From: Flammulina velutipes
Taxonomy: Eukaryota > Basidiomycota > Agaricomycetes > Agaricales > Physalacriaceae
Assembly (NCBI GenBank): GCA_011800155.1
Contig: CM022376.1
Location: forward strand, 1,922,001-1,986,000
Direction of reading: 5' to 3'
Length of the DNA stretch: 64,000 nt
The notes beneath the pieces were generated by a model that worked only from the letters and a program-made list of their open reading frames with translations, did not search any database and was not told where the DNA came from. Positions 1 through 64,000 of the stretch are shown piece by piece (position 1 is the first letter of the stretch; the number at the start of each line of letters is the position of its first letter). Position numbers and translations under genes: made by a program.

Positions 1-340
1 ACATCAAACGATCACGCCTCTCACAGGATGTGAAATTCACATCTTTCCTCCTTCCACTTCCACGCGTCAAGCCTAGTTATGTTTCATTGTTTTATCGTTA
101 TGGCGATTACAGATCACCATGTCACTGCATGCTACCGACTTTATTGTCCCGCTTGCAGTGACGAGGTATTGGTGCTTGTTCTAGGACAATGCATGCCCTT
201 GTTCTGCAGTACTGCAAAATTTTATTATAGGACATGGACAAGGGCTCAGTACACCCACACTTTCTAAAGACAAAAGCTTTTGTCTTGGTCACAGGTTATA
301 ACACTCTCACCAGAGCTTCCAAACATGTACGCTTCTCAGA
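1..340. other. no gene recognised (left edge)
   Basis: No convincing coding exon, RNA gene or repeat was found here. Short open frames exist on the + strand but lack codon continuity or splice signals. The stretch probably holds the upstream region of the small + strand gene beginning near 341. Confidence 0.4.
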
Positions 341-879
341 ATGTCTACTACGCAGGATGAGCGGCTCAACGACGAATTCCTCGCCTCTTTTATTCTGTCT
401 GTTGTCAAGAATGTCACCTCAGATCCCCCCAGCGTTCTGGTATCAATTATTGCGCGTCAATTCCAAAGGTAGAGTGTCTCGTTTGGTTTCTGACTGCATT
501 CAGATTGTTGCTGAAATGAGATTTAACAAGGTCTGCTCACACTATTCGCTCGTACTTCAGTACCGTAGATCACAACGGAGAACACGAAGTTTCCGCTCCT
601 CTCGACGATGGTACAGGTCGTCCTATTAGAGACATATCTCTACGGCCTGCTCTCGTCCGCGGGAGGGAAGGCCATATCTGGACGGTAGAGGACTTCTCAT
701 CCATCGTATCCAACCTCATCCTTCAAGCGCGCCAGCTAGAATCCAATTCTCATGTAGGACAACGGCCTCCATCACCATCATCTGGCAAGCGCGCCACACA
801 ACCGGTCAGGACGACTTTATCGACAACGAGGATCGCTCCGTCTCGCCACAAACGTCGGTGGCGCAGCCAATCAACTTGA
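341..879 (+). CDS. small hypothetical protein
   Basis: Proposed two-exon gene, exons 341-468 and 561-879, about 148 aa. The ATG at 341 opens a frame rich in polar residues. A 92-nt GT-AG intron (469-560) keeps the frame; a shorter intron with a micro-exon was tested and runs into a stop. The second exon gives a hydrophilic frame ending in an Arg/Ser-rich basic tail with the stop at 877-879. No domain is recognised. The intron is longer than the ~50 nt usual elsewhere in this window, so the model is tentative; it may be a decayed or misassembled gene. Confidence 0.35.
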
Positions 880-1446
880 ACACAGCCTACACGAGCAACA
901 TTCCTTATCACTTCCAACTTCTACTCTTACCACCCACGTTCCCACAAATCCAGCACGTCCTAAATGCTCCAGTAAATTTTTCTGCGAAGCTACATACCCT
1001 CAACATTCTTTACTCTCTTCCATCCTTCCAAATTTCTGAAGTCTCTATCTCTATTCTTTCAGGCTTGTCTGTGTCTGACTCGGAGTCCATCACCAAGTTC
1101 CTGCATTCTATTTCTTGTATTCACGCTGGCTCAATTTTTATCAAGTGATCTCTCTAATTTCCGAAGAAGCACTACTCTCCAGTCATAGCAATGTCTATTA
1201 TGTGTGTCCTTGAGCTCGAATCATTGCGCCACACAAAGCTGTGGACATCGAATCTGGATATAGGCTGCAAGATTACCTGGAGAGTATATATAGGACCTAG
1301 ATTACGACGCAGAATAACATAGTACATCTGTTTTGCCTGGAACTTCGCGCTCTTCATGTGTTTTGCTTACCGTACAAAATATGCATGTGTAACGTTCGAA
1401 ACAGAATACTTTCGCCCTAATGGTAAAACACTACATCATAAATTTC
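880..1446. other. intergenic, nothing recognised
   Basis: Space between the 3' ends of two convergent genes. Only short uncorrelated open frames are visible. One copy of the octamer TGTGGCGC (reverse strand, 1226-1233) is present; this word is strongly repeated through the window. Confidence 0.4.
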
Positions 1447-2992
1447 TCAGTAAAATCGTATGCTAGTTGGGTCTTTACCATCCACCAACCGCCGATGTAC
1501 GATACTACTCGTGAAAGAGGACCACTAGAAGGTATCATGAGCATCAAGACCTCAACGAGAAGAAGGAAACATACCCCATTGCCAACAAACACAGCCGCTC
1601 TTCTTGCAATCTCCATATCAATAGCCATAGCGACCTCTTTCTGCTCTACCGTCTCCAATAGCAAATCCCTACTCGTCCTAATCGTTGGCCACCCGTCCAT
1701 CTTCAACGCTACTAGAAGCTGATCCAGCCATTCCCCCTTCTCATTCGTCAAGAGATACATGACGTCCGTCACACCCTTGTACTCCTTCCGCGCCTGGCTG
1801 ATTCGTGCCACCACGTCATTTATGTCCGGTAAGCAACGTCGCATGTATATGGCGATGTTATCCGGAGTATTCTCGCCCCATGAACTGCCTGGCGGAGGCG
1901 TAAAAGCATCAGGAAGGAAATCAAGCTGGTTCCAGCCATAGAAAGTCGAGCTCCACGTCGCAAAGTGCTTGCATGCACCCTCGTAGTCGCCTCGCCGAAT
2001 ATGCATGGCGAGCACGCGATCGTACGTACTGTGGCCAACTTTAATCGACGGGCGGGGTCCGCGAGGAAGGAACAGATATTCGTTGCGTTCCACCGCTGCT
2101 CTTATAACCGGCGATGGGCCGAGAAGGCGAGAGACAGGCGATTTGGAGAAGCTGTCCCAGATGGAGAGTAGCCTGGAGTTTCCCCAGAGCCAGAGGTCGA
2201 ACGTTTGTGGGAATCTGTCCTCGGGAGAAGGTAGGATTTCGACGCATCGGTCTGGCATGTCGCGCAACGTCTTAGCCCATTTGTCGAAGATGACGTTCCC
2301 TTCTGCCCACTCGATGCCTTGTTTGACGTCTGAGCTGTTAACGTATCGTCGTTCAGAGGGAGGGCAGACAACGTCGAACCATTCGTTAGAGATGGAGCGC
2401 GGCGTGTCGTCGTCCCAATCCCAAGATCCACCTGCGACAGGCCCGGACAAGAGTGCGTTGAGTGGCGTATGAGGAGGCCATTGTCTGTCCGCTAATTCGT
2501 CGTCGTAGAACTTCCAAGGGTAATGTTTGGCCTCCCATTCAAAGTAGGGGAATACGAAACCTCGTCGTGATTCGTGGGCTAGATGAGCGTTCATCAATCT
2601 GTCAAGAAGTTGAGATCGACAGTATAGGTAAAAACAAAGAAGATTCACAGTTCCGTGAGCACGTTATTCCAGCCCAAGTTTTGTGCTTGGTTTTGAAATC
2701 GCAAGTAGCGCGCAGTAGGTCCGTCGGGAAGCGGTAAACTAAGGTCGTGCTGCGGTAGGCGTTCTTCATACTTCCTCAGCCACTCCCATGTCGGAGGCTC
2801 TTCGGTGCGTAGCGGAGGTCGTTGCTTGGGTATATCTATGTGTTGTACAGGCTCCTGCCTTCTCCACAGTACGTACAGCCCCACAACACCGAGTGTTATT
2901 ACAACCAGCAGCCTTCTTTTCGTGAAGAAGAATCGCCAGTCACACGTCCTGCGGGACTGCGACGGAGAGTGCTGCAACCATCTTTCAGTCAT
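1447..2992 (-). CDS. GDP-fucose protein O-fucosyltransferase-like type II membrane protein
   Basis: Three exons on the minus strand: 2649-2992, 1575-2598 and 1447-1524, giving 481 aa. The two introns are 50 nt each with GT-AG ends. The N-terminus has a basic cluster and one hydrophobic segment (about residues 27-43), as in Golgi type II glycosyltransferases. The central region carries the HIRRGDY motif typical of fucosyltransferase-like proteins that bind GDP-fucose, and the short last exon supplies a conserved SSFTSSI tail just after a GNG turn. By family it is expected to transfer fucose or a related sugar in the secretory pathway; acceptor and donor cannot be read from the sequence. A degraded second copy lies at 62348-63542 and confirms the intron positions. 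The class is fairly secure, the substrate is not. Confidence 0.75.
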
Positions 2993-3280
2993 GATGGGGA
3001 AGAGAGAGAGACAAGTATTCAGTTTTCAAACATTTTGTTCATCATGGTGGACGATCAAACCACGGTACCTGATCGAGATCATTAACAGCGTTCCCGTGTG
3101 GCTGTGCTCAAGCGGGATCGCAATTTCCATTTTCCAGCTTCTTGGAACGAACGACGCGAGGATACCAAGTATGTACGTAAGGCTCGATAGTAGTAGTGAA
3201 GTAAAATATAAGTAAGTAATCGTGAATAATAACAGCGCAATACATAAATAAAATTCAAATAGATTCAAATCGGTGGCAGA

Positions 3281-4447
3281 TCACTTCGAAGACCAACGAT
3301 CCCACCGCAAGTCGCGCCTCAGATGTAACTGACATTCTAGCTTTCCTTCATGAGCCCAAAATATCTCCAACCCCCGGAACGCCACAAACCCATCCATCAT
3401 ATCGATCTGCCTCGCCACGCGATCATCCTCGACGTCTTTTCGCTCACGACTGCGAAGAGACATTCTCTTGGTCATGTTTGCCCATATCGTGTTGCTTTCC
3501 TCCAAAGGCATCTTCTTCCTGTTCTGCTTTAGTGGCTCGTGGAACCTCGCGTGAATGGCCGTCAGCACGTCGAGGATGGTAGCTGTCCCCGGTAGCCGAA
3601 TCACGTCGAACCACGGATGAGTGTGGATGTTTATAGAGGTTGCTTGAGGACATGCCAGTTGACCAAGATGCTCCGCCAAAGGAACAGGTGACAATGCAGA
3701 TAAAGAGATCGTGTTCTCCGACGGCGCATTAAAGAGTGACCACGATAGAGGTCGTCTCAGATCAAGATCCACGTGGAGGAAAGAGGTGGAAGGTGGACTT
3801 GGAGGCTGGGGGAGCGCAGATGCCATTGCTCGCAAATCGAATGAATCAACACTGTGGCGCGCGTGCGAACGTTTGTGCTTTGACTTGTGGGCCTCCTCGG
3901 AAGGGAGGCTGCTGTCGGACTTCCTCTTCCTTCTCAAAGGCTTAGAGGGAGGGGGAGATGATGTCCGAAGGGGCGGCTCGGGGGCGGGGGTGGTAGGAGA
4001 AGGAGGTATTGCCAGGACGTCGGTATTCCTATCCCAGCCAGCGGGCGTCGCATATACTGGCATAGGAGGAGGGTGATTCTTCTTGGTGACCAGGGATTCG
4101 GCAGCGAAACCAACAACATATTGATTCTCACCGCGACGTCCAGCGTCTGGGTTGGGCGAACGGGAAGGCTTGTAAACATTGGCCAGCGGCGGACGAGGGG
4201 AGCGGTACGGATGGGCACGAGATTTACCTGTGTCGTTGCGTCAGAACTTTTACTCGTCTACAGGAATAATTCACATACCTATATCGTCCTGGTTCAGTTG
4301 GATGATCCTCTTGAGAATCGGAGTAGGTGGCCCGCTCGTCCGGTGCTGTGGCTTGAAGATAGGCTTACAATTCAAAGCATCGGTACTAGAAATCGGAAAA
4401 AACATGTCAGACCCGAACTGGACTTTCGGCGATAGAGAGAGGGCCAT
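3281..4447 (-). CDS. DUF6699 domain protein
   Basis: Two exons: 4279-4447 and 3281-4227, separated by a 51-nt intron, giving 371 aa. The start at 4447 was preferred over an in-frame ATG at 4552 because it has a purine at -3 and G at +4; the longer form would add 35 residues. The N-terminal half is a low-complexity Pro/Ser-rich linker with a basic KRKSD-type stretch that could be a nuclear signal. The C-terminal ~170 residues match the DUF6699 layout: a tryptophan-rich start, a 'HPWFDVIRLPG' strand, a helix with 'TILDVLTAIHARF', a 'GFVAFRGLEIFWAHEG' segment and a terminal LHLRRD strand. This domain is widespread in Agaricomycetes and has no assigned biochemical role. Lies 288 bp upstream of the glycosyltransferase start in the same orientation. 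Confidence 0.75.
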
Positions 4448-4996
4448 TTCGAATGCGCCACAGATAAGAGAAGATGCCCAGAAGTTATTGATTTGAAGGG
4501 TACGAGTGATGATGATGGAAGAACGAAGAAAAAGGGCCACTGAAAAGCGCATTTAAGTATCCCAAGTAATAGCGACAAAGCAAAGTCACAGTGGCCAATA
4601 ATTGTTCTTCTTTGTGAGCGACAAATCACGTGAGACAGTCACGTCGTTCTTGGACCGTCGAGGGCGCAGCAACGAACAAAGGACAAATGTTGCGAGGGCG
4701 GGTATAGACAATGAATAAATCTTTGCTGCGACGCGTAGGGCGGTCCAGGCGGTTTCAAGTAAGCTAAACTGGTAACGTCTGGTTAATCGGAGTGCGACGC
4801 GATGTCCTCGAGGCGCATCAGAGCTTTCGAATAATCACGTCGTGTCCTCCGCGCAGAGTGCACGAGGATTCGATACATTGTCGAGAATGACAAGTGGGGC
4901 TCTGTATGAAATGTTGAGTTATCTTCCCGCAGACATAAGAAAAGTTTATTGGGGTTTATGCATTATTGCGCGTTAAACAACATCGCTGTAGCGTAA
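4448..4996. other. intergenic: promoter region of DUF6699 gene and 3' flank of DUF6535 gene
   Basis: About 550 bp between two minus-strand genes. It should contain the promoter of the DUF6699 gene and the 3' UTR of the DUF6535 gene. One reverse-strand TGTGGCGC octamer lies at 4455-4462, just upstream of the DUF6699 start. No exon or repeat was recognised. Confidence 0.4.
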
Positions 4997-7972
4997 TCAG
5001 AGCCTCTTGCTCTCCATAATAACTGTGTTAGAATCATTGAGTGGCGGCGGATGCTGAGAGAAGAGTTCAGAAACATGAAGATGTAGAGGAAGGAGGCAAA
5101 GAACATACATGCGCCTTTGATGTAGCATTGACTGGCGCGCACGTCTCCTTCCCCGCTTCCGAACTACGCATATTCACCTCGATTACCAATTCCTTTAGGT
5201 CCTGGTACGTTCCATATCGAAGAAGCGTCCGATAGTTAACGGGATCGTGTCCTGCACATCCATTAGCATGATACTCATAAGCTACCTTTCCTGCCTCGGA
5301 CTCCAGAAAAGTAGAAAGAGCTTTGCCACACTCTGCCCAAGTCGTTTCCCCAACAGCGCTCGCCAAGATCTCCAATATCTTCCTCCGATCTGCGTCCGCA
5401 AGCAGGATAAGTTTGGAGATTTGCAAGATTTTCGGAGGCGTCAGGTAACGTAGGGTTTCTTGGTACTCCGAAGGCGCCACATACTTGAGAACGTCCAAGC
5501 CATGAACGTATGCATGAGCCAAAAACGGATAGCTGAGGTCGTAGGTGGATTCTCGAGGAATCGCTGGATGGGGAACAATCTCCCTTGACGAAAGTAGGTC
5601 CTCGATTTCCTCAAGCCATTCCCGTTCACGCAACATTTCGTAAACGTCGGCGGACATGTGGGGCACGGAAGACACCAGGAAGTTCAGTATATCGGTAATG
5701 AGAGGGGAAGGCAGCCTGGTAGATGGTGTAAAAGCGATTTCCAAAATGTCCTCTATGATGGTTGGAGTGAGGAGATGACGCATATGTTGCTGAAGGTTTA
5801 TATCAAGAGAAAAGGCTCGGAAGAGAAATAGGCATGTGTCCATCTTTTGGCCAAGTGTCAGTGTGTCGGTGTCGAGGAAGTCATCCTCGAAGAGAACATC
5901 GAGTAGTGCGTCAAACAAGGGCAAGATGATATCTGGGTATTGAGTGACGGGATCCTCATAGATCGGATGCCGTAGACCGACGATGGCTTCGATATGTTGC
6001 CACAAAGTGTTCCTCCAAGTCTCCTGAGCCCGGATGGAAGGGGATATCATGAGGTTAAGTTGGATAGCAATATCAGACGGGAGATCGGCAGGGAATCGTC
6101 GGAGAGAGGGATCGTATTCATGTAGGATTATCTTTGTGAAAGAAGGGAACATGAAGTTTCGAATCGCGAGTCCTAAGGGCATGGCCGTTTCGGTGCCCTC
6201 AGCATCGAGGATGGTCAAGGGACAATCTTCCAGGCCGCGTTGAGGATACACGAAGGTGAATGTGACGAGTTCCTTTCGAGATAGGCCGTAGTTGGTAGTT
6301 TTGTCACAATGAGCTTCAAGCAGCATAGGGATGATGGCATTCCAGATTGCCGAGCCCTCTACTTCCACATCCAACCATCCAGAACCTTCATACAACGCAC
6401 TCGCCATGATCAGAGCCCATGAAAGAACATCCATATTGACGGTCGGATTAACGAGTTGAGCGCGGAGGAATTCAGCTGCCTCCAGGGCATATTTATGAGA
6501 ATTGGCCAGAGTTGATAGACGCCGGTCGCCTGGCTCCGGCGCAGAGAAGCAACGCGGAAGGGCAAAGCCGTCTTCGATCCTCGAGAGCGCTCGAAAGAGG
6601 CGTTCGTAGACCGGTCTCTCTGCGACACGCTGTTGAATAGACACCATGGTGCTTGCCATGACGTCCTTCAACAATGGGATGCTATTGCGAATAGCATCGG
6701 AATCTCGTAGAGGAAGATTGCTGACAGCCTGCATGACAGCGCGTTGGACGGATGAATTGGACGATTCGTCGAATAGCCACGAGAGGCATTGGATATCGAT
6801 GTTGCTTGCGTCGGAGTGAATTTGCGATTCCTCCAAAGCCTTGAGCGGTAGTGGCTCCGAGGATGGTGCGCCGTACTTCTTGAGCATGTACTCTTCGTAT
6901 GTGAGAGGATATGGAGGCTCGATGGGAGGAGTGAACCAACGCCTGACGGGCTCTAAACGGCACCACAAGTACCGATAGAACGAGTGAGAGTGTAGGGTCA
7001 ACGGGGTCTTGTACGGACAGTTGGGTTTGAGGAGTGGAAGAAGATTCGTGACGATGTAGAAACTGAAAGCAATGAATGTGATTCCACCGACGATGCTAGC
7101 CATCGTCGTATTGAGGGAGCATATGAATGACGTGAGTCCAGCGAAGAAAGCTCCGAGAGAGATGTGTAGGAGTATGGGGAGGAGTTCGATGATGACAGGG
7201 ACATGCCAGCTCTGCAAACCCATGTACTTGAACTGTCGGATGTGGTTATGTTCGTGGGGAGTGGCAGAGGTAATGGACATGTATTGATGGATCCATTGTT
7301 TCGCCACTGCAGCTATGAGCGCGGTCGTTAGACTCAGTGCAAGACTGGCGAACCACAGGCCATGGACCCATATGCCCGAGCGGTTAGGTACAAAGGAATT
7401 AGGAGTGTCGCAGGAGCGAACAACGCTGAAGGTACTGTCGGAGCCCTTGACGGCTGATGCCCGAATGAGCTCGGAGACTTCATTCATCCTGGACGAGTGG
7501 AGTTCGTTGTAGTTTGGTTGTAGGATCCGGTAGGTATGAGACACAAAGGTTGTCGTGATGGCTGAAAGCAGTCCAGCCTATACCAACCAATTGAGCTAAT
7601 GTCGAAATGATAGTAGAAAACTTACGAAAACTATCAACACGTCCAGTGCGTCTCTCCAGTCCTCGACCATTTCAACGTCGAATTTGCCACATTTGTCAAG
7701 GAAAACGTTCCAAATTTTTGACATGGATCCCATTCCGGTGAGCTCGTTGTTGTCGGGGTCTTTCCGTTCGTAGTCCAATGGGTCGTCGGCTGTGTGGCAG
7801 TAATGTAATCAACAAATGCGAACATAGAATGACTACGGTGCTTACCACTCTGAAGAAATGTTCCTGGCATTGCAACAGTGGTTTCAGAGCCGTGAAACTC
7901 ATCGGTATCTGAGGCGTTGGAGACGTAAAGGGTAATGTCGGTACTCTTGGGAGGAGAAGGGGAGTGTGCCAT
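4997..7972 (-). CDS. DUF6535 membrane protein (paralogue 1)
   Basis: Four exons: 7846-7972, 7626-7789, 5109-7577 and 4997-5053, about 938 aa. Introns are 56, 48 and 55 nt. The domain spans exons 1-3: a DYERK..P.N segment, then 'KIWNVFLDKCGKFDVEMVEDWRDALDVL', then hydrophobic helices (AGLLSAITTTFV, a tryptophan-rich GLWFASLALSLTTALIA and two further membrane segments around VIIELLPILLHISLG and IVGGITFIAF). The remaining ~600 residues are helical without a known fold. DUF6535 is an abundant Agaricomycete family of unknown function, presumably in membranes. The last 55-nt intron is inferred; without it the protein ends at 5067. A paralogue with the same exon boundaries lies at 17681-20634. Confidence 0.8.
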
Positions 7973-8870
7973 CGTGGCGGAAGAATAAGATTGAGTGCCA
8001 TACACAGCTGACAATTGTTCCTTTATGTAGGTACAGTCGGGGTATTGTTCCTCGGTTGGAAGAATAGTGTCTTGCCGAAGCGTTGATTGCCTGTAGAATC
8101 AGACTCGTACTGCATTCGGGACAAGGGCATCTTCGACCTGCAGTTCGAATGTTGGTTGCCAGATATGCAGAGCACTGTGTGTATGGCGAGAGTATCGTTT
8201 ATTGAGGTAACTTCAAGGACGGATGGTGGTCGTTGTGTACAACGTAAAATCTAGAGGATGCATCGAAAATGCGGAACATCGGCCCGTTACTTCTTGTTTT
8301 TGTCTCACCACCAGCCTGCTAACACTGACAGCACCAAGTTCCATACTATGCATACACTGTCTCCAGAAGAATGTGATACATGCAGGCTGGTGACATACTA
8401 CTATCATCCTCATATCTTTGCAGCGACTTCGATAGCCCGGAGACGGCCTTTAACGTGCTCTTTAACGTGCATCTAATTATTACTTACGAACGCTAGAGTA
8501 TGCTCTCTTGGTTACTCCCTCTCATACGAGAAAAACTCTTCTGCGTAATCGTGGACTATCAGCTTGTTTGGAAGCACATTTACGAATGTGGCGCGGCCTA
8601 GTACCACGTTGCCACCATTCCCTTTTCGGACTTTCTCACGCTTGTCCCAGTCTCCTTGCGATGCTTCGATTTCGCCTCTTCGCCTCTTACTTTCGCGTTC
8701 TTTTCTCTTCCTTCGCTGTCGTTTATGCTCGCCATTCACGCCATTCACTCATTCTGACACTCATTCGCGTCTTCATGATTGCTTTTCTGCTCGCATTGTA
8801 ACCAGTGAGTTCGGTGGACAGCGAGAACGACGTGCGGAACGTTTACTGACGTCTTTGCAGCGATTTTTCA
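7973..8870. other. divergent intergenic region between DUF6535 gene and KRE6-type gene
   Basis: About 900 bp between two divergently transcribed genes. It includes the upstream region of DUF6535 paralogue 1, with a block shared with the other paralogue (8118-8139), and that of the + strand beta-glucan synthesis gene. A TGTGGCGC octamer is at 8587-8594, 277 bp upstream of the latter's ATG. Pyrimidine-rich stretches around 8640-8760 are typical of fungal core promoters. No exon was recognised. Confidence 0.45.
8118..8139 (-). promoter_or_regulatory. conserved upstream block shared by the two DUF6535 genes (copy 1)
   Basis: A 22-nt stretch identical to 20825-20846 lies 146 bp upstream of the DUF6535 paralogue 1 start. 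In gene orientation it contains an ATG followed by CCCTTGTCCC, so both loci could start a short upstream ORF beginning Met-Pro-Leu-Ser that stops before the main ATG. The surrounding sequence has diverged. It could be a conserved transcription element, a uORF start or simply a residue of the duplication. Confidence 0.4.
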
Positions 8871-11005
8871 ATGTCTGACTCCCTACGACCCACCAGCGCC
8901 GGCTCAGACGCAGACGCGTCGTCCAACAGATCCTCCATGGTGCTGTACGACACTTTGCCGCCACCGCAGTCGATTCTCCCGCATATCTCGTCCTCTTCGT
9001 CTTCCGTTCGCTCAAGCGACCGCGATTCCAAGTACCCAGGCGCCAAAGTGAACGATAAGATGATGCCATACGTCTACGCGCCAGTTGGAATGCAATACAC
9101 GGACGACGACGACGACGACATCCTGGGCCTGGAGCTGGGGCAGACCAAGACGTTCCCGTGGCGCGGTGTTGTCAACGTTTCGGTCCTCTTCCTGATCATC
9201 GCAGCACTCCTTTTCGTCTTTATATTCTACCCCATCATCGTGTATTATCACCACTCACCGCGCACGGAGGCTGTGGTTAACAACGTGCAAGTAAATATGA
9301 CGGGTCAAGTCCCGGAGTTTATAGGTATGTCGCCTCTTCTTCTTCGTCCTAATCTCAACCTGATTTTCTCCAAGGCATGCCATCACCCGTGGACAAAGAC
9401 ACCCCGCACGACGCTCGATCTCGTACAGGCTTCGATGGGGAGGACTATGTTCTTGTCTTTTCTGACGAGTTCAACACCCCAGATCGCACCTTCTATCCAG
9501 GCCAAGACCCGTACTGGGAGGCGGTAGATCTCTGGTACGGTGTTACAGCCGACCAAGAGTGGTATGATCCAAGCCAAATAACGACGCGGGACGGCAATTT
9601 GGTCATTACGATGGACTCTGTGGAGACTTTAGTGGCCGGACAGACACCTAGTGCGCGTTTAAACCTTCGACCTTCGTTTTGCTAACCTCTATCCAGACTC
9701 CACTGCGCCATTTACAGCCGCTCAGAACCATGACCTGAACTACCGGTCTGGAATGCTTCAATCCTGGAACAAATTCTGCTTCACTTCCGGATACATCGAA
9801 GTCTCCGTCATCCTTCCTGGCCCCAACGCTGACACCCAAGGATACTGGCCAGGCGTCTGGACAATGGGTAACCTTGCTCGCCCTGGATTTCGAGCCACTG
9901 CAGACGGATTATGGCCCTACACATACGACACCTGTGATCTCGGAACGTTCCCGAACCAGACACTCAAAGACAGATCCGGTCCCCCTGCCGCACTACACTC
10001 GGATAACTCGAGAGAAAAGTACAATTCAGAGCTTAGTTGGTTGAGCGGACAGAGGCTGAGCGCGTGCACATGCCCGAGCAGTGACCACCCGGGACCATAT
10101 TTGTCTTCCGAGGGCCGCTATCGTGGAAGAGGCTCGCCCGAAATCGATGTCCTAGAAGCGGAGAAGGACAAAGGGAATGACTTTGGTCATGTCGTCAGTC
10201 AAAGCGCCCAATTTGCACCATTTACGGCGGATTACCTCTTCCTCAGTGTGAGCTTTTCATCTTCCCCCGCTATGCTTTTACTCAGTGTTAGTAGGATACG
10301 GAAGACGAATGGAAGATCTTCGATCCTGCGTTGTCGAGGGCTAACACATATCATGGCTCGGCCGTTCAGCAAGCTGCTTCCTCTTTGACGCATGTGCCCG
10401 ATGATGGATTTGAAGGGCTTGGAGACCAGAGGCGCTTCGTCACGTATGGTAGGCCCCTCTTCATCTGGAAGACGTGCAGCTAAAACGAATTACAGGCTTT
10501 GAGTATTACGCGGACCCGAACGCTCGCGACGAAGGCTTCATTACGTGGATGGTCGACGGGAAGCCTGCAACTCGACTTGGAGCTAAAGCTATGGCTGCTG
10601 ATCCCGAAGGCTCTCAAGTAGGCGACAGGCTCATCTCGGAGGAACCTATGAGCATCGTCATAAACCTGGGCATTAGTGGTATGTCAACCTTTCTTCTGTT
10701 CGTCATTGGTGGTAGCTGAGCGTGATACCATAGCGGGATGGCAGGAAATAGATCTAACTACGATGACCTTCCCTGCGGAGATGCTAGTGGATTATGTTAG
10801 GGTATATCAACGGGAGTCTTCGATAAATGTCGGGTGCAACCCCAAGGCGTATCCAACGAGTGAGTACATCGACAGCCATTTAGATGCTTACATGAGTGAG
10901 TCTTTTATCCTCTATGCTGAACTTCTTACTGATGTCAATTCAGATGCGAACGTTACGACGTGGAAATGGGATATCCCAAGTAATTCTCTATGGGACGGAT
11001 GCTAA
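8871..11005 (+). CDS. Kre6/Skn1-family beta-glucan synthesis-associated protein (GH16)
   Basis: Seven exons: 8871-9324, 9375-9650, 9697-10247, 10295-10448, 10496-10678, 10734-10895, 10944-11005; 613 aa. All introns are 46-55 nt and GT-AG. A Ser-rich cytosolic N-terminus with an acidic run is followed by a single transmembrane helix (about 100-122) and a GH16 fold. The GH16 catalytic signature E-I-D-V-L-E is at about residues 391-396, with typical flanking motifs [18 protein letters not shown] and DYVRVYQ, and the family C-terminus ends in the expected GC. These type II Golgi/ER proteins are needed for cell-wall beta-1,6-glucan in yeasts; whether they cleave or transfer glucan is not settled. 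The ORF is intact and full length for the family. Confidence 0.9.
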
Positions 11006-11912
11006 TATGTAATACTTACGAACGCTAGGCTTTGACTCACGTACTTAATTCCCGACCATGTATCTGTTACCTTATCGCATTAGATTTTCCACGATATCGT
11101 CTCCAACCATGTTATAATTATTTGTTTGCAATGCAGTCAGATCTCAACTTGGAGCCCAAAGCCATCAGTTTGAATAGCTCTGATAGTATAGAGGTAACGA
11201 AGAATTGAACGCTGGTATATGGTACTAGAGTGTCAACAATCGTTCAAAGTTTATACGAGAGAAAATCCTTCTCCCACCAAAAGGTAATGTGGCGCAATTT
11301 AATTATTTGTTCAGATAAATCCTCATATCCAGGAGAACGATAAACCGAGCTTCCGAAGCTATCTCGCAGTATTTTATCAATGAGACATTGCCATTAGCTT
11401 TTGTATCATTACAAAGGTCGTCTCAATTGGGGAAAACTTAAGAGGCATTACTTATCTGGACTCTGGGAGAGCCAAAGTCCATTAGTGTGTACACCTCGGT
11501 CTGTGTGAGCAAATGATTATTGATACTAGTGTAAGATACTGAAAGGCTACCGATATCTCATATCCTGTAAAAGAGAGATCATTCCTTCCATTAGAATGAA
11601 ATGTGGCGCAATGGTGGTACCTTAGTTGTGATGGATATCAAGTAGAAGCTGTTCTTTAACTTGCTTGCGCCGCACTTATTTAGATATTTTGAAAAATTTT
11701 CGTTGCATCCCATCCCATCTACTACTTATCCCATTTACATCTTTACGGATTTGAGGCTCAGGATATGTCGGAATCTTCATAGCGGACATGTTGAGCTTAC
11801 ACGAGCCCGAAGGAGACATGATACTCGTACATAGTCAAAGGTACAGGTGTCAGGAATACAGAATAGTGTTATGGGAGCTACATACAACGACCCAAAAAGG
11901 TTCACCGACTGA
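11006..11912. other. intergenic between convergent genes
   Basis: About 900 bp between the 3' ends of the KRE6-type and RTT106 genes, more AT-rich than its surroundings. No exon or terminal repeat was recognised. Two TGTGGCGC octamers in the same orientation occur at 11288-11295 and 11602-11609, each preceded by an A-rich context and followed by an AAT-like word, so the stretch may include a short diverged duplication. Confidence 0.4.
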
Positions 11913-13364
11913 CTATTCATCCAACTCATCCACCTCGTCGCCACCACCAGTTAGCTGGCCTTCCATCATATCGACAACCATGTTCATCGCGGCCTTCGAC
12001 ATCTTTGGCATCGCGCCTGGCCTCATCAACGGATGATGTTCTGGTTTGAGCTCCTCCACCTCATCTCCATCTTCACCCTCATCCTCTTCATCATCGTCAC
12101 TCCCATCATCCTCCTCCCCGCTAGCATCAGAATCTCCACCTCCCGGTGCCTCGCCAGAATCATCGTTCCCACCTCCCTCGTCCTCAGACGTTTCTGACCC
12201 ACCCTCGTAGTCTCCGTCCTCCTCATCGTCGGATGCCATCGCCAGCGAATTAATCGTCATGGGCCCTGCAGCTGCCACAGGTGCCGCAGCAGAAGCAATC
12301 TGCTTTCCCTTCGCCGACGCAGGGAGCTTTCTGTATGTCCTCACCCATTCTTTGATCCCAGTCTGCTCTCGCCCGTCGATGAACGAAAATGTCGTCTCCA
12401 ACCCATCTGTTTCATCTCCCTCCTCTCCATCCCTCCGAATGACAGTAGCAGAGCACTGCCGTCCGGTCGCGCTGATAATCCTCACATCCACGATAACCTC
12501 CGCCGCCCAAAACTCACAGGGCTTGCTCTCTCCCCATAGTATCCCCTCCTCGAAGAACCACAGCGTGCCCGTCTTCGCGCCCAGATACGCCTCCGTGCCC
12601 GCAGTCGGCTCCTTGTTACACGCACTCTTAAACACCTGCGCATCCGTCTCATACACCGGGTTTGGGAGCCCCAAGTGAGAGAGGAAGGTCTGTATATACG
12701 GCAGTGTGGCGTCTCCCTTCCCCACCGCCTTCTTTCCCTCCCCAGACGTCACGGAAACGCCTGCCGCTGCCGACGCGTCCAGTCCAAAGATCACCTGGAC
12801 AGACGCTGCAGAGTTCTTGTCCTTGTCCGGGACGTCAGAAGACAAAATGACGACAGTCCAATGGGGTTTGGTCTTGCCTCGTGTAGGGAGGATGAACGCG
12901 CGTTTCAAGATGCTTAGCGGGACCGTGGTTTCCACAGACTGGTTTGCGCCGCTCAAGAACGTAAGCGAAGTAGCCGTGACGACGAGGTCGACCTTCTTGC
13001 GGACGGGTGTGGTCGTCGAGATGGAATGAAGGATAAATTTCGGCGGCCCGTCGTCGTCGAGCTTTGCCCGCTTGGCAGACTCGGAGTTGGCATCGTCCTC
13101 GGGTGCACGCCGTCGTTTCAGCTCTGACGGTTTCAGGTGCGACTCGAGGGCTTTTCGTAAACCGTCCTGTTTGGACGGATCCCATTTTTCACCCGATGTT
13201 CGAGAGTCCGCGCCGCATACGAAGCACAGGACGTCTTCGAGCACTTCTTCATCCTCAGAGGATGTCAGAATATCTCGTAGTCTTTGTTCGAGACCTTTTG
13301 GGAGGAACACGGAAGTTGTTTCCAGGAATGTGGAAGTTGCCAGCTGTCGGGGTGATTTACTCAT
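11913..13364 (-). CDS. RTT106: histone chaperone Rtt106
   Basis: Single exon, 483 aa from the ATG at 13364; an in-frame ATG at 13427 would add 21 residues, but the family usually starts near 'MSK'. After an N-terminal helical region and a basic KRRR linker come two pleckstrin-like modules (about 130-340) with 'SILKRAFILP.RGKTK.HWTVVI' in the first and 'YLGAKTGTLWFFEEGILWGE' in the second, as in the Rtt106/Pob3-M family. The tail (about 370-483) is very rich in Asp, Glu and Gly. Rtt106 binds H3-H4, including H3 acetylated at K56, and deposits it in replication-coupled nucleosome assembly and silencing. The long acidic tail is expected for a histone chaperone. Confidence 0.88.
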   Translation of the reverse strand: MSKSPRQLATSTFLETTSVFLPKGLEQRLRDILTSSEDEEVLEDVLCFVCGADSRTSGEKWDPSKQDGLRKALESHLKPSELKRRRAPEDDANSESAKRAKLDDDGPPKFILHSISTTTPVRKKVDLVVTATSLTFLSGANQSVETTVPLSILKRAFILPTRGKTKPHWTVVILSSDVPDKDKNSAASVQVIFGLDASAAAGVSVTSGEGKKAVGKGDATLPYIQTFLSHLGLPNPVYETDAQVFKSACNKEPTAGTEAYLGAKTGTLWFFEEGILWGESKPCEFWAAEVIVDVRIISATGRQCSATVIRRDGEEGDETDGLETTFSFIDGREQTGIKEWVRTYRKLPASAKGKQIASAAAPVAAAGPMTINSLAMASDDEEDGDYEGGSETSEDEGGGNDDSGEAPGGGDSDASGEEDDGSDDDEEDEGEDGDEVEELKPEHHPLMRPGAMPKMSKAAMNMVVDMMEGQLTGGGDEVDELDE

Positions 13365-13607
13365 GAATGGCCTAAGCGACGCGTCTTTGTGTAAGCGAAC
13401 TGTTCGAGCTTGAAAGAGGGAACCCACAAAAGTGTAACAGCACTATGCAATGATGGTAAGACGATAATGAAATTGACGCATCAATGCGACGCGTGGAGGA
13501 ACGCGTGAAAGAAAACGTGATAATTGCACAGCCACTGTAAATGTGGCGCAAAAGAAATTCTTTCCATACTTCTGTATCAAGTACATGTGAGGGCATATAG
13601 ATAGATA

Positions 13608-14336
13608 CTATCAGTGGCCCCGGCATGGTTTTTGACAGGGATATGGTTATTTAATTAGTGTGGCCTCAACGAATAGTGGTATGGTTTGGGAGTGGCTGGT
13701 GAATTTTATGTACTATATCTGCTCTCTAACAAGTGTGAATATCTAAGGAAACGGAAGAGAAATGGTCGCTCAAGATGCGGCCAAAGTGATCAAGAACTCG
13801 ATGAATTACCCAACCCGCTCAATACCTCGGGAAAGACCAGCCATAAAATTCACCGACTCTCATGGCTCATTGGTTGGATACATCGGAGGGTAATGCCTCG
13901 ACAAATTTAGCATCTACAGCATGAGCGAACTAAGCAGAAGTTCCGAACGCAGTACTAACGGAGTTTGGTCGCACAGTCACACTCGAGTCCTTGACGTCTT
14001 CCCTTCGTATATGTAGTTCTATCCTTTCGACTTTGCCTGTAATACAGTTCAAGGCATGAAAACTGCTGTCGGTGAGAGTCGGTGAATTTTGCGCGGAGTC
14101 GTTCCCGAGGTATCGAGGTTATTGAGTGATTCATCAAATCTTGTCATTTCTTGATCGCTTTGGCCGCATCTTGAGCGACCATTTCTCTTCCGTTTCCTTA
14201 GATATTCACACTTGTTAGAGAGCAGATATAGTACATAAAATTCACCAGCCACTCCCAAACCATACCGCTATTCGTTGAGGCCACACTAATTAAATAACCA
14301 TATCCCTGTCAAAAACCATGCCGGGGCCACTGATAG
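13608..14336. mobile_element. foldback / MITE-like element with ~258-bp inverted arms
   Basis: Arms 13608-13865 and 14075-14336 are inverted copies of each other, nearly identical over the outer ~190 bp and diverging with small gaps towards the centre. Termini are CTATCAGTGGCCCC and its complement, and a TA dinucleotide sits at each outer edge (13606-13607, 14337-14338), consistent with TA target duplication by a Tc1/mariner- or pogo-type transposase. The ~210-bp centre holds no transposase, so the element would be non-autonomous. It sits between the RTT106 and PDX1 promoters. As RNA the arms could form a long hairpin. Confidence 0.75.
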
Positions 14337-14507
14337 TATATCTTCAGCATAATGTATCGTTTGTTACACTAGAAAGCGTGCCGCCAAGAGAACCACCCAA
14401 ATGGAGCTAATATGATGCAACCTGATGGGCGATCGATCTGAACGGGTCTCCGTTCACGAAATTTTGACTCGACGTTCCTCTCTCTTTTACTTCCACCATC
14501 TCCAAAA

Positions 14508-15906
14508 ATGTCGACGCCACAAAGACCTTCGTCTCCCGCTCAGATCCAAGGTGCACTGGGCACGTCGGCAGCACCCTCTGTGGCGCCGTCTCGTTCAGCT
14601 GGCCCCGGTAGCAGTCTCGGAACGTTCGGGGTACGTCTGCTATGCTCTATCTGAAATTAGATGCTCACAACGTTATAGGTAAAATCAGGATTAGCTCAAA
14701 TGCTAAAGGTTCTTTAGCATGTCCATGTATCAGCGATACTATCTCCTCATCGTTATCGTTCCAGGGAGGCGTGATCATGGATGTTGTCAACGCTGAGCAG
14801 GCGCGCATAGCCGAGGAAGCTGGCGCATGTGCAGTCATGGCTCTGGAGCGTGTTCCCGCCGATATCCGTGCCGAGGGCGGTGTGGCTAGGATGGTATGTT
14901 CGTCGTATCGCTCTCTCAATCCAGATTCCTCACCACTCGACAGAGCGATCCAGCGATGATCAAGGAAATTGTCGCTGCAGTCACCATCCCAGTTATGGCA
15001 AAAGCGCGTATCGGTCACTTTGTCGAAGCCCAAATTCTACAGAGCATCGGTGTTGATTACATCGACGAGAGTGAGGTTCTTACACCTGCGGACGACGAGC
15101 ATCATATAGTCAAGCACTCCTTCAAGGCTAGTGCATCTTGCGTGAGGTTATGTCGATGGCCTCAACTCTCATTGCTAGGTCCCTTTCGTCTGCGGCGCGA
15201 AGGATCTTGGGGAAGCCCTTCGCCGGATCGCAGAAGGTGCAGCTATGATTCGTACCAAAGGCGAGGCTGGAACAGGAAATGTCGTCGAAGCGTTAGTTAT
15301 CCCAGTATCATTCCATGATCCTTTCTCACATCGTTCTCAGCGTCCGTCACACACGTAAAATCAACTCCGAAATACGCAAAGTCTCTTCAATGAGTGAAGA
15401 AGAGCTATACGCTTTCGCACGGGACATCCGCGCTCCATTCCACTTGGTTAAGGAGACCGCCCGTCTGAAGAAACTCCCAGTAGTCAACTTTGCGGCTGGA
15501 GGTCTTGCGACCCCTGCCGACGCTGCTCTAATGATGCAGCTTGGATGTGATGGTGGTAAGTGTGGCGCCCGCGGGACTGGATATTTCGCTGATTTAGTTG
15601 GCTAGTCTTCGTCGGTTCCGGAATCTTCAAGGTATGCATATTCTCCGCCTCATCGTAGTACATAGGTTTGACGAAGAGTAGTCGGGTGATGCCGCTAAAC
15701 GCGCCAAAGCTATCGTCCAAGCCGTTACGCACTACAACAACCCCACAGTACTGGCTGAGGTATCCGAAGATCTCGGCGCGGCAATGGTCGGTCTGACTAT
15801 GTGAGCAGCTCTGGATTGTGTGATTCTTGATATCTGGATCTCTAATTCGTCGTTTTCTAGTGATGCTAATCTGAAGGGAGGACACATGGCCCAGCGTGGG
15901 TGGTAA
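14508..15906 (+). CDS. PDX1: pyridoxal 5'-phosphate synthase subunit Pdx1/Snz1
   Basis: Nine exons: 14508-14630, 14679-14708, 14765-14893, 14944-15126, 15179-15291, 15341-15555, 15606-15631, 15682-15800, 15861-15906; 327 aa. The protein is the (beta/alpha)8 synthase that makes PLP from ribose 5-phosphate (or ribulose 5-phosphate), glyceraldehyde 3-phosphate and ammonia supplied by Pdx2/Sno. Active-site residues are present: Asp in GGVIMD (57), the imine lysine in [10 protein letters not shown] (114) and the second lysine in [12 protein letters not shown] (182). The C-terminus [13 protein letters not shown] is intact. The fourth intron (15127-15178) starts with GC rather than GT. A Ser/Pro-rich 40-residue N-terminal extension precedes the core, as in other fungal Snz proteins. 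Confidence 0.93.
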
Positions 15907-16338
15907 TTTATGATTAAGTAACTGTACAAGTCATGTTCAACACGGGCACAAACTAAGTATGCAATGTATATCGTTATGTGGATGTTTCAAGGGCACTTCA
16001 GGCTGTAGTAGATAAAACAAGGGGAGACGGAGATCACTCTAAAGATTTGGGTGGCGCATCTTGCCTACGAAAGAAAGATACCTTCAATAAGTTGTTTCGA
16101 GGATACAATGACAACACGATGGGTGTGCACAGTGAACCCCTCATATTGGAACGATATAAAAAGAATGAATTGTCATAATAATCTCCAGAGGAAAGTTACA
16201 CGTCCCGGGAACTCATGTGGTATAAATGGCAACGTTCCACGGGCATGAAGACAAGAATCCTAGCGGAGTAGAAATTGAGGAGGAGGAGGAATACAGGGAC
16301 GAGGAAAAAGAGAGAAGATAGAGTGTGCAGATACTCGT
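15907..16338. other. intergenic between convergent genes
   Basis: Space between the 3' ends of PDX1 and the minus-strand gene at 16339-17246. Expected to contain both 3' UTRs. No repeat, RNA gene or further exon was seen. Confidence 0.4.
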
Positions 16339-17246
16339 TTATCGAGGAAAGAAGAAATGAGTGTCGGAGTGTGACTTGGAGTGTCGATGCCGTTCCTTGA
16401 AGGGATTGCGGTTGGGGCGGTGGTCAGGCCTCGAGCCAACCATGTCTGTGTCTTGTCCCTCAGGTGCGTACCCCCTGTTCTTCCATAGCTGGAAGTTTCC
16501 ATCAGGGGATACATGTGGCGAAGGGGTGGACTCGGGACGTGAACCGGGGTGTTGGTAGCTAGACTGAGTAGCATTTGGACTGTGTTTTCTCAAATCTGGT
16601 CGCCAGTCGAAGAGATTCCAACGCCGGCGGGAAGGCCCCGATGTGGAAGGAGTGTCGTGGCGTGACTCCGAGAGGGCTCTGTGGCGCGACATGTCACTGT
16701 GTTGGGTAGCCTTCAAGTCTCCGTCTGTTTGCACAAAACCGATTTCAGACTCGGTGTATGGATGTTTCCGAGAGGGATTGGGTATCTGCGGTCTCGAAGG
16801 CGCGCTGACAGACCGTACGGCCTGGGTGGGTCCTCCTCGGTTTGACTGGTGCTTCCGGACAAAGTATCCCACATATTCCGATAGGTCTTTTGCTGTAAAC
16901 ATGGCGCCTGCAACCCCAATGTGTGGCCGAACACTCATCTTGGTGGGCTTGTTTGTTCCGTTCTCCAGTAAAACTACATGAAGGTTATCCTCGCCCTGAG
17001 ACCGACCCGCATTTCTCTTTGAGAAGTGACCCTTGATCTTACGAGTGGATCTTAAAAGCAATCATTAGCTATTGTAGAACAGCGTATGGTAAGAAAACTT
17101 TTATACCTGCCCAGCTGCTCTGCAAGGATCGATATTAGGACCGGAAGGGGGTCAGGAGTGAAGTTCAAGTGTACATCATCAAGTACAGAGATCAAGAACT
17201 GATCTTCAGGATGGTGCGCCTCCCGATTGACCAGTGGCTGAGACAT
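16339..17246 (-). CDS. hypothetical protein, disordered C-terminus
   Basis: Two exons, 17107-17246 and 16339-17050, with a 56-nt intron; 283 aa. The first ~110 residues look folded: 'DQFLISVLDDVHLNF', a leucine-rich helix, a basic stretch and 'NLHVVLLENGTNK.TKMSVRPHIGVAGAMF' followed by 'AKDLSEYVGYFV'. The rest is low-complexity and rich in Ser, Pro, His and Arg. No family was recognised. The coherent N-terminal pattern and in-phase splice support a real gene. Confidence 0.6.
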
Positions 17247-17680
17247 TGCTGGGAAGGAATGCCTGTACTATCCCTCTCGAAATCATTATAAGCAATTTGC
17301 TTGACAAGAGCTTTTGTCTGTAGAATCATCGCGTTGCTATACCACACAATAAACCGACCCCACTAACATCACTCTCAGAGCGGTTGCGATGTACAGCTTG
17401 AACAAGCGTACGTTGTGTGCGTGGGAACAATAGCCACGTGTGATTGATCTGCGTATTCAGACACACGGCTGAACTCTACTATCGGCTGACGAGCATTGAT
17501 GAGTCCCATTGGCATCTGAAGATCGCAACATATGTTATATATCTCTCTCCAGGAGTAGATAACCACCCAGGCGGAGCGGGTGAAATTGTATCCTCATTAC
17601 AATAAGAGCTCAGAGCATAATCTTAAACAAATTGGGTCTGAATCCCACTGGTCTTCTCGTCCTGGGTTGAATCTGATCCT
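17247..17680. other. intergenic
   Basis: Upstream region of the 16339-17246 gene and 3' flank of DUF6535 paralogue 2. No coding exon or RNA gene was recognised. Confidence 0.4.
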
Positions 17681-20634
17681 CTACTGCGGATGAATGTATG
17701 CTAAAAGCTGAGTTAGCCAATATCTATGGATTTTATGAACGAAACAAACCTCAAGCTGATGTCCTTGACATGTATGCAAAGTTTGGTACAGTAGATGCTT
17801 CAAATCATCATATGTACCGTATGAAAGGTGAAGCAGGGAGTTGAAAGGATGATATCCACAGCGCTCGTTGGCGCAATAATTGTAAGCCTCCTGCCCCTTC
17901 GCCGATGATAAGAAGCTGGTAAGCTCTTTGCCACATCGGGTCCATGCTGCGCATCCCGAAATCTCAGCCAGTTTCTGCAGTGTCTGCCTTCGCTCTGTAT
18001 CAGCGAGCAGAACCAGTTTGGATATGCGGAACAAGTTGGTTGGTCCCAGGTACTGCAGAGTTTCGCTATACTCGATTGGACTGGTGCGCTGGAGAACCTC
18101 CAAACCCTTCACGTACGCGGAAGCCAAAAACGGATAACTCAAATCGTACGAAAATTCCCGACGTGGAACTTCTAGCTCATGCCACGCCAAAAGTACGCTC
18201 TCAATTTCCTCCAACCACCGCCGTTCACGTAGTGAGCGGTAGATAATGACAGACGCATGGGGCGCCACGGGTAGAAAATCCAATAAATCGGTGATGAGAG
18301 GAGAGGGAAGTCTCGGAGACGGGGCAAAAGTGATGTCCAAAATTCTCCCTAGGATAGAGGGAGTAAGCAGAGGGGTCATGTGTTGCTGGAGGTCTGGATC
18401 CAGGTTGAAGGATCGAAAGAGGAACAGGCAAGCGTCCATCTTTTCACCCGTAGTCAACGAATCTGTTTCGACGAAGTCGTCCGCGCACACAACGTCGAGG
18501 AAGGCGTGGAACGAGGGAACGATTAACTCTGGGTGTCGATGTACAGTGTGGTCACCGACCGGAGGTTCCATGCCGATATACAACTCGATACACTGCCATA
18601 GTTCCTCCTTCCAAATGCCAACCGATCGCACTGAGGGCGACATCAAAAGGTTGAGTTGAAGTGCAATATCCGATGGGAGTTCAGGTGGAAAGCATTGGAA
18701 AGAGTCATATTGATTCAAGACCAGCTTCGTAAAGGAGGGAAACATGAACTCCTCGATTGCGCATCGCAGTGTGAATGCTTTGTTTGTGTCCTCTCCATCA
18801 AGGATGGTCAAAGGACAAGCATCGAGGCCAAGGGGAAATAAGACGGTGAGTGTAGCGAGCTCTTTGCGAGCTCGACGACAGTTGGTGTATTTAGCACACC
18901 GGTGAGTTCCAATAATAATAGAGAGCACGGCATGCCAGACTTTCGAGTCTTGCACCTCAACGTCTAGCCATCCAGCACCTTTGTGTAACGCACTGGTCAT
19001 AACCAACGCCCACGAAAGGACGTCCATCTTGATCGTGGGGTTTATAAGCTGAGCGCGAAGAAATTCGGCAGCCTGAAGAGGACGATGGTCATAGTTTGCC
19101 AGGATGGATAGATGCTGGTCGCCCGACTCCGAGCCGGTCAGGCAACGGGGAAGGGCAAAATCGTCCTGGATCCTCGAGAGGGCCCGAAAGAGACGTTCGT
19201 ACACCGGCCTGTCCACAACACGTTGTTTGATGGATGCCATTATGGTGACCTTCAATGATGGAATAGCTTCACTAATGGCCATGGAGTCTTGCAGAGGGAG
19301 ATTGCTGACGGCTTGCATGACTACACGCTGGACGGATGAGTTCGACGACGCATTGAACAGCCAGGAGAGGCATTGTATATCAATGCTGTTTGCGTCACAG
19401 TCGACTCGCTCTTTCTCTAGAGCTTTGAGGGACGGTAGCTCTTTTGATGTCATACCCAGTCCCCCATTGACGGCACCGTCGTCTTTGTGCGATTCCGAGG
19501 ACCCACCGGGTGGGAACAAGATCATGACACGTTCGAGTTGTCGCCACAAGTAGCGCGAAAGCGAATGAGAGTGAATGGTCAGCGGGGTCTTGTACGGGCA
19601 TCCATGTTTGAAGAGTGGAAGGAGGTTCGTGGTGATGTAGACGCCAAAGGCGGCGGCGGCGATAGAACCAATAACACCAGCTATCGTCGTATCGAGTGAG
19701 CATAGGAACACTGTGAGTCCAGCGAAGAAGACGCCGAGGGAGACATGCATAAGGACCGGGAGGAGACCGATGATGACGGGAACCTGCCACTGCTGCAAGC
19801 TCATGTACCTGAACTGGCGGATGCGACTACGGTCGCGGGGCGTGCCAGATGGAACAGACATGTATTGGTGTATCCACTGCTTTGTCAAAACAGCAATAAG
19901 CGCTGTCGTTAGACTCAGCGCAAGGCTCGTGAACCAAAGGCCGTTGACCCAAAGCGCGGATAGGCTAGGTCTGAATGAGGCGGCCGTGTTGGTGGAGCGC
20001 GGAATGCTCAGAACGCCTTCGGTGCCGTTGAGGATGGCGGCACGGATGAGTTCGGAGACCTCGTTCATCTTGGACGCGTTGATCTCCTGGAAGTTAGGTT
20101 GGAGATTTTGGCACGTTTGTGAGACGAAGGTGGTGACGACGGCAGAGAATAGTCCAGCCTATACACGCTCATTCAGAAAACACCCAAACAGTGCTGTAAA
20201 ACTCACGAAAACAAGCAGCACATCCAGCGCGTCTCTCCAGTTCTCAACCATCTCAGAGTCGAATTTACCACATTCATCTAAGAAAACCTTCCAGATCCTA
20301 GCCATGGGGCCCATCTCTTGGTATTCCTCGTCCTCCGGATATTTCTGTTCGTAGTCGAAGGGGTCATTCGCTGCGTGGCGCAATTCAGTCAACGATGGAA
20401 ACCAGACTAGATAAATTGCTCACCCCTTTGAGAATGTCCTTCAGCGGTTCGGATACCCATGAGCGTGTGCTTGGTTGTTCTGGGAGCGGAATAAAAAGTC
20501 GGGATGGGAAAGGTGGGTCCATTCTGCGCATCGACATTCGACGCGTCAACAGGATGGCCAGAGTAATTACCGGCACTGGGGAGGTCAGTGTTGTAAAGCG
20601 TAGAGCTGCCTGAAGGAGGAGGGGAATCTGCCAT
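17681..20634 (-). CDS. DUF6535 membrane protein (paralogue 2)
   Basis: Three exons, 20424-20634, 20207-20370 and 17681-20158, about 950 aa; introns are 53 and 48 nt at the same positions and phases as in paralogue 1. Exon 2 encodes the DUF6535 hallmark 'DPFDYEQKYPEDEEYQEMGP' and the 'DALDVLLVF' helix, and exon 3 continues with the membrane segments and a long helical C-terminal region alignable with 5109-7577. A 42-nt GT-AG segment near the 3' end could be an intron, but removing it does not change frame or stop. The two genes have the same strand and structure, differ at many residues, and are clearly an older duplication. Function unknown. Confidence 0.82.
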
Positions 20635-20824
20635 GGTCGTGGCGCAAAATCAAGCGGAACAGCTAAGAGAATGTGGGGACTATCTATCACACAGGATCCG
20701 CGTCTGGTGATTTTCTAGTTCCAGCCCTAAAAGCACCGTGTTTTCTTCCTCGAGGGGAATAAGACCGTCCTTCATTCCGTTGAAAGCTAGCCTGTTGCCT
20801 TGACAAGTGCCAGATTCCGTATGT

Positions 20825-20846
20825 GGGACAAGGGCATCTTCGACCT
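20825..20846 (-). promoter_or_regulatory. conserved upstream block shared by the two DUF6535 genes (copy 2)
   Basis: Identical over 22 nt to 8118-8139 and located 191 bp upstream of the paralogue 2 start, in the same orientation to its gene. It includes an ATG that would open a 16-codon upstream ORF beginning Met-Pro-Leu-Ser. Confidence 0.4.
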
Positions 20847-21120
20847 TGGGAGTCCAGATAACATGGTTGATGAAAATTGTGAAGTAGGCGGTAATCCGTG
20901 TTTTATTGGGAACAAGGACCTATATTGGGGGACGAGTCGGAGGAATGAACTTGATTCAATGATTGGTGGTGGTATGTTGTAAAATATGGTTGACCTAAAC
21001 GACATGCTCAAAGCCGATGATGGCCGAACAGGGTAATCAGCGACTCCTGGCACCACAGGGACGATAGACATAGACACCCTCCCTAGCTTAGCCACTTACG
21101 CCTCCCAATCACATCCACCA

Positions 21121-21400
21121 TGCCTATCATGATTAGTGATAATGGCGAGGAGAACTTTCAATTCTTGCCGTAAGTCATTTCTTAGCTCGTGTTACACCAT
21201 GTTGAGGAAGGTCTAGGAGAAGCGACAATGTCGTTCGATATCCTGGTACACGACGCAATGTACAGGTCGAGAACATGTGGCGTAGCTTGATCAGGTATGA
21301 TCAGTCTGATTCTTGAGTCTTGACTGCATTACTGACTCATCTAAAGATATCCACGCGGACTATGGAATCCTCTTCATATGACTATTATTTCAATCATCGC
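21121..21400 (+). pseudogene. possible integrase-core fragment
   Basis: Short in-frame pieces joined by plausible introns read like the last part of a basidiomycete integrase-core protein: SDNGEENF (acidic residue followed by G.EN) and, after a splice, TRRNVQVENMWRSL, resembling the family's '..HN.RIERLW.D'. Nothing upstream or downstream completes it. Low confidence; the resemblance could be chance. Confidence 0.3.
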
Positions 21401-21454
21401 AGACCTAGAATAGTAGTGATTCATGAATAGATAACTGCATGTACAACTATCAAC

Positions 21455-23742
21455 CTATTCACTAAAGAAATGTTCCCATCTCATTCGTACTATCTCCTCA
21501 TCCTCTGCGCTAAGCTGCTCCCTCAGTGCGACAAGATCCTTAAACATCAAAGTGTCCAAACGATCGACCTTGCATAGAATATGCTCCACGGTTAGAATGT
21601 TGAAGTTCATTCGTTCCCGAAGATGTAAAGGCAGAATTTGAACCAGAAAGTCGTGTACGTCTGTTATCGCATTAGCGACGGCTGCCACACTGTCGACCTG
21701 GTAGCCCAAAAGAATTAATCCCTTCAGTGCTCCTTTGTCCTCGAGTTTACTGCATAGAAGTGTGGCAAGCTCTTCAGGCGAGGGCATTAATGCAGCGCCA
21801 GCGATAGCGTAATCGCCTGCCAGGACTAGTGCACCGAGAGGACCTAATCCATTGAATGCCTTGACCGAACGTTTGTTGACCCTCGTCTTGACCTTTAACA
21901 AGTGGTTATAGAGCCAAGAGAAATTTGGGCGTTGTGCGTGTACGAGCCAGTTGGTGACCAATGGATCCTGAACACTACGTGCGTAGGAAGCCACCACATC
22001 TAAACTCCTTCTGGTCCAGCTGCCATAGGCATTGGAGTTGCAGAAATACTCCTCTTCCATCTGGTTCCCGTCCTCATCCTCAACGTCATCTATTGCTGCC
22101 AACCATTCGTCAAGATCGTGAAAGACAGTGTGTCGCTGTTCTAGCAGGAAACGACTATTGTGGGTGACAGCTCGATAGATGACAGCACTGAAAAGGCCAT
22201 AGGCTGTATGAAGATGTGGTGGGCTGAATGGCCCATTGTCGAGGACAACAGCACGCGACTGCGCTAGGTCACGCCATGGGTTTTGCTTGTCGCTATAGTC
22301 CTTGATATGCTCCACAAATGCTTGATACTTGATGTCAAACGCTGCCACAGCGTACGATGATTCCGGATTACTGGGTGGAGGAATGAAGTTGTCGACAGCA
22401 GCCAGAGGATATAATGGTTCAAGAAGTGTGCGCAGACGATCCAGACCTACGGAGGATGAAGACCAGGAAAATGGAGGTGGTACATGCATAGAGGGGGACC
22501 ATGGACAGCCAATGGTGTCTTTGAGTTTTTGAGGAAGATATCGTTGGGCGTCTGAACGCCAGATATCCACGATAGTATCAATGTCGTCCACAACGCCACA
22601 CTCCTCTTTTGATCCATGCCTGATGTGCCTGTTACACCACTGTCGTACGCGCGCCAGCGTTGGAGCAGAGTCTCCCAGACCATTGAAAAGATCTCTCTTC
22701 AAATGGGTGCATCCTAGAAGGACACGTCGAACTAGCAGAATGCCTGGTCCATATGAAGCAACCAGACGGAAGACTAGCTCTGCCTGTGGACGTCCGGCAG
22801 TGAAGGTACTCTTGAAGTCCAGCCATGAAGCTACTGTTTTCAGAACACGGTCCTTGACCAGGTCAGATGGGAGATTGTAGCGAGGGTTCTGGGGAAATGT
22901 CATTGTTACGTTGGCCCGACTGCGAGGAATATTGAGGGTGGGAATATAAATGGATGCATCCCAGACTTTGATAGGTTGCGTTCGAGCTAACCGAGGAGAC
23001 TCAAAGGCCATTTGGATATCCTGGCAAAGACGCGTCAACCAATTCTTCTTCGACGCTAATGCCTCATCAACCTCTGCCTCTAACCATTTCCACATTGCCA
23101 TGCTATGCAGCAGAAAGCACTGCTCGTGAATCCGCGCCGTCATATCACTAGCATCACTCTGTGCCTTCAACCACCGGATATGATCTGCAGCAGCTGACGC
23201 GCGGCCTACAGCATCCTCTTTCGCGACAACAGCATCGCAAAACGATGACCAGCTCTCCCAATCCTCACCAATAACTTCCATGGTACAGGCTTTGAGCTCG
23301 TGTCTTGTCATTTCGAGTTCACTTAGAGTGAGCGCTTCCATGAGTGGAGGTTCAACGATGGTGTCATTGGTGTCCAACATAGTGTCCGGCGTCAATGAAA
23401 AGTTCACTGATGAATAAACGTTGGTACGATACATCCATAGAACACTATCTTGTGTTACCTGATGCACTGCTATTAGGCTTCTGCTTTCCCTTCCCTTTCC
23501 TCTTTGGTGCAGCTTCCTCCAGAGAAGTGACAATCTTCCGACACTTGCGAACTGGTCGTTTATCCGTGGCATCGTGCTCTGACTCCTCATCAGAGGACAC
23601 AACATCCTTGCGGGCTTGCTTGCGCTTGCGTGGAACTACTGTGGAGTCAATAGGATCTAACGCGCCTGCTCCATCAGGAAATGCCCTCCTGCTCTCGGTT
23701 AACCTAAGTCTATCAGGTACACTTAGGTTACTCAGGTGCAGC
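21455..23742 (-). CDS. unknown protein, 5' end incomplete
   Basis: A long exon 21455-23406 joins by an in-phase 52-nt intron to an upstream exon beginning at 23459 and open to about 23742. The C-terminal ~650 residues are rich in Trp and Leu, predicted mostly helical, and match no family I recognise. The upstream exon encodes a basic, Ser/Asp-rich linker with PRKRKQARKD and RPVRKCRKI, which could be nuclear signals. Upstream of ~23742 the frame closes and the sequence turns into the AT-rich repeat island, so the true N-terminus is missing, either truncated by the repeats or beyond an unseen intron. Proteins of this style are common as lineage-specific families in Agaricomycete repeat-rich regions; that is an inference. 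Confidence 0.55.
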
Positions 23743-24063
23743 TAAACCTGAAGACAAGGTTCAGATCAAGGTTATACCTGAAGCAGACTGAGGTGAACTA
23801 ATAGTAACACTAAGTATACCTCAAACAACTAAAGTATACTGTAGGTATTGTCTTGTCTTGAACCTTTACTGCCTGGAAACTTATGTATAACTTCAGGTAT
23901 AGTCTTGTGCTCAAGCTTAGCTGAAGGTTCACAAGAGGAATCCTTCAGTTCATCCTCAAGCAGTAACTAGAGATCTCAATAATACTTGACATTTTAGTTA
24001 AAGATAGCAGAAAATAAATGTCTCATTAAAAGCAATAGTATGATATAATGATTGAATAATAAA

Positions 24064-24740
24064 AGAAGAAATACTAGAAGAAAGAGTAGATCAGTCAAGA
24101 ATCAAGTCAAAAGAGCAAGAAACATACCAGAAGAGGACACACAATCAAGAGTAAACACCTTTGAAGAAGAGACAATGATTAGCAATCATAAGAAAAGAAG
24201 AAGCAAGTCCACATACCAAGAGAGCATTCAAGACTTGAAGATTTAAAGAGAGAAGATGGAGGAAGGAGGTCAAGAGAGGAATGATGAGATCAGAGCTCAG
24301 CTCTGGTTTAAATACCAACATGAAGTCACATGACCAGGGCATAGGGTTTGGGTCCGGAGGTCTGGACCTAAATTGCCTGCCTGTTGGACTTGATCAATTC
24401 TTGATTCTTGATTTACCACTGTTCACTCAATAACTCTCTGGGACTTGTATGGAAGATAATGGACCTATATATGGTTGGAAAGCGTTTAATTAGGGCTACA
24501 AGACAAGCCTATAACCGTGGGAAAATAAGGGGTGCAGCTCCGGCCATAAGTCATTCAATCATTTCTCTGTTTCTTGTGTTCAAGCAATAGCACTACTACA
24601 CTTGACTGGAAGGTATAAGTATTATATACTGTTAGAAAGCGTTTAATTAGGCCTACAAAACGCTTATATAATCATTGGAATCGCAGGGACGCACCACAAG
24701 TTATAGACAAAATACATGGTTTTACTCGGATTTCTCTAGT
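24064..24740. repeat. 677-bp direct repeat, copy A
   Basis: Aligns end to end with 25686-26362 at roughly 90% or better by eye. The left end (ACTAGAAGAAAGAGTA) and the complement of the right end (ACTAGAGAAATCCGAGTA) resemble each other, suggesting short imperfect terminal inverted repeats. Internally the word AAAGCGTTTAATTAGG occurs twice, each followed by GCTACAAGA or CCTACAAAA. No TG..CA termini and no transposase. Best read as a non-autonomous element of unknown class. Confidence 0.6.
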
Positions 24741-25404
24741 AATAGTATCTATCCTATTATACAGTAATTGGACAACAAGTGTCAGAGTCTAGTCCTGTTG
24801 AAGACTGTTGGAATACTTTGGGTAATCTGTAAGTAGTACAAGGCAGGTCTGAGATGTACTTTGGATAGCTAAGGTCTGACTTGTTGCATTGATATCTTGA
24901 AGTTGACTCTGAGATACCTGAGTTTCTTGGTAGTTGATGTTCAACCTGGTGCTGTCCTATGCTAACTGAATGACACTATAGGTTATAGGATAGCAGTTCT
25001 GTTAGCCTCTGTAAACCTAGGTATGCTTAGGTGCTTGAGGCTTACCAGGCTGGCTAGGTCTGTCATAGTTAGCTTGAGGTAGAGTCTTCACACTAGATTA
25101 AACCTACTGTTAACCAAGGCCAGGTAGCCCTTTCCTGATGTCGAGCATCCTTGAAGATCGCTAGAATTTCAAGTCAGACTTAAACTGACTCGTGCAAGAA
25201 GTTATCTTACATTTGCGCAATGCAGGAGTGCCTCCGGGTGGCCCTTTGTGGCGCTGAGCTAGAGCACAGATTGGAATCATCTGGAAAAGGGTAATTTCTT
25301 TAAGTTATCTATAGTCAACTTAAAGCTGTTAGGTTACTAAAGTCACAAAAGTCATGAAAGTTGTCTACGAGCATGGTTAAACACGACACTTATCTTAAGT
25401 TGCA

Positions 25405-25446
25405 GTAAGTCACTCAGAAGTTAAAGTAAGTCACTCAGAAGTTACA
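25405..25446. repeat. two-copy 21-bp tandem repeat
   Basis: Two adjacent units of GTAAGTCACTCAGAAGTTA plus a two-base spacer, period 21 bp, inside the AT-rich island. Almost perfect copies. Confidence 0.6.
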
Positions 25447-25685
25447 CTCAAGTTGGAATAAGTTGAGAGCTGTGTTTAACCATGGCCTAAGATGTCTCAA
25501 AGTCAACTTGAGTCAAACTTGAGTCTGACCTAAAGTTGTCCAATTCTATCAATATAATAACATTTGATTAGAAGCTAATCCAGTCAGATATCACACAATT
25601 TAGATAGAAAACAATCAATTATTATTGCAACTATCAATAAACAGATACAATATACACTATCAAGTAACTAGCATACAATAGTTCA

Positions 25686-26362
25686 AAAGAAATACTAAAA
25701 GAAAGAGCAGATTAGTCAAAGATACAAGTTAAAAGAGCAAGAAACATACCAGAACATTAAACACAGTCAAAAGAGAGCACCTTTGAACAAGAGACAATGA
25801 TTAGCAAGCATAAGAAAAGAAGAAGCCAGTCCACATACCAATAGAACATTCAAGACTTGAAGATTTAAAGAGGGAACATGGAGGAAGGAGGTCAAGAGAG
25901 GAATGATGAGATCAGAGCTCAGCTCTGGTTTAAATACCAACATGAAGTCACATGACCAGGGCATAGGGTTTGGGTCCGGAGGTCTGGACCTAAATTGCCT
26001 GCCTGTTGGACTTGATCAATTCTTGATTCTTGATTTATCACTGTTCACTCAATAACTCTCTGGGACTTGTATGGAAGGTAGAAGACCTATATATGGTTGG
26101 AAAGCGTTTAATTAGGGCTACAAGACGAGCCCATAACCGTGGGAAAATAAGGGGTGCAGCTCCGGCCATAAGCCATTCAATCAATTCTCTCTTTCTTGTA
26201 TACAAGCAATAGCACTACTACACTTGACTGGAAGGTATAAGTATTATATACTGTCGGAAAGTGTTTAATTAGGCCTACAAGACGCTTATATAATCATGAG
26301 AATTGCAGGGACGCATCACAAGTTATAGGCAAAATAGATGATTTTACTCGGATTTCTCTAGT
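25686..26362. repeat. 677-bp direct repeat, copy B
   Basis: Second copy of the element at 24064-24740, same orientation, about 0.95 kb downstream of it. Small substitutions and indels separate the copies; several are C/T or G/A changes. Flanking sequences are unrelated, so the repeat ends are well defined. Confidence 0.6.
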
Positions 26363-26730
26363 CTCTCCCACTCACAGCATATCTACACCATTGCTGCTAG
26401 CTAGTAGACAATGACTAGACAACTTGAGAGAACCTCAGTTGAGCTTTAAGCACCTCAAGTTGACTGCTGTACTAGCTCTAACTTGAGACAACTTGAGTGT
26501 CTTTTAGATAGAAGCTTCAGTGCAATTATCTTATGTTAACTGTGAAGCAACTATAGACAATACATAAAAAACATTTATCTTAAGTTGACTTTCTCTAACT
26601 TTGGTTAGCTTTCTGTGACTTGGGGCTGTCTTTAGTTGTGTGCTAGAATCCGAGTATCTTGAACCAACTTTTCTGACTAAAGACAACTTATCTGACTTAA
26701 GTTACAAGGTTTAAGTGACTTTGACATGAG

Positions 26731-28828
26731 TTAACTTAAGATTATAAGGCCTTTCCAGATGATGCCCTGAGCGTGTTGATTTGCCAAGGCGTCAAAGTTC
26801 TCTCCAATGGATCCATCAAGCAACGGGTTTCCAAAGGCAAATTTCTGGCGCGTGGGATCGTCAGAGGCTTGTAGTCGTCGTGAGGTTTCGGCATTCTGAG
26901 GGTAGGGAGGAGACAAGGGGACCAGACTGGTAGATGGCACAATAGTAGATGGTCCGGGTTGGCAGTCACTGGAGAGCCATCCCGGTCCAAGCGGCCATGG
27001 TTGAGCTTCAATACGTTGACCGTTGCTGAGCATGGAAAAACAGGACAAGAATTTGTCTCTGTCAAAGCGAACAGAGAGCTCCGCGGGGGCCTGTAATAAC
27101 GCAAACGCTACCTTCTGGCAGAATCCCCGGCTCACAAAGTTCAGATACGACTGGTCTTCCATCATGTTTATCCCGTCAGCAATCAGATTGCACTTGTTTG
27201 ATGTCACCCGTGGGGCGAAGAAGTGGGATGGGCTGCTAAGGCGTTAGGTGAGAGCATGATAACTATGAAGAGACGTACGTCGTTAATGCCTGCATTTCTA
27301 TAAGAATGCGTTCCAAGTCCTTGTTCGTCGAACCTCCGCTGAACGCCCAAGAGGACTTGCCATCATAAAAGGGAGTGGGACAATATGAGACTGCCGTGAT
27401 ACGTGTATACGGTGTGTCGTCCTGATCTTCATCGCCAGGGATTGACTGTGGTAGGCATCCCGTATGCATGTAGAGGCCAGAGAATGCCACGGACGTGTCC
27501 TCACAAACTATCCACGCAATGCCCAGCTCCAGGATGAAGAATAATTGCTCTCGAATGCGAGGATCATCTCGAGATAGCATGTGCATCACCGTGAACAGCG
27601 CCACAAAGTCCGCCTTGTCTAGATGAACGCCACCAAAGCGACCTAGTTGGGTAATCGGCCCCGCGGTCTTGAGAATCGTGTTCACTCGCTCTTGCAAAGT
27701 ATCCGCCGGGTCGCTATTATTTTCTCTCTCTGGAGACACATGAGTATACCAACAGTCGATAGCATTGAACACTGCATACCTGTTCCCGCCAAATTCAGTT
27801 GAAACGCTGATGAGCAAAAGTTGTCCTCAACACCAATGTGCGGCATATTGATAGTCTCGATCTGGTCAACAATTGTCTGAATTTCTTCGGGTGCCATGCC
27901 CATGCGCATGACCTTTTGAGCGCACTGTGCAGAAATCTAAATGGTAGGAGTGGTTAACTTGAACCGACATTCTCCAAATATCCAACACACCGATATCAAT
28001 TGTTTGCGTCCTTGAAAATGACCGTCATCGGGGTCATTCTCTGTGGCTCTCATACTTGCAGTTGGACCCGATAGTTTCGGAGGACGTTGATAACTCATCG
28101 TGAGTGTGTACGCCCGTGTATTCTTCTTGACGGGCATTGCCCTGACAGAGCGCTCGAATTGGGTCCCTCCTTCGAAAGAGCCGTCCTTGTGTTTGATGGG
28201 TGCAGTCGCCGATAATTCCTCTGGTTTTCCCAGGATCCAGTCACGGGCGGCATGACGCTGAGCAAGTTCATCTGCCGTGAACGATTGGCTAGATTATCTC
28301 AGTAACGTTCCAAAGAAACTTTAAAAAAGTGATACGCACCGACCCAGCGCCCAGCTCTTGAGTTGATCAGCCTCTCCAGGTGTACCATACTTGTTCCGGC
28401 TGTAAACGACTGGTTGAAGGTGTGGATTCAATTTGAGGATACCTGGGGAATGTTACACCTAAGCATGGCACACAACAAATGGCTTGGGTACACGTACCAC
28501 CAAGTGTAAATGGGTCTTGGTCTCCTATATTCTTGAGGAGCTCTGCATGGCCCGCTTCCGTAAAATCCCCATAGAGAACGTATATATCGCCCGTATAGCC
28601 TTCAGAACGCTGTGGATGATGCGAGCACTTGTAGACGTGCGGTAGAAGCGGATGGCGACCTGGGATGTGAATTCGTTCGGCGGGAGGAGGAGGCTGGTTC
28701 GTCGTTGGTCGGTGATCCTTCAAGGAAGCTGTCTGGAGTGGGGCATGAACAAAAGCACCTGGTACAGACGCCGAAGACGCCGCTGCCGCTGCCGCACGCT
28801 GAGCGCGAGTCTGTATAAAGGAGGCCAT
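26731..28828 (-). CDS. TET/JBP-like 2OG-Fe(II) dioxygenase (putative nucleic-acid base hydroxylase)
   Basis: Six exons: 28498-28828, 28340-28442, 27991-28288, 27780-27936, 27279-27729, 26731-27235; 614 aa, with every junction in phase and introns of 43-55 nt. The C-terminal half has the double-stranded beta-helix dioxygenase motifs in family order: GRFGGVHLDKADF (metal-binding H-x-D, about 332-334), FFILELGIAWIV, then FSGLYMHTG (distal metal His, about 385) and PYTRITAVSY (2-oxoglutarate-binding Arg, about 406). This arrangement is that of the basidiomycete expansion of TET/JBP proteins, which oxidise 5-methylcytosine or thymine in DNA. The N-terminal ~240 residues are Ala/Pro-rich and then unassigned. 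All key residues are present, so it may be active. The family call rests on motif recognition and should be confirmed by profile search. Confidence 0.68.
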
Positions 28829-29339
28829 GAGGGAGACACGAGACTCCTAGCACTCCCACATACCCACCACCCGATCAACTATGACGGAATGTCACCTCCG
28901 TGTCTATGATCGAAGAGGTCGCATTGCGTCACAGGACAACTGCACATTGAAACGAAATTGAAGGGAGACGATACTGGAGGTCTATGTACAGATGTCCCAG
29001 ATGTCCCAGAGGTGTAGAGTCGTACACTACTGCATTTCGGCGGTGCGTCTAGGATGTCCAGGAGAAGGATTTAACATCCCCTTCATCCATTCGACCTATA
29101 GTCGACCCCCAGAGTCGACGTATGCACTCTTACCCTTCTCCCACTCCATGCGATACCTCTTCCCCCCCTCCCCCACCACGTGAACCCCGTATCCGTATGG
29201 AGCCATCGTCGAAAGGAAGTGCCCGCTTCAGAAGGTACGAAACATATCTGACGTCGTAGCGTAGACGTCTATGAATATTGTGTTAGTTAGAATTCTGTTA
29301 CAATTGTGATTACAGCCGCGATTAAGACGTACCATGATA
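28829..29339. other. intergenic
   Basis: Upstream region of the TET/JBP-like gene and 3' flank of the gene fragment at 29340-29719. A C-rich run lies near 29160-29180. No exon recognised. Confidence 0.4.
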
Positions 29340-29719
29340 TCAATTTAGGCGCTTAGTGTCGGGCAATCCAAACTTGCACCCATCCCACACGACCTCGTTG
29401 GCTGAACGACTAACGTAGAATGATGACCTGGAGTGATTCGAGGCGATCCTGGCGGGGAGTGTCAGGGATAACGTCTTGTCTTGCTTTCGTGAATATCCAA
29501 CCAACGGAGGGCAGGCGGTATTTGCCCAAGTTGACACCAGCCTGTCCAAGAGATAAGTGGCAAGTAAAAGGAGAGTTCAAATGTACTTACCCTCGAGGGA
29601 AATCAGTGCTCAGCGCACGAGATTGGATGATGTTGGGATGGTTCGACTCTCTGATGACGCAATGAAGCCTCTGCCTCTATGCTTGGGGAGGTGGCTTTGC
29701 GTATTCCAATACGATCCGA
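29340..29719 (-). pseudogene. 3' fragment of the gene split by the retrotransposon inversion (other part at 45001-46122)
   Basis: Two exon pieces, 29591 to about 29675 and 29340-29541, joined by a 49-nt GT-AG intron; the frame runs through 'STWANTACPPLVGYSRKQDK' to a stop at 29340. The right edge (29716-29719, CCGA) abuts the retrotransposon and equals the 4 bp following the 3' LTR of the other, inverted element at 46119-46122. Joining across CCGA gives a plausible intron around the insertion point and a continued frame, so this is probably the 3' end of the NucA/NucB-like gene now 16 kb away. As it stands it has no start. Confidence 0.5.
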
Positions 29720-30510
29720 TGTACAGCCTGCACTTGGGCTGAGTGCAGAACTGATACTAAACATGGGTGTGGCGCACGATGGCGCCAGCGCCATATAGGT
29801 CGGAACGTGTGAACGCGCCATCCACGGCGCGTCCGCATTAGGAACATATGGCGCAGCACTTCACACGGCACAAGCATGGACGTTTCAGAACACGGAAGCT
29901 ACCGAACTAATCGATGGATTGCAACGATCGATAACGAGAAGATCCAGATCGATGGGAAGAGATTACACCAAGGCTGTGCGCCATGCATGGCGCCCAGGCA
30001 CCTTCGGGAATCTGGATGCCAAAGCCGACAGGAACGGAGAGAATTACCACCCTCGAAGAGTCATATCGCGAGGTGGTCTGACTCGACGCGACGGAACGCC
30101 AATCACATCACGGACTCAAACCCCGGATCGTCGCACGATCGCTCGATCAGGGTACATGACGCAGGCATCGAGAGGCCTAAGCGTAGAACTAGACGGAAGA
30201 GAAAGCCGACAGCGTACAGTATAAATACTGTAGCATGTCGTAGAAACACATAGATATAATTATCACCCCACAATATCAACACAGAAGCCCCTTGCAACTG
30301 TCGAGAGACTTTTGGAACCTATACTTTCGCGCACGTGTTAGTACTTCGACGAACGCGTACTTGGAAGCGCCACCGTCATCTGCGACAGCTCGCTGCCCGA
30401 CTTCTTCACCTACCAAGGTCTGCGACCTCGGTGCGCCAGAACAAGAGCAGGAATCCACCGGGTAGTCCCCTCAACATCACAACGAACTCAGACTCGTTAA
30501 GAGATCTATA
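29720..30510 (+). repeat. 5' LTR of copy 1 (791 bp)
   Basis: Identical in layout to the LTRs at 46123-46913 and 56709-57499 and 3 bp longer than that at 40302-41089. Starts TGTACAGCC and ends GATCTATA. Rich in GGCGC words near its left end. Carries G at the diagnostic position near 29928 (context TTGCAACGATCG), shared only with the 3' LTR of copy 2. Confidence 0.93.
30216..30231 (+). promoter_or_regulatory. LTR TATA box inside an inverted repeat
   Basis: ACAGTAT-AA-ATACTGT: a TATAAATA-like box centred in two 7-bp arms that are reverse complements. Present in all four LTRs at the same place. The likely core promoter of the element, with the transcript start expected some tens of bases downstream. 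Confidence 0.55.
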
Positions 30511-30512
30511 TC

Positions 30513-30530
30513 TGGAGCCCACCGCGAGGG
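30513..30530 (+). other. primer-binding site
   Basis: TGGAGCCCACCGCGAGGG starts 2 nt after the 5' LTR. The leading TGG pairs with a tRNA 3' CCA; I could not assign the tRNA. The same sequence flanks the 5' LTR of copy 2 (56689-56706, minus strand). Confidence 0.65.
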
Positions 30531-30720
30531 GATACTACAACAAGGATCCCATTTGTTCTTCCGAACACTTTCCTTGTCGTCGCGAGACAAAGGAGTCTAG
30601 GAATCAACCGAGGGTCGGACTCTGGCTGGAGGAAAGAGGCCGAGAGAGAGCAGCGGCAGATTCGCGAAGAAAGTTCGTACAACCGAAGACCCCGAGGACA
30701 GAGGAGAGCCAGTAAACCCG

Positions 30721-33261
30721 TTGACTCCGGTGCAAGAAGATTTGGACATCGACTTTACTGCCCTCACCTTACAACCCTTCGACTTCACGGTACCCACGAC
30801 CGCGAGACCACCTGGAACAACAATTCCACCTACAAATCCATTCCTGGCGCATCAAGCCAGAAACCAAGGCCGAGGAGACAACCCCGCGCCTACCAATACA
30901 CCTACCAACCCACCAACCAACAATACACCTACACCCAACATGTCTAACAAAACGATGCCGGGAAGGGGAAACAAAAGTGCCCCCTCCTTTACGGAAAATC
31001 CGAAAGACCTGATGGACTACCTTGAAGACGTGAAAAACCTTTGTGTGGAACATGGGAAGAAGGACGACGCGGACTGGATCCAGTACGCCCTGTACTATCT
31101 ACCAGCAGAAGCACGAGAGTACTGGCGCCGTATCCCAGAAGCAAAGGATGTGACATCCGTGCTAGGAGTCATAACCAAGGCAACATGGGACGCCTTCGTA
31201 CAGGCGGTGCTCAACAAGTACCCAGGAGCAAGGGAGAAAGGACGATACGAATTATCGGACTTACAGGACGCATCGGACCAGCGCCATCTGGCGCCACCTC
31301 AGGACCTACACACCCTAGGAGAATATACGCGGACATTCGAGAGGATTGGGTTAGCTCTCAAGGAAGAGAGTGCGGTTTCGGACCCCGAGCTCGCGCGCCT
31401 GTTCGAGCGCGGCTTGGGAGAAGCCTTGAAAGGAATGGTTAAGAGGCGCTTGGAAATCAAATTCCCAGACCATCCTCCAACTAGGCCTCATAAGCTCGCC
31501 GACCTCATATCAGCATCTGAGTTCTGTCTCACTGGCACCTCTACGTTTATCGCCAACCAGAAAGCGGGCGTAAAAGAACATAGCGTCAAAATCGAAGGAT
31601 TTGAACCAGCGGCTGTGGTACAAGCGGTACTACAAGCGCTGACTCTACAAGGAGTATCGACGGGACAGAACAAGAATGGACCAGGTAACGCTCAAGGACC
31701 ACAACCACAAAGGAACCCACAAGCGAATGGCGGAAACGTGAAATCCACGAGTACGCAAAGGTTCGAGGAATCAACCAGGCGAAATCAGTTCCAACCTAGA
31801 TGTTTCTGCGGAGGAACCGAATGCAGGAGCTGGAACGTTTGTCCAGTACATCGGAAAGCGGTCGAAGACAAAGTAGTCTTGATCTCTCCAGGTGGAAGGA
31901 CCACGTTATGGGACGGATCCAGGGACTTCCCAAGGGGAGAAGGATCGCTGTACGACCGTATCGTGCAGTGGAACCTGAAAAATCCGCATCTCAAACCAAC
32001 GGGACAACCAGAAGGGAAGGCTTTCCTACTGGAAGTGACTCGACCAGGGGGAGGAGGATCGAGGATACCGCCTTCCTCCACCTTTCTCAGCAACGAGATT
32101 ATCACCGAACAACCTGAACAGTTTTGGAACGCTACGTTGAACCTTAACCAGAAGGAAAACACGGGGCCGGGAAACAACTACAAAGGACCGCCAATGCCGC
32201 CAGGCAAACGAATGGCATTTCGAGGAGTAGAGATACCAAAGACGACGTGGAAGAAACCTCCATTTGGGGTGGACCCCAAGGCAGCTCACGATGCAGCGCC
32301 CGGACCGAACCTTCCACCAGGATACGTCTTGCCTAAACAAGCGCAGCAGACGAAGCCTACCGTTACTGCCGCTCCATCAGCACCTAAGCCACAACAGGTT
32401 CAGCAAAAAGGAAATCCGCAGATCGGATCAAGGAACCCTTTTCGGGCCGACGATCAACAATATCGTACCCAATTAGGACCGGGCCTGAACGAAAAGGAAT
32501 CTAGCGATAGGGTCTTCGACACTATACTAGGAGGATCGTCCACTTTGTCGAACAAAGACTTACTGGCCGTAGCACCGGAGATTAGGAAACGCATCAAGGA
32601 AGTGGTATCAAACCGAAGGATATTACAAGATGTGGCGCAAACGGGAATGCTCGCCATCGAGGACGATGACGAGGAACCGCTCTCAGAAGAAAACTTGGAA
32701 TCCGTGGAAGCGGGGGAATTGATCGACGCATTCTATCAATCACTCGCGGACCAAGGGGTGATCGTCGGCGCGGAAAGTCTGGCTTTACGCGCGATCACTC
32801 CGGTGATCGATCACAAGTACGAGGTGGAAGCAATCTTGGACGAAGGGGCGCAACTAGTGGCAATGTCAGAAGAAGTGTGGGAGCACGTCGGACTGCCATT
32901 GGACACCTCAACAAGAATTCAAGTCCAGTCTGCCAACAAAGGTGTTGAGTCTGCACTGGGGGTTTGCCGGAACGTACCTTTCACTATCGGAAACGACCTT
33001 ACGATATTCTTGCAAGTCCACGTTCTACGAGGAGTCGCCTACGACATTCTACTAGGACGACCTTTCGGCGTACTTACCGAAAGTGTTACCAGGAACTACA
33101 TCGACGGAAAACAAACCATTACTCTCAGGGACCCTAACTCGGAACGGACAATAGCGATTCCGACGCATAAGAAAGGCGTACCGAGATTCTCTGCACCACG
33201 GGAACACGAATTGGACTCACCACATATTCATACGGCTCGCGCCAACACACACGACCAATGA
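30721..33261 (+). CDS. gag: Gag-protease polyprotein, copy 1
   Basis: Open frame of about 846 codons ending at 33261. There is no ATG at its left end; the first in-frame ATG is at 30940, and the frame stays open upstream to about 30600, so initiation may be at 30940, at a non-AUG codon, or after splicing from an upstream ATG. A Pro/Thr/Asn-rich start is followed by a capsid-like helical region, a Cys/His cluster (CFCGGTECRSWNVCPVH) in place of a classic zinc knuckle, and a retropepsin-like domain with the catalytic motif LDEGAQ at about residue 705 (DEG instead of DTG/DSG) and ILLGRPF downstream. The stop overlaps the pol ATG as ATGA. Confidence 0.85.
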   Translation: MTPVQEDLDIDFTALTLQPFDFTVPTTARPPGTTIPPTNPFLAHQARNQGRGDNPAPTNTPTNPPTNNTPTPNMSNKTMPGRGNKSAPSFTENPKDLMDYLEDVKNLCVEHGKKDDADWIQYALYYLPAEAREYWRRIPEAKDVTSVLGVITKATWDAFVQAVLNKYPGAREKGRYELSDLQDASDQRHLAPPQDLHTLGEYTRTFERIGLALKEESAVSDPELARLFERGLGEALKGMVKRRLEIKFPDHPPTRPHKLADLISASEFCLTGTSTFIANQKAGVKEHSVKIEGFEPAAVVQAVLQALTLQGVSTGQNKNGPGNAQGPQPQRNPQANGGNVKSTSTQRFEESTRRNQFQPRCFCGGTECRSWNVCPVHRKAVEDKVVLISPGGRTTLWDGSRDFPRGEGSLYDRIVQWNLKNPHLKPTGQPEGKAFLLEVTRPGGGGSRIPPSSTFLSNEIITEQPEQFWNATLNLNQKENTGPGNNYKGPPMPPGKRMAFRGVEIPKTTWKKPPFGVDPKAAHDAAPGPNLPPGYVLPKQAQQTKPTVTAAPSAPKPQQVQQKGNPQIGSRNPFRADDQQYRTQLGPGLNEKESSDRVFDTILGGSSTLSNKDLLAVAPEIRKRIKEVVSNRRILQDVAQTGMLAIEDDDEEPLSEENLESVEAGELIDAFYQSLADQGVIVGAESLALRAITPVIDHKYEVEAILDEGAQLVAMSEEVWEHVGLPLDTSTRIQVQSANKGVESALGVCRNVPFTIGNDLTIFLQVHVLRGVAYDILLGRPFGVLTESVTRNYIDGKQTITLRDPNSERTIAIPTHKKGVPRFSAPREHELDSPHIHTARANTHDQ

Positions 33262-36200
33262 TGATTATGCAAGAAGACGAACAAACAGGGCTTGTTATAA
33301 CGGTTACACACAGGAACGGCATCGGATCTAGGACACCTCACATCGGAAAGCTTCTGGAAGGACCACAAACCTTCGAAGATTGGGAAAGTATACCAGGATA
33401 CGGAATATCTATTTTAGGATTTACAGGGGAAGTATTGGAAGAGGCCGTACAGACGGATGGCGCAGCAACATTGGCGCAGAAGGCATTCGTTCTGGCTGCG
33501 GCGCTCTACGCGGACACTTGTACCCCGACCAAAAGCGACTCATCGCGTCCATTGGGAGTTCCAAAGGCGCGAAGTCATGGAAGGGGTGGAATGGCTGTGA
33601 TATTGGATACGAAAGCGCCGGTCGCTGTGTTTGCAGGAAAGAAATACAAAAAGGTCGCGAACAGGATCAAACCAGTCGCCACCACTCTACCAGAGGACTT
33701 CAGGATAGTCAGGAACATCGTGGGGAACCCTCTGGAAACCTTACCCGTACTACCCGTGCGCCCGCCACACTTCGAGCCACGGGGACGATACACTCTGGAA
33801 AGGAAAAAGATCATCGACGACTTGCATCCCGAGGGATTTCTCTGGCCAGAAGAGAGGAAGTTGATGCATCACTTTATGGCGCTACACGAAAAAGGATTCG
33901 CTTGGGACGAAACGGAAAAGGGACACTTTCGGGAAGACTTCTTCCCGCCGGTAAACATGGGAATAACAGAACATATTCCTTGGGTCAATAGGAACATGCC
34001 GATACCACCTGGGATATACGACGAAGTCATTCGCATCGTTAGGGAGAAGGTCGCGTCCGGAGCGTACGAGCCATCAAGCTCTTCCTACCGATCACGCTGG
34101 TTCACGGTACTCAAGAAGGACGGGAAATCCTTGCGGATTGTACACGACCTACAGCCTCTGAACGCGGTCACTATACGCGATAGTGGGATGTTACCGTTCG
34201 TCGAAACGCTGGCGGAGTCATTTGCTGGGCGCGCATGTTATGGAGTTCTGGATCTCTTTGTGGCGTTCGATCAAAGAGGACTTGCGCAGCCGTCTAGGGA
34301 TTATACGACTTTCCAGACACCGTTAGGCACCTTTCGACTCACGAAGCTACCAATGGGATGGACGAATAGTGTACCCATTTTACATGGGGACGTCACCTAC
34401 GCATTGCAGGACGAAATACCGGAATTCACAATACCTTTTATGGATGACGCAGGTATTCGAGGACCACCTACAAGATACGAGACCAAAGACGGAGGGTACG
34501 AGACGATTGAAGGAAACGAGGGGATACGGAGATTCGTTTGGGAGCATTTTCAGGCGCTCGGACGGATCGTCCAGAGGATTTGGTACATTGGATGTACTTG
34601 GAGCGGGAAAAAGGCTTTCCTTTGCGTTCCAGAAGCCATGCTTGTTGGACACAAGTGTACCTACGCAGGGAGGGAACCCGACGAAACGAAGATGGAGAAG
34701 GTGAGGAACTGGGGACCATGCAGGGACCTCACGGATGTACGAGCATTCATGGGGACCGTGGGCCTCATGAGGGTGTTCATATGGAACTTCGCGGGTTTAT
34801 CTAGGCCTCTAGTGGACTTGACGAAGAAGGATGCCGAATTCTATTGGGGACCAGAACAACAGGAGGCGCAGGACGAGCTGAAAGCCGCGATGCTAAATTC
34901 ACCTGCATTACGCCCTTTGGACTACCACTCGGGCGCACCTATAATTCTATGCGTAGATTCAAGCGTTATCGCGATTGGCTACGCTCTCTTCCAGGAAGAC
35001 GAAGAGGACGCACGCTTGCGGTACCCAAACCGTTTTGGATCTATGGCATTGAATCCCAGGGAAACCAACTACAGTCAGCCAAAACTGGAGTTATACGGAC
35101 TCTACAGGGCTCTGAAAGCGGTATCCATGTACATCATCGGAGCTAGGAATCTGGTCGTAGAAGTGGACGCCACAGCTATTAAGGGAATGATCAACAATCC
35201 TGATCTGAACCCGAACGCCACAATAAACCGATGGGTCGCAGGTGTCCTGCTATTTACCTTCAAGCTGGTACACGTTCCGGGGATTCGTCACGGGGTAGAT
35301 GGTCTATCTCGTCGGCGACCGTTTCCTGGAGAGGAGTTGGAGGAGGACGACGAAGATTGGGTGGATAGGCATTACGGTTTCCTTCAGGTAATAGCGTCGG
35401 CGCACGTGGAACCTGAAGCAACCGTTTGTGAGGTACTGTTGAGGGAGCTGGTGGAAGTCCCGGACTACTACGACGAGTTAAATCCGAACATCCAGCCAGA
35501 CGCCACACCGGAGATTCCCAGGTCGAAGAAACATATGGCGCAGGATGAGCGCCTTGTGCAAATCCTGCGTTTCTTGGATAAATTGGAAATACCGGAGAGG
35601 ATGGGAGAGAAGGAGAGGAAGAGGTTCATCAAATACGCAACGGGTTTCTTTCGAAGGGAAAGTGACCTGTGGCGCAGGATGGAAAACGGGAAGCATCAAC
35701 TAGTGGTCAAGCCACCAGCTCGACTTGGGATTTTACGATCGGCGCATGACAGATTGGGACACAAAGGAACGTTCTCAGTCCGCCATACCGTACAGATTCG
35801 ATTCTGGTGGCCGGGACTGTTAAACGACATCAAGTGGTATCTATCGACATGTCACGAGTGTCAGCTGCGACGCACGCAGCACTGGCATATTCCACCGGTC
35901 GTAGCGGAACCAGCACCTTTGTTTGCGAAAGCATATATCGACACCTTTTTCATGCCACCTTCAAACGGTTTCAAATACTTCGTACACGCGAGGTGTTCTC
36001 TAACGGCGTACCCCGAATTCCGGATGCTCAGGAAGGAGAACGAAAACACTCTAGCAGCTTTCATATTCGAGGAGCTCATATGTCGATGGGGATCGCTTAG
36101 GGAAATCGTGACGGATAATGGACAAGCGTTTATTGCTGCAATGGACCGACTATCTCGACAATACGGAGTGAAACACATCAGGATTTCTGGCTACAACTCT

Positions 36201-36932
36201 CAGGCAAACGGTATCATCGAAAACAGGCATTACGATGTTCGGGAGGGTCTATTCAAATTAGCCAAAGGAAACGAATCCAAGTGGTCGGAAGGGACATTCG
36301 CCATGATGTGGGCAGAGAGAGTTACTATCTCCCGTGTTATGCACATGAGCCCCTACCGAGCTGCGACAGGAGCGGAACCTCTGCTACCTCTGGACTTTGT
36401 GCAAGCAACCTGGTTAACTACGCCGTTCAGTGGTATAGTTTCCCACGGTGATGTCATCGTGCAAAGAGCCATGGATTTATGGAACAGGGAGAAGGAGATG
36501 GAGAAGCTGAAAGAAGACGTTTGGAAGTCTAGAGTGGACGCCGCAAAGCGTTGGGAGAAGGAGCACCAAAACCGAGTTGTGGATTTCGATTTCAAACGTG
36601 GCGATCTCGTACTACTGGAAAATTCTAAAGGACGAAAGGGACTTCAAGACAAGATGCAAGCCCGCTACTTTGGACCCCTTGTGGTACTATTCAGGACGAA
36701 AGGAGGCGCCTACCAGCTTTGCGAACTATCTGGCACAAGACTCGCTAACACGGTAGCGGCGCGACGTGTCATGAAATATCTGGCGCGGGAGCGGATATCA
36801 TTGCCTTGGTACTACACGGGAGCTTTGACTGATGAGGAGACGAAGCGCTTAATGGAGAGCGACGAGAAGGGGAGTAAAATGGGAGTTTTTCAACAAGTTG
36901 GGGGGAGCGCCATTTCTGGCGCACGGATATGA
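33258..36932 (+). CDS. pol: Pol polyprotein (RT, RNase H, integrase), copy 1
   Basis: 1224 codons, intact. Reverse transcriptase occupies roughly residues 240-430, with LDLFVAFD and the catalytic FMDD (394-397, replacing YxDD). RNase H begins near 560 with ILCVDSSVIAIGYALF and continues with the PKLELYG and VVEVDATA acidic residues. Integrase has the HHCC zinc domain (HDRLGHKG .. CHECQ, about 830-875) and DDE residues in YIDTFF, VTDNGQAF and GIIENRH. No chromodomain is visible at the C-terminus. Translation probably follows gag by termination-reinitiation at ATGA (33258-33261), unless spliced or reached by another mechanism. Confidence 0.92.
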   Translation: MMIMQEDEQTGLVITVTHRNGIGSRTPHIGKLLEGPQTFEDWESIPGYGISILGFTGEVLEEAVQTDGAATLAQKAFVLAAALYADTCTPTKSDSSRPLGVPKARSHGRGGMAVILDTKAPVAVFAGKKYKKVANRIKPVATTLPEDFRIVRNIVGNPLETLPVLPVRPPHFEPRGRYTLERKKIIDDLHPEGFLWPEERKLMHHFMALHEKGFAWDETEKGHFREDFFPPVNMGITEHIPWVNRNMPIPPGIYDEVIRIVREKVASGAYEPSSSSYRSRWFTVLKKDGKSLRIVHDLQPLNAVTIRDSGMLPFVETLAESFAGRACYGVLDLFVAFDQRGLAQPSRDYTTFQTPLGTFRLTKLPMGWTNSVPILHGDVTYALQDEIPEFTIPFMDDAGIRGPPTRYETKDGGYETIEGNEGIRRFVWEHFQALGRIVQRIWYIGCTWSGKKAFLCVPEAMLVGHKCTYAGREPDETKMEKVRNWGPCRDLTDVRAFMGTVGLMRVFIWNFAGLSRPLVDLTKKDAEFYWGPEQQEAQDELKAAMLNSPALRPLDYHSGAPIILCVDSSVIAIGYALFQEDEEDARLRYPNRFGSMALNPRETNYSQPKLELYGLYRALKAVSMYIIGARNLVVEVDATAIKGMINNPDLNPNATINRWVAGVLLFTFKLVHVPGIRHGVDGLSRRRPFPGEELEEDDEDWVDRHYGFLQVIASAHVEPEATVCEVLLRELVEVPDYYDELNPNIQPDATPEIPRSKKHMAQDERLVQILRFLDKLEIPERMGEKERKRFIKYATGFFRRESDLWRRMENGKHQLVVKPPARLGILRSAHDRLGHKGTFSVRHTVQIRFWWPGLLNDIKWYLSTCHECQLRRTQHWHIPPVVAEPAPLFAKAYIDTFFMPPSNGFKYFVHARCSLTAYPEFRMLRKENENTLAAFIFEELICRWGSLREIVTDNGQAFIAAMDRLSRQYGVKHIRISGYNSQANGIIENRHYDVREGLFKLAKGNESKWSEGTFAMMWAERVTISRVMHMSPYRAATGAEPLLPLDFVQATWLTTPFSGIVSHGDVIVQRAMDLWNREKEMEKLKEDVWKSRVDAAKRWEKEHQNRVVDFDFKRGDLVLLENSKGRKGLQDKMQARYFGPLVVLFRTKGGAYQLCELSGTRLANTVAARRVMKYLARERISLPWYYTGALTDEETKRLMESDEKGSKMGVFQQVGGSAISGARI
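36894..36907 (+). other. internal polypurine tract, copy 1
   Basis: CAAGTTGGGGGGAG at the end of pol, identical over 14 nt to the tract next to the 3' LTR (40287-40300). This is where the PPT of a standard Ty3 element would lie. The 3.4-kb antisense module lies between the two tracts. Confidence 0.75.
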
Positions 36933-37576
36933 AATCTGGAAAATCAAGATCAAGACAAAATTTTTGTTGGGGGAAGGACTATCGACTCTCGAATCGATAT
37001 AATAACCCACATGTGTACCTACAATACAGTGGCACGTCATTCGTTAAACATCGGGACCGAATTACGACAGGCGCCACTACCACCGAACAATCTACCTAAC
37101 ACAACCTACCTGCGAAAGACACCAACTGGCGATCGATCGAACCACCCATGAACGACATGGACCTACACCTATCACCATACGCGGAAAACACAAGATATCT
37201 TTTGGAGATCGCGTGCGCCACCGAGGTAGCGCGGTAACAATTGCACCTATAGCAATTCTTGGAGCCACTGGATTAGCCACTCAGTGTGCCTGGAAGGGAA
37301 GATCGGAGGGACGCCAACGATCTCCTAGCTGGACTTGCTATGGTACCGGACCAGGAAGGGCAACACCGCCTAAACACGCCGGATGCAAAAGAAACCTGGA
37401 CTTCAGCGTAATGGGAAACGCAAGGATTAACGGAAAATCCTAGTCACACACAAATTGGAACAGCGGTATCGAATTATACGGGGAAAAAACTACGAAATAA
37501 GGAAAATCAAAATAATCTAAATACGACGCCACGATACCCAAATATGTCTACCGGACTCCCATCAAACGGCACGGAA

Positions 37577-38382
37577 CTACGGGGCCTCGGAGGGCCGGAA
37601 CTGGAGGAGGTCGGAGAGGTGGAGGGAGGAAGAATGGGATTGAGCCTCGAGCTCGCGGAGGGATTGGGCAGTAGCCCGGAGATGCTGGGAGATGGCCTCG
37701 ACGCGATCGGCGCGGTGGCGAAGGTCGACGACGTATTGGGACAGGACGTCGGCTCCCTCGTCGAACCATGAGTTTGGCGTATACGACAGGCTGCGAGTTA
37801 GGCGATGATGGGGGAACCAGGGACTAATTGGACTATCAGGATGCAAGGAATAGAGAAGGAAGAAAGGAGAACGCACGGGGGTGAGAAGGCGGGGAGACCG
37901 TTCGGGTCGGGGCCTGAAGGACATTTTCTACGACCCAGCAGGACCAACCGGATGGGAGGGGCCAGGACCCAGCGGACGCGACGGTGGACGGAATGGGGGA
38001 AAAACAGAAGGGTTGTCGTAGGAGGTGAAAGGGGAACCGGTTCATGGAGAACATAACGGTGGTGTCGTACGAATGGCTCGCAAGCTGCAGGGCAGCGCGA
38101 ACCGAATCGAAGGCGGGATGGTGGATGACTTCGGCAATTTGGACATTGGACAAACCTTGGGTCATCGCCACCTACACGCGATGAACACGGCTCGATGGAC
38201 CTACCAAAAAAAAAAAAGAAACGATAAATTGGACGTACCCATTCGCCGTACAGAAGAGGAAAACGATTGGGAATCTCGGAGGACCCCTGCCAAACCAACT
38301 CCAGACTATTCTCTACTAGTCGTTGCGCACGCTCGCCGTCTAACGGAAACGAAAAGGATACATTGAAGCTGGTCGACGACAT
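37577..38382 (-). pseudogene. antisense gene B of the retrotransposon, copy 1 (frameshifted)
   Basis: Runs against the element. Exon 38239-38382 starts with ATG; a 67-nt GT-AG intron with a long T tract leads into an exon starting at 38171 (VAMTQGLSNVQIAEVI..), then a probable second intron and a last exon with a helix-forming stretch (WFDEGADVLSQYVVDLRHRA..) ending at 37577. A run of five C here, against six in copy 2, puts the last exon out of frame. No known domain; the C-terminal part looks like a coiled coil. Coding-like conservation and introns on the antisense strand argue for a host-derived or independently expressed gene. Confidence 0.5.
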
Positions 38383-38917
38383 TGTACTATGACTTTACAG
38401 GACGAAGTTACGCGTGGCGGATTTAAGTGGAACATTGGACCAGGGTTCAAACACGTCCAACGAATCGGAAGATGCCGACGAACTCTATCAAGGGAAATCT
38501 GCCAAAGAAGAGGATCGGACACCAAAGCTTACTGGAATCGAAGCACGGAGAACTCCCGACATTGGAAGCCAAGTACCCGAAACTGGACAAGAACATACCA
38601 CCGTGTACTCTGGACACGGGACGATCATTGCGTTGCACAGCCTGTACTGATGAAGGGTAGTGATGACGCACTTGCCTTTCTGGGACGTGCGGCCAGGGAA
38701 AGGAATTGGTCGTCGCGCGAACTATACCAAACTTGGACAAGATTGATGGATGGGATCGGCAACTCACGCTTATAATCACGAACACGAGGAGGAAGGACGC
38801 GAAGGGAACGGAGCCGAGGCGCGTACACTGGAAAAACTTCGGAAAAATAGGATACATCAACTGCATTCGCTTTCAAACTACGGGCGCGAACCTACACGAC
38901 AACAAACAGGAAAACCA

Positions 38918-40081
38918 CTACTCTAAGTCGACGTCAAACTCCTTTTTGACATAATCAGCATGGTCCCTGTATTCCGCCCCCTCGTCATCACTTTCGCTCA
39001 TGGATTCGCGAGTGGAATCGCTAGTTTGGACGTCCACGAGGGGCGGAATGGCGTTGTCGTCCGCGACCACTCCCGGAACGGGACTCCAAGGGGGAGGACT
39101 GGTAGGATGGTACGCGAGTGGGGACAGGAGTCGGGAAGAACCCCCTGTAGTCGAAGGCGCCACAAGTGCATTGGCCCCGGTGGCCCGGGAGGTTGGAAGA
39201 GTAGTTGGAGGCGAGACGTGTCGAGCCGGAAGGCGCGCTCCTAGGTCTCTCCGGGACCCCCGACGTGCGCGCTGGTCGCCCCCATGGCTCTGGCGCCGTC
39301 GACCCAAGTACTGGATCTCGGGGTCCTCGACCCTCCCTGACCTGGTTATGCGCTGGGTAAACGCGACTCTGGGAGTAGGACTGTAGCGGGGGAGTGGGGG
39401 CGGAGATTGGAGGGGACGAGATGGAAGATGCGACAGCCTGACCGACGGCCTGACTGAGGATCGCCAATTGTCGACGGCTGAGGAAGAGACCGCTCGATTC
39501 TGGACAACGGAGGTCATGAAGGCTGCGACTGGCTCGAAGGACGACGTACCCGACGCCGGGTGGGATAACGGGCGGCTCCTAAGCGAAGGAGGACGTTCCT
39601 GCATGTCGGGAATGCACCCCCATCCACGGAGACAGCGGAGACGCGTGCTATCCTGCGCACGCTGCGACAGCGCCTCTGCATCCAAATCCCACCTGGGATT
39701 GTTTACGATCAAAAGGAAGATACGGTGGCTCCACATGAAGTTCACGATTTGGGTGAGCTGGCGCTGAGCGAGGACGTCGAGAGCGGTGCAATCCAAGTGG
39801 GGATGACCAGCAGCAACGAGGGCTGCGTTCAGCTCGCGAACGTCCGCCTGGGAAATGGTTAGGAAGGAGGAGAAGATGAGTCGAGAGAAGGGACTTGCAT
39901 ATTGGCTGCGGAAGATGGAGAGGTAGTCCTCAAGCTGCCTAGGGGACAGCTCCAAGCCAAAATGTTCATGCGCCTTGACAGTGCTAAGGGCGCATTTGAC
40001 GAGACGGTCAAGCTCATCGTAGCGCTGCTGAACAACTGGGTTCTCGATTGGGGAAGAAGCGGCGTTGGGAGTGTTGGACAT
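38918..40081 (-). CDS. antisense gene A of the retrotransposon, copy 1
   Basis: Uninterrupted frame of 387 codons from the ATG at 40081 (context accATGtcc), antisense to gag-pol. A TATA box (CTATAAAG, 40157-40164 on the reverse strand) lies about 80 bp upstream. The N-terminal ~150 residues look globular and helical (QRYDELDRLVKCALSTVKAH.., LEDYLSIFRSQY); the rest is Ser/Pro/Arg-rich, ending in an acidic tail. No recognised family; it might be a Gag-like or regulatory protein, but nothing in it proves that. Conserved at full length in copy 2 (47134-48297) with a substitution of one residue seen. Confidence 0.65.
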   Translation of the reverse strand: MSNTPNAASSPIENPVVQQRYDELDRLVKCALSTVKAHEHFGLELSPRQLEDYLSIFRSQYASPFSRLIFSSFLTISQADVRELNAALVAAGHPHLDCTALDVLAQRQLTQIVNFMWSHRIFLLIVNNPRWDLDAEALSQRAQDSTRLRCLRGWGCIPDMQERPPSLRSRPLSHPASGTSSFEPVAAFMTSVVQNRAVSSSAVDNWRSSVRPSVRLSHLPSRPLQSPPPLPRYSPTPRVAFTQRITRSGRVEDPEIQYLGRRRQSHGGDQRARRGSRRDLGARLPARHVSPPTTLPTSRATGANALVAPSTTGGSSRLLSPLAYHPTSPPPWSPVPGVVADDNAIPPLVDVQTSDSTRESMSESDDEGAEYRDHADYVKKEFDVDLE

Positions 40082-40156
40082 GGTGGAAATTTTTTTCAGG
40101 CTTTGGGGCTTGAGATGGTAGCGTTGGCTGGGAAATTTTCCTATCCGCGCGGCCCT

Positions 40157-40164
40157 CTTTATAG
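40157..40164 (-). promoter_or_regulatory. TATA box of antisense gene A, copy 1
   Basis: CTATAAAG on the reverse strand, 76 bp upstream of the gene A ATG and followed by a GC-rich leader. Same arrangement at 47051-47058 in copy 2. Confidence 0.55.
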
Positions 40165-40286
40165 TGCCACCCCTCGCCACAGGAATTACCGAATGGAAGA
40201 CGGAGCCAAATCCTTGCGACATTTATGGCGCGGACACACGGGTTAGGACAAATTCGCCGATTTCACACCATGGAGGAGTTCACATT

Positions 40287-40301
40287 CAAGTTGGGGGGAG
40301 A
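40287..40301 (+). other. 3' polypurine tract, copy 1
   Basis: CAAGTTGGGGGGAGA immediately before the 3' LTR (TGTACAGCC), the expected plus-strand primer site. Confidence 0.8.
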
Positions 40302-41089
40302 TGTACAGCCTGCACTTGGGCTGAGTGCAGAACTGATACTAAACATGGGTGTGGCGCACGACGGCGCCAGCGCCATATAGGTCGGAACGTGTGAACGCGC
40401 CATCCACGGCGCGTCCGCATTAGGAACATATGGCGCAGCACTTCACACGGCACAAGCATGGACGTTTCAGAACACGGAAGCTACCGAACTAATCGATGGA
40501 TTGCAACAATCGATAACGAGAAGATCCAGATCGATGGGAAGAGATTACACCAAGGCTGTGCGCCATGCATGGCGCCCAGGCACCTTCGGGAATCTGGATG
40601 CCAAAGCCGACAGGAACGGAGAGAATTACCACCCTCGAAGAGTCATATCGCGAGGTGGTCTGACTCGACGCGACGGAACGCCAATCACATCACGGACTCA
40701 AACCCCGGATCGTCGCACGATCGCTCGATCAGGGTACATGACGCAGGCATCGAGAGGCCTAAGCGTAGAACTAGACGGAAGAGAAAGCCGACAGCGTACA
40801 GTATAAATACTGTAGCATGTCGTAGAAATAGATATAATTATCACCCCACAATATCAACACAGCCAGCCCCTTGCAACTGTCGAGAGACTTTTGGAACCTA
40901 TACTTTCGCGCACGCGTTAGTACTTCGACGAACGCGTACTTGGAAGCGCCACCGTCATCTGCGACAGCTCGCTGCCCGACTTCTTCACCTACCAAGGTCT
41001 GCGACCTCGGTGCGCCAGAACAAGAGCAGGAATCCACCGGGTAGTCCCCTCAACATCACAACGAACTCAGACTCGTTAAGAGATCTATA
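40302..41089 (+). repeat. 3' LTR of copy 1 (788 bp)
   Basis: Matches the other three LTRs except a 4-bp deletion near 40828 and a 1-bp gain near 40862 and few SNPs. Carries A at the diagnostic position (TTGCAACAATCG), shared with the 5' LTR of copy 2 rather than with its own 5' LTR. Followed by TGGG. Confidence 0.93.
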
Positions 41090-41330
41090 TGGGTTTCAGT
41101 TATCTGACGCCCAAGTCATGACCTCTCCGTACGTTCAATTACGGTCTCCGTCGTCTTCATTAATCTCTTTCAGTGAGCTTAACGTCGCAGAGAAAGGACT
41201 CTTCGGCGATGGGAATGTACCTAGTGCATTCAACGAATTCCCTCATCGTCATCAGTGCAATAACTGGTGCCTTTGGATGAAGATGGTACCCTTTGATATG
41301 AAGGAGAGAGAAGTGGTTGTGGAAGATTGA
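41090..41330 (+). pseudogene. C-terminal exons of the split alpha-kinase gene
   Basis: From TGGGTTTCAG onward the frame reads FQLSDAQVMTSP, a GT-AG intron follows, then GLFGDGNVPSAFNEFPHRHQ and a CNNWC motif, ending at 41328-41330. These are the last motifs of alpha-kinase domains: the segment after DFQG and the terminal F.DGN..F..H.CN..C zinc element. The rest of the gene, ending precisely in SDFQGFG at the same TGGG, is at 57500-60095 on the other strand. The fragment has no start of its own, although a frame from the LTR reads into it (40458-41330). Confidence 0.88.
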
Positions 41331-41478
41331 TAGAATCAAGTTGGATACATGTCTCAAAATGTTCGAAATGAATAGATTCTTTTAGTCCTTTATTCAGCGG
41401 CGTGCATGATAGAGTTCTACAAGAATATCAACCAAAAAAACTACACGGTCTAAAGAAATGTATTGTCTAGAAAGGGAG

Positions 41479-43803
41479 TCACAGCCCATGAGGAAGGATA
41501 GGTGCACGATTGAAAACTGAAGTAAAGCTGCGTACGTAATGAAAGGCAAGAAGTTTCGCTGCATGAACAATATCTTGTTCAGTATAACCTGTTGGCCTGG
41601 TCAACCTGCCAACAACATCCAAAGTCTCTTCCGACATTGCTGTCACATTAGCCCAACCCATCATCACCCGAAACAGTGAACGCCACGCTGAGCGACGGAT
41701 ATATAGGTCGGATGCTGCAAATCCAAGTTGGGCGTCCTCGATCGATGAAGGGATAAAGCTACCCTCGAAGTAAGTGAACGCGGCGAGAACTTTCATCTGT
41801 CGCTCTGCAGATGTTGATGCGTCAAGCTCGTTGTAATTGAGAGGTATATTACTCTCCTCAGAGTCGTCCTGTGGCATGTCAAATAAAGGTTCACGGAGTG
41901 TGTAGCACACACAATCAAGTCGCACAAGTTCGACCCGAAAGTTCATTTCAGCCATTTCCCAGATGATCTGGCGAGTGATTGAAACGGGCGGGAGCTTGAA
42001 TGGTTCCACAGGTTGGCCACGCCACATGACTGTGACGTTCTTCAAGTTGTTCACATCAAGTGAACCCTTCCATGCTGTCAGTTGGCAAAAGAAACTAGGA
42101 CAAAAAACAAGAACATACCTCCAATTTAGCATCTTTAACACACACCAATAGTTCTTCAACCAGCGCCACACGCTTCTTCGCATGTCGTCCCTCTTCCTTT
42201 TTCCCATGAAGTTCCAAACCGAGCAGTTGACGCCAGGACATCGGTGCCAGTGGACGGAAGGTTTTGGAGCACATCCGATAGAGTAGCAGGTCACGAAGTT
42301 TGAGGTAGGTGGTTAGAGCGTATGCCATAGGGACGGAATCCAGGCCAGCCACATAGTTGGGATCGGGGACGGCATAGCCTTTGAGTAGACCAAAACGAGC
42401 TGACTTGTCGATGTTGACTCCAGGTCCAATTTCTTTCGAAGCGGCAAGCCAGACCTCTATGGATGGCGGCATCACATCAGACACCACATCAATGAACTTG
42501 TTGCGGGCCACAATGACCGGTGTTGCGCGAGTCTTCCCCGTTTTGCCATGGTTCTTAGCTTTTGAGGGCTGCGGAGGATCTGTAGAGGACATTTGATTTG
42601 AAAATAAAGAACCACTTGTAATAATACTTACAAGGTTGTTGTCGTTTGGTGGTCTGAGCAGTTTGTGTGCGCGACGGGCCAGCAGCGGAGGGTAACATGT
42701 CCGTTGGGTCCATCAACGTCACTACAGCCTCTACTTCATCACTAAACACGCTAGGGGGAGAAAGTCGTTGGTTAATATAGGCGCCCATTTGTCGGTATCG
42801 CTCCAAAGCAGCTTCACCACCTCTATAAATAATTTCATGAGGGGGTTCCGCGTCATCGAAAGAGACAGGGAAATCGGTTGAACGAGAGGGTAGTTCGAAC
42901 TCGGGACTATCGTCGAACCATTTGGACACTTGGATATTCAGTTCGTGTCCCAGAGGACGAACCACCCAAAGAGGACAACCGCACTGTAAAAAGGTGTCAG
43001 ATGTATGGCCTCAAAAACAAAGGTGAAACTCACACGGAAGAGAGAGTCTGCGATGTGGAAAGACGATGTCAAAGCACCTACAACGTTCCGCAAAGATATG
43101 CGTTTACGAGACTCGTCGTAAAATGTCTCGCGCACGTCGATCAACCAGACCAGCCGTGCCTCCAACTCAAGCACCGTTCGCTGAGCTACACACCATGCGC
43201 TTGCACTCTCCTCAAATGTCGCTGGGAGCTCGAGGCGACGGAAGAGGACGGTCAGACGTTGCATGTATGTTTTCAGAAACAGATCATTTCCAACGCGTTT
43301 GGGGGCTTGGGAGTACTTCTCCTGCTCGATGGCGGTACTGCGTTCCTTTTTGAGCTTGGAGAAAATGCCTTTGAGAACGTCGTAGAAGGGTATGTGGATT
43401 CGTCCGATGCCATGAGTTCTATCCCCTCCTTCCAAGCGGGTGAAGTGCTCGGGGCAGTCTTCTAGGACAAACCAAAGCATGAGCTGGCTTTCGGACACAG
43501 TAGAGGCATGCCGGATAAATGCCAAATGAGGGACTCGAGCGTCGAAAGGCTGAGGCTGGAACAATGGATCGTCTTCACCAAAATGAAGGTCCCGGCGCAT
43601 TCGGATCTCGTGCTTCCCGAAGGGATGGACGGGAAAGACTTCCATATTCGGAGAGGTTATTACGAGGCTGTCCTGGTGGTATCGTCGCCCAATTCTGCCG
43701 TCTGTAGCCCTGAGAATGCCTTGGCTGAGGGAGGAACCTTCGGTTGAAAGTCAGGTAAATTTGTAGATCGTATTACGAACCTACCAGTGCTAGTGCTTGC
43801 CAT
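41479..43803 (-). CDS. unknown protein, 707 aa, inside the inverted segment
   Basis: Five exons: 43785-43803, 43034-43737, 42632-42983, 42119-42579, 41479-42066; introns 47, 50, 52 and 52 nt, all in phase. The 19-nt first exon encodes only the start. The acceptor of the last intron was chosen at 42067 because the nearer CAG gives an immediate stop. The protein is mostly helical with a low-complexity Gln/Lys-rich hinge near residue 360-390 (TKRQQP..KAKNHGKTGKTR) and no recognised domain. It appears intact. Lineage-specific unknown families like this are common in repeat-rich Agaricomycete DNA. It lies wholly between the two retrotransposons and so was carried along by the inversion. Confidence 0.65.
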
Positions 43804-44016
43804 TGCAGCTCCTAGTACCAAAGCCAGCGTGGAAGGAGCGGTCAGCGATAAGCTAGGCCGTGCAAGGATGACCGATAATCAATCAGATCGTCCCCAGTCT
43901 GTCCAGCTATAAGCCAAGACGCGACTTCCTAATGCTGCGATGAGCGCGACGTGATGGTTCGAACGGCGGAGTTTTAAATCGGGATTAGTCAAATCTGTCT
44001 TCCACCCACCACCTTG
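43804..44016. other. intergenic
   Basis: Promoter side of the 707-aa gene. No other feature recognised. Confidence 0.35.
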
Positions 44017-44290
44017 TCCCGCCGTCCCACTAGTGAAAGGCGCCTGGATTATCTCCGGTGACTCTTCTATCAGTGAGCGACCGCTCTGGATTATCTCCGA
44101 GCAGTTGCGCGACAGGTGTCTGGCTCATAGCCGATGCCAATGCCTGGTGGGAGCGGACCAGTCGCGATCGGTTTTGGCACGATCGGTGAGTGCTAACAAC
44201 TCTACTATTGCCCGACGTCTGCTTACCATTAGTTTAGACGCCGTCAACAAACGAATGAGCGAACCTTGGTCCAGCTCCCTTGGATCCACG
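44017..44290 (+). repeat. diverged direct repeat, unit 1
   Basis: Begins CCGCCGTCCCACTAGTGAA and aligns with 44472-44735. Both contain an exon-like stretch with TTGVWLIADAN-type coding, a GTGAGTG donor, a short intron and the start of the next exon (TCAACRAACGAAYGA). Looks like a duplicated pair of 5' exons upstream of the NucA/NucB-like gene, diverged to perhaps 70% identity, with stops in both units. Confidence 0.45.
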
Positions 44291-44471
44291 ACATGACTCC
44301 CCGCCGACCATACACTGCGTGTTTCGCTCTCTTGGGTTGAGATTGGGAGGAAGGCTGAACAGGACGCTACGGCTCCCCCTTTGGCGGCGATAATCAGCAG
44401 AATAGATGGAGAATGAAGTGCCATGGATACGGCAGTGTCAGCATGGACACTCGTTCTGCAGCGGGTGTGTA

Positions 44472-44735
44472 CAGTTTCCCGCTGTCCCACTGGTGAAGGA
44501 CGCGCCTGGATAATCTCCGGCGAGTCCTCCATTAGTGAGCAACTGCTTTGGTTCATCACCGAGTAGTTTCACGACAGGTGTCTGGCTCATAGCCGATGCT
44601 AATGGCGGCAGTGGACCAGGCGCGATTGGTACAGGCGCGATCGGTGAGTGTATACAAAATACAACTCGACAATTTCCTGACATCTGCCTACCATCTAATT
44701 AGACTTGACTTAGCCTCCGTCAACGAACGAACGAA
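44472..44735 (+). repeat. diverged direct repeat, unit 2
   Basis: Second unit, about 455 bp after the first, with the same exon-intron-exon order. It lies directly upstream of the disrupted gene at 45001-46122 and may hold remains of its 5' exons. Confidence 0.45.
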
Positions 44736-45000
44736 CGCTTTCGAGGAACGACTTGGAAAGGATGGTTCGAAATTCGAGTTGAGGTCCATCGTGCCAGAGA
44801 CGAACACGACGACTCGACCTGCGACGGCATTGACGGGAGCAGCGTACTGCACACCACCTTCTTGGTGTTGCCGAGGCATCATCCCTCGGATTATACGCTC
44901 ACTCGTGCAAATTGGCCAACACCGTTCTCACGAACGGTTCGTCGGTATACCGACGTCGCCAATTGTGCACTCATATTTGGTAGGTATATTTATTTTTACC

Positions 45001-46122
45001 ATGTCTTCCAATGTTTCTGACCACACCACAGTGAGTACTAAAGAAGCCGACGCCGTATCACGTACTTTTGTGACTACTTACCAGATAGCGTACTGGAAGG
45101 TATGTTACTCTTGAAGAATACTCTTCGTTATTTACTGGACGTGTGATAGGTATCTTGCGACGAGTTTCCATTCAATCAAGCACTCGAAGGCGGAAAAGAC
45201 AACGGGCCAGTCAGAGCTGGTGTCCCAGAGCGGGAGCAAGACTATCAGTCAAGACTCCAAGGCGCCGTAGCCGCGCTGTATCGCATAAAGGGCGATGGCC
45301 GTTCAATATGAAGCGCTCACGAACCTGCTGTTACTATGGCTGCAGCCAAAACGGTTGTGGATGCTGCCCAGGCGGCGGCGGCAGCCGCCGTAGCAGCAGC
45401 AGCGGTAAGTAGCTACCATCTAGCCTACTTCAGTATTGCTGAACACATTCATCAGGCCGTCGCAAACAATCCAGCCGCCATGGCGTCCGCAATTGCTTCT
45501 GCATCATATACACAGCAGGCTCTTGAATCTGCTCTTGCGTTTCTCACTGACATTTTCGGTACTGGGACAATTCCAGCTTCGATTGCTTCCATCATCGAAC
45601 AGGTAAGAGTCAAGCCCGCCATTGTATTTGCGCTCGCTCATATTTGATAGGCTAGCATAGTCGGGACGGACACTGCTTCTACCATTGTCGATACATGGAA
45701 TACGAAGCCACCTCAATCCGACCCAGTGCCACCCCCTAGTGATCCAGCTCACGACCCTTCGACTAATTCTGGCGGAGGCGCGAATCTTCCGCCTGCTGCA
45801 TGCTTCGGTTCCGGATCGTCAGGTCAACTCACAGTGTCTGGCGGCTTCGTATGGTCCACCGGCTCCTCGACGCAAGGCGCGACACTGACCGATGCTGGAA
45901 ATCCGGCGTACTTTGGTGTGAACTTGGCGGCTTCGTATGGTCCACCGGCTCCTCGACGCAAGGCGCGACACTGACCGATGCTGGAAATCCGGCGTACTTT
46001 GGTGTGAACTTGGCTTCGGACGGAGGGTTTTATCTTGGAAGTCTATGCGCTGGGGTGTATAGTTGGTCCAGCGGAGGAGCGCAGCCGAGCTTCCAAGTTG
46101 GGTGCTCGAACCATGGATTCGG
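45001..46122 (+). pseudogene. disrupted NucA/NucB-like nuclease gene, 5' and middle part
   Basis: Exon pieces in order: ATG at 45001; an exon from about 45151 with SCDEFPFNQALEGGK and GVPEREQDYQSRLQG, resembling the CDEYPFA..EGG..V....QG pattern of DNase NucA/NucB domains; an Ala-rich stretch from 45336; an exon 45453-45602 (ANNPAAMASAIASASYTQQA); then from 45651 a Pro/Ser-rich linker and a Gly/Ser-rich repeat region. Three problems make it non-functional as read: a stop or shift near 45305, an 86-bp tandem duplication at 45845-46016 that shifts the frame, and truncation at 46122 by the retrotransposon. The 3' end appears at 29340-29719. The domain call is moderate. Confidence 0.45.
45845..46016 (+). 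repeat. 86-bp perfect tandem duplication
   Basis: The segment starting CTTCGTATGGTCCACCGG is repeated head to tail with a period of 86 bp (45845 and 45931), both units identical over about 84 bp. Because 86 is not divisible by 3, the reading frame shifts after the first unit and hits a stop in the second. A very recent change. Confidence 0.9.
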
Positions 46123-46913
46123 TATAGATCTCTTAACGAGTCTGAGTTCGTTGTGATGTTGAGGGGACTACCCGGTGGATTCCTGCTCTTGTTCTGGCGC
46201 ACCGAGGTCGCAGACCTTGGTAGGTGAAGAAGTCGGGCAGCGAGCTGTCGCAGATGACGGTGGCGCTTCCAAGTACGCGTTCGTCGAAGTACTAACGCGT
46301 GCGCGAAAGTATAGGTTCCAAAAGTCTCTCGACAGTTGCAAGGGGCTTCTGTGTTGATATTGTGGGGTGATAATTATATCTATGTGTTTCTACGACATGC
46401 TACAGTATTTATACTGTACGCTGTCGGCTTTCTCTTCCGTCTAGTTCTACGCTTAGGCCTCTCGATGCCTGCGTCATGTACCCTGATCGAGCGATCGTGC
46501 GACGATCCGGGGTTTGAGTCCGTGATGTGATTGGCGTTCCGTCGCGTCGAGTCAGACCACCTCGCGATATGACTCTTCGAGGGTGGTAATTCTCTCCGTT
46601 CCTGTCGGCTTTGGCATCCAGATTCCCGAAGGTGCCTGGGCGCCATGCATGGCGCACAGCCTTGGTGTAATCTCTTCCCATCGATCTGGATCTTCTCGTT
46701 ATCGATCGTTGCAATCCATCGATTAGTTCGGTAGCTTCCGTGTTCTGAAACGTCCATGCTTGTGCCGTGTGAAGTGCTGCGCCATATGTTCCTAATGCGG
46801 ACGCGCCGTGGATGGCGCGTTCACACGTTCCGACCTATATGGCGCTGGCGCCGTCGTGCGCCACACCCATGTTTAGTATCAGTTCTGCACTCAGCCCAAG
46901 TGCAGGCTGTACA
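46123..46913 (-). repeat. 3' LTR of copy 2 (791 bp)
   Basis: Flanked outside by CCGA (46119-46122, read on the minus strand). Carries G at the diagnostic LTR site, as does the 5' LTR of copy 1. Confidence 0.93.
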
Positions 46914-46914
46914 T

Positions 46915-46928
46915 CTCCCCCCAACTTG
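46915..46928 (-). other. 3' polypurine tract, copy 2
   Basis: CAAGTTGGGGGGAG on the minus strand next to the 3' LTR, as in copy 1. Confidence 0.8.
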
Positions 46929-47050
46929 AATGTGAACTCCTCCATGGTGTGAAATCGGCGAATTTGTCCTAACCCGTGTGTCCGCGCCATAAATGTCGCA
47001 AGGATTTGGCTCCGTCTTCCATTCGGTAATTCCTGTGGCGAGGGGTGGCA

Positions 47051-47058
47051 CTATAAAG
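47051..47058 (+). promoter_or_regulatory. TATA box of antisense gene A, copy 2
   Basis: CTATAAAG 76 bp upstream of the gene A ATG at 47134. Conserved with copy 1. Confidence 0.55.
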
Positions 47059-47133
47059 AGGGCCGCGCGGATAGGAAAATTTCCCAGCCAACGCTACCAT
47101 CTCAAGCCCCAAAGCCTGAAAAAAATTTCCACC

Positions 47134-48297
47134 ATGTCCAACACTCCCAACGCCGCTTCTTCCCCAATCGAGAACCCAGTTGTTCAGCAGCGCTACGATG
47201 AGCTTGACCGTCTCGTCAAATGCGCCCTTAGCACTGTCAAGGCGCATGAACATTTTGGCTTGGAGCTGTCCCCTAGGCAGCTTGAGGACTACCTCTCCAT
47301 CTTCCGCAGCCAATATGCAAGTCCCTTCTCTCGACTCATCTTCTCCTCCTTCCTAACCATTTCCCAGGCGGACGTTCGCGAGCTGAACGCAGCCCTCGTT
47401 GCTGCTGGTCATCCCCACTTGGATTGCACCGCTCTCGACGTCCTCGCTCAGCGCCAGCTCACCCAAATCGTGAACTTCATGTGGAGCCACCGTATCTTCC
47501 TTTTGATCGTAAACAATCCCAGGTGGGATTTGGATGCAGAGGCGCTGTCGCAGCGTGCGCAGGATAGCACGCGTCTCCGCTGTCTCCGTGGATGGGGGTG
47601 CATTCCCGACATGCAGGAACGTCCTCCTTCGCTTAGGAGCCGCCCGTTATCCCACCCGGCGTCGGGTACGTCGTCCTTCGAGCCAGTCGCAGCCTTCATG
47701 ACCTCCGTTGTCCAGAATCGAGCGGTCTCTTCCTCAGCCGTCGACAATTGGCGATCCTCAGTCAGGCCGTCGGTCAGGCCGTCGCATCTTCCATCTCGTC
47801 CCCTCCAATCTCCGCCCCCACTCCCCCGCTACAGTCCTACTCCCAGAGTCGCGTTTACCCAGCGCATAACCAGGTCAGGGAGGGTCGAGGACCCCGAGAT
47901 CCAGTACTTGGGTCGACGGCGCCAGAGCCATGGGGGCGACCAGCGCGCACGTCGGGGGTCCCGGAGAGACCTAGGAGCGCGCCTTCCGGCTCGACACGTC
48001 TCGCCTCCAACTACTCTTCCAACCTCCCGGGCCACCGGGGCCAATGCACTTGTGGCGCCTTCGACTACAGGGGGTTCTTCCCGACTCCTGTCCCCACTCG
48101 CGTACCATCCTACCAGTCCTCCCCCTTGGAGTCCCGTTCCGGGAGTGGTCGCGGACGACAACGCCATTCCGCCCCTCGTGGACGTCCAAACTAGCGATTC
48201 CACTCGCGAATCCATGAGCGAAAGTGATGACGAGGGGGCGGAATACAGGGACCATGCTGATTATGTCAAAAAGGAGTTTGACGTCGACTTAGAGTAG
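47134..48297 (+). CDS. antisense gene A of the retrotransposon, copy 2
   Basis: 387 codons, full length and colinear with 38918-40081. The ATG lies in an ACC-ATG-T context after an A-rich leader. Globular helical N-terminal ~150 residues, then a Ser/Pro/Arg-rich region and an acidic C-terminus (SESDDEGAEYRDHADYVKKE). Only one amino-acid difference from copy 1 was seen (Pro for Leu in the Arg-Pro-Ser-Val-Arg stretch). No known domain; role unknown. Confidence 0.65.
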   Translation: MSNTPNAASSPIENPVVQQRYDELDRLVKCALSTVKAHEHFGLELSPRQLEDYLSIFRSQYASPFSRLIFSSFLTISQADVRELNAALVAAGHPHLDCTALDVLAQRQLTQIVNFMWSHRIFLLIVNNPRWDLDAEALSQRAQDSTRLRCLRGWGCIPDMQERPPSLRSRPLSHPASGTSSFEPVAAFMTSVVQNRAVSSSAVDNWRSSVRPSVRPSHLPSRPLQSPPPLPRYSPTPRVAFTQRITRSGRVEDPEIQYLGRRRQSHGGDQRARRGSRRDLGARLPARHVSPPTTLPTSRATGANALVAPSTTGGSSRLLSPLAYHPTSPPPWSPVPGVVADDNAIPPLVDVQTSDSTRESMSESDDEGAEYRDHADYVKKEFDVDLE

Positions 48298-48832
48298 TGG
48301 TTTTCCTGTTTGTTGTCGTGTAGGTTCGCGCCCGTAGTTTGAAAGCGAATGCAGTTGATGTATCCTATTTTTCCGAAGTTTTTCCAGTGTACGCGCCTCG
48401 GCTCCGTTCCCTTCGCGTCCTTCCTCCTCGTGTTCGTGATTATAAGCGTGAGTTGCCGATCCCATCCATCAATCTTGTCCAAGTTTGGTATAGTTCGCGC
48501 GACGACCAATTCCTTTCCCTGGCCGCGCGTCCCAGAAAGGCAAGTGCGTCATCACTACCCTTCATCAGTACAGGCTGTGCAACGCAATGATCGTCCCGTG
48601 TCCAGAGTACGCGGTGGTATGTTCTTGTCCAGTTTCGGGTACTTGGCTTCCAATGTCGGGAGTTCTCCGTGCTTCGATTCCAGTAAGCTTTGGTGTCCGA
48701 TCCTCTTCTTTGGCAGATTTCCCTTGATAGAGTTCGTCGGCATCTTCCGATTCGTTGGACGTGTTTGAACCCTGGTCCAATGTTCCACTTAAATCCGCCA
48801 CGCGTAACTTCGTCCTGTAAAGTCATAGTACA

Positions 48833-49638
48833 ATGTCGTCGACCAGCTTCAATGTATCCTTTTCGTTTCCGTTAGACGGCGAGCGTGCGCAACGACTAGT
48901 AGAGAATAGTCTGGAGTTGGTTTGGCAGGGGTCCTCCGAGATTCCCAATCGTTTTCCTCTTCTGTACGGCGAATGGGTACGTCCAATTTATCGTTTCTTT
49001 TTTTTTTTGGTAGGTCCATCGAGCCGTGTTCATCGCGTGTAGGTGGCGATGACCCAAGGTTTGTCCAATGTCCAAATTGCCGAAGTCATCCACCATCCCG
49101 CCTTCGATTCGGTTCGCGCTGCCCTGCAGCTTGCGAGCCATTCGTACGACACCACCGTTATGTTCTCCATGAACCGGTTCCCCTTTCACCTCCTACGACA
49201 ACCCTTCTGTTTTTCCCCCATTCCGTCCACCGTCGCGTCCGCTGGGTCCTGGCCCCTCCCATCCGGTTGGTCCTGCTGGGTCGTAGAAAATGTCCTTCAG
49301 GCCCCGACCCGAACGGTCTCCCCGCCTTCTCACCCCCGTGCGTTCTCCTTTCTTCCTTCTCTATTCCTTGCATCCTGATAGTCCAATTAGTCCCTGGTTC
49401 CCCCCATCATCGCCTAACTCGCAGCCTGTCGTATACGCCAAACTCATGGTTCGACGAGGGAGCCGACGTCCTGTCCCAATACGTCGTCGACCTTCGCCAC
49501 CGCGCCGATCGCGTCGAGGCCATCTCCCAGCATCTCCGGGCTACTGCCCAATCCCTCCGCGAGCTCGAGGCTCAATCCCATTCTTCCTCCCTCCACCTCT
49601 CCGACCTCCTCCAGTTCCGGCCCTCCGAGGCCCCGTAG
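48833..49638 (+). CDS. antisense gene B of the retrotransposon, copy 2
   Basis: Exons 48833-48976, 49044 to about 49338 and about 49383-49638, with a 67-nt intron holding a T-rich tract and a probable 44-nt intron before the last exon; roughly 230 aa. The last exon encodes a heptad-like helix (DVLSQYVVDLRHRADRVEAI) and ends FRPSEAP. With six C near 49410 the last exon is in frame; copy 1 has five. Lies 0.54 kb downstream of gene A on the same strand. Function unknown; second intron uncertain. Confidence 0.5.
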
Positions 49639-50308
49639 TTCCGTGCCGTTTGATGGGAGTCCGGTAGACATATTTGGGTATCGTGGCGTCGTATTTAGAT
49701 TATTTTGATTTTCCTTATTTCGTAGTATTTTCCCCGTATAATTCGATACCGCTGTTCCAATTTGTGTGTGACTAGGATTTTCCGTTAATCCTTGCGTTTC
49801 CCATTACGCTGAAGTCCAGGTTTCTTTTGCATCCGGCGTGTTTAGGCGGTGTTGCCCTTCCTGGTCCGGTACCATAGCAAGTCCAGCTAGGAGATCGTTG
49901 GCGTCCCTCCGATCTTCCCTTCCAGGCACACTGAGTGGCTAATCCAGTGGCTCCAAGAATTGCTATAGGTGCAATTGTTACCGCGCTACCTCGGTGGCGC
50001 ACGCGATCTCCAAAAGATATCTTGTGTTTTCCGCGTATGGTGATAGGTGTAGGTCCATGTCGTTCATGGGTGGTTCGATCGATCGCCAGTTGGTGTCTTT
50101 CGCAGGTAGGTTGTGTTAGGTAGATTGTTCGGTGGTAGTGGCGCCTGGTCGTAATTCGGTCCCGATGTTTAACGAATGACGTGCCACTGTATTGTAGGTA
50201 CACATGTGGGTTATTATATCGATTCGAGAGTCGATAGTCCTTCCCCCAACAAAAATTTTGTCTTGATCTTGATTTTCCAGATTTCATATCCGTGCGCCAG
50301 AAATGGCG

Positions 50309-50322
50309 CTCCCCCCAACTTG
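50309..50322 (-). other. internal polypurine tract, copy 2
   Basis: CAAGTTGGGGGGAG on the minus strand just after pol, the counterpart of 36894-36907. Confidence 0.75.
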
Positions 50323-50366
50323 TCGAAAAAACTCCCATTTTACTCCCCCTTCTCGTCGCTCTCCAT

Positions 50367-53300
50367 TCAGCGCTTCGTCTCCTCATCAGTCAAAGCTCCC
50401 TTGTAGTACCAAGGCAATGATATCCGCTCCCGCGCCAGATATTTCATGACACGTCGCGCCGCTACCGTGTTAGCGAGTCTTGTGCCAGATAGTTCGCCAA
50501 GCTGGTAGGCGCCTCCTTTCGTCCTGAATAGTACCACAAGGGGTCCAAAGTAGCGGGCTTGCATCTTGTCTTGAAGTCCCTTTCGTCCTTTAGAATTTTC
50601 CAGTAGTACGAGATCGCCACGTTTGAAATCGAAATCCACAACTCGGTTTTGGTGCTCCTTCTCCCAACGCTTTGCGGCGTCCACTCTAGACTTCCAAACG
50701 TCTTCTTTCAGCTTCTCCATCTCCTTCTCCCTGTTCCATAAATCCATGGCTCTTTGCACGATGACATCACCGTGGGAAACTATACCACTGAACGGCGTAG
50801 TTAACCAGGTTGCTTGCACAAAGTCCAGAGGTAGCAGAGGTTCCGCTCCTGTCGCAGCTCGGTAGGGGCTCATGTGCATAACACGGGAGATAGTAACTCT
50901 CTCTGCCCACATCATGGCGAATGTCCCTTCCGACCACTTGGATTCGTTTCCTTTGGCTAATTTGAATAGACCCTCCCGAACATCGTAATGCCTGTTTTCG
51001 ATGATACCGTTTGCCTGAGAGTTGTAGCCAGAAATCCTGATGTGTTTCACTCCGTATTGTCGAGATAGTCGGTCCATTGCAGCAATAAACGCTTGTCCAT
51101 TATCCGTCACGATTTCCCTAAGCGATCCCCATCGACATATGAGCTCCTCGAATATGAAAGCTGCTAGAGTGTTTTCGTTCTCCTTCCTGAGCATCCGGAA
51201 TTCGGGGTACGCCGTTAGAGAACACCTCGCGTGTACGAAGTATTTGAAACCGTTTGAAGGTGGCATGAAAAAGGTGTCGATATATGCTTTCGCAAACAAA
51301 GGTGCTGGTTCCGCTACGACCGGTGGAATATGCCAGTGCTGCGTGCGTCGCAGCTGACACTCGTGACATGTCGATAGATACCACTTGATGTCGTTTAACA
51401 GTCCCGGCCACCAGAATCGAATCTGTACGGTATGGCGGACTGAGAACGTTCCTTTGTGTCCCAATCTGTCATGCGCCGATCGTAAAATCCCAAGTCGAGC
51501 TGGTGGCTTGACCACTAGTTGATGCTTCCCGTTTTCCATCCTGCGCCACAGGTCACTTTCCCTTCGAAAGAAACCCGTTGCGTATTTGATGAACCTCTTC
51601 CTCTCCTTCTCTCCCATCCTCTCCGGTATTTCCAATTTATCCAAGAAACGCAGGATTTGCACAAGGCGCTCATCCTGCGCCATATGTTTCTTCGACCTGG
51701 GAATCTCCGGTGTGGCGTCTGGCTGGATGTTCGGATTTAACTCGTCGTACGAGTAGTCCGGGACTTCCACCAGCTCCCTCAACAGTACCTCACAAACGGT
51801 TGCTTCAGGTTCCACGTGCGCCGACGCTATTACCTGAAGGAAACCGTAATGCCTATCCACCCAATCTTCGTCGTCCTCCTCCAACTCCTCTCCAGGAAAC
51901 GGTCGCCGACGAGATAGACCATCTACCCCGTGACGAATCCCCGGAACGTGTACCAGCTTGAAGGTAAATAGCAGGACACCTGCGACCCATCGGTTTATTG
52001 TGGCGTTCGGGTTCAGATCAGGATTGTTGATCATTCCCTTAATAGCTGTGGCGTCCACTTCTACGACCAGATTCCTAGCTCCGATGATGTACATGGATAC
52101 CGCTTTCAGAGCCCTGTAGAGTCCGTATAACTCCAGTTTTGGCTGACTGTAGTTGGTTTCCCTGGGATTCAATGCCATAGATCCAAAACGGTTTGGGTAC
52201 CGCAAGCGTGCGTCCTCTTCGTCTTCCTGGAAGAGAGCGTAGCCGATCGCGATAACGCTTGAATCTACGCATAGAATTATAGGTGCGTCCGAGTGGTAGT
52301 CCAAAGGGCGCAATGCAGGTGAATTTAGCATCGCGGCTTTCAGCTCGTCCTGCGCCTCCTGTTGTTCTGGTCCCCAATAGAATCCGGCATCCTTCTTCGT
52401 CAAGTCCACTAGAGGCCTAGATAAACCCGCGAAGTTCCATATGAACACCCTCATGAGGCCCACGGTCCCCATGAATGCTCGTACATCCGTGAGGTCCCTG
52501 CATGGTCCCCAGTTCCTCACCTTCTCCATCTTCGTTTCGTCGGGTTCCCTCCCTGCGTAGGTACACTTGTGTCCAACAAGCATGGCTTCTGGAACGCAAA
52601 GGAAAGCCTTTTTCCCGCTCCAAGTACATCCAATGTACCAAATCCTCTGGACGATCCGTCCGAGCGCCTGAAAATGCTCCCAAACGAATCTCCGTATCCC
52701 CTCGTTTCCTTCAATCGTCTCGTACCCTCCGTCTTTGGTCTCGTATCTTGTAGGTGGTCCTCGAATACCTGCGTCATCCATAAAAGGTATTGTGAATTCC
52801 GGTATTTCGTCCTGCAATGCGTAGGTGACGTCCCCATGTAAAATGGGTACACTATTCGTCCATCCCATTGGTAGCTTCGTGAGTCGAAAGGTGCCTAACG
52901 GTGTCTGGAAAGTCGTATAATCCCTAGACGGCTGCGCAAGTCCTCTTTGATCGAACGCCACAAAGAGATCCAGAACTCCATAACATGCGCGCCCAGCAAA
53001 TGACTCCGCCAGCGTTTCGACGAACGGTAACATCCCACTATCGCGTATAGTGACCGCGTTCAGAGGCTGTAGGTCGTGTACAATCCGCAAGGATTTCCCG
53101 TCCTTCTTGAGTACCGTGAACCAGCGCGATCGGTAGGAAGAGCTTGATGGCTCGTACGCTCCGGACGCGACCTTCTCCCTAACGATGCGAATGACTTCGT
53201 CGTATATCCCAGGTGGTATCGGCATGTTCCTATTGACCCAAGGAATATGTTCTGTTATTCCCATGTTTACCGGCGGGAAGAAGTCTTCCCGAAAGTGTCC

Positions 53301-53962
53301 CTTTTCCGTTTCGTCCCAAGCGAATCCTTTTTCGTGTAGCGCCATAAAGTGATGCATCAACTTCCTCTCTTCTGGCCAGAGAAATCCCTCGGGATGCAAG
53401 TCGTCGATGATCTTTTTCCTTTCCAGAGTGTATCGTCCCCGTGGCTCGAAGTGTGGCGGGCGCACGGGTAGTACGGGTAAGGTTTCCAGAGGGTTCCCCA
53501 CGATGTTCCTGACTATCCTGAAGTCCTCTGGTAGAGTGGTGGCGACTGGTTTGATCCTGTTCGCGACCTTTTTGTATTTCTTTCCTGCAAACACAGCGAC
53601 CGGCGCTTTCGTATCCAATATCACAGCCATTCCACCCCTTCCATGACTTCGCGCCTTTGGAACTCCCAATGGACGCGATGAGTCGCTTTTGGTCGGGGTA
53701 CAAGTGTCCGCGTAGAGCGCCGCAGCCAGAACGAATGCCTTCTGCGCCAATGTTGCTGCGCCATCCGTCTGTACGGCCTCTTCCAATACTTCCCCTGTAA
53801 ATCCTAAAATAGATATTCCGTATCCTGGTATACTTTCCCAATCTTCGAAGGTTTGTGGTCCTTCCAGAAGCTTTCCGATGTGAGGTGTCCTAGATCCATG
53901 CCGTTCCTGTGTGTAACCGTTATAACAAGCCCTGTTTGTTCGTCTTCTTGCATAATCATCAT
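50367..53962 (-). pseudogene. pol: pol of copy 2, frameshifted
   Basis: Aligned with 33258-36932. After the ATG at 53962 a 2-nt deletion (copy 1 GGCATCGGATC, copy 2 GGCATGGATC near 53900) breaks the frame; from about 53786 the copy 1 frame is open again without ATG. Near the end TTA is TGA, removing the last ~22 residues. RT, RNase H and integrase motifs are all still readable. Confidence 0.85.
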
Positions 53963-56498
53963 TGGTCGTGTGTGTTGGCGCGAGCCGTATGAATATGTGG
54001 TGAGTCCAATTCGTGTTCCCGTGGTGCAGAGAATCTCGGTACGCCTTTCTTATGCGTCGGAATCGCTATTGTCCGTTCCGAGTTAGGGTCCCTGAGAGTA
54101 ATGGTTTGTTTTCCGTCGATGTAGTTCCTGTAACACTTTCGGTAAGTACGCCGAAAGGTCGTCCTAGTAGAATGTCGTAGGCGACTCCTCGTAGAACGTG
54201 GACTTGCAAGAATATCGTAAGGTCGTTTCCGATAGTGAAAGGTACGTTCCGGCAAACCCCCAGTGCAGACTCAACACCTTTGTTGGCAGACTGGACTTGA
54301 ATTCTTGTTGAGGTGTCCAATGGCAGTCCGACGTGCTCCCACACTTCTTCTGACATTGCCACTAGTTGCGCCCCTTCGTCCAAGATTGCTTCCACCTCGT
54401 ACTTGTGATCGATCACCGGAGTGATCGCGCGTAAAGCCAGACTTTCCGCGCCGACGATCACCCCTTGGTCCGCGAGTGATTGATAGAATGCGTCGATCAA
54501 TTCCCCCGCTTCCACGGATTCCAAGTTTTCTTCTGAGAGCGGTTCCTCGTCATCGTCCTCGATGGCGAGCATTCCCGTTTGCGCCACATCTTGTAATATC
54601 CTTCGGTTTGATACCACTTCCTTGATGCGTTTCCTAATCTCCGGTGCTACGGCCAGTAAGTCTTTGTTCGACAAAGTGGACGATCCTCCTAGTATAGTGT
54701 CGAAGACCCTATCGCTAGATTCCTTTTCGTTCAGGCCCGGTCCTAATTGGGTACGATATTGTTGATCGTCGGCCCGAAAAGGGTTCCTTGATCCGATCTG
54801 CGGATTTCCTTTTTGCTGAACCTGTTGTGGCTTAGGTGCTGATGGAGCGGCAGTGACGGTAGGCTTCGTCTGCTGCGCTTGTTTAGGCAAGACGTATCCT
54901 GGTGGAAGGTTCGGTCCGGGCGCTGCATCGTGAGCTGCCTTGGGGTCCACCCCAAATGGAGGTTTCTTCCACGTCGTCTTTGGTATCTCTACTCCTCGAA
55001 ATGCCATTCGTTTGCCTGGCGGCATTGGCGGTCCTTTGTAGTTGTTTCCCGGCCCCGTGTTTTCCTTCTGGTTAAGGTTCAACGTAGCGTTCCAAAACTG
55101 TTCAGGTTGTTCGGTGATAATCTCGTTGCTGAGAAAGGTGGAGGAAGGCGGTATCCTCGATCCTCCTCCCCCTGGTCGAGTCACTTCCAGTAGGAAAGCC
55201 TTCCCTTCTGGTTGTCCCGTTGGTTTGAGATGCGGATTTTTCAGGTTCCACTGCACGATACGGTCGTACAGCGATCCTTCTCCCCTTGGGAAGTCCCTGG
55301 ATCCGTCCCATAACGTGGTCCTTCCACCTGGAGAGATCAAGACTACTTTGTCTTCGACCGCTTTCCGATGTACTGGACAAACGTTCCAGCTCCTGCATTC
55401 GGTTCCTCCGCAGAAACATCTAGGTTGGAACTGATTTCGCCTGGTTGATTCCTCGAACCTTTGCGTACTCGTGGATTTCACGTTTCCGCCATTCGCTTGT
55501 GGGTTCCTTTGTGGTTGTGGTCCTTGAGCGTTACCTGGTCCATTCTTGTTCTGTCCCGTCGATACTCCTTGTAGAGTCAGCGCTTGTAGTACCGCTTGTA
55601 CCACAGCCGCTGGTTCAAATCCTTCGATTTTGACGCTATGTTCTTTTACGCCCGCTTTCTGGTTGGCGATAAACGTAGAGGTGCCAGTGAGACAGAACTC
55701 AGATGCTGATATGAGGTCGGCGAGCTTATGAGGCCTAGTTGGAGGATGGTCTGGGAATTTGATTTCCAAGCGCCTCTTAACCATTCCTTTCAAGGCTTCT
55801 CCCAAGCCGCGCTCGAACAGGCGCGCGAGCTCGGGGTCCGAAACCGCACTCTCTTCCTTGAGAGCTAACCCAATCCTCTCGAATGTCCGCGTATATTCTC
55901 CTAGGGTGTGTAGGTCCTGAGGTGGCGCCAGATGGCGCTGGTCCGATGCGTCCTGTAAGTCCGATAATTCGTATCGTCCTTTCTCCCTTGCTCCTGGGTA
56001 CTTGTTGAGCACCGCCTGTACGAAGGCGTCCCATGTTGCCTTGGTTATGACTCCTAGCACGGATGTCACATCCTTTGCTTCTGGGATACGGCGCCAGTAC
56101 TCTCGTGCTTCTGCTGGTAGATAGTACAGGGCGTACTGGATCCAGTCCGCGTCGTCCTTCTTCCCATGTTCCACACAAAGGTTTTTCACGTCTTCAAGGT
56201 AGTCCATCAGGTCTTTCGGATTTTCCGTAAAGGAGGGGGCACTTTTGTTTCCCCTTCCCGGCATCGTTTTGTTAGACATGTTGGGTGTAGGTGTATTGTT
56301 GGTTGGTGGGTTGGTAGGTGTATTGGTAGGCGCGGGGTTGTCTCCTCGGCCTTGGTTTCTGGCTTGATGCGCCAGGAATGGATTTGTAGGTGGAATTGTT
56401 GTTCCAGGTGGTCTCGCGGTCGTGGGTACCGTGAAGTCGAAGGGTTGTAAGGTGAGGGCAGTAAAGTCGATGTCCAAATCTTCTTGCACCGGAGTCAA
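53959..56498 (-). pseudogene. gag: gag-protease of copy 2, frameshifted near the 3' end
   Basis: Matches copy 1 until near 54133, where one C is missing (GTTACAGG against GTTACCAGG), so the frame ends at 54066 after 810 codons; the original frame continues in a shifted register to 53959. Capsid-like part, Cys/His cluster and LDEGAQ protease motif are intact. As in copy 1, no ATG at the open left end. Confidence 0.85.
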
Positions 56499-56688
56499 CG
56501 GGTTTACTGGCTCTCCTCTGTCCTCGGGGTCTTCGGTTGTACGAACTTTCTTCGCGAATCTGCCGCTGCTCTCTCTCGGCCTCTTTCCTCCAGCCAGAGT
56601 CCGACCCTCGGTTGATTCCTAGACTCCTTTGTCTCGCGACGACAAGGAAAGTGTTCGGAAGAACAAATGGGATCCTTGTTGTAGTATC

Positions 56689-56706
56689 CCCTCGCGGTGG
56701 GCTCCA
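56689..56706 (-). other. primer-binding site, copy 2
   Basis: Same 18 nt as in copy 1, adjacent to the 5' LTR. Confidence 0.65.
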
Positions 56707-56708
56707 GA

Positions 56709-57499
56709 TATAGATCTCTTAACGAGTCTGAGTTCGTTGTGATGTTGAGGGGACTACCCGGTGGATTCCTGCTCTTGTTCTGGCGCACCGAGGTCGCAGA
56801 CCTTGGTAGGTGAAGAAGTCGGGCAGCGAGCTGTCGCAGATGACGGTGGCGCTTCCAAGTACGCGTTCGTCGAAGTACTAACGCGTGCGCGAAAGTATAG
56901 GTTCCAAAAGTCTCTCGACAGTTGCAAGGGGCTTCTGTGTTGATATTGTGGGGTGATAATTATATCTATGTGTTTCTACGACATGCTACAGTATTTATAC
57001 TGTACGCTGTCGGCTTTCTCTTCCGTCTAGTTCTACGCTTAGGCCTCTCGATGCCTGCGTCATGTACCCTGATCGAGCGATCGTGCGACGATCCGGGGTT
57101 TGAGTCCGTGATGTGATTGGCGTTCCGTCGCGTCGAGTCAGACCACCTCGCGATATGACTCTTCGAGGGTGGTAATTCTCTCCGTTCCTGTCGGCTTTGG
57201 CATCCAGATTCCCGAAGGTGCCTGGGCGCCATGCATGGCGCACAGCCTTGGTGTAATCTCTTCCCATCGATCTGGATCTTCTCGTTATCGATTGTTGCAA
57301 TCCATCGATTAGTTCGGTAGCTTCCGTGTTCTGAAACGTCCATGCTTGTGCCGTGTGAAGTGCTGCGCCATATGTTCCTAATGCGGACGCGCCGTGGATG
57401 GCGCGTTCACACGTTCCGACCTATATGGCGCTGGCGCCGTCGTGCGCCACACCCATGTTTAGTATCAGTTCTGCACTCAGCCCAAGTGCAGGCTGTACA
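56709..57499 (-). repeat. 5' LTR of copy 2 (791 bp)
   Basis: Carries A at the diagnostic site (minus strand TTGCAACAATCG), shared with the 3' LTR of copy 1. Preceded in element orientation by TGGG (complement of 57500-57503). Confidence 0.93.
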
Positions 57500-60095
57500 C
57501 CCAAATCCCTGAAAGTCGGACACGTAGGCCAGAGCTTTGGTTTTGACATATTGCACATGTTGGGCCGCACTCAAGAACTCTGCCTTTGGATATTCAAGAC
57601 TATGAACATCCATGGAGTCGATGGGATTGGGTGAGCCATTATGAATCCATTTAATGAAGTCCTGGCCTTCGGGAAAAATAATGCGATCCTCTACGAGAAA
57701 GGTGCGCTGTGGTGCGACACCGTTGATCGTCTTGCCATCATCAGGTTTATATATGACACAGACGCCAGCCTGAACATATTGAAAGCGAGGAATAGACAGT
57801 ATTGGAGGTGCATGGTCTTGAACATTATCAGTACGATGCAGGATTTTATTTTGAAAATTTCAAACCTTCTTGCGATAAGAGAGAATCGATCCAGTCGTAA
57901 ACAAGCTGCATTAGAAGTGACGCCCAATAGTGTGTATTGGCCTCTGTCATGATCATTTGGAATTCGATAGTTCCATCATAACGATTGAATGCGTGACTTT
58001 TGGAGGGACTTTAAGAATCAATGTGAGTAATAATAGACATAGAATAGATGAGACATACTTTTTCTTGTAGGGTACTAGACCCTTGTAAACCTGCTTGAGA
58101 CAGATGTCCTCTCCTTTGTTGAGAGCGGCTAGACCAGGATAACACTTTAAGGTATCGGGATGTGGCATCAAGTGCACTTGTGCAAGATGACAAGTCTTGA
58201 AAGTGCCAGCGCCAAGAATTGCCTCTCGACGGAAGTCAACTTCCAAGTAACAGGCACTAGATATTTTGTGAGTTTCCAAGCTCCATTTAACCTTGTCGGG
58301 ATCGTTCAAAGCCTCTTGAAGAGTTACAATAGGAATAATGGCCAGAGATACATTGGTGAATGAGGTACGAGTCACTGGTAAAAAGATTTAGTAGCAATAT
58401 ACGAAGGAGGAATATGAACTTGCATCGAGTTTCAGCTAAATTTCCGCCACCAGCAATGAGACCGTTTCGGAAAAAGGAACTGGGTGGTGACGACCAAGGA
58501 ATGGATTTCTTGCTGTTCGGTGGTGTTGTTGAGATGGCCAGAGATTCCTGACGAGAATGTTTAGAATGTGAGGTGATTTTGATGAGAAAAAACAAACACT
58601 GCGCTCGCGTTTAGAGGGCTTGGGGGATACTACCACGGGAGTATCGTGCTCGAATGGTGTCAGAGTATGATTATACTGTAATGGCGCCAGAGGTTCTTCA
58701 AAGTCAGAGGGATAGACAACCTCACGGGATTTTTGTCGTTTCTCTCGCTGACAAAAATGAGATAAAGGAAATGAGATCGCGTCAATAATTATACCTCTTG
58801 TTGAGCCTACAAAAGATGTCAGATCAAGAGTATAACCAAATAGGGACGTAAATACCAGCCAAGTTTCCTCTCCCTGCTGGAACTCTGACCACTGATCACT
58901 GTCCACAACAATCCGAAGGCGAACAAATTTGGTGGGACGTTTGAAGATGAAATGCTCTGGATTCTTTTTGTCCCGAACGAGCGCATACTGACGCAGATAT
59001 CCTCTCTGACTATCGCGCACAGTCGGCCCTTCTAAATCTATCCCATTGCCAGTCCTGCTCATCGTAAGACCGAAGTCATGAACTGAAAACTGTGAAGGTC
59101 GCCATGTGAAAGGAATATCACCCTGATACTTCTTCAGAGCAATGAGAGCGTATCTGACAGCGTCACGGACTACCTCCTTGAGTGGAGTATTGCAATCATA
59201 GTCGCGGTTGCTGTTCTCGAGTCTCTGAATAGCAAATGAGATAATGATGAAATGAGATAAATGAATACAGACGTTTAATTCAATGACTTTGTCTGACCCA
59301 AGATCACGATAGCCAATAGCATAAGTAACCCCAATTATCTCTCCACTAGGAGCATAGGCATTCCCTTGTTGGCGACTACGCTCTTCTGCATAAATATCAT
59401 GAGCCGCTGTATATCCAGTAGCACGTAGACGAGTATGGCCGTGAGAATGTCCTGAGGTATTATGCCCTCCGTAGATATTGACGACTGGTCCAGATCCCAT
59501 AGCTGTGACTTGTTCTTGACCATGAATTGGATCTATAATATAAGTGATCAGCCAACTATTCCAAAATAATGTTAGACATACTTTTGCGCTGAGCTTGATT
59601 GACTGAGTGAGCAATGGCTGCAGGATTAGGGCGTAGGGGACCTGGATTAGGACGAGGTGCATGAGGAAGTGGTAGGGGGGGAGGTGGCATGCGAGTATTG
59701 GCCCATGCTGGATCAGGGTATGAGTAAGTCGATGACTGAGGTGCGCTAGCCGGGACAGGACGTCGTTGACTCTGTTCTGCACGTCGTGCAGCTACAAGCA
59801 CAGTATAAATAATGATGATATTATAATTGAATAGGAACATACTATTAGTTGCTCGAGGAGCATAATCCAGCTCATGACAGCTGGTACAGACGATTCGTTG
59901 GCCTCCTTGACCATTACTGTAGATGTAATATTCATCACCAGCAGGAATAGCTGTGGTTTTGCCGCGACATTTACCAGGTCGACGACCACAAGTGATGACG
60001 GTGGTAGCAACTTGGGAAAAGCCAACACCAATAATACCTAGTGTGTCCATGAGAGTAGCAAGAAAAAAGAGACGCACACAAGTCTGATTTTGCAT
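57500..60095 (-). pseudogene. alpha-kinase gene, 5' part (interrupted; C-terminal exons at 41090-41330)
   Basis: Many-exon minus-strand gene. The N-terminus has a Cys-rich module (CGRRPGKCRGK .. VCTSCHELDY), then a Pro-rich region (PPPPLPLPHAPRPNP) and a long linker. The alpha-kinase (atypical, MHCK/EF2K-type) domain starts near 58270 with the nucleotide-binding ILGAGTFKTCHLAQ, continues through an ICLKQVYKG strand, HYWASLLMQLVYDWI and FLVEDRI, and ends in ALAYVSDFQGFG where the retrotransposon begins. The family normally continues with a terminal Gly-rich loop and zinc-binding CN..C; those are found at 41090-41330. Introns of about 45-50 nt lie near 57860, 58050, 58400, 58560, 58830, 59230, 59550 and 59820. 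In its current state the product would lack part of the catalytic core. Confidence 0.85.
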
Positions 60096-60247
60096 ATGCG
60101 TGAACCCGGAACAATCTTAAAATGCCCATATGGGTGATGAATGATTATTGGTGGAAAAAACCTTATTTAATCAGTAGATAAGGGCGGACATGACCGAATG
60201 TCCGGGTGTCTGTTACACAATCTCTTCGACGTTGAGCTCGTAGATAA

Positions 60248-62046
60248 ATGCCAAACCAACATCTCCCTAATCGTAAGTGTATTTATTGACATTGACATGT
60301 ACTGAATAATAGATAGCTCCACTTGAGGATATAGCCCCAACCATTGTTCGACTGTGGGATAGACAGCTATCTGATACTGTTATTCTTGAACGCCTGAAGA
60401 AGAGACACTTTGATACTACAAAGTATGGGCTAGGGTGTGTTCCTTCTGGCTACGTAGTCATTCTCTGATACTGTTTGACAGGATCGTCAAGTTTCGTCAG
60501 ATACGCGAGAGTCTAGGTTTGTTAACGGCAAGAAAGACAAGTGCGTAGTCTGCGACAAGTACCTGAGCTAGAATCTGACGTAGAGTCACAGAAATGGCAG
60601 TAGAGGAATTATCCCCAACAATGATGACTCTCCGAACAATGTATCCCAAGGCTGGGAGAGGAGAACTTGGTCGGTTGCTTCGTGAAGAATACAAACTACG
60701 CATTCCAAGGTACTTGATTCAATCTGATCTATGCTATCAACTCTGATAATGTCTGAGGCGTATTATTATGCAATGGTGCCATACTTATGAGCCTGACCTG
60801 GTGCGTGGACGTCGACGAGGAAAAATGAGGCGCAGTAGATTTTGGTCGGCTGGTATCAACGATGTCTGGTGTGTCGACCAGCATGACAAGTGGAAGAAAT
60901 ACGGCCTCGCACTTCATACCTGTATTGACCCCTTCAGTGGACATATCAAATGGCTGAAGATATGGTGGACCAACAATAATCCACGACTTATCTTTAGCTA
61001 TTATCTTGAGCGCATACGACTTGATGGATGTAAGTACTTCATCGAGATCTTGTATCTATACTGATTCATTGGCTAGATACCTGCATGGTGACACAAAGTG
61101 ATCCTGGCTCAGAGAACTTCTGCCTGGCGAAAGGACACTCATTTATCCGTCAATCATTGGACTCTTCATTACTTGGCACTCTGCAACATCGTTGGAAGCG
61201 CGACAAAAAGAATATCCCTCCAGAGATCTTGTGGTCGAACTTGCGCCGACGATTTACTCCAGGATTTGAGAATATCTTGATGTTTCCTTCACTCGATGAG
61301 GGCCTTGTACGCTATGACCCTAAGGTCCCTCTGCAATAGTATGTCTATTGAAGTTCATCTCAGATGTCTACTAATAGTACTACCAGTAATGTTTTCAAGT
61401 GGCTCGTCATACCATGGATACAGGCAGAGCTAGATGCGTACGCAGCGAGTGTCAATCGTACAAAAAAACGTCATCAGCCACATAAGGTGACACCACAGGG
61501 AGCGCCGGACGATATTATCGAGTATCCTGAGGAGTATGGGTGCACAGATTTTCGAGTATGTGCAGCGTACTTTTGAGGAGAGGAATCAGTCATTGACCTA
61601 GCCTTTAGATCCTTGTCGACCGTAACGATGAATGCTTGCAGGAGGCTGAGAGACTTTACGCACCTCCTGACCATCATGTCTTCCAGCTGGTATCACCTGA
61701 CTTTGCGCAGTGGGCAGAGATGTATTATGCTGACCTGGGCCGACCAGAGATTACACGGGACTGTATCTGGAATGTCTACATGGCTATGCTTCGACGGTTT
61801 GAGGGTGATCAACGGGTTTTGGACTCTCTTACGATGGAGGGGTTTTATGACGAACAGATAGATCCTTTACAGCAGCAAGTGGAAGCCGAGATTGACGCAG
61901 AGGTTGAATTATTGGATGGGGATGGTCAGGACTACTATATGGGAGGCGTCAATGGAGGACTTGGACCAGAGGATGATGATGATACTGATGCTATAAGGGA
62001 TGCAGATGCAGTAGCAGGCTACGTAGATTTCTCAGACGACGAGTAG
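60248..62046 (+). CDS. integrase-core domain protein (transposase-derived)
   Basis: Eight exons: 60248-60272, 60317-60434, 60482-60540, 60592-60709, 60758-61029, 61077-61338, 61387-61555, 61609-62046; 486 aa, with all junctions in phase. An N-terminal helix-turn-helix-like region (VILERLKKRHFDTTKYGLG .. GELGRLLREEYKLRIPR) is followed by an RNase H-like integrase core: NDVWCVDQHDKWKKYG (first Asp), then TQSDPGSENFCLA (second Asp). The third acidic residue is not certain. The C-terminus has FKWLVIPWIQAELDAY and ends in a very acidic tail. This family is multi-copy in basidiomycetes and thought to derive from integrase-type transposons. No long terminal repeats or inverted repeats were found around it, so it may be domesticated or a remnant. 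Confidence 0.78.
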
Positions 62047-62347
62047 TACTGGACAATGCTATGATGTCATACAACCTCTAATCTCTCTTGGTGCGAAGGT
62101 GCCATGATGTCATCAGTCCACATTCATTTAAATTGTTATTATTATCGTTGAGGAATTATAATTGGTGCAAAAACGCAGTGTTCGAGGTCTTCTACCTACT
62201 TTGGGACAAAGGCAATCAGCCGAACGTGATGGGAACTGAGCATGTCGTTTAGGTCAACCATAGTAAAACGTGTTGATCGGTTCATTTGATGGCATTCGCG
62301 CGCGGGCCGGTCAAGCCGTATGGTCTTTACTTTGACTTTGAACGACT
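62047..62347. other. intergenic
   Basis: Between the integrase-core gene and the left breakpoint of the duplicated glycosyltransferase fragment. No feature recognised. Confidence 0.35.
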
Positions 62348-63542
62348 CATGGGAGTGGCTGGAGAAGTATGAAGAACGCCTACCGCAGCACGACCTTAGT
62401 ATACCGCTTCCCGACGGACCTACTGCGCGGTACTTGCGATTTCAAAACCAAGCACAAAACTTGGGCTGGAATAACGTGCTCACGGAACTGTGAATCTTCT
62501 TTGTTTTTACCTATACTGTCGATCTCAACTTCTTGACAGATTGATGAACGCTCATCTAGCCGACGAATCACGACGGGGTTTCGTATTCCCCTACTTTGAA
62601 TGGGAGGCCAAACATTACCCTTGGAAGTTTCACCACGACGAATTGGCGGACAGACAATGGCCTCCTCATACGCCACTCAGCGCACTCTTGTCCGGGCCTG
62701 TCGCAGGTGGATCTTGGGATTGGGACGACGACACACCGCGCTCCATCTCTAACGAATGGTTCGACGTTGTCTGCCCTCCTTCTGAACGACGATACGTTAA
62801 CAGCTCAGACGTCAAACAAGGCATCGAGTGGGCAGAAGGGAACGTTATTTTCGACAAATGGGCCAAGACGTTGCGCGACATGCCAGACCGATGTGTCGAA
62901 ATCCTACCTTCTCCCGAAGACAGATTCCCACAAACGTTCGACCTCTGGCTCTGGGAAAATTCCAGGCTACTCTCCATCTGGGACAGCTTCTCCAAATCGC
63001 CTGTCTCTCGACAAAAGTTGGCCACAGTACGTACGATCGCGTGCTCGCCATGCATATTCGGCGAGGCGACTACGGGGGTGCATGCAAGCACTTTGCGACG
63101 TGGAGCTCGACTTTCTATGGCTGGAATCAGCTTGATTTTCTTCCTGATGCTTTTACGCCTCCGCCAGGCAGCTCATGGGGCGAGAATACCCCGGATAACA
63201 AGTACAAGGGTGTAACGGACGTCATGTATCTCTTGACGAATGAGAAGGGGGAATGGCTAGATCAGCTTCTAGTGACGTTGAAGATGGACGGGTGGTCGAC
63301 GATTAGGACGAGTAGGGATTTGCTGTTGGAGACGATAGAGCAGAAAGAGGTCGCTATGGCTATTGATATGGAGATTGCAAGGCGAGCGGCCGTGTTTGTC
63401 GGTAATGGGGTATGTTGCTTCCTTTCTCTCTCTGAACTCCGAGTCCGCTCACAATGCTCTTCAGTGGTCATCTTTCACCAGTAGCATCGTGCATTGGCGG
63501 CTAGTGGACGGTAAGGATCCATCGAGTATACGGTTTTATTGA
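62348..63542 (+). pseudogene. truncated copy of the fucosyltransferase-like gene at 1447-2992
   Basis: Strongly similar to the minus-strand gene at the other end of the window. Similarity starts at CATGGGAGTGGCTG within the first exon, so the start codon and membrane anchor are missing, and ends at the stop codon. Both introns are retained, so it came from DNA, not from mRNA. Two internal deletions against the parent: about 82 bp net just before KVGHSTYDR, which shifts the frame, and 72 bp after NTPDN, in frame, which removes YMRRCLPDIN. The HIRRGDY motif survives in a shifted frame. Confidence 0.88.
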
Positions 63543-64000
63543 AGATTAGGTACTATTCTATGAGGGTGTTCACGCTATCGAGAAGGCGAGGTACTACTGA
63601 ACTGAACCAGCTTTGGAACTCGTTTAATAACATATTATCTGCCAAAGCTTTGCCATCTTGCAACCGTGGCGCAGACAATCAAGGAATTGAAGTCATTTGG
63701 CTACATACTGCTTACACCAACAACATCAGCGAGCTAGAACTTCCAAGCGTAACTAGACCAAATGGATAATTCAAGGAAAAAGAATATTGGGACAGACGGA
63801 CAAGGAATGTAGTGGTTGCCTCGGCGCATTATTGGGAAAGGGAAAAGGCGGGGAGTAGAACCATCTGAATGGAGGGTATAGAGAGCTCGACAAGACAAAC
63901 AGAGAGATAGGCGTAGCAAACAAGGATGGTCATCACCAGTTCAAGCGAAAACGATGAGTTCGATGGGAGGCGCCGGTGGCGGATGATGATGGCAATCTTC
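63543..64000. other. right edge, nothing recognised
   Basis: Sequence beyond the pseudogene; similarity to the parent locus ends at the stop codon. An open frame 63539-63769 has no support from domains. One CGTGGCGCAG word is present. Confidence 0.35.

Follow-up and report, generated by a model that had tools for sequence, protein, structure and literature searches.

Swapped target-site duplications point to a 5-kb inversion by recombination between two inverted LTR retrotransposons inside a fungal DNA transposon

In a 64,000-nucleotide stretch of Flammulina velutipes DNA (the window), a 5,033-bp segment lies inverted between two nearly identical LTR retrotransposons of opposite orientation, whose flanking 4-bp duplications are swapped. 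We consider inversion through a crossover between these inverted elements the best explanation, with a probability of about 0.73. Recombination of this kind was the core of the original prediction, and it is supported by the swapped duplications, a swapped LTR variant, the gene order of an element-free sister locus and the closing of an alpha-kinase reading frame. The rearranged order is seen in the assembly, and from it we infer a crossover in the organism itself. At about 5 kb, the event is a micro-inversion within a larger DNA transposon. The features at its center are listed below, with the elements as originally inserted termed A (at CCGA) and B (at TGGG):

29716-29719, plus strand: CCGA, left half of the original element A duplication, before copy 1
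29720-41089, plus strand: LTR retrotransposon copy 1 (11,370 bp; LTRs at 29720-30510 and 40302-41089)
41090-41093, plus strand: TGGG, displaced half of the original element B duplication, after copy 1
41090-46122, unstranded: the 5,033-bp segment that separates the elements, inverted relative to C3
46119-46122, minus strand: CCGA, displaced half of the original element A duplication, after copy 2 (TCGG on the plus strand)
46123-57499, minus strand: LTR retrotransposon copy 2 (11,377 bp; 5' LTR at 56709-57499, 3' LTR at 46123-46913)
57500-57503, minus strand: TGGG, right half of the original element B duplication, before copy 2 (CCCA on the plus strand)

All four 4-mers, two CCGA and two TGGG, are present exactly where they had been reported. 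Neither element has a matching 4-bp flank of its own (0/2), whereas both cross-matches are exact (2/2). Elsewhere in the genome, identical own flanks were found at 15 of 15 control two-LTR copies and at all three control solo LTRs, giving no mismatched flanks in 18 copies. This control derives from 40 scored LTR matches, four of them the window's; the other 36 were retrieved and sorted by position and strand, with 30 forming the 15 two-LTR copies, three standing as solo LTRs and three unpaired LTRs excluded: L011 (near a contig end), L043, and L038 (truncated end). Start spacing was 10.5-11.4 kb for 9 of the 15 control pairs and 14-38 kb for the remaining 6, which were paired as same-strand nearest neighbors. 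The genome holds at least 40 of these LTRs, and one more (C1:2927238) is known and lies outside the control.

Flanks like these could also arise by coincidence, if mutation, or exchange with copies elsewhere, had removed the original duplication of each element and the cross-matches were accidental. Matching flanks are generally known to be lost by other routes, and 3 of 153 control copy pairs have a 4-mer in common, through chance or site preference. Set against this are the absence of mismatched flanks among the 18 controls and the odds of a double swap: two random 4-mers from the locus match with P = 0.0042, and the product for both swaps is about 2e-5. Moreover, the segment is inverted relative to the C3 sister copy, and both breaks close when rejoined. 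Coincidence is thus extremely improbable, and the C3 order refutes it for practical purposes.

The sister copy, C3:132265-147728, corresponds to window positions 20985-62262 and contains neither retrotransposon. Its order is left flank, reversed segment, right flank: the re-inverted arrangement expected of an element-free locus, here supplied by a paralogue within this genome and not by an allele. Compared with C3, the segment is inverted in 5/5 DNA matches and in 19/19 protein matches, the latter overlapping one another and so not independent. The four larger coding matches in the segment core are only 36-46% identical, so the orientation of the core rests on weaker matches than that of the ends. 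Once the flanks of TGGG are rejoined, 112 of 115 bases agree with C3, where the 4-mer is single-copy. Rejoining at CCGA gives a sequence that aligns to C3:2396k through the breakpoint (97.2% over 214 bp), with the match reaching 16 bp past the duplication.

Each breakpoint also parts a coding sequence:

57500-60050, minus strand: alpha-kinase gene, 5' part (introns placed by eye)
41090-41330, plus strand: alpha-kinase gene, 3' end, parted from the 5' part by the elements and the inversion
45088-46122, plus strand: CCGA-site gene fragment, containing an 86-bp tandem repeat that shifts the frame
29700-29719, minus strand: last 20 bp of the CCGA-site gene fragment, stranded at the other breakpoint

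The TGGG site lies inside the alpha-kinase gene, and the frame closes once the pieces are rejoined. Against the alpha-kinase profile PF02816 (cut-off 21.3 bits), the rejoined gene scores 39.8 bits and the separate pieces 13.4 and 13.5 bits; one piece stops at profile position 145 and the other starts at 148. A 96% identical paralogue on C3 is unbroken at this point, as are three diverged paralogues (C8, C5 and C3:184k; 42-44% identical) and the alignment to the solved structure 1ia9. The expectation that re-inversion would rejoin two broken genes therefore holds for the alpha-kinase and is slightly too strong for the CCGA-site gene, which was already a fragment and carried the 86-bp repeat. 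The alpha-kinase gene was first broken by element insertion, not by the inversion. We considered and rejected a reversible gene switch: element B interrupts the gene in both orientations, and a flip of the segment would leave it broken.

The polarity of the change could in principle be reversed, with the window order old and the C3 sister copy the inverted one. Only two host transposon copies carry the terminal 16-mer, so polarity does not follow from counting copies. However, the C3 order keeps the alpha-kinase whole, like the three diverged paralogues and the solved structure, and C3 is joined without elements. We regard reversed polarity as hardly credible, and take the C3 order as the older.

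Copies 1 and 2 align with 11,347 of 11,381 columns identical (99.7%), and several of their differences are single-base length changes within runs. Six copy-2 differences cluster at 50324-50498, with no counterpart elsewhere among the 19 places scored. Separately, the copy 1 3' LTR carries two private lesions (40828-40865) with no counterpart elsewhere among the 40 places scored. A profile search gave the domain order protease, RNase H, integrase. The integrase zinc-binding domain matched above its cut-off and the rve integrase core below its own; RNase H families were matched, and a separate reverse transcriptase family was absent at E 0.001. The LTRs are 791 bp long and paired, with short 4-bp target duplications in the family. 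Judged on these sequence features, both copies are putative Ty3-like LTR retrotransposons: they resemble Ty3/gypsy elements (Metaviridae) in their 791-bp LTRs starting with TG, a purine tract 5' of the 3' LTR, the protease/RNase H/integrase order and the 4-bp duplications. They differ in that the LTRs end in TA, not CA, and in carrying an antisense open frame of 434 aa between pol and the 3' LTR.

The LTRs themselves bear on the proposed exchange. Three of the 39 aligned LTRs have an A at LTR column 207: the copy 1 3' LTR, the copy 2 5' LTR and L043. Its presence in both TGGG-flanked LTRs points to a pairing across the swap, at a single informative site. For comparison, of the 18 variants that are present in just two LTRs, 16 link the two LTRs of a single copy. 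Summed LTR substitutions come to 6 under the swapped pairing (2+4) and 8 under the present pairing (7+1), with the same five gap columns either way. The lesions of the copy 1 3' LTR are missing from its proposed partner, which counts against the swapped pairing. Across 11 other copies and partial copies, not a single scorable internal difference ties another copy to copy 1 or copy 2, so the crossover has left no trace within the elements. The proposed crossover would fall somewhere from element position 207 to 10789, and finer placement is impossible.

Taken together, the duplications, the single-copy TGGG in the sister locus and the one LTR variant show that element A inserted at the CCGA site and element B at the TGGG site, in opposite orientation and 5.0 kb from A, both landing in the same copy of a DNA transposon 15.5 kb long. 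A single homologous-recombination crossover between the inverted elements would then have inverted the intervening segment and exchanged the outer halves of the elements. Each present copy would in consequence be half A and half B, with each flank wrongly partnered.

An assembly artefact would leave the same picture: the elements would really still sit where they inserted, each between matched duplications, and the assembler would have been misrouted through the two near-identical repeats and so have flipped the 5-kb segment. Such a flip predicts identical sequence, including the swapped duplications, the swapped LTR variant and the gene breaks. The inverted repeats are long (11.4 kb) and 99.7% identical, and the single-base run-length differences between them could be long-read consensus errors. 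Yet the same assembly gives matching flanks to 15/15 other paired copies of the element, including two that lie inverted to each other on C8 (1750140, plus strand; 1810445, minus strand). Private substitutions in the window copies (0.90/kb in copy 1, 0.67/kb in copy 2) are also ordinary compared with nine other copies (0.67-2.81/kb), so the two do not look collapsed. We judge an assembly flip unlikely, though by no means negligible, and favor a crossover in the organism.

The transposon that hosts both elements is bounded as follows:

20979-20984, plus strand: GTAAAA, left 6-bp duplication of the host transposon
20985-62262, unstranded: host DNA transposon copy (26-bp inverted ends at 20985-21010 and 62237-62262)
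60765-61336, plus strand: matched exons of the integrase gene (PF24764 type), which is transcribed away from the alpha-kinase gene
62263-62268, plus strand: GTAAAA, right 6-bp duplication of the host transposon

This transposon is 15.5 kb long and has two copies, in the window and at C3:132265-147728, with differing 6-bp duplications; later insertions have swollen the window copy. Its integrase gene adjoins the right end and scores 27.9 bits against the integrase core PF24764 (cut-off 26) with exons joined by eye, and 20.4 bits, below the cut-off, for a single exon alone. Homologue comparisons covered this genome, Pfam and solved structures. Integrase and divergent alpha-kinase genes are paired at all five integrase loci found in the genome, and at two of the five the pair lies inside a bounded transposon copy; at C8, one of the three diverged loci, no inverted end was seen in the 601 bases looked at. 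We also scanned the 29 open frames of at least 100 aa that the transposon contains in full, taking 28 of them from the C3 copy and the longest as its window counterpart. None of the 29 matched a tyrosine recombinase (DUF3435) captain or a family B DNA polymerase (Maverick/Polinton), in a scan of unspliced frames that genes in short exons could escape. We tentatively suggest, at somewhat less than even odds, that a divergently transcribed alpha-kinase and rve-type integrase form the conserved core of a large basidiomycete transposon kind, with the kinase being transposon machinery and not cargo. Its role would be, for example, to regulate the integrase or the chromatin of the host. Given the pairing at all five loci, the host locus may prove more important than the inversion, and with a bounded pair in two transposon copies one can test whether a protein kinase is a functional component of a transposon.

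The inversion mechanism itself is well known from textbooks. What this locus offers is an unusually complete fungal record of ectopic recombination: a single genome shows both breakpoints and the swapped duplications, together with an unoccupied insertion site and the original order. Galileo in Drosophila buzzatii is reportedly an example of transposon-mediated inversions diagnosed from swapped target-site duplications. As there, two inverted copies lie at the breakpoints with exchanged duplications that re-inversion restores. Here, by contrast, the organism is a fungus and the elements are LTR retrotransposons, the inversion spans only about 5 kb and lies inside another transposon, and a paralogue within the genome reveals the ancestral order. 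The host transposon has parallels of its own. IS3EU-like elements are DNA transposons that have terminal inverted repeats, an integrase of the rve type and duplications of 6 bp, and the host transposon is a candidate relative by description: it has inverted ends of 26 bp, a 6-bp duplication at each of two sites and an integrase core gene by its right end, but it is 15.5 kb long and carries extra genes, including the divergent alpha-kinase. Starships are giant elements of filamentous ascomycetes. The host transposon is likewise large and carries other genes; unlike Starships, it has an rve-type integrase, no tyrosine recombinase family match in the frames scanned, and a basidiomycete host.

Judged by its DUF6535 genes and the style of its introns, the DNA is probably basidiomycete. 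Sequence comparison across the genome (38.1 Mb in 23 contigs; the window is C9:1922001-1986000) delimits two retrotransposons in opposite orientation:

29720-41089, plus strand, LTR retrotransposon copy 1
46123-57499, minus strand, LTR retrotransposon copy 2

The alignment of the two copies has 11,381 columns, 11,347 of them identical. LTR length is 791 bp, except for the 3′ LTR of copy 1 (788 bp); the LTRs start with TGTACA and end with TCTATA, and a purine tract precedes the 3′ LTR. The open frames match first protease, then RNase H, then integrase families, which places both copies by sequence in the Ty3/gypsy type. An antisense open frame of 434 aa lies between pol and the 3′ LTR (38918-40222, minus; 46993-48297, plus); all 36 of its genome matches fall within element copies, and seven are full length and stop-free. 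Private to copy 2 are six differences clustered in 175 bp (50324-50498), and private to copy 1's 3′ LTR are a 4-bp deletion and a small change (40828-40865); a genome search for donors of these clusters found none.

The original prediction held that these copies carry each other's target-site duplications, CCGA and TGGG, as the footprint of an inversion by recombination between them. Re-reading the sequence confirms the swap, with all four 4-mers at exactly the predicted places: neither copy has matching flanks of its own (0/2), and both match once swapped (2/2). As a control, we fetched the flanks of the 36 LTR matches outside the window, from at least 40 scored genome-wide, and paired LTRs by position and strand, leaving out three unpairable ones. 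All 15 two-LTR copies and all three solo LTRs have identical 4-bp flanks of their own. Two random 4-mers of this locus match with a probability of 0.0042, so the chance of an accidental double swap is about 2e-5. A flip introduced during assembly between the two inverted repeats of 11.4 kb would yield the identical sequence, but the same assembly joined those 15 other pairs, including an inverted pair on C8, to matching flanks, and the private-variant densities of copies 1 and 2 are ordinary against nine other copies; we consider such a flip unlikely.

Support for the swap from LTR variants comes from a single site. Among the 39 LTRs aligned, three have an A at column 207. Two of them, the 3′ LTR of copy 1 and the 5′ LTR of copy 2, form the TGGG pair; the third is an LTR on C1 that has no partner. 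For comparison, 16 of 18 variants present in exactly two LTRs are common to both LTRs of one copy, and nine of the 15 controls carry one or more variants restricted to their own two LTRs. Substitution counts (2 + 4 in the swapped pairing, 7 + 1 in the present pairing; five gap columns in both) are less clear than column 207, and most of these differences stem from the two lesions found only in the 3′ LTR of copy 1.

A sister stretch lacking both elements lies at C3:132265-147728. On its left side it matches the window at 97.5% (2,688 bp) and 96.6% (2,261 bp), and on its right side at 97.7% (4,768 bp). Its order corresponds to 20985-29702, the reversed segment between the copies (41090-46122) and 57500-62262, the re-inverted order foreseen for an element-free relative. 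Every match between the segment and C3 is inverted (5/5 for DNA and 19/19 for protein; because frames overlap, these 24 do not count as independent). Around TGGG, the window flanks overlap on C3 by exactly the 4-mer, and the joined flanks agree with C3 at 112 of 115 bases. In the core, window 41325-45000 versus C3:137600-142700, four larger coding matches are just 36-46% identical; this island, around open frames without a Pfam match, is sharply bounded by flanks about 97% identical in DNA.

The TGGG site falls within an alpha-kinase gene, between two conserved aspartates, and the His/Cys motif near the gene end, presumably the zinc ligands, lies on the detached piece. Rejoined, the gene scores 39.8 bits against PF02816 (cut-off 21.3; last intron cut out by eye), versus 13.4 and 13.5 bits for the separate pieces, which stop at profile position 145 and restart at 148. 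A C3 paralogue (96% identical) is continuous across this point, diverged paralogues on C8, C5 and C3:184k are likewise uninterrupted, and an alignment to the structure 1ia9, which we take to be a TRPM7-type kinase, passes through without a break. The CCGA site falls close to the end of a gene fragment with relatives at C3:2396k and C3:2442k; once rejoined, the sequence spanning the site matches C3:2396k over 214 bp with 97.2% identity, and the likeness stops 16 bp beyond the duplication. Since an 86-bp tandem repeat shifts its frame, this fragment probably did not work as a gene beforehand either. The claim that re-inversion rejoins two broken genes thus holds for the alpha-kinase and is slightly too strong for the CCGA fragment.

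Judged from the sequence of its ends, the C9/C3 relation goes beyond a simple duplication. The two copies share their inverted ends and differ in the 6-bp duplications that flank them (window, GTAAAA; C3, AACGAT):

window 20985-62262, host transposon copy, 26-bp inverted ends, 6-bp duplications
C3:132265-147728, host transposon copy, 26-bp inverted ends, 6-bp duplications

The window's inverted repeat is perfect over 26 bp (TATGGTTGACCTAAACGACATGCTCA), with identical terminal sequences on C3. Allowing at most one mismatch, the terminal 16-mer occurs four times in the genome, at exactly these ends (backwards control, 0). Because of the shared ends, differing duplications and this 16-mer distribution, we read the window as holding a 15.5-kb DNA transposon grown to 41.3 kb through later insertions. 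Two insertions of 1.47-1.48 kb without a C3 counterpart (23672-25140 and 25278-26761) are bounded by short inverted repeats (CATCAGGAAA, CATCTGGAAA) and are related to each other in their middle part; the first has at least 42 genome matches. The transposon also contains a 716-aa open frame (21455-23605, minus), and a frame of 726 aa occupies the corresponding place on C3; the 716-aa frame matches no solved structure, and no Pfam family above its cut-off.

An integrase gene adjoins the transposon's right end (PF24764, 27.9 bits with exons joined, cut-off 26; 20.4 bits for a single exon). Among 29 open frames of at least 100 aa wholly inside the transposon, only those of the integrase and the alpha-kinase approach a known family, and none of the others exceeds any family cut-off. 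The genome search found five integrase loci (C9, C3:146k, C3:188k, C5:2877k and C8:1529k), and at every one a divergent alpha-kinase gene accompanies the integrase, with 2.9-3.5 kb between matched stretches:

window 57500-61336, integrase/alpha-kinase pair on C9
C3:142784-146802, integrase/alpha-kinase pair
C3:183987-188303, integrase/alpha-kinase pair
C5:2873735-2878021, integrase/alpha-kinase pair
C8:1525059-1529428, integrase/alpha-kinase pair

Four further alpha-kinase loci (C7, C2, C4 and C8:29.7k) have no integrase among the matches listed. Inverted ends were seen at two of the five integrase loci, the window and its C3 sister; at the C8 integrase locus, none was found in the 601 bases inspected. 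Within the one genome searched, the pair may be either a functional core or long-carried cargo.

In the proposed sequence of events, two host-transposon copies would have diverged (2-3% at present), elements A and B would have inserted at CCGA and TGGG, and a single crossover between the inverted elements would have inverted the segment. This crossover explains all observations; its position, sought within the elements, could not be placed. The inversion did not break the alpha-kinase, nor would flipping back repair it, because elements lie across the gene in either orientation. The C3 order, joined flanks and kinase frame support recombination between inverted elements, with the caveat of an assembly flip, and we put the probability that the inversion is real at roughly 0.73. 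The process is a textbook one, with an unusually complete record here; the less expected part is the host transposon.
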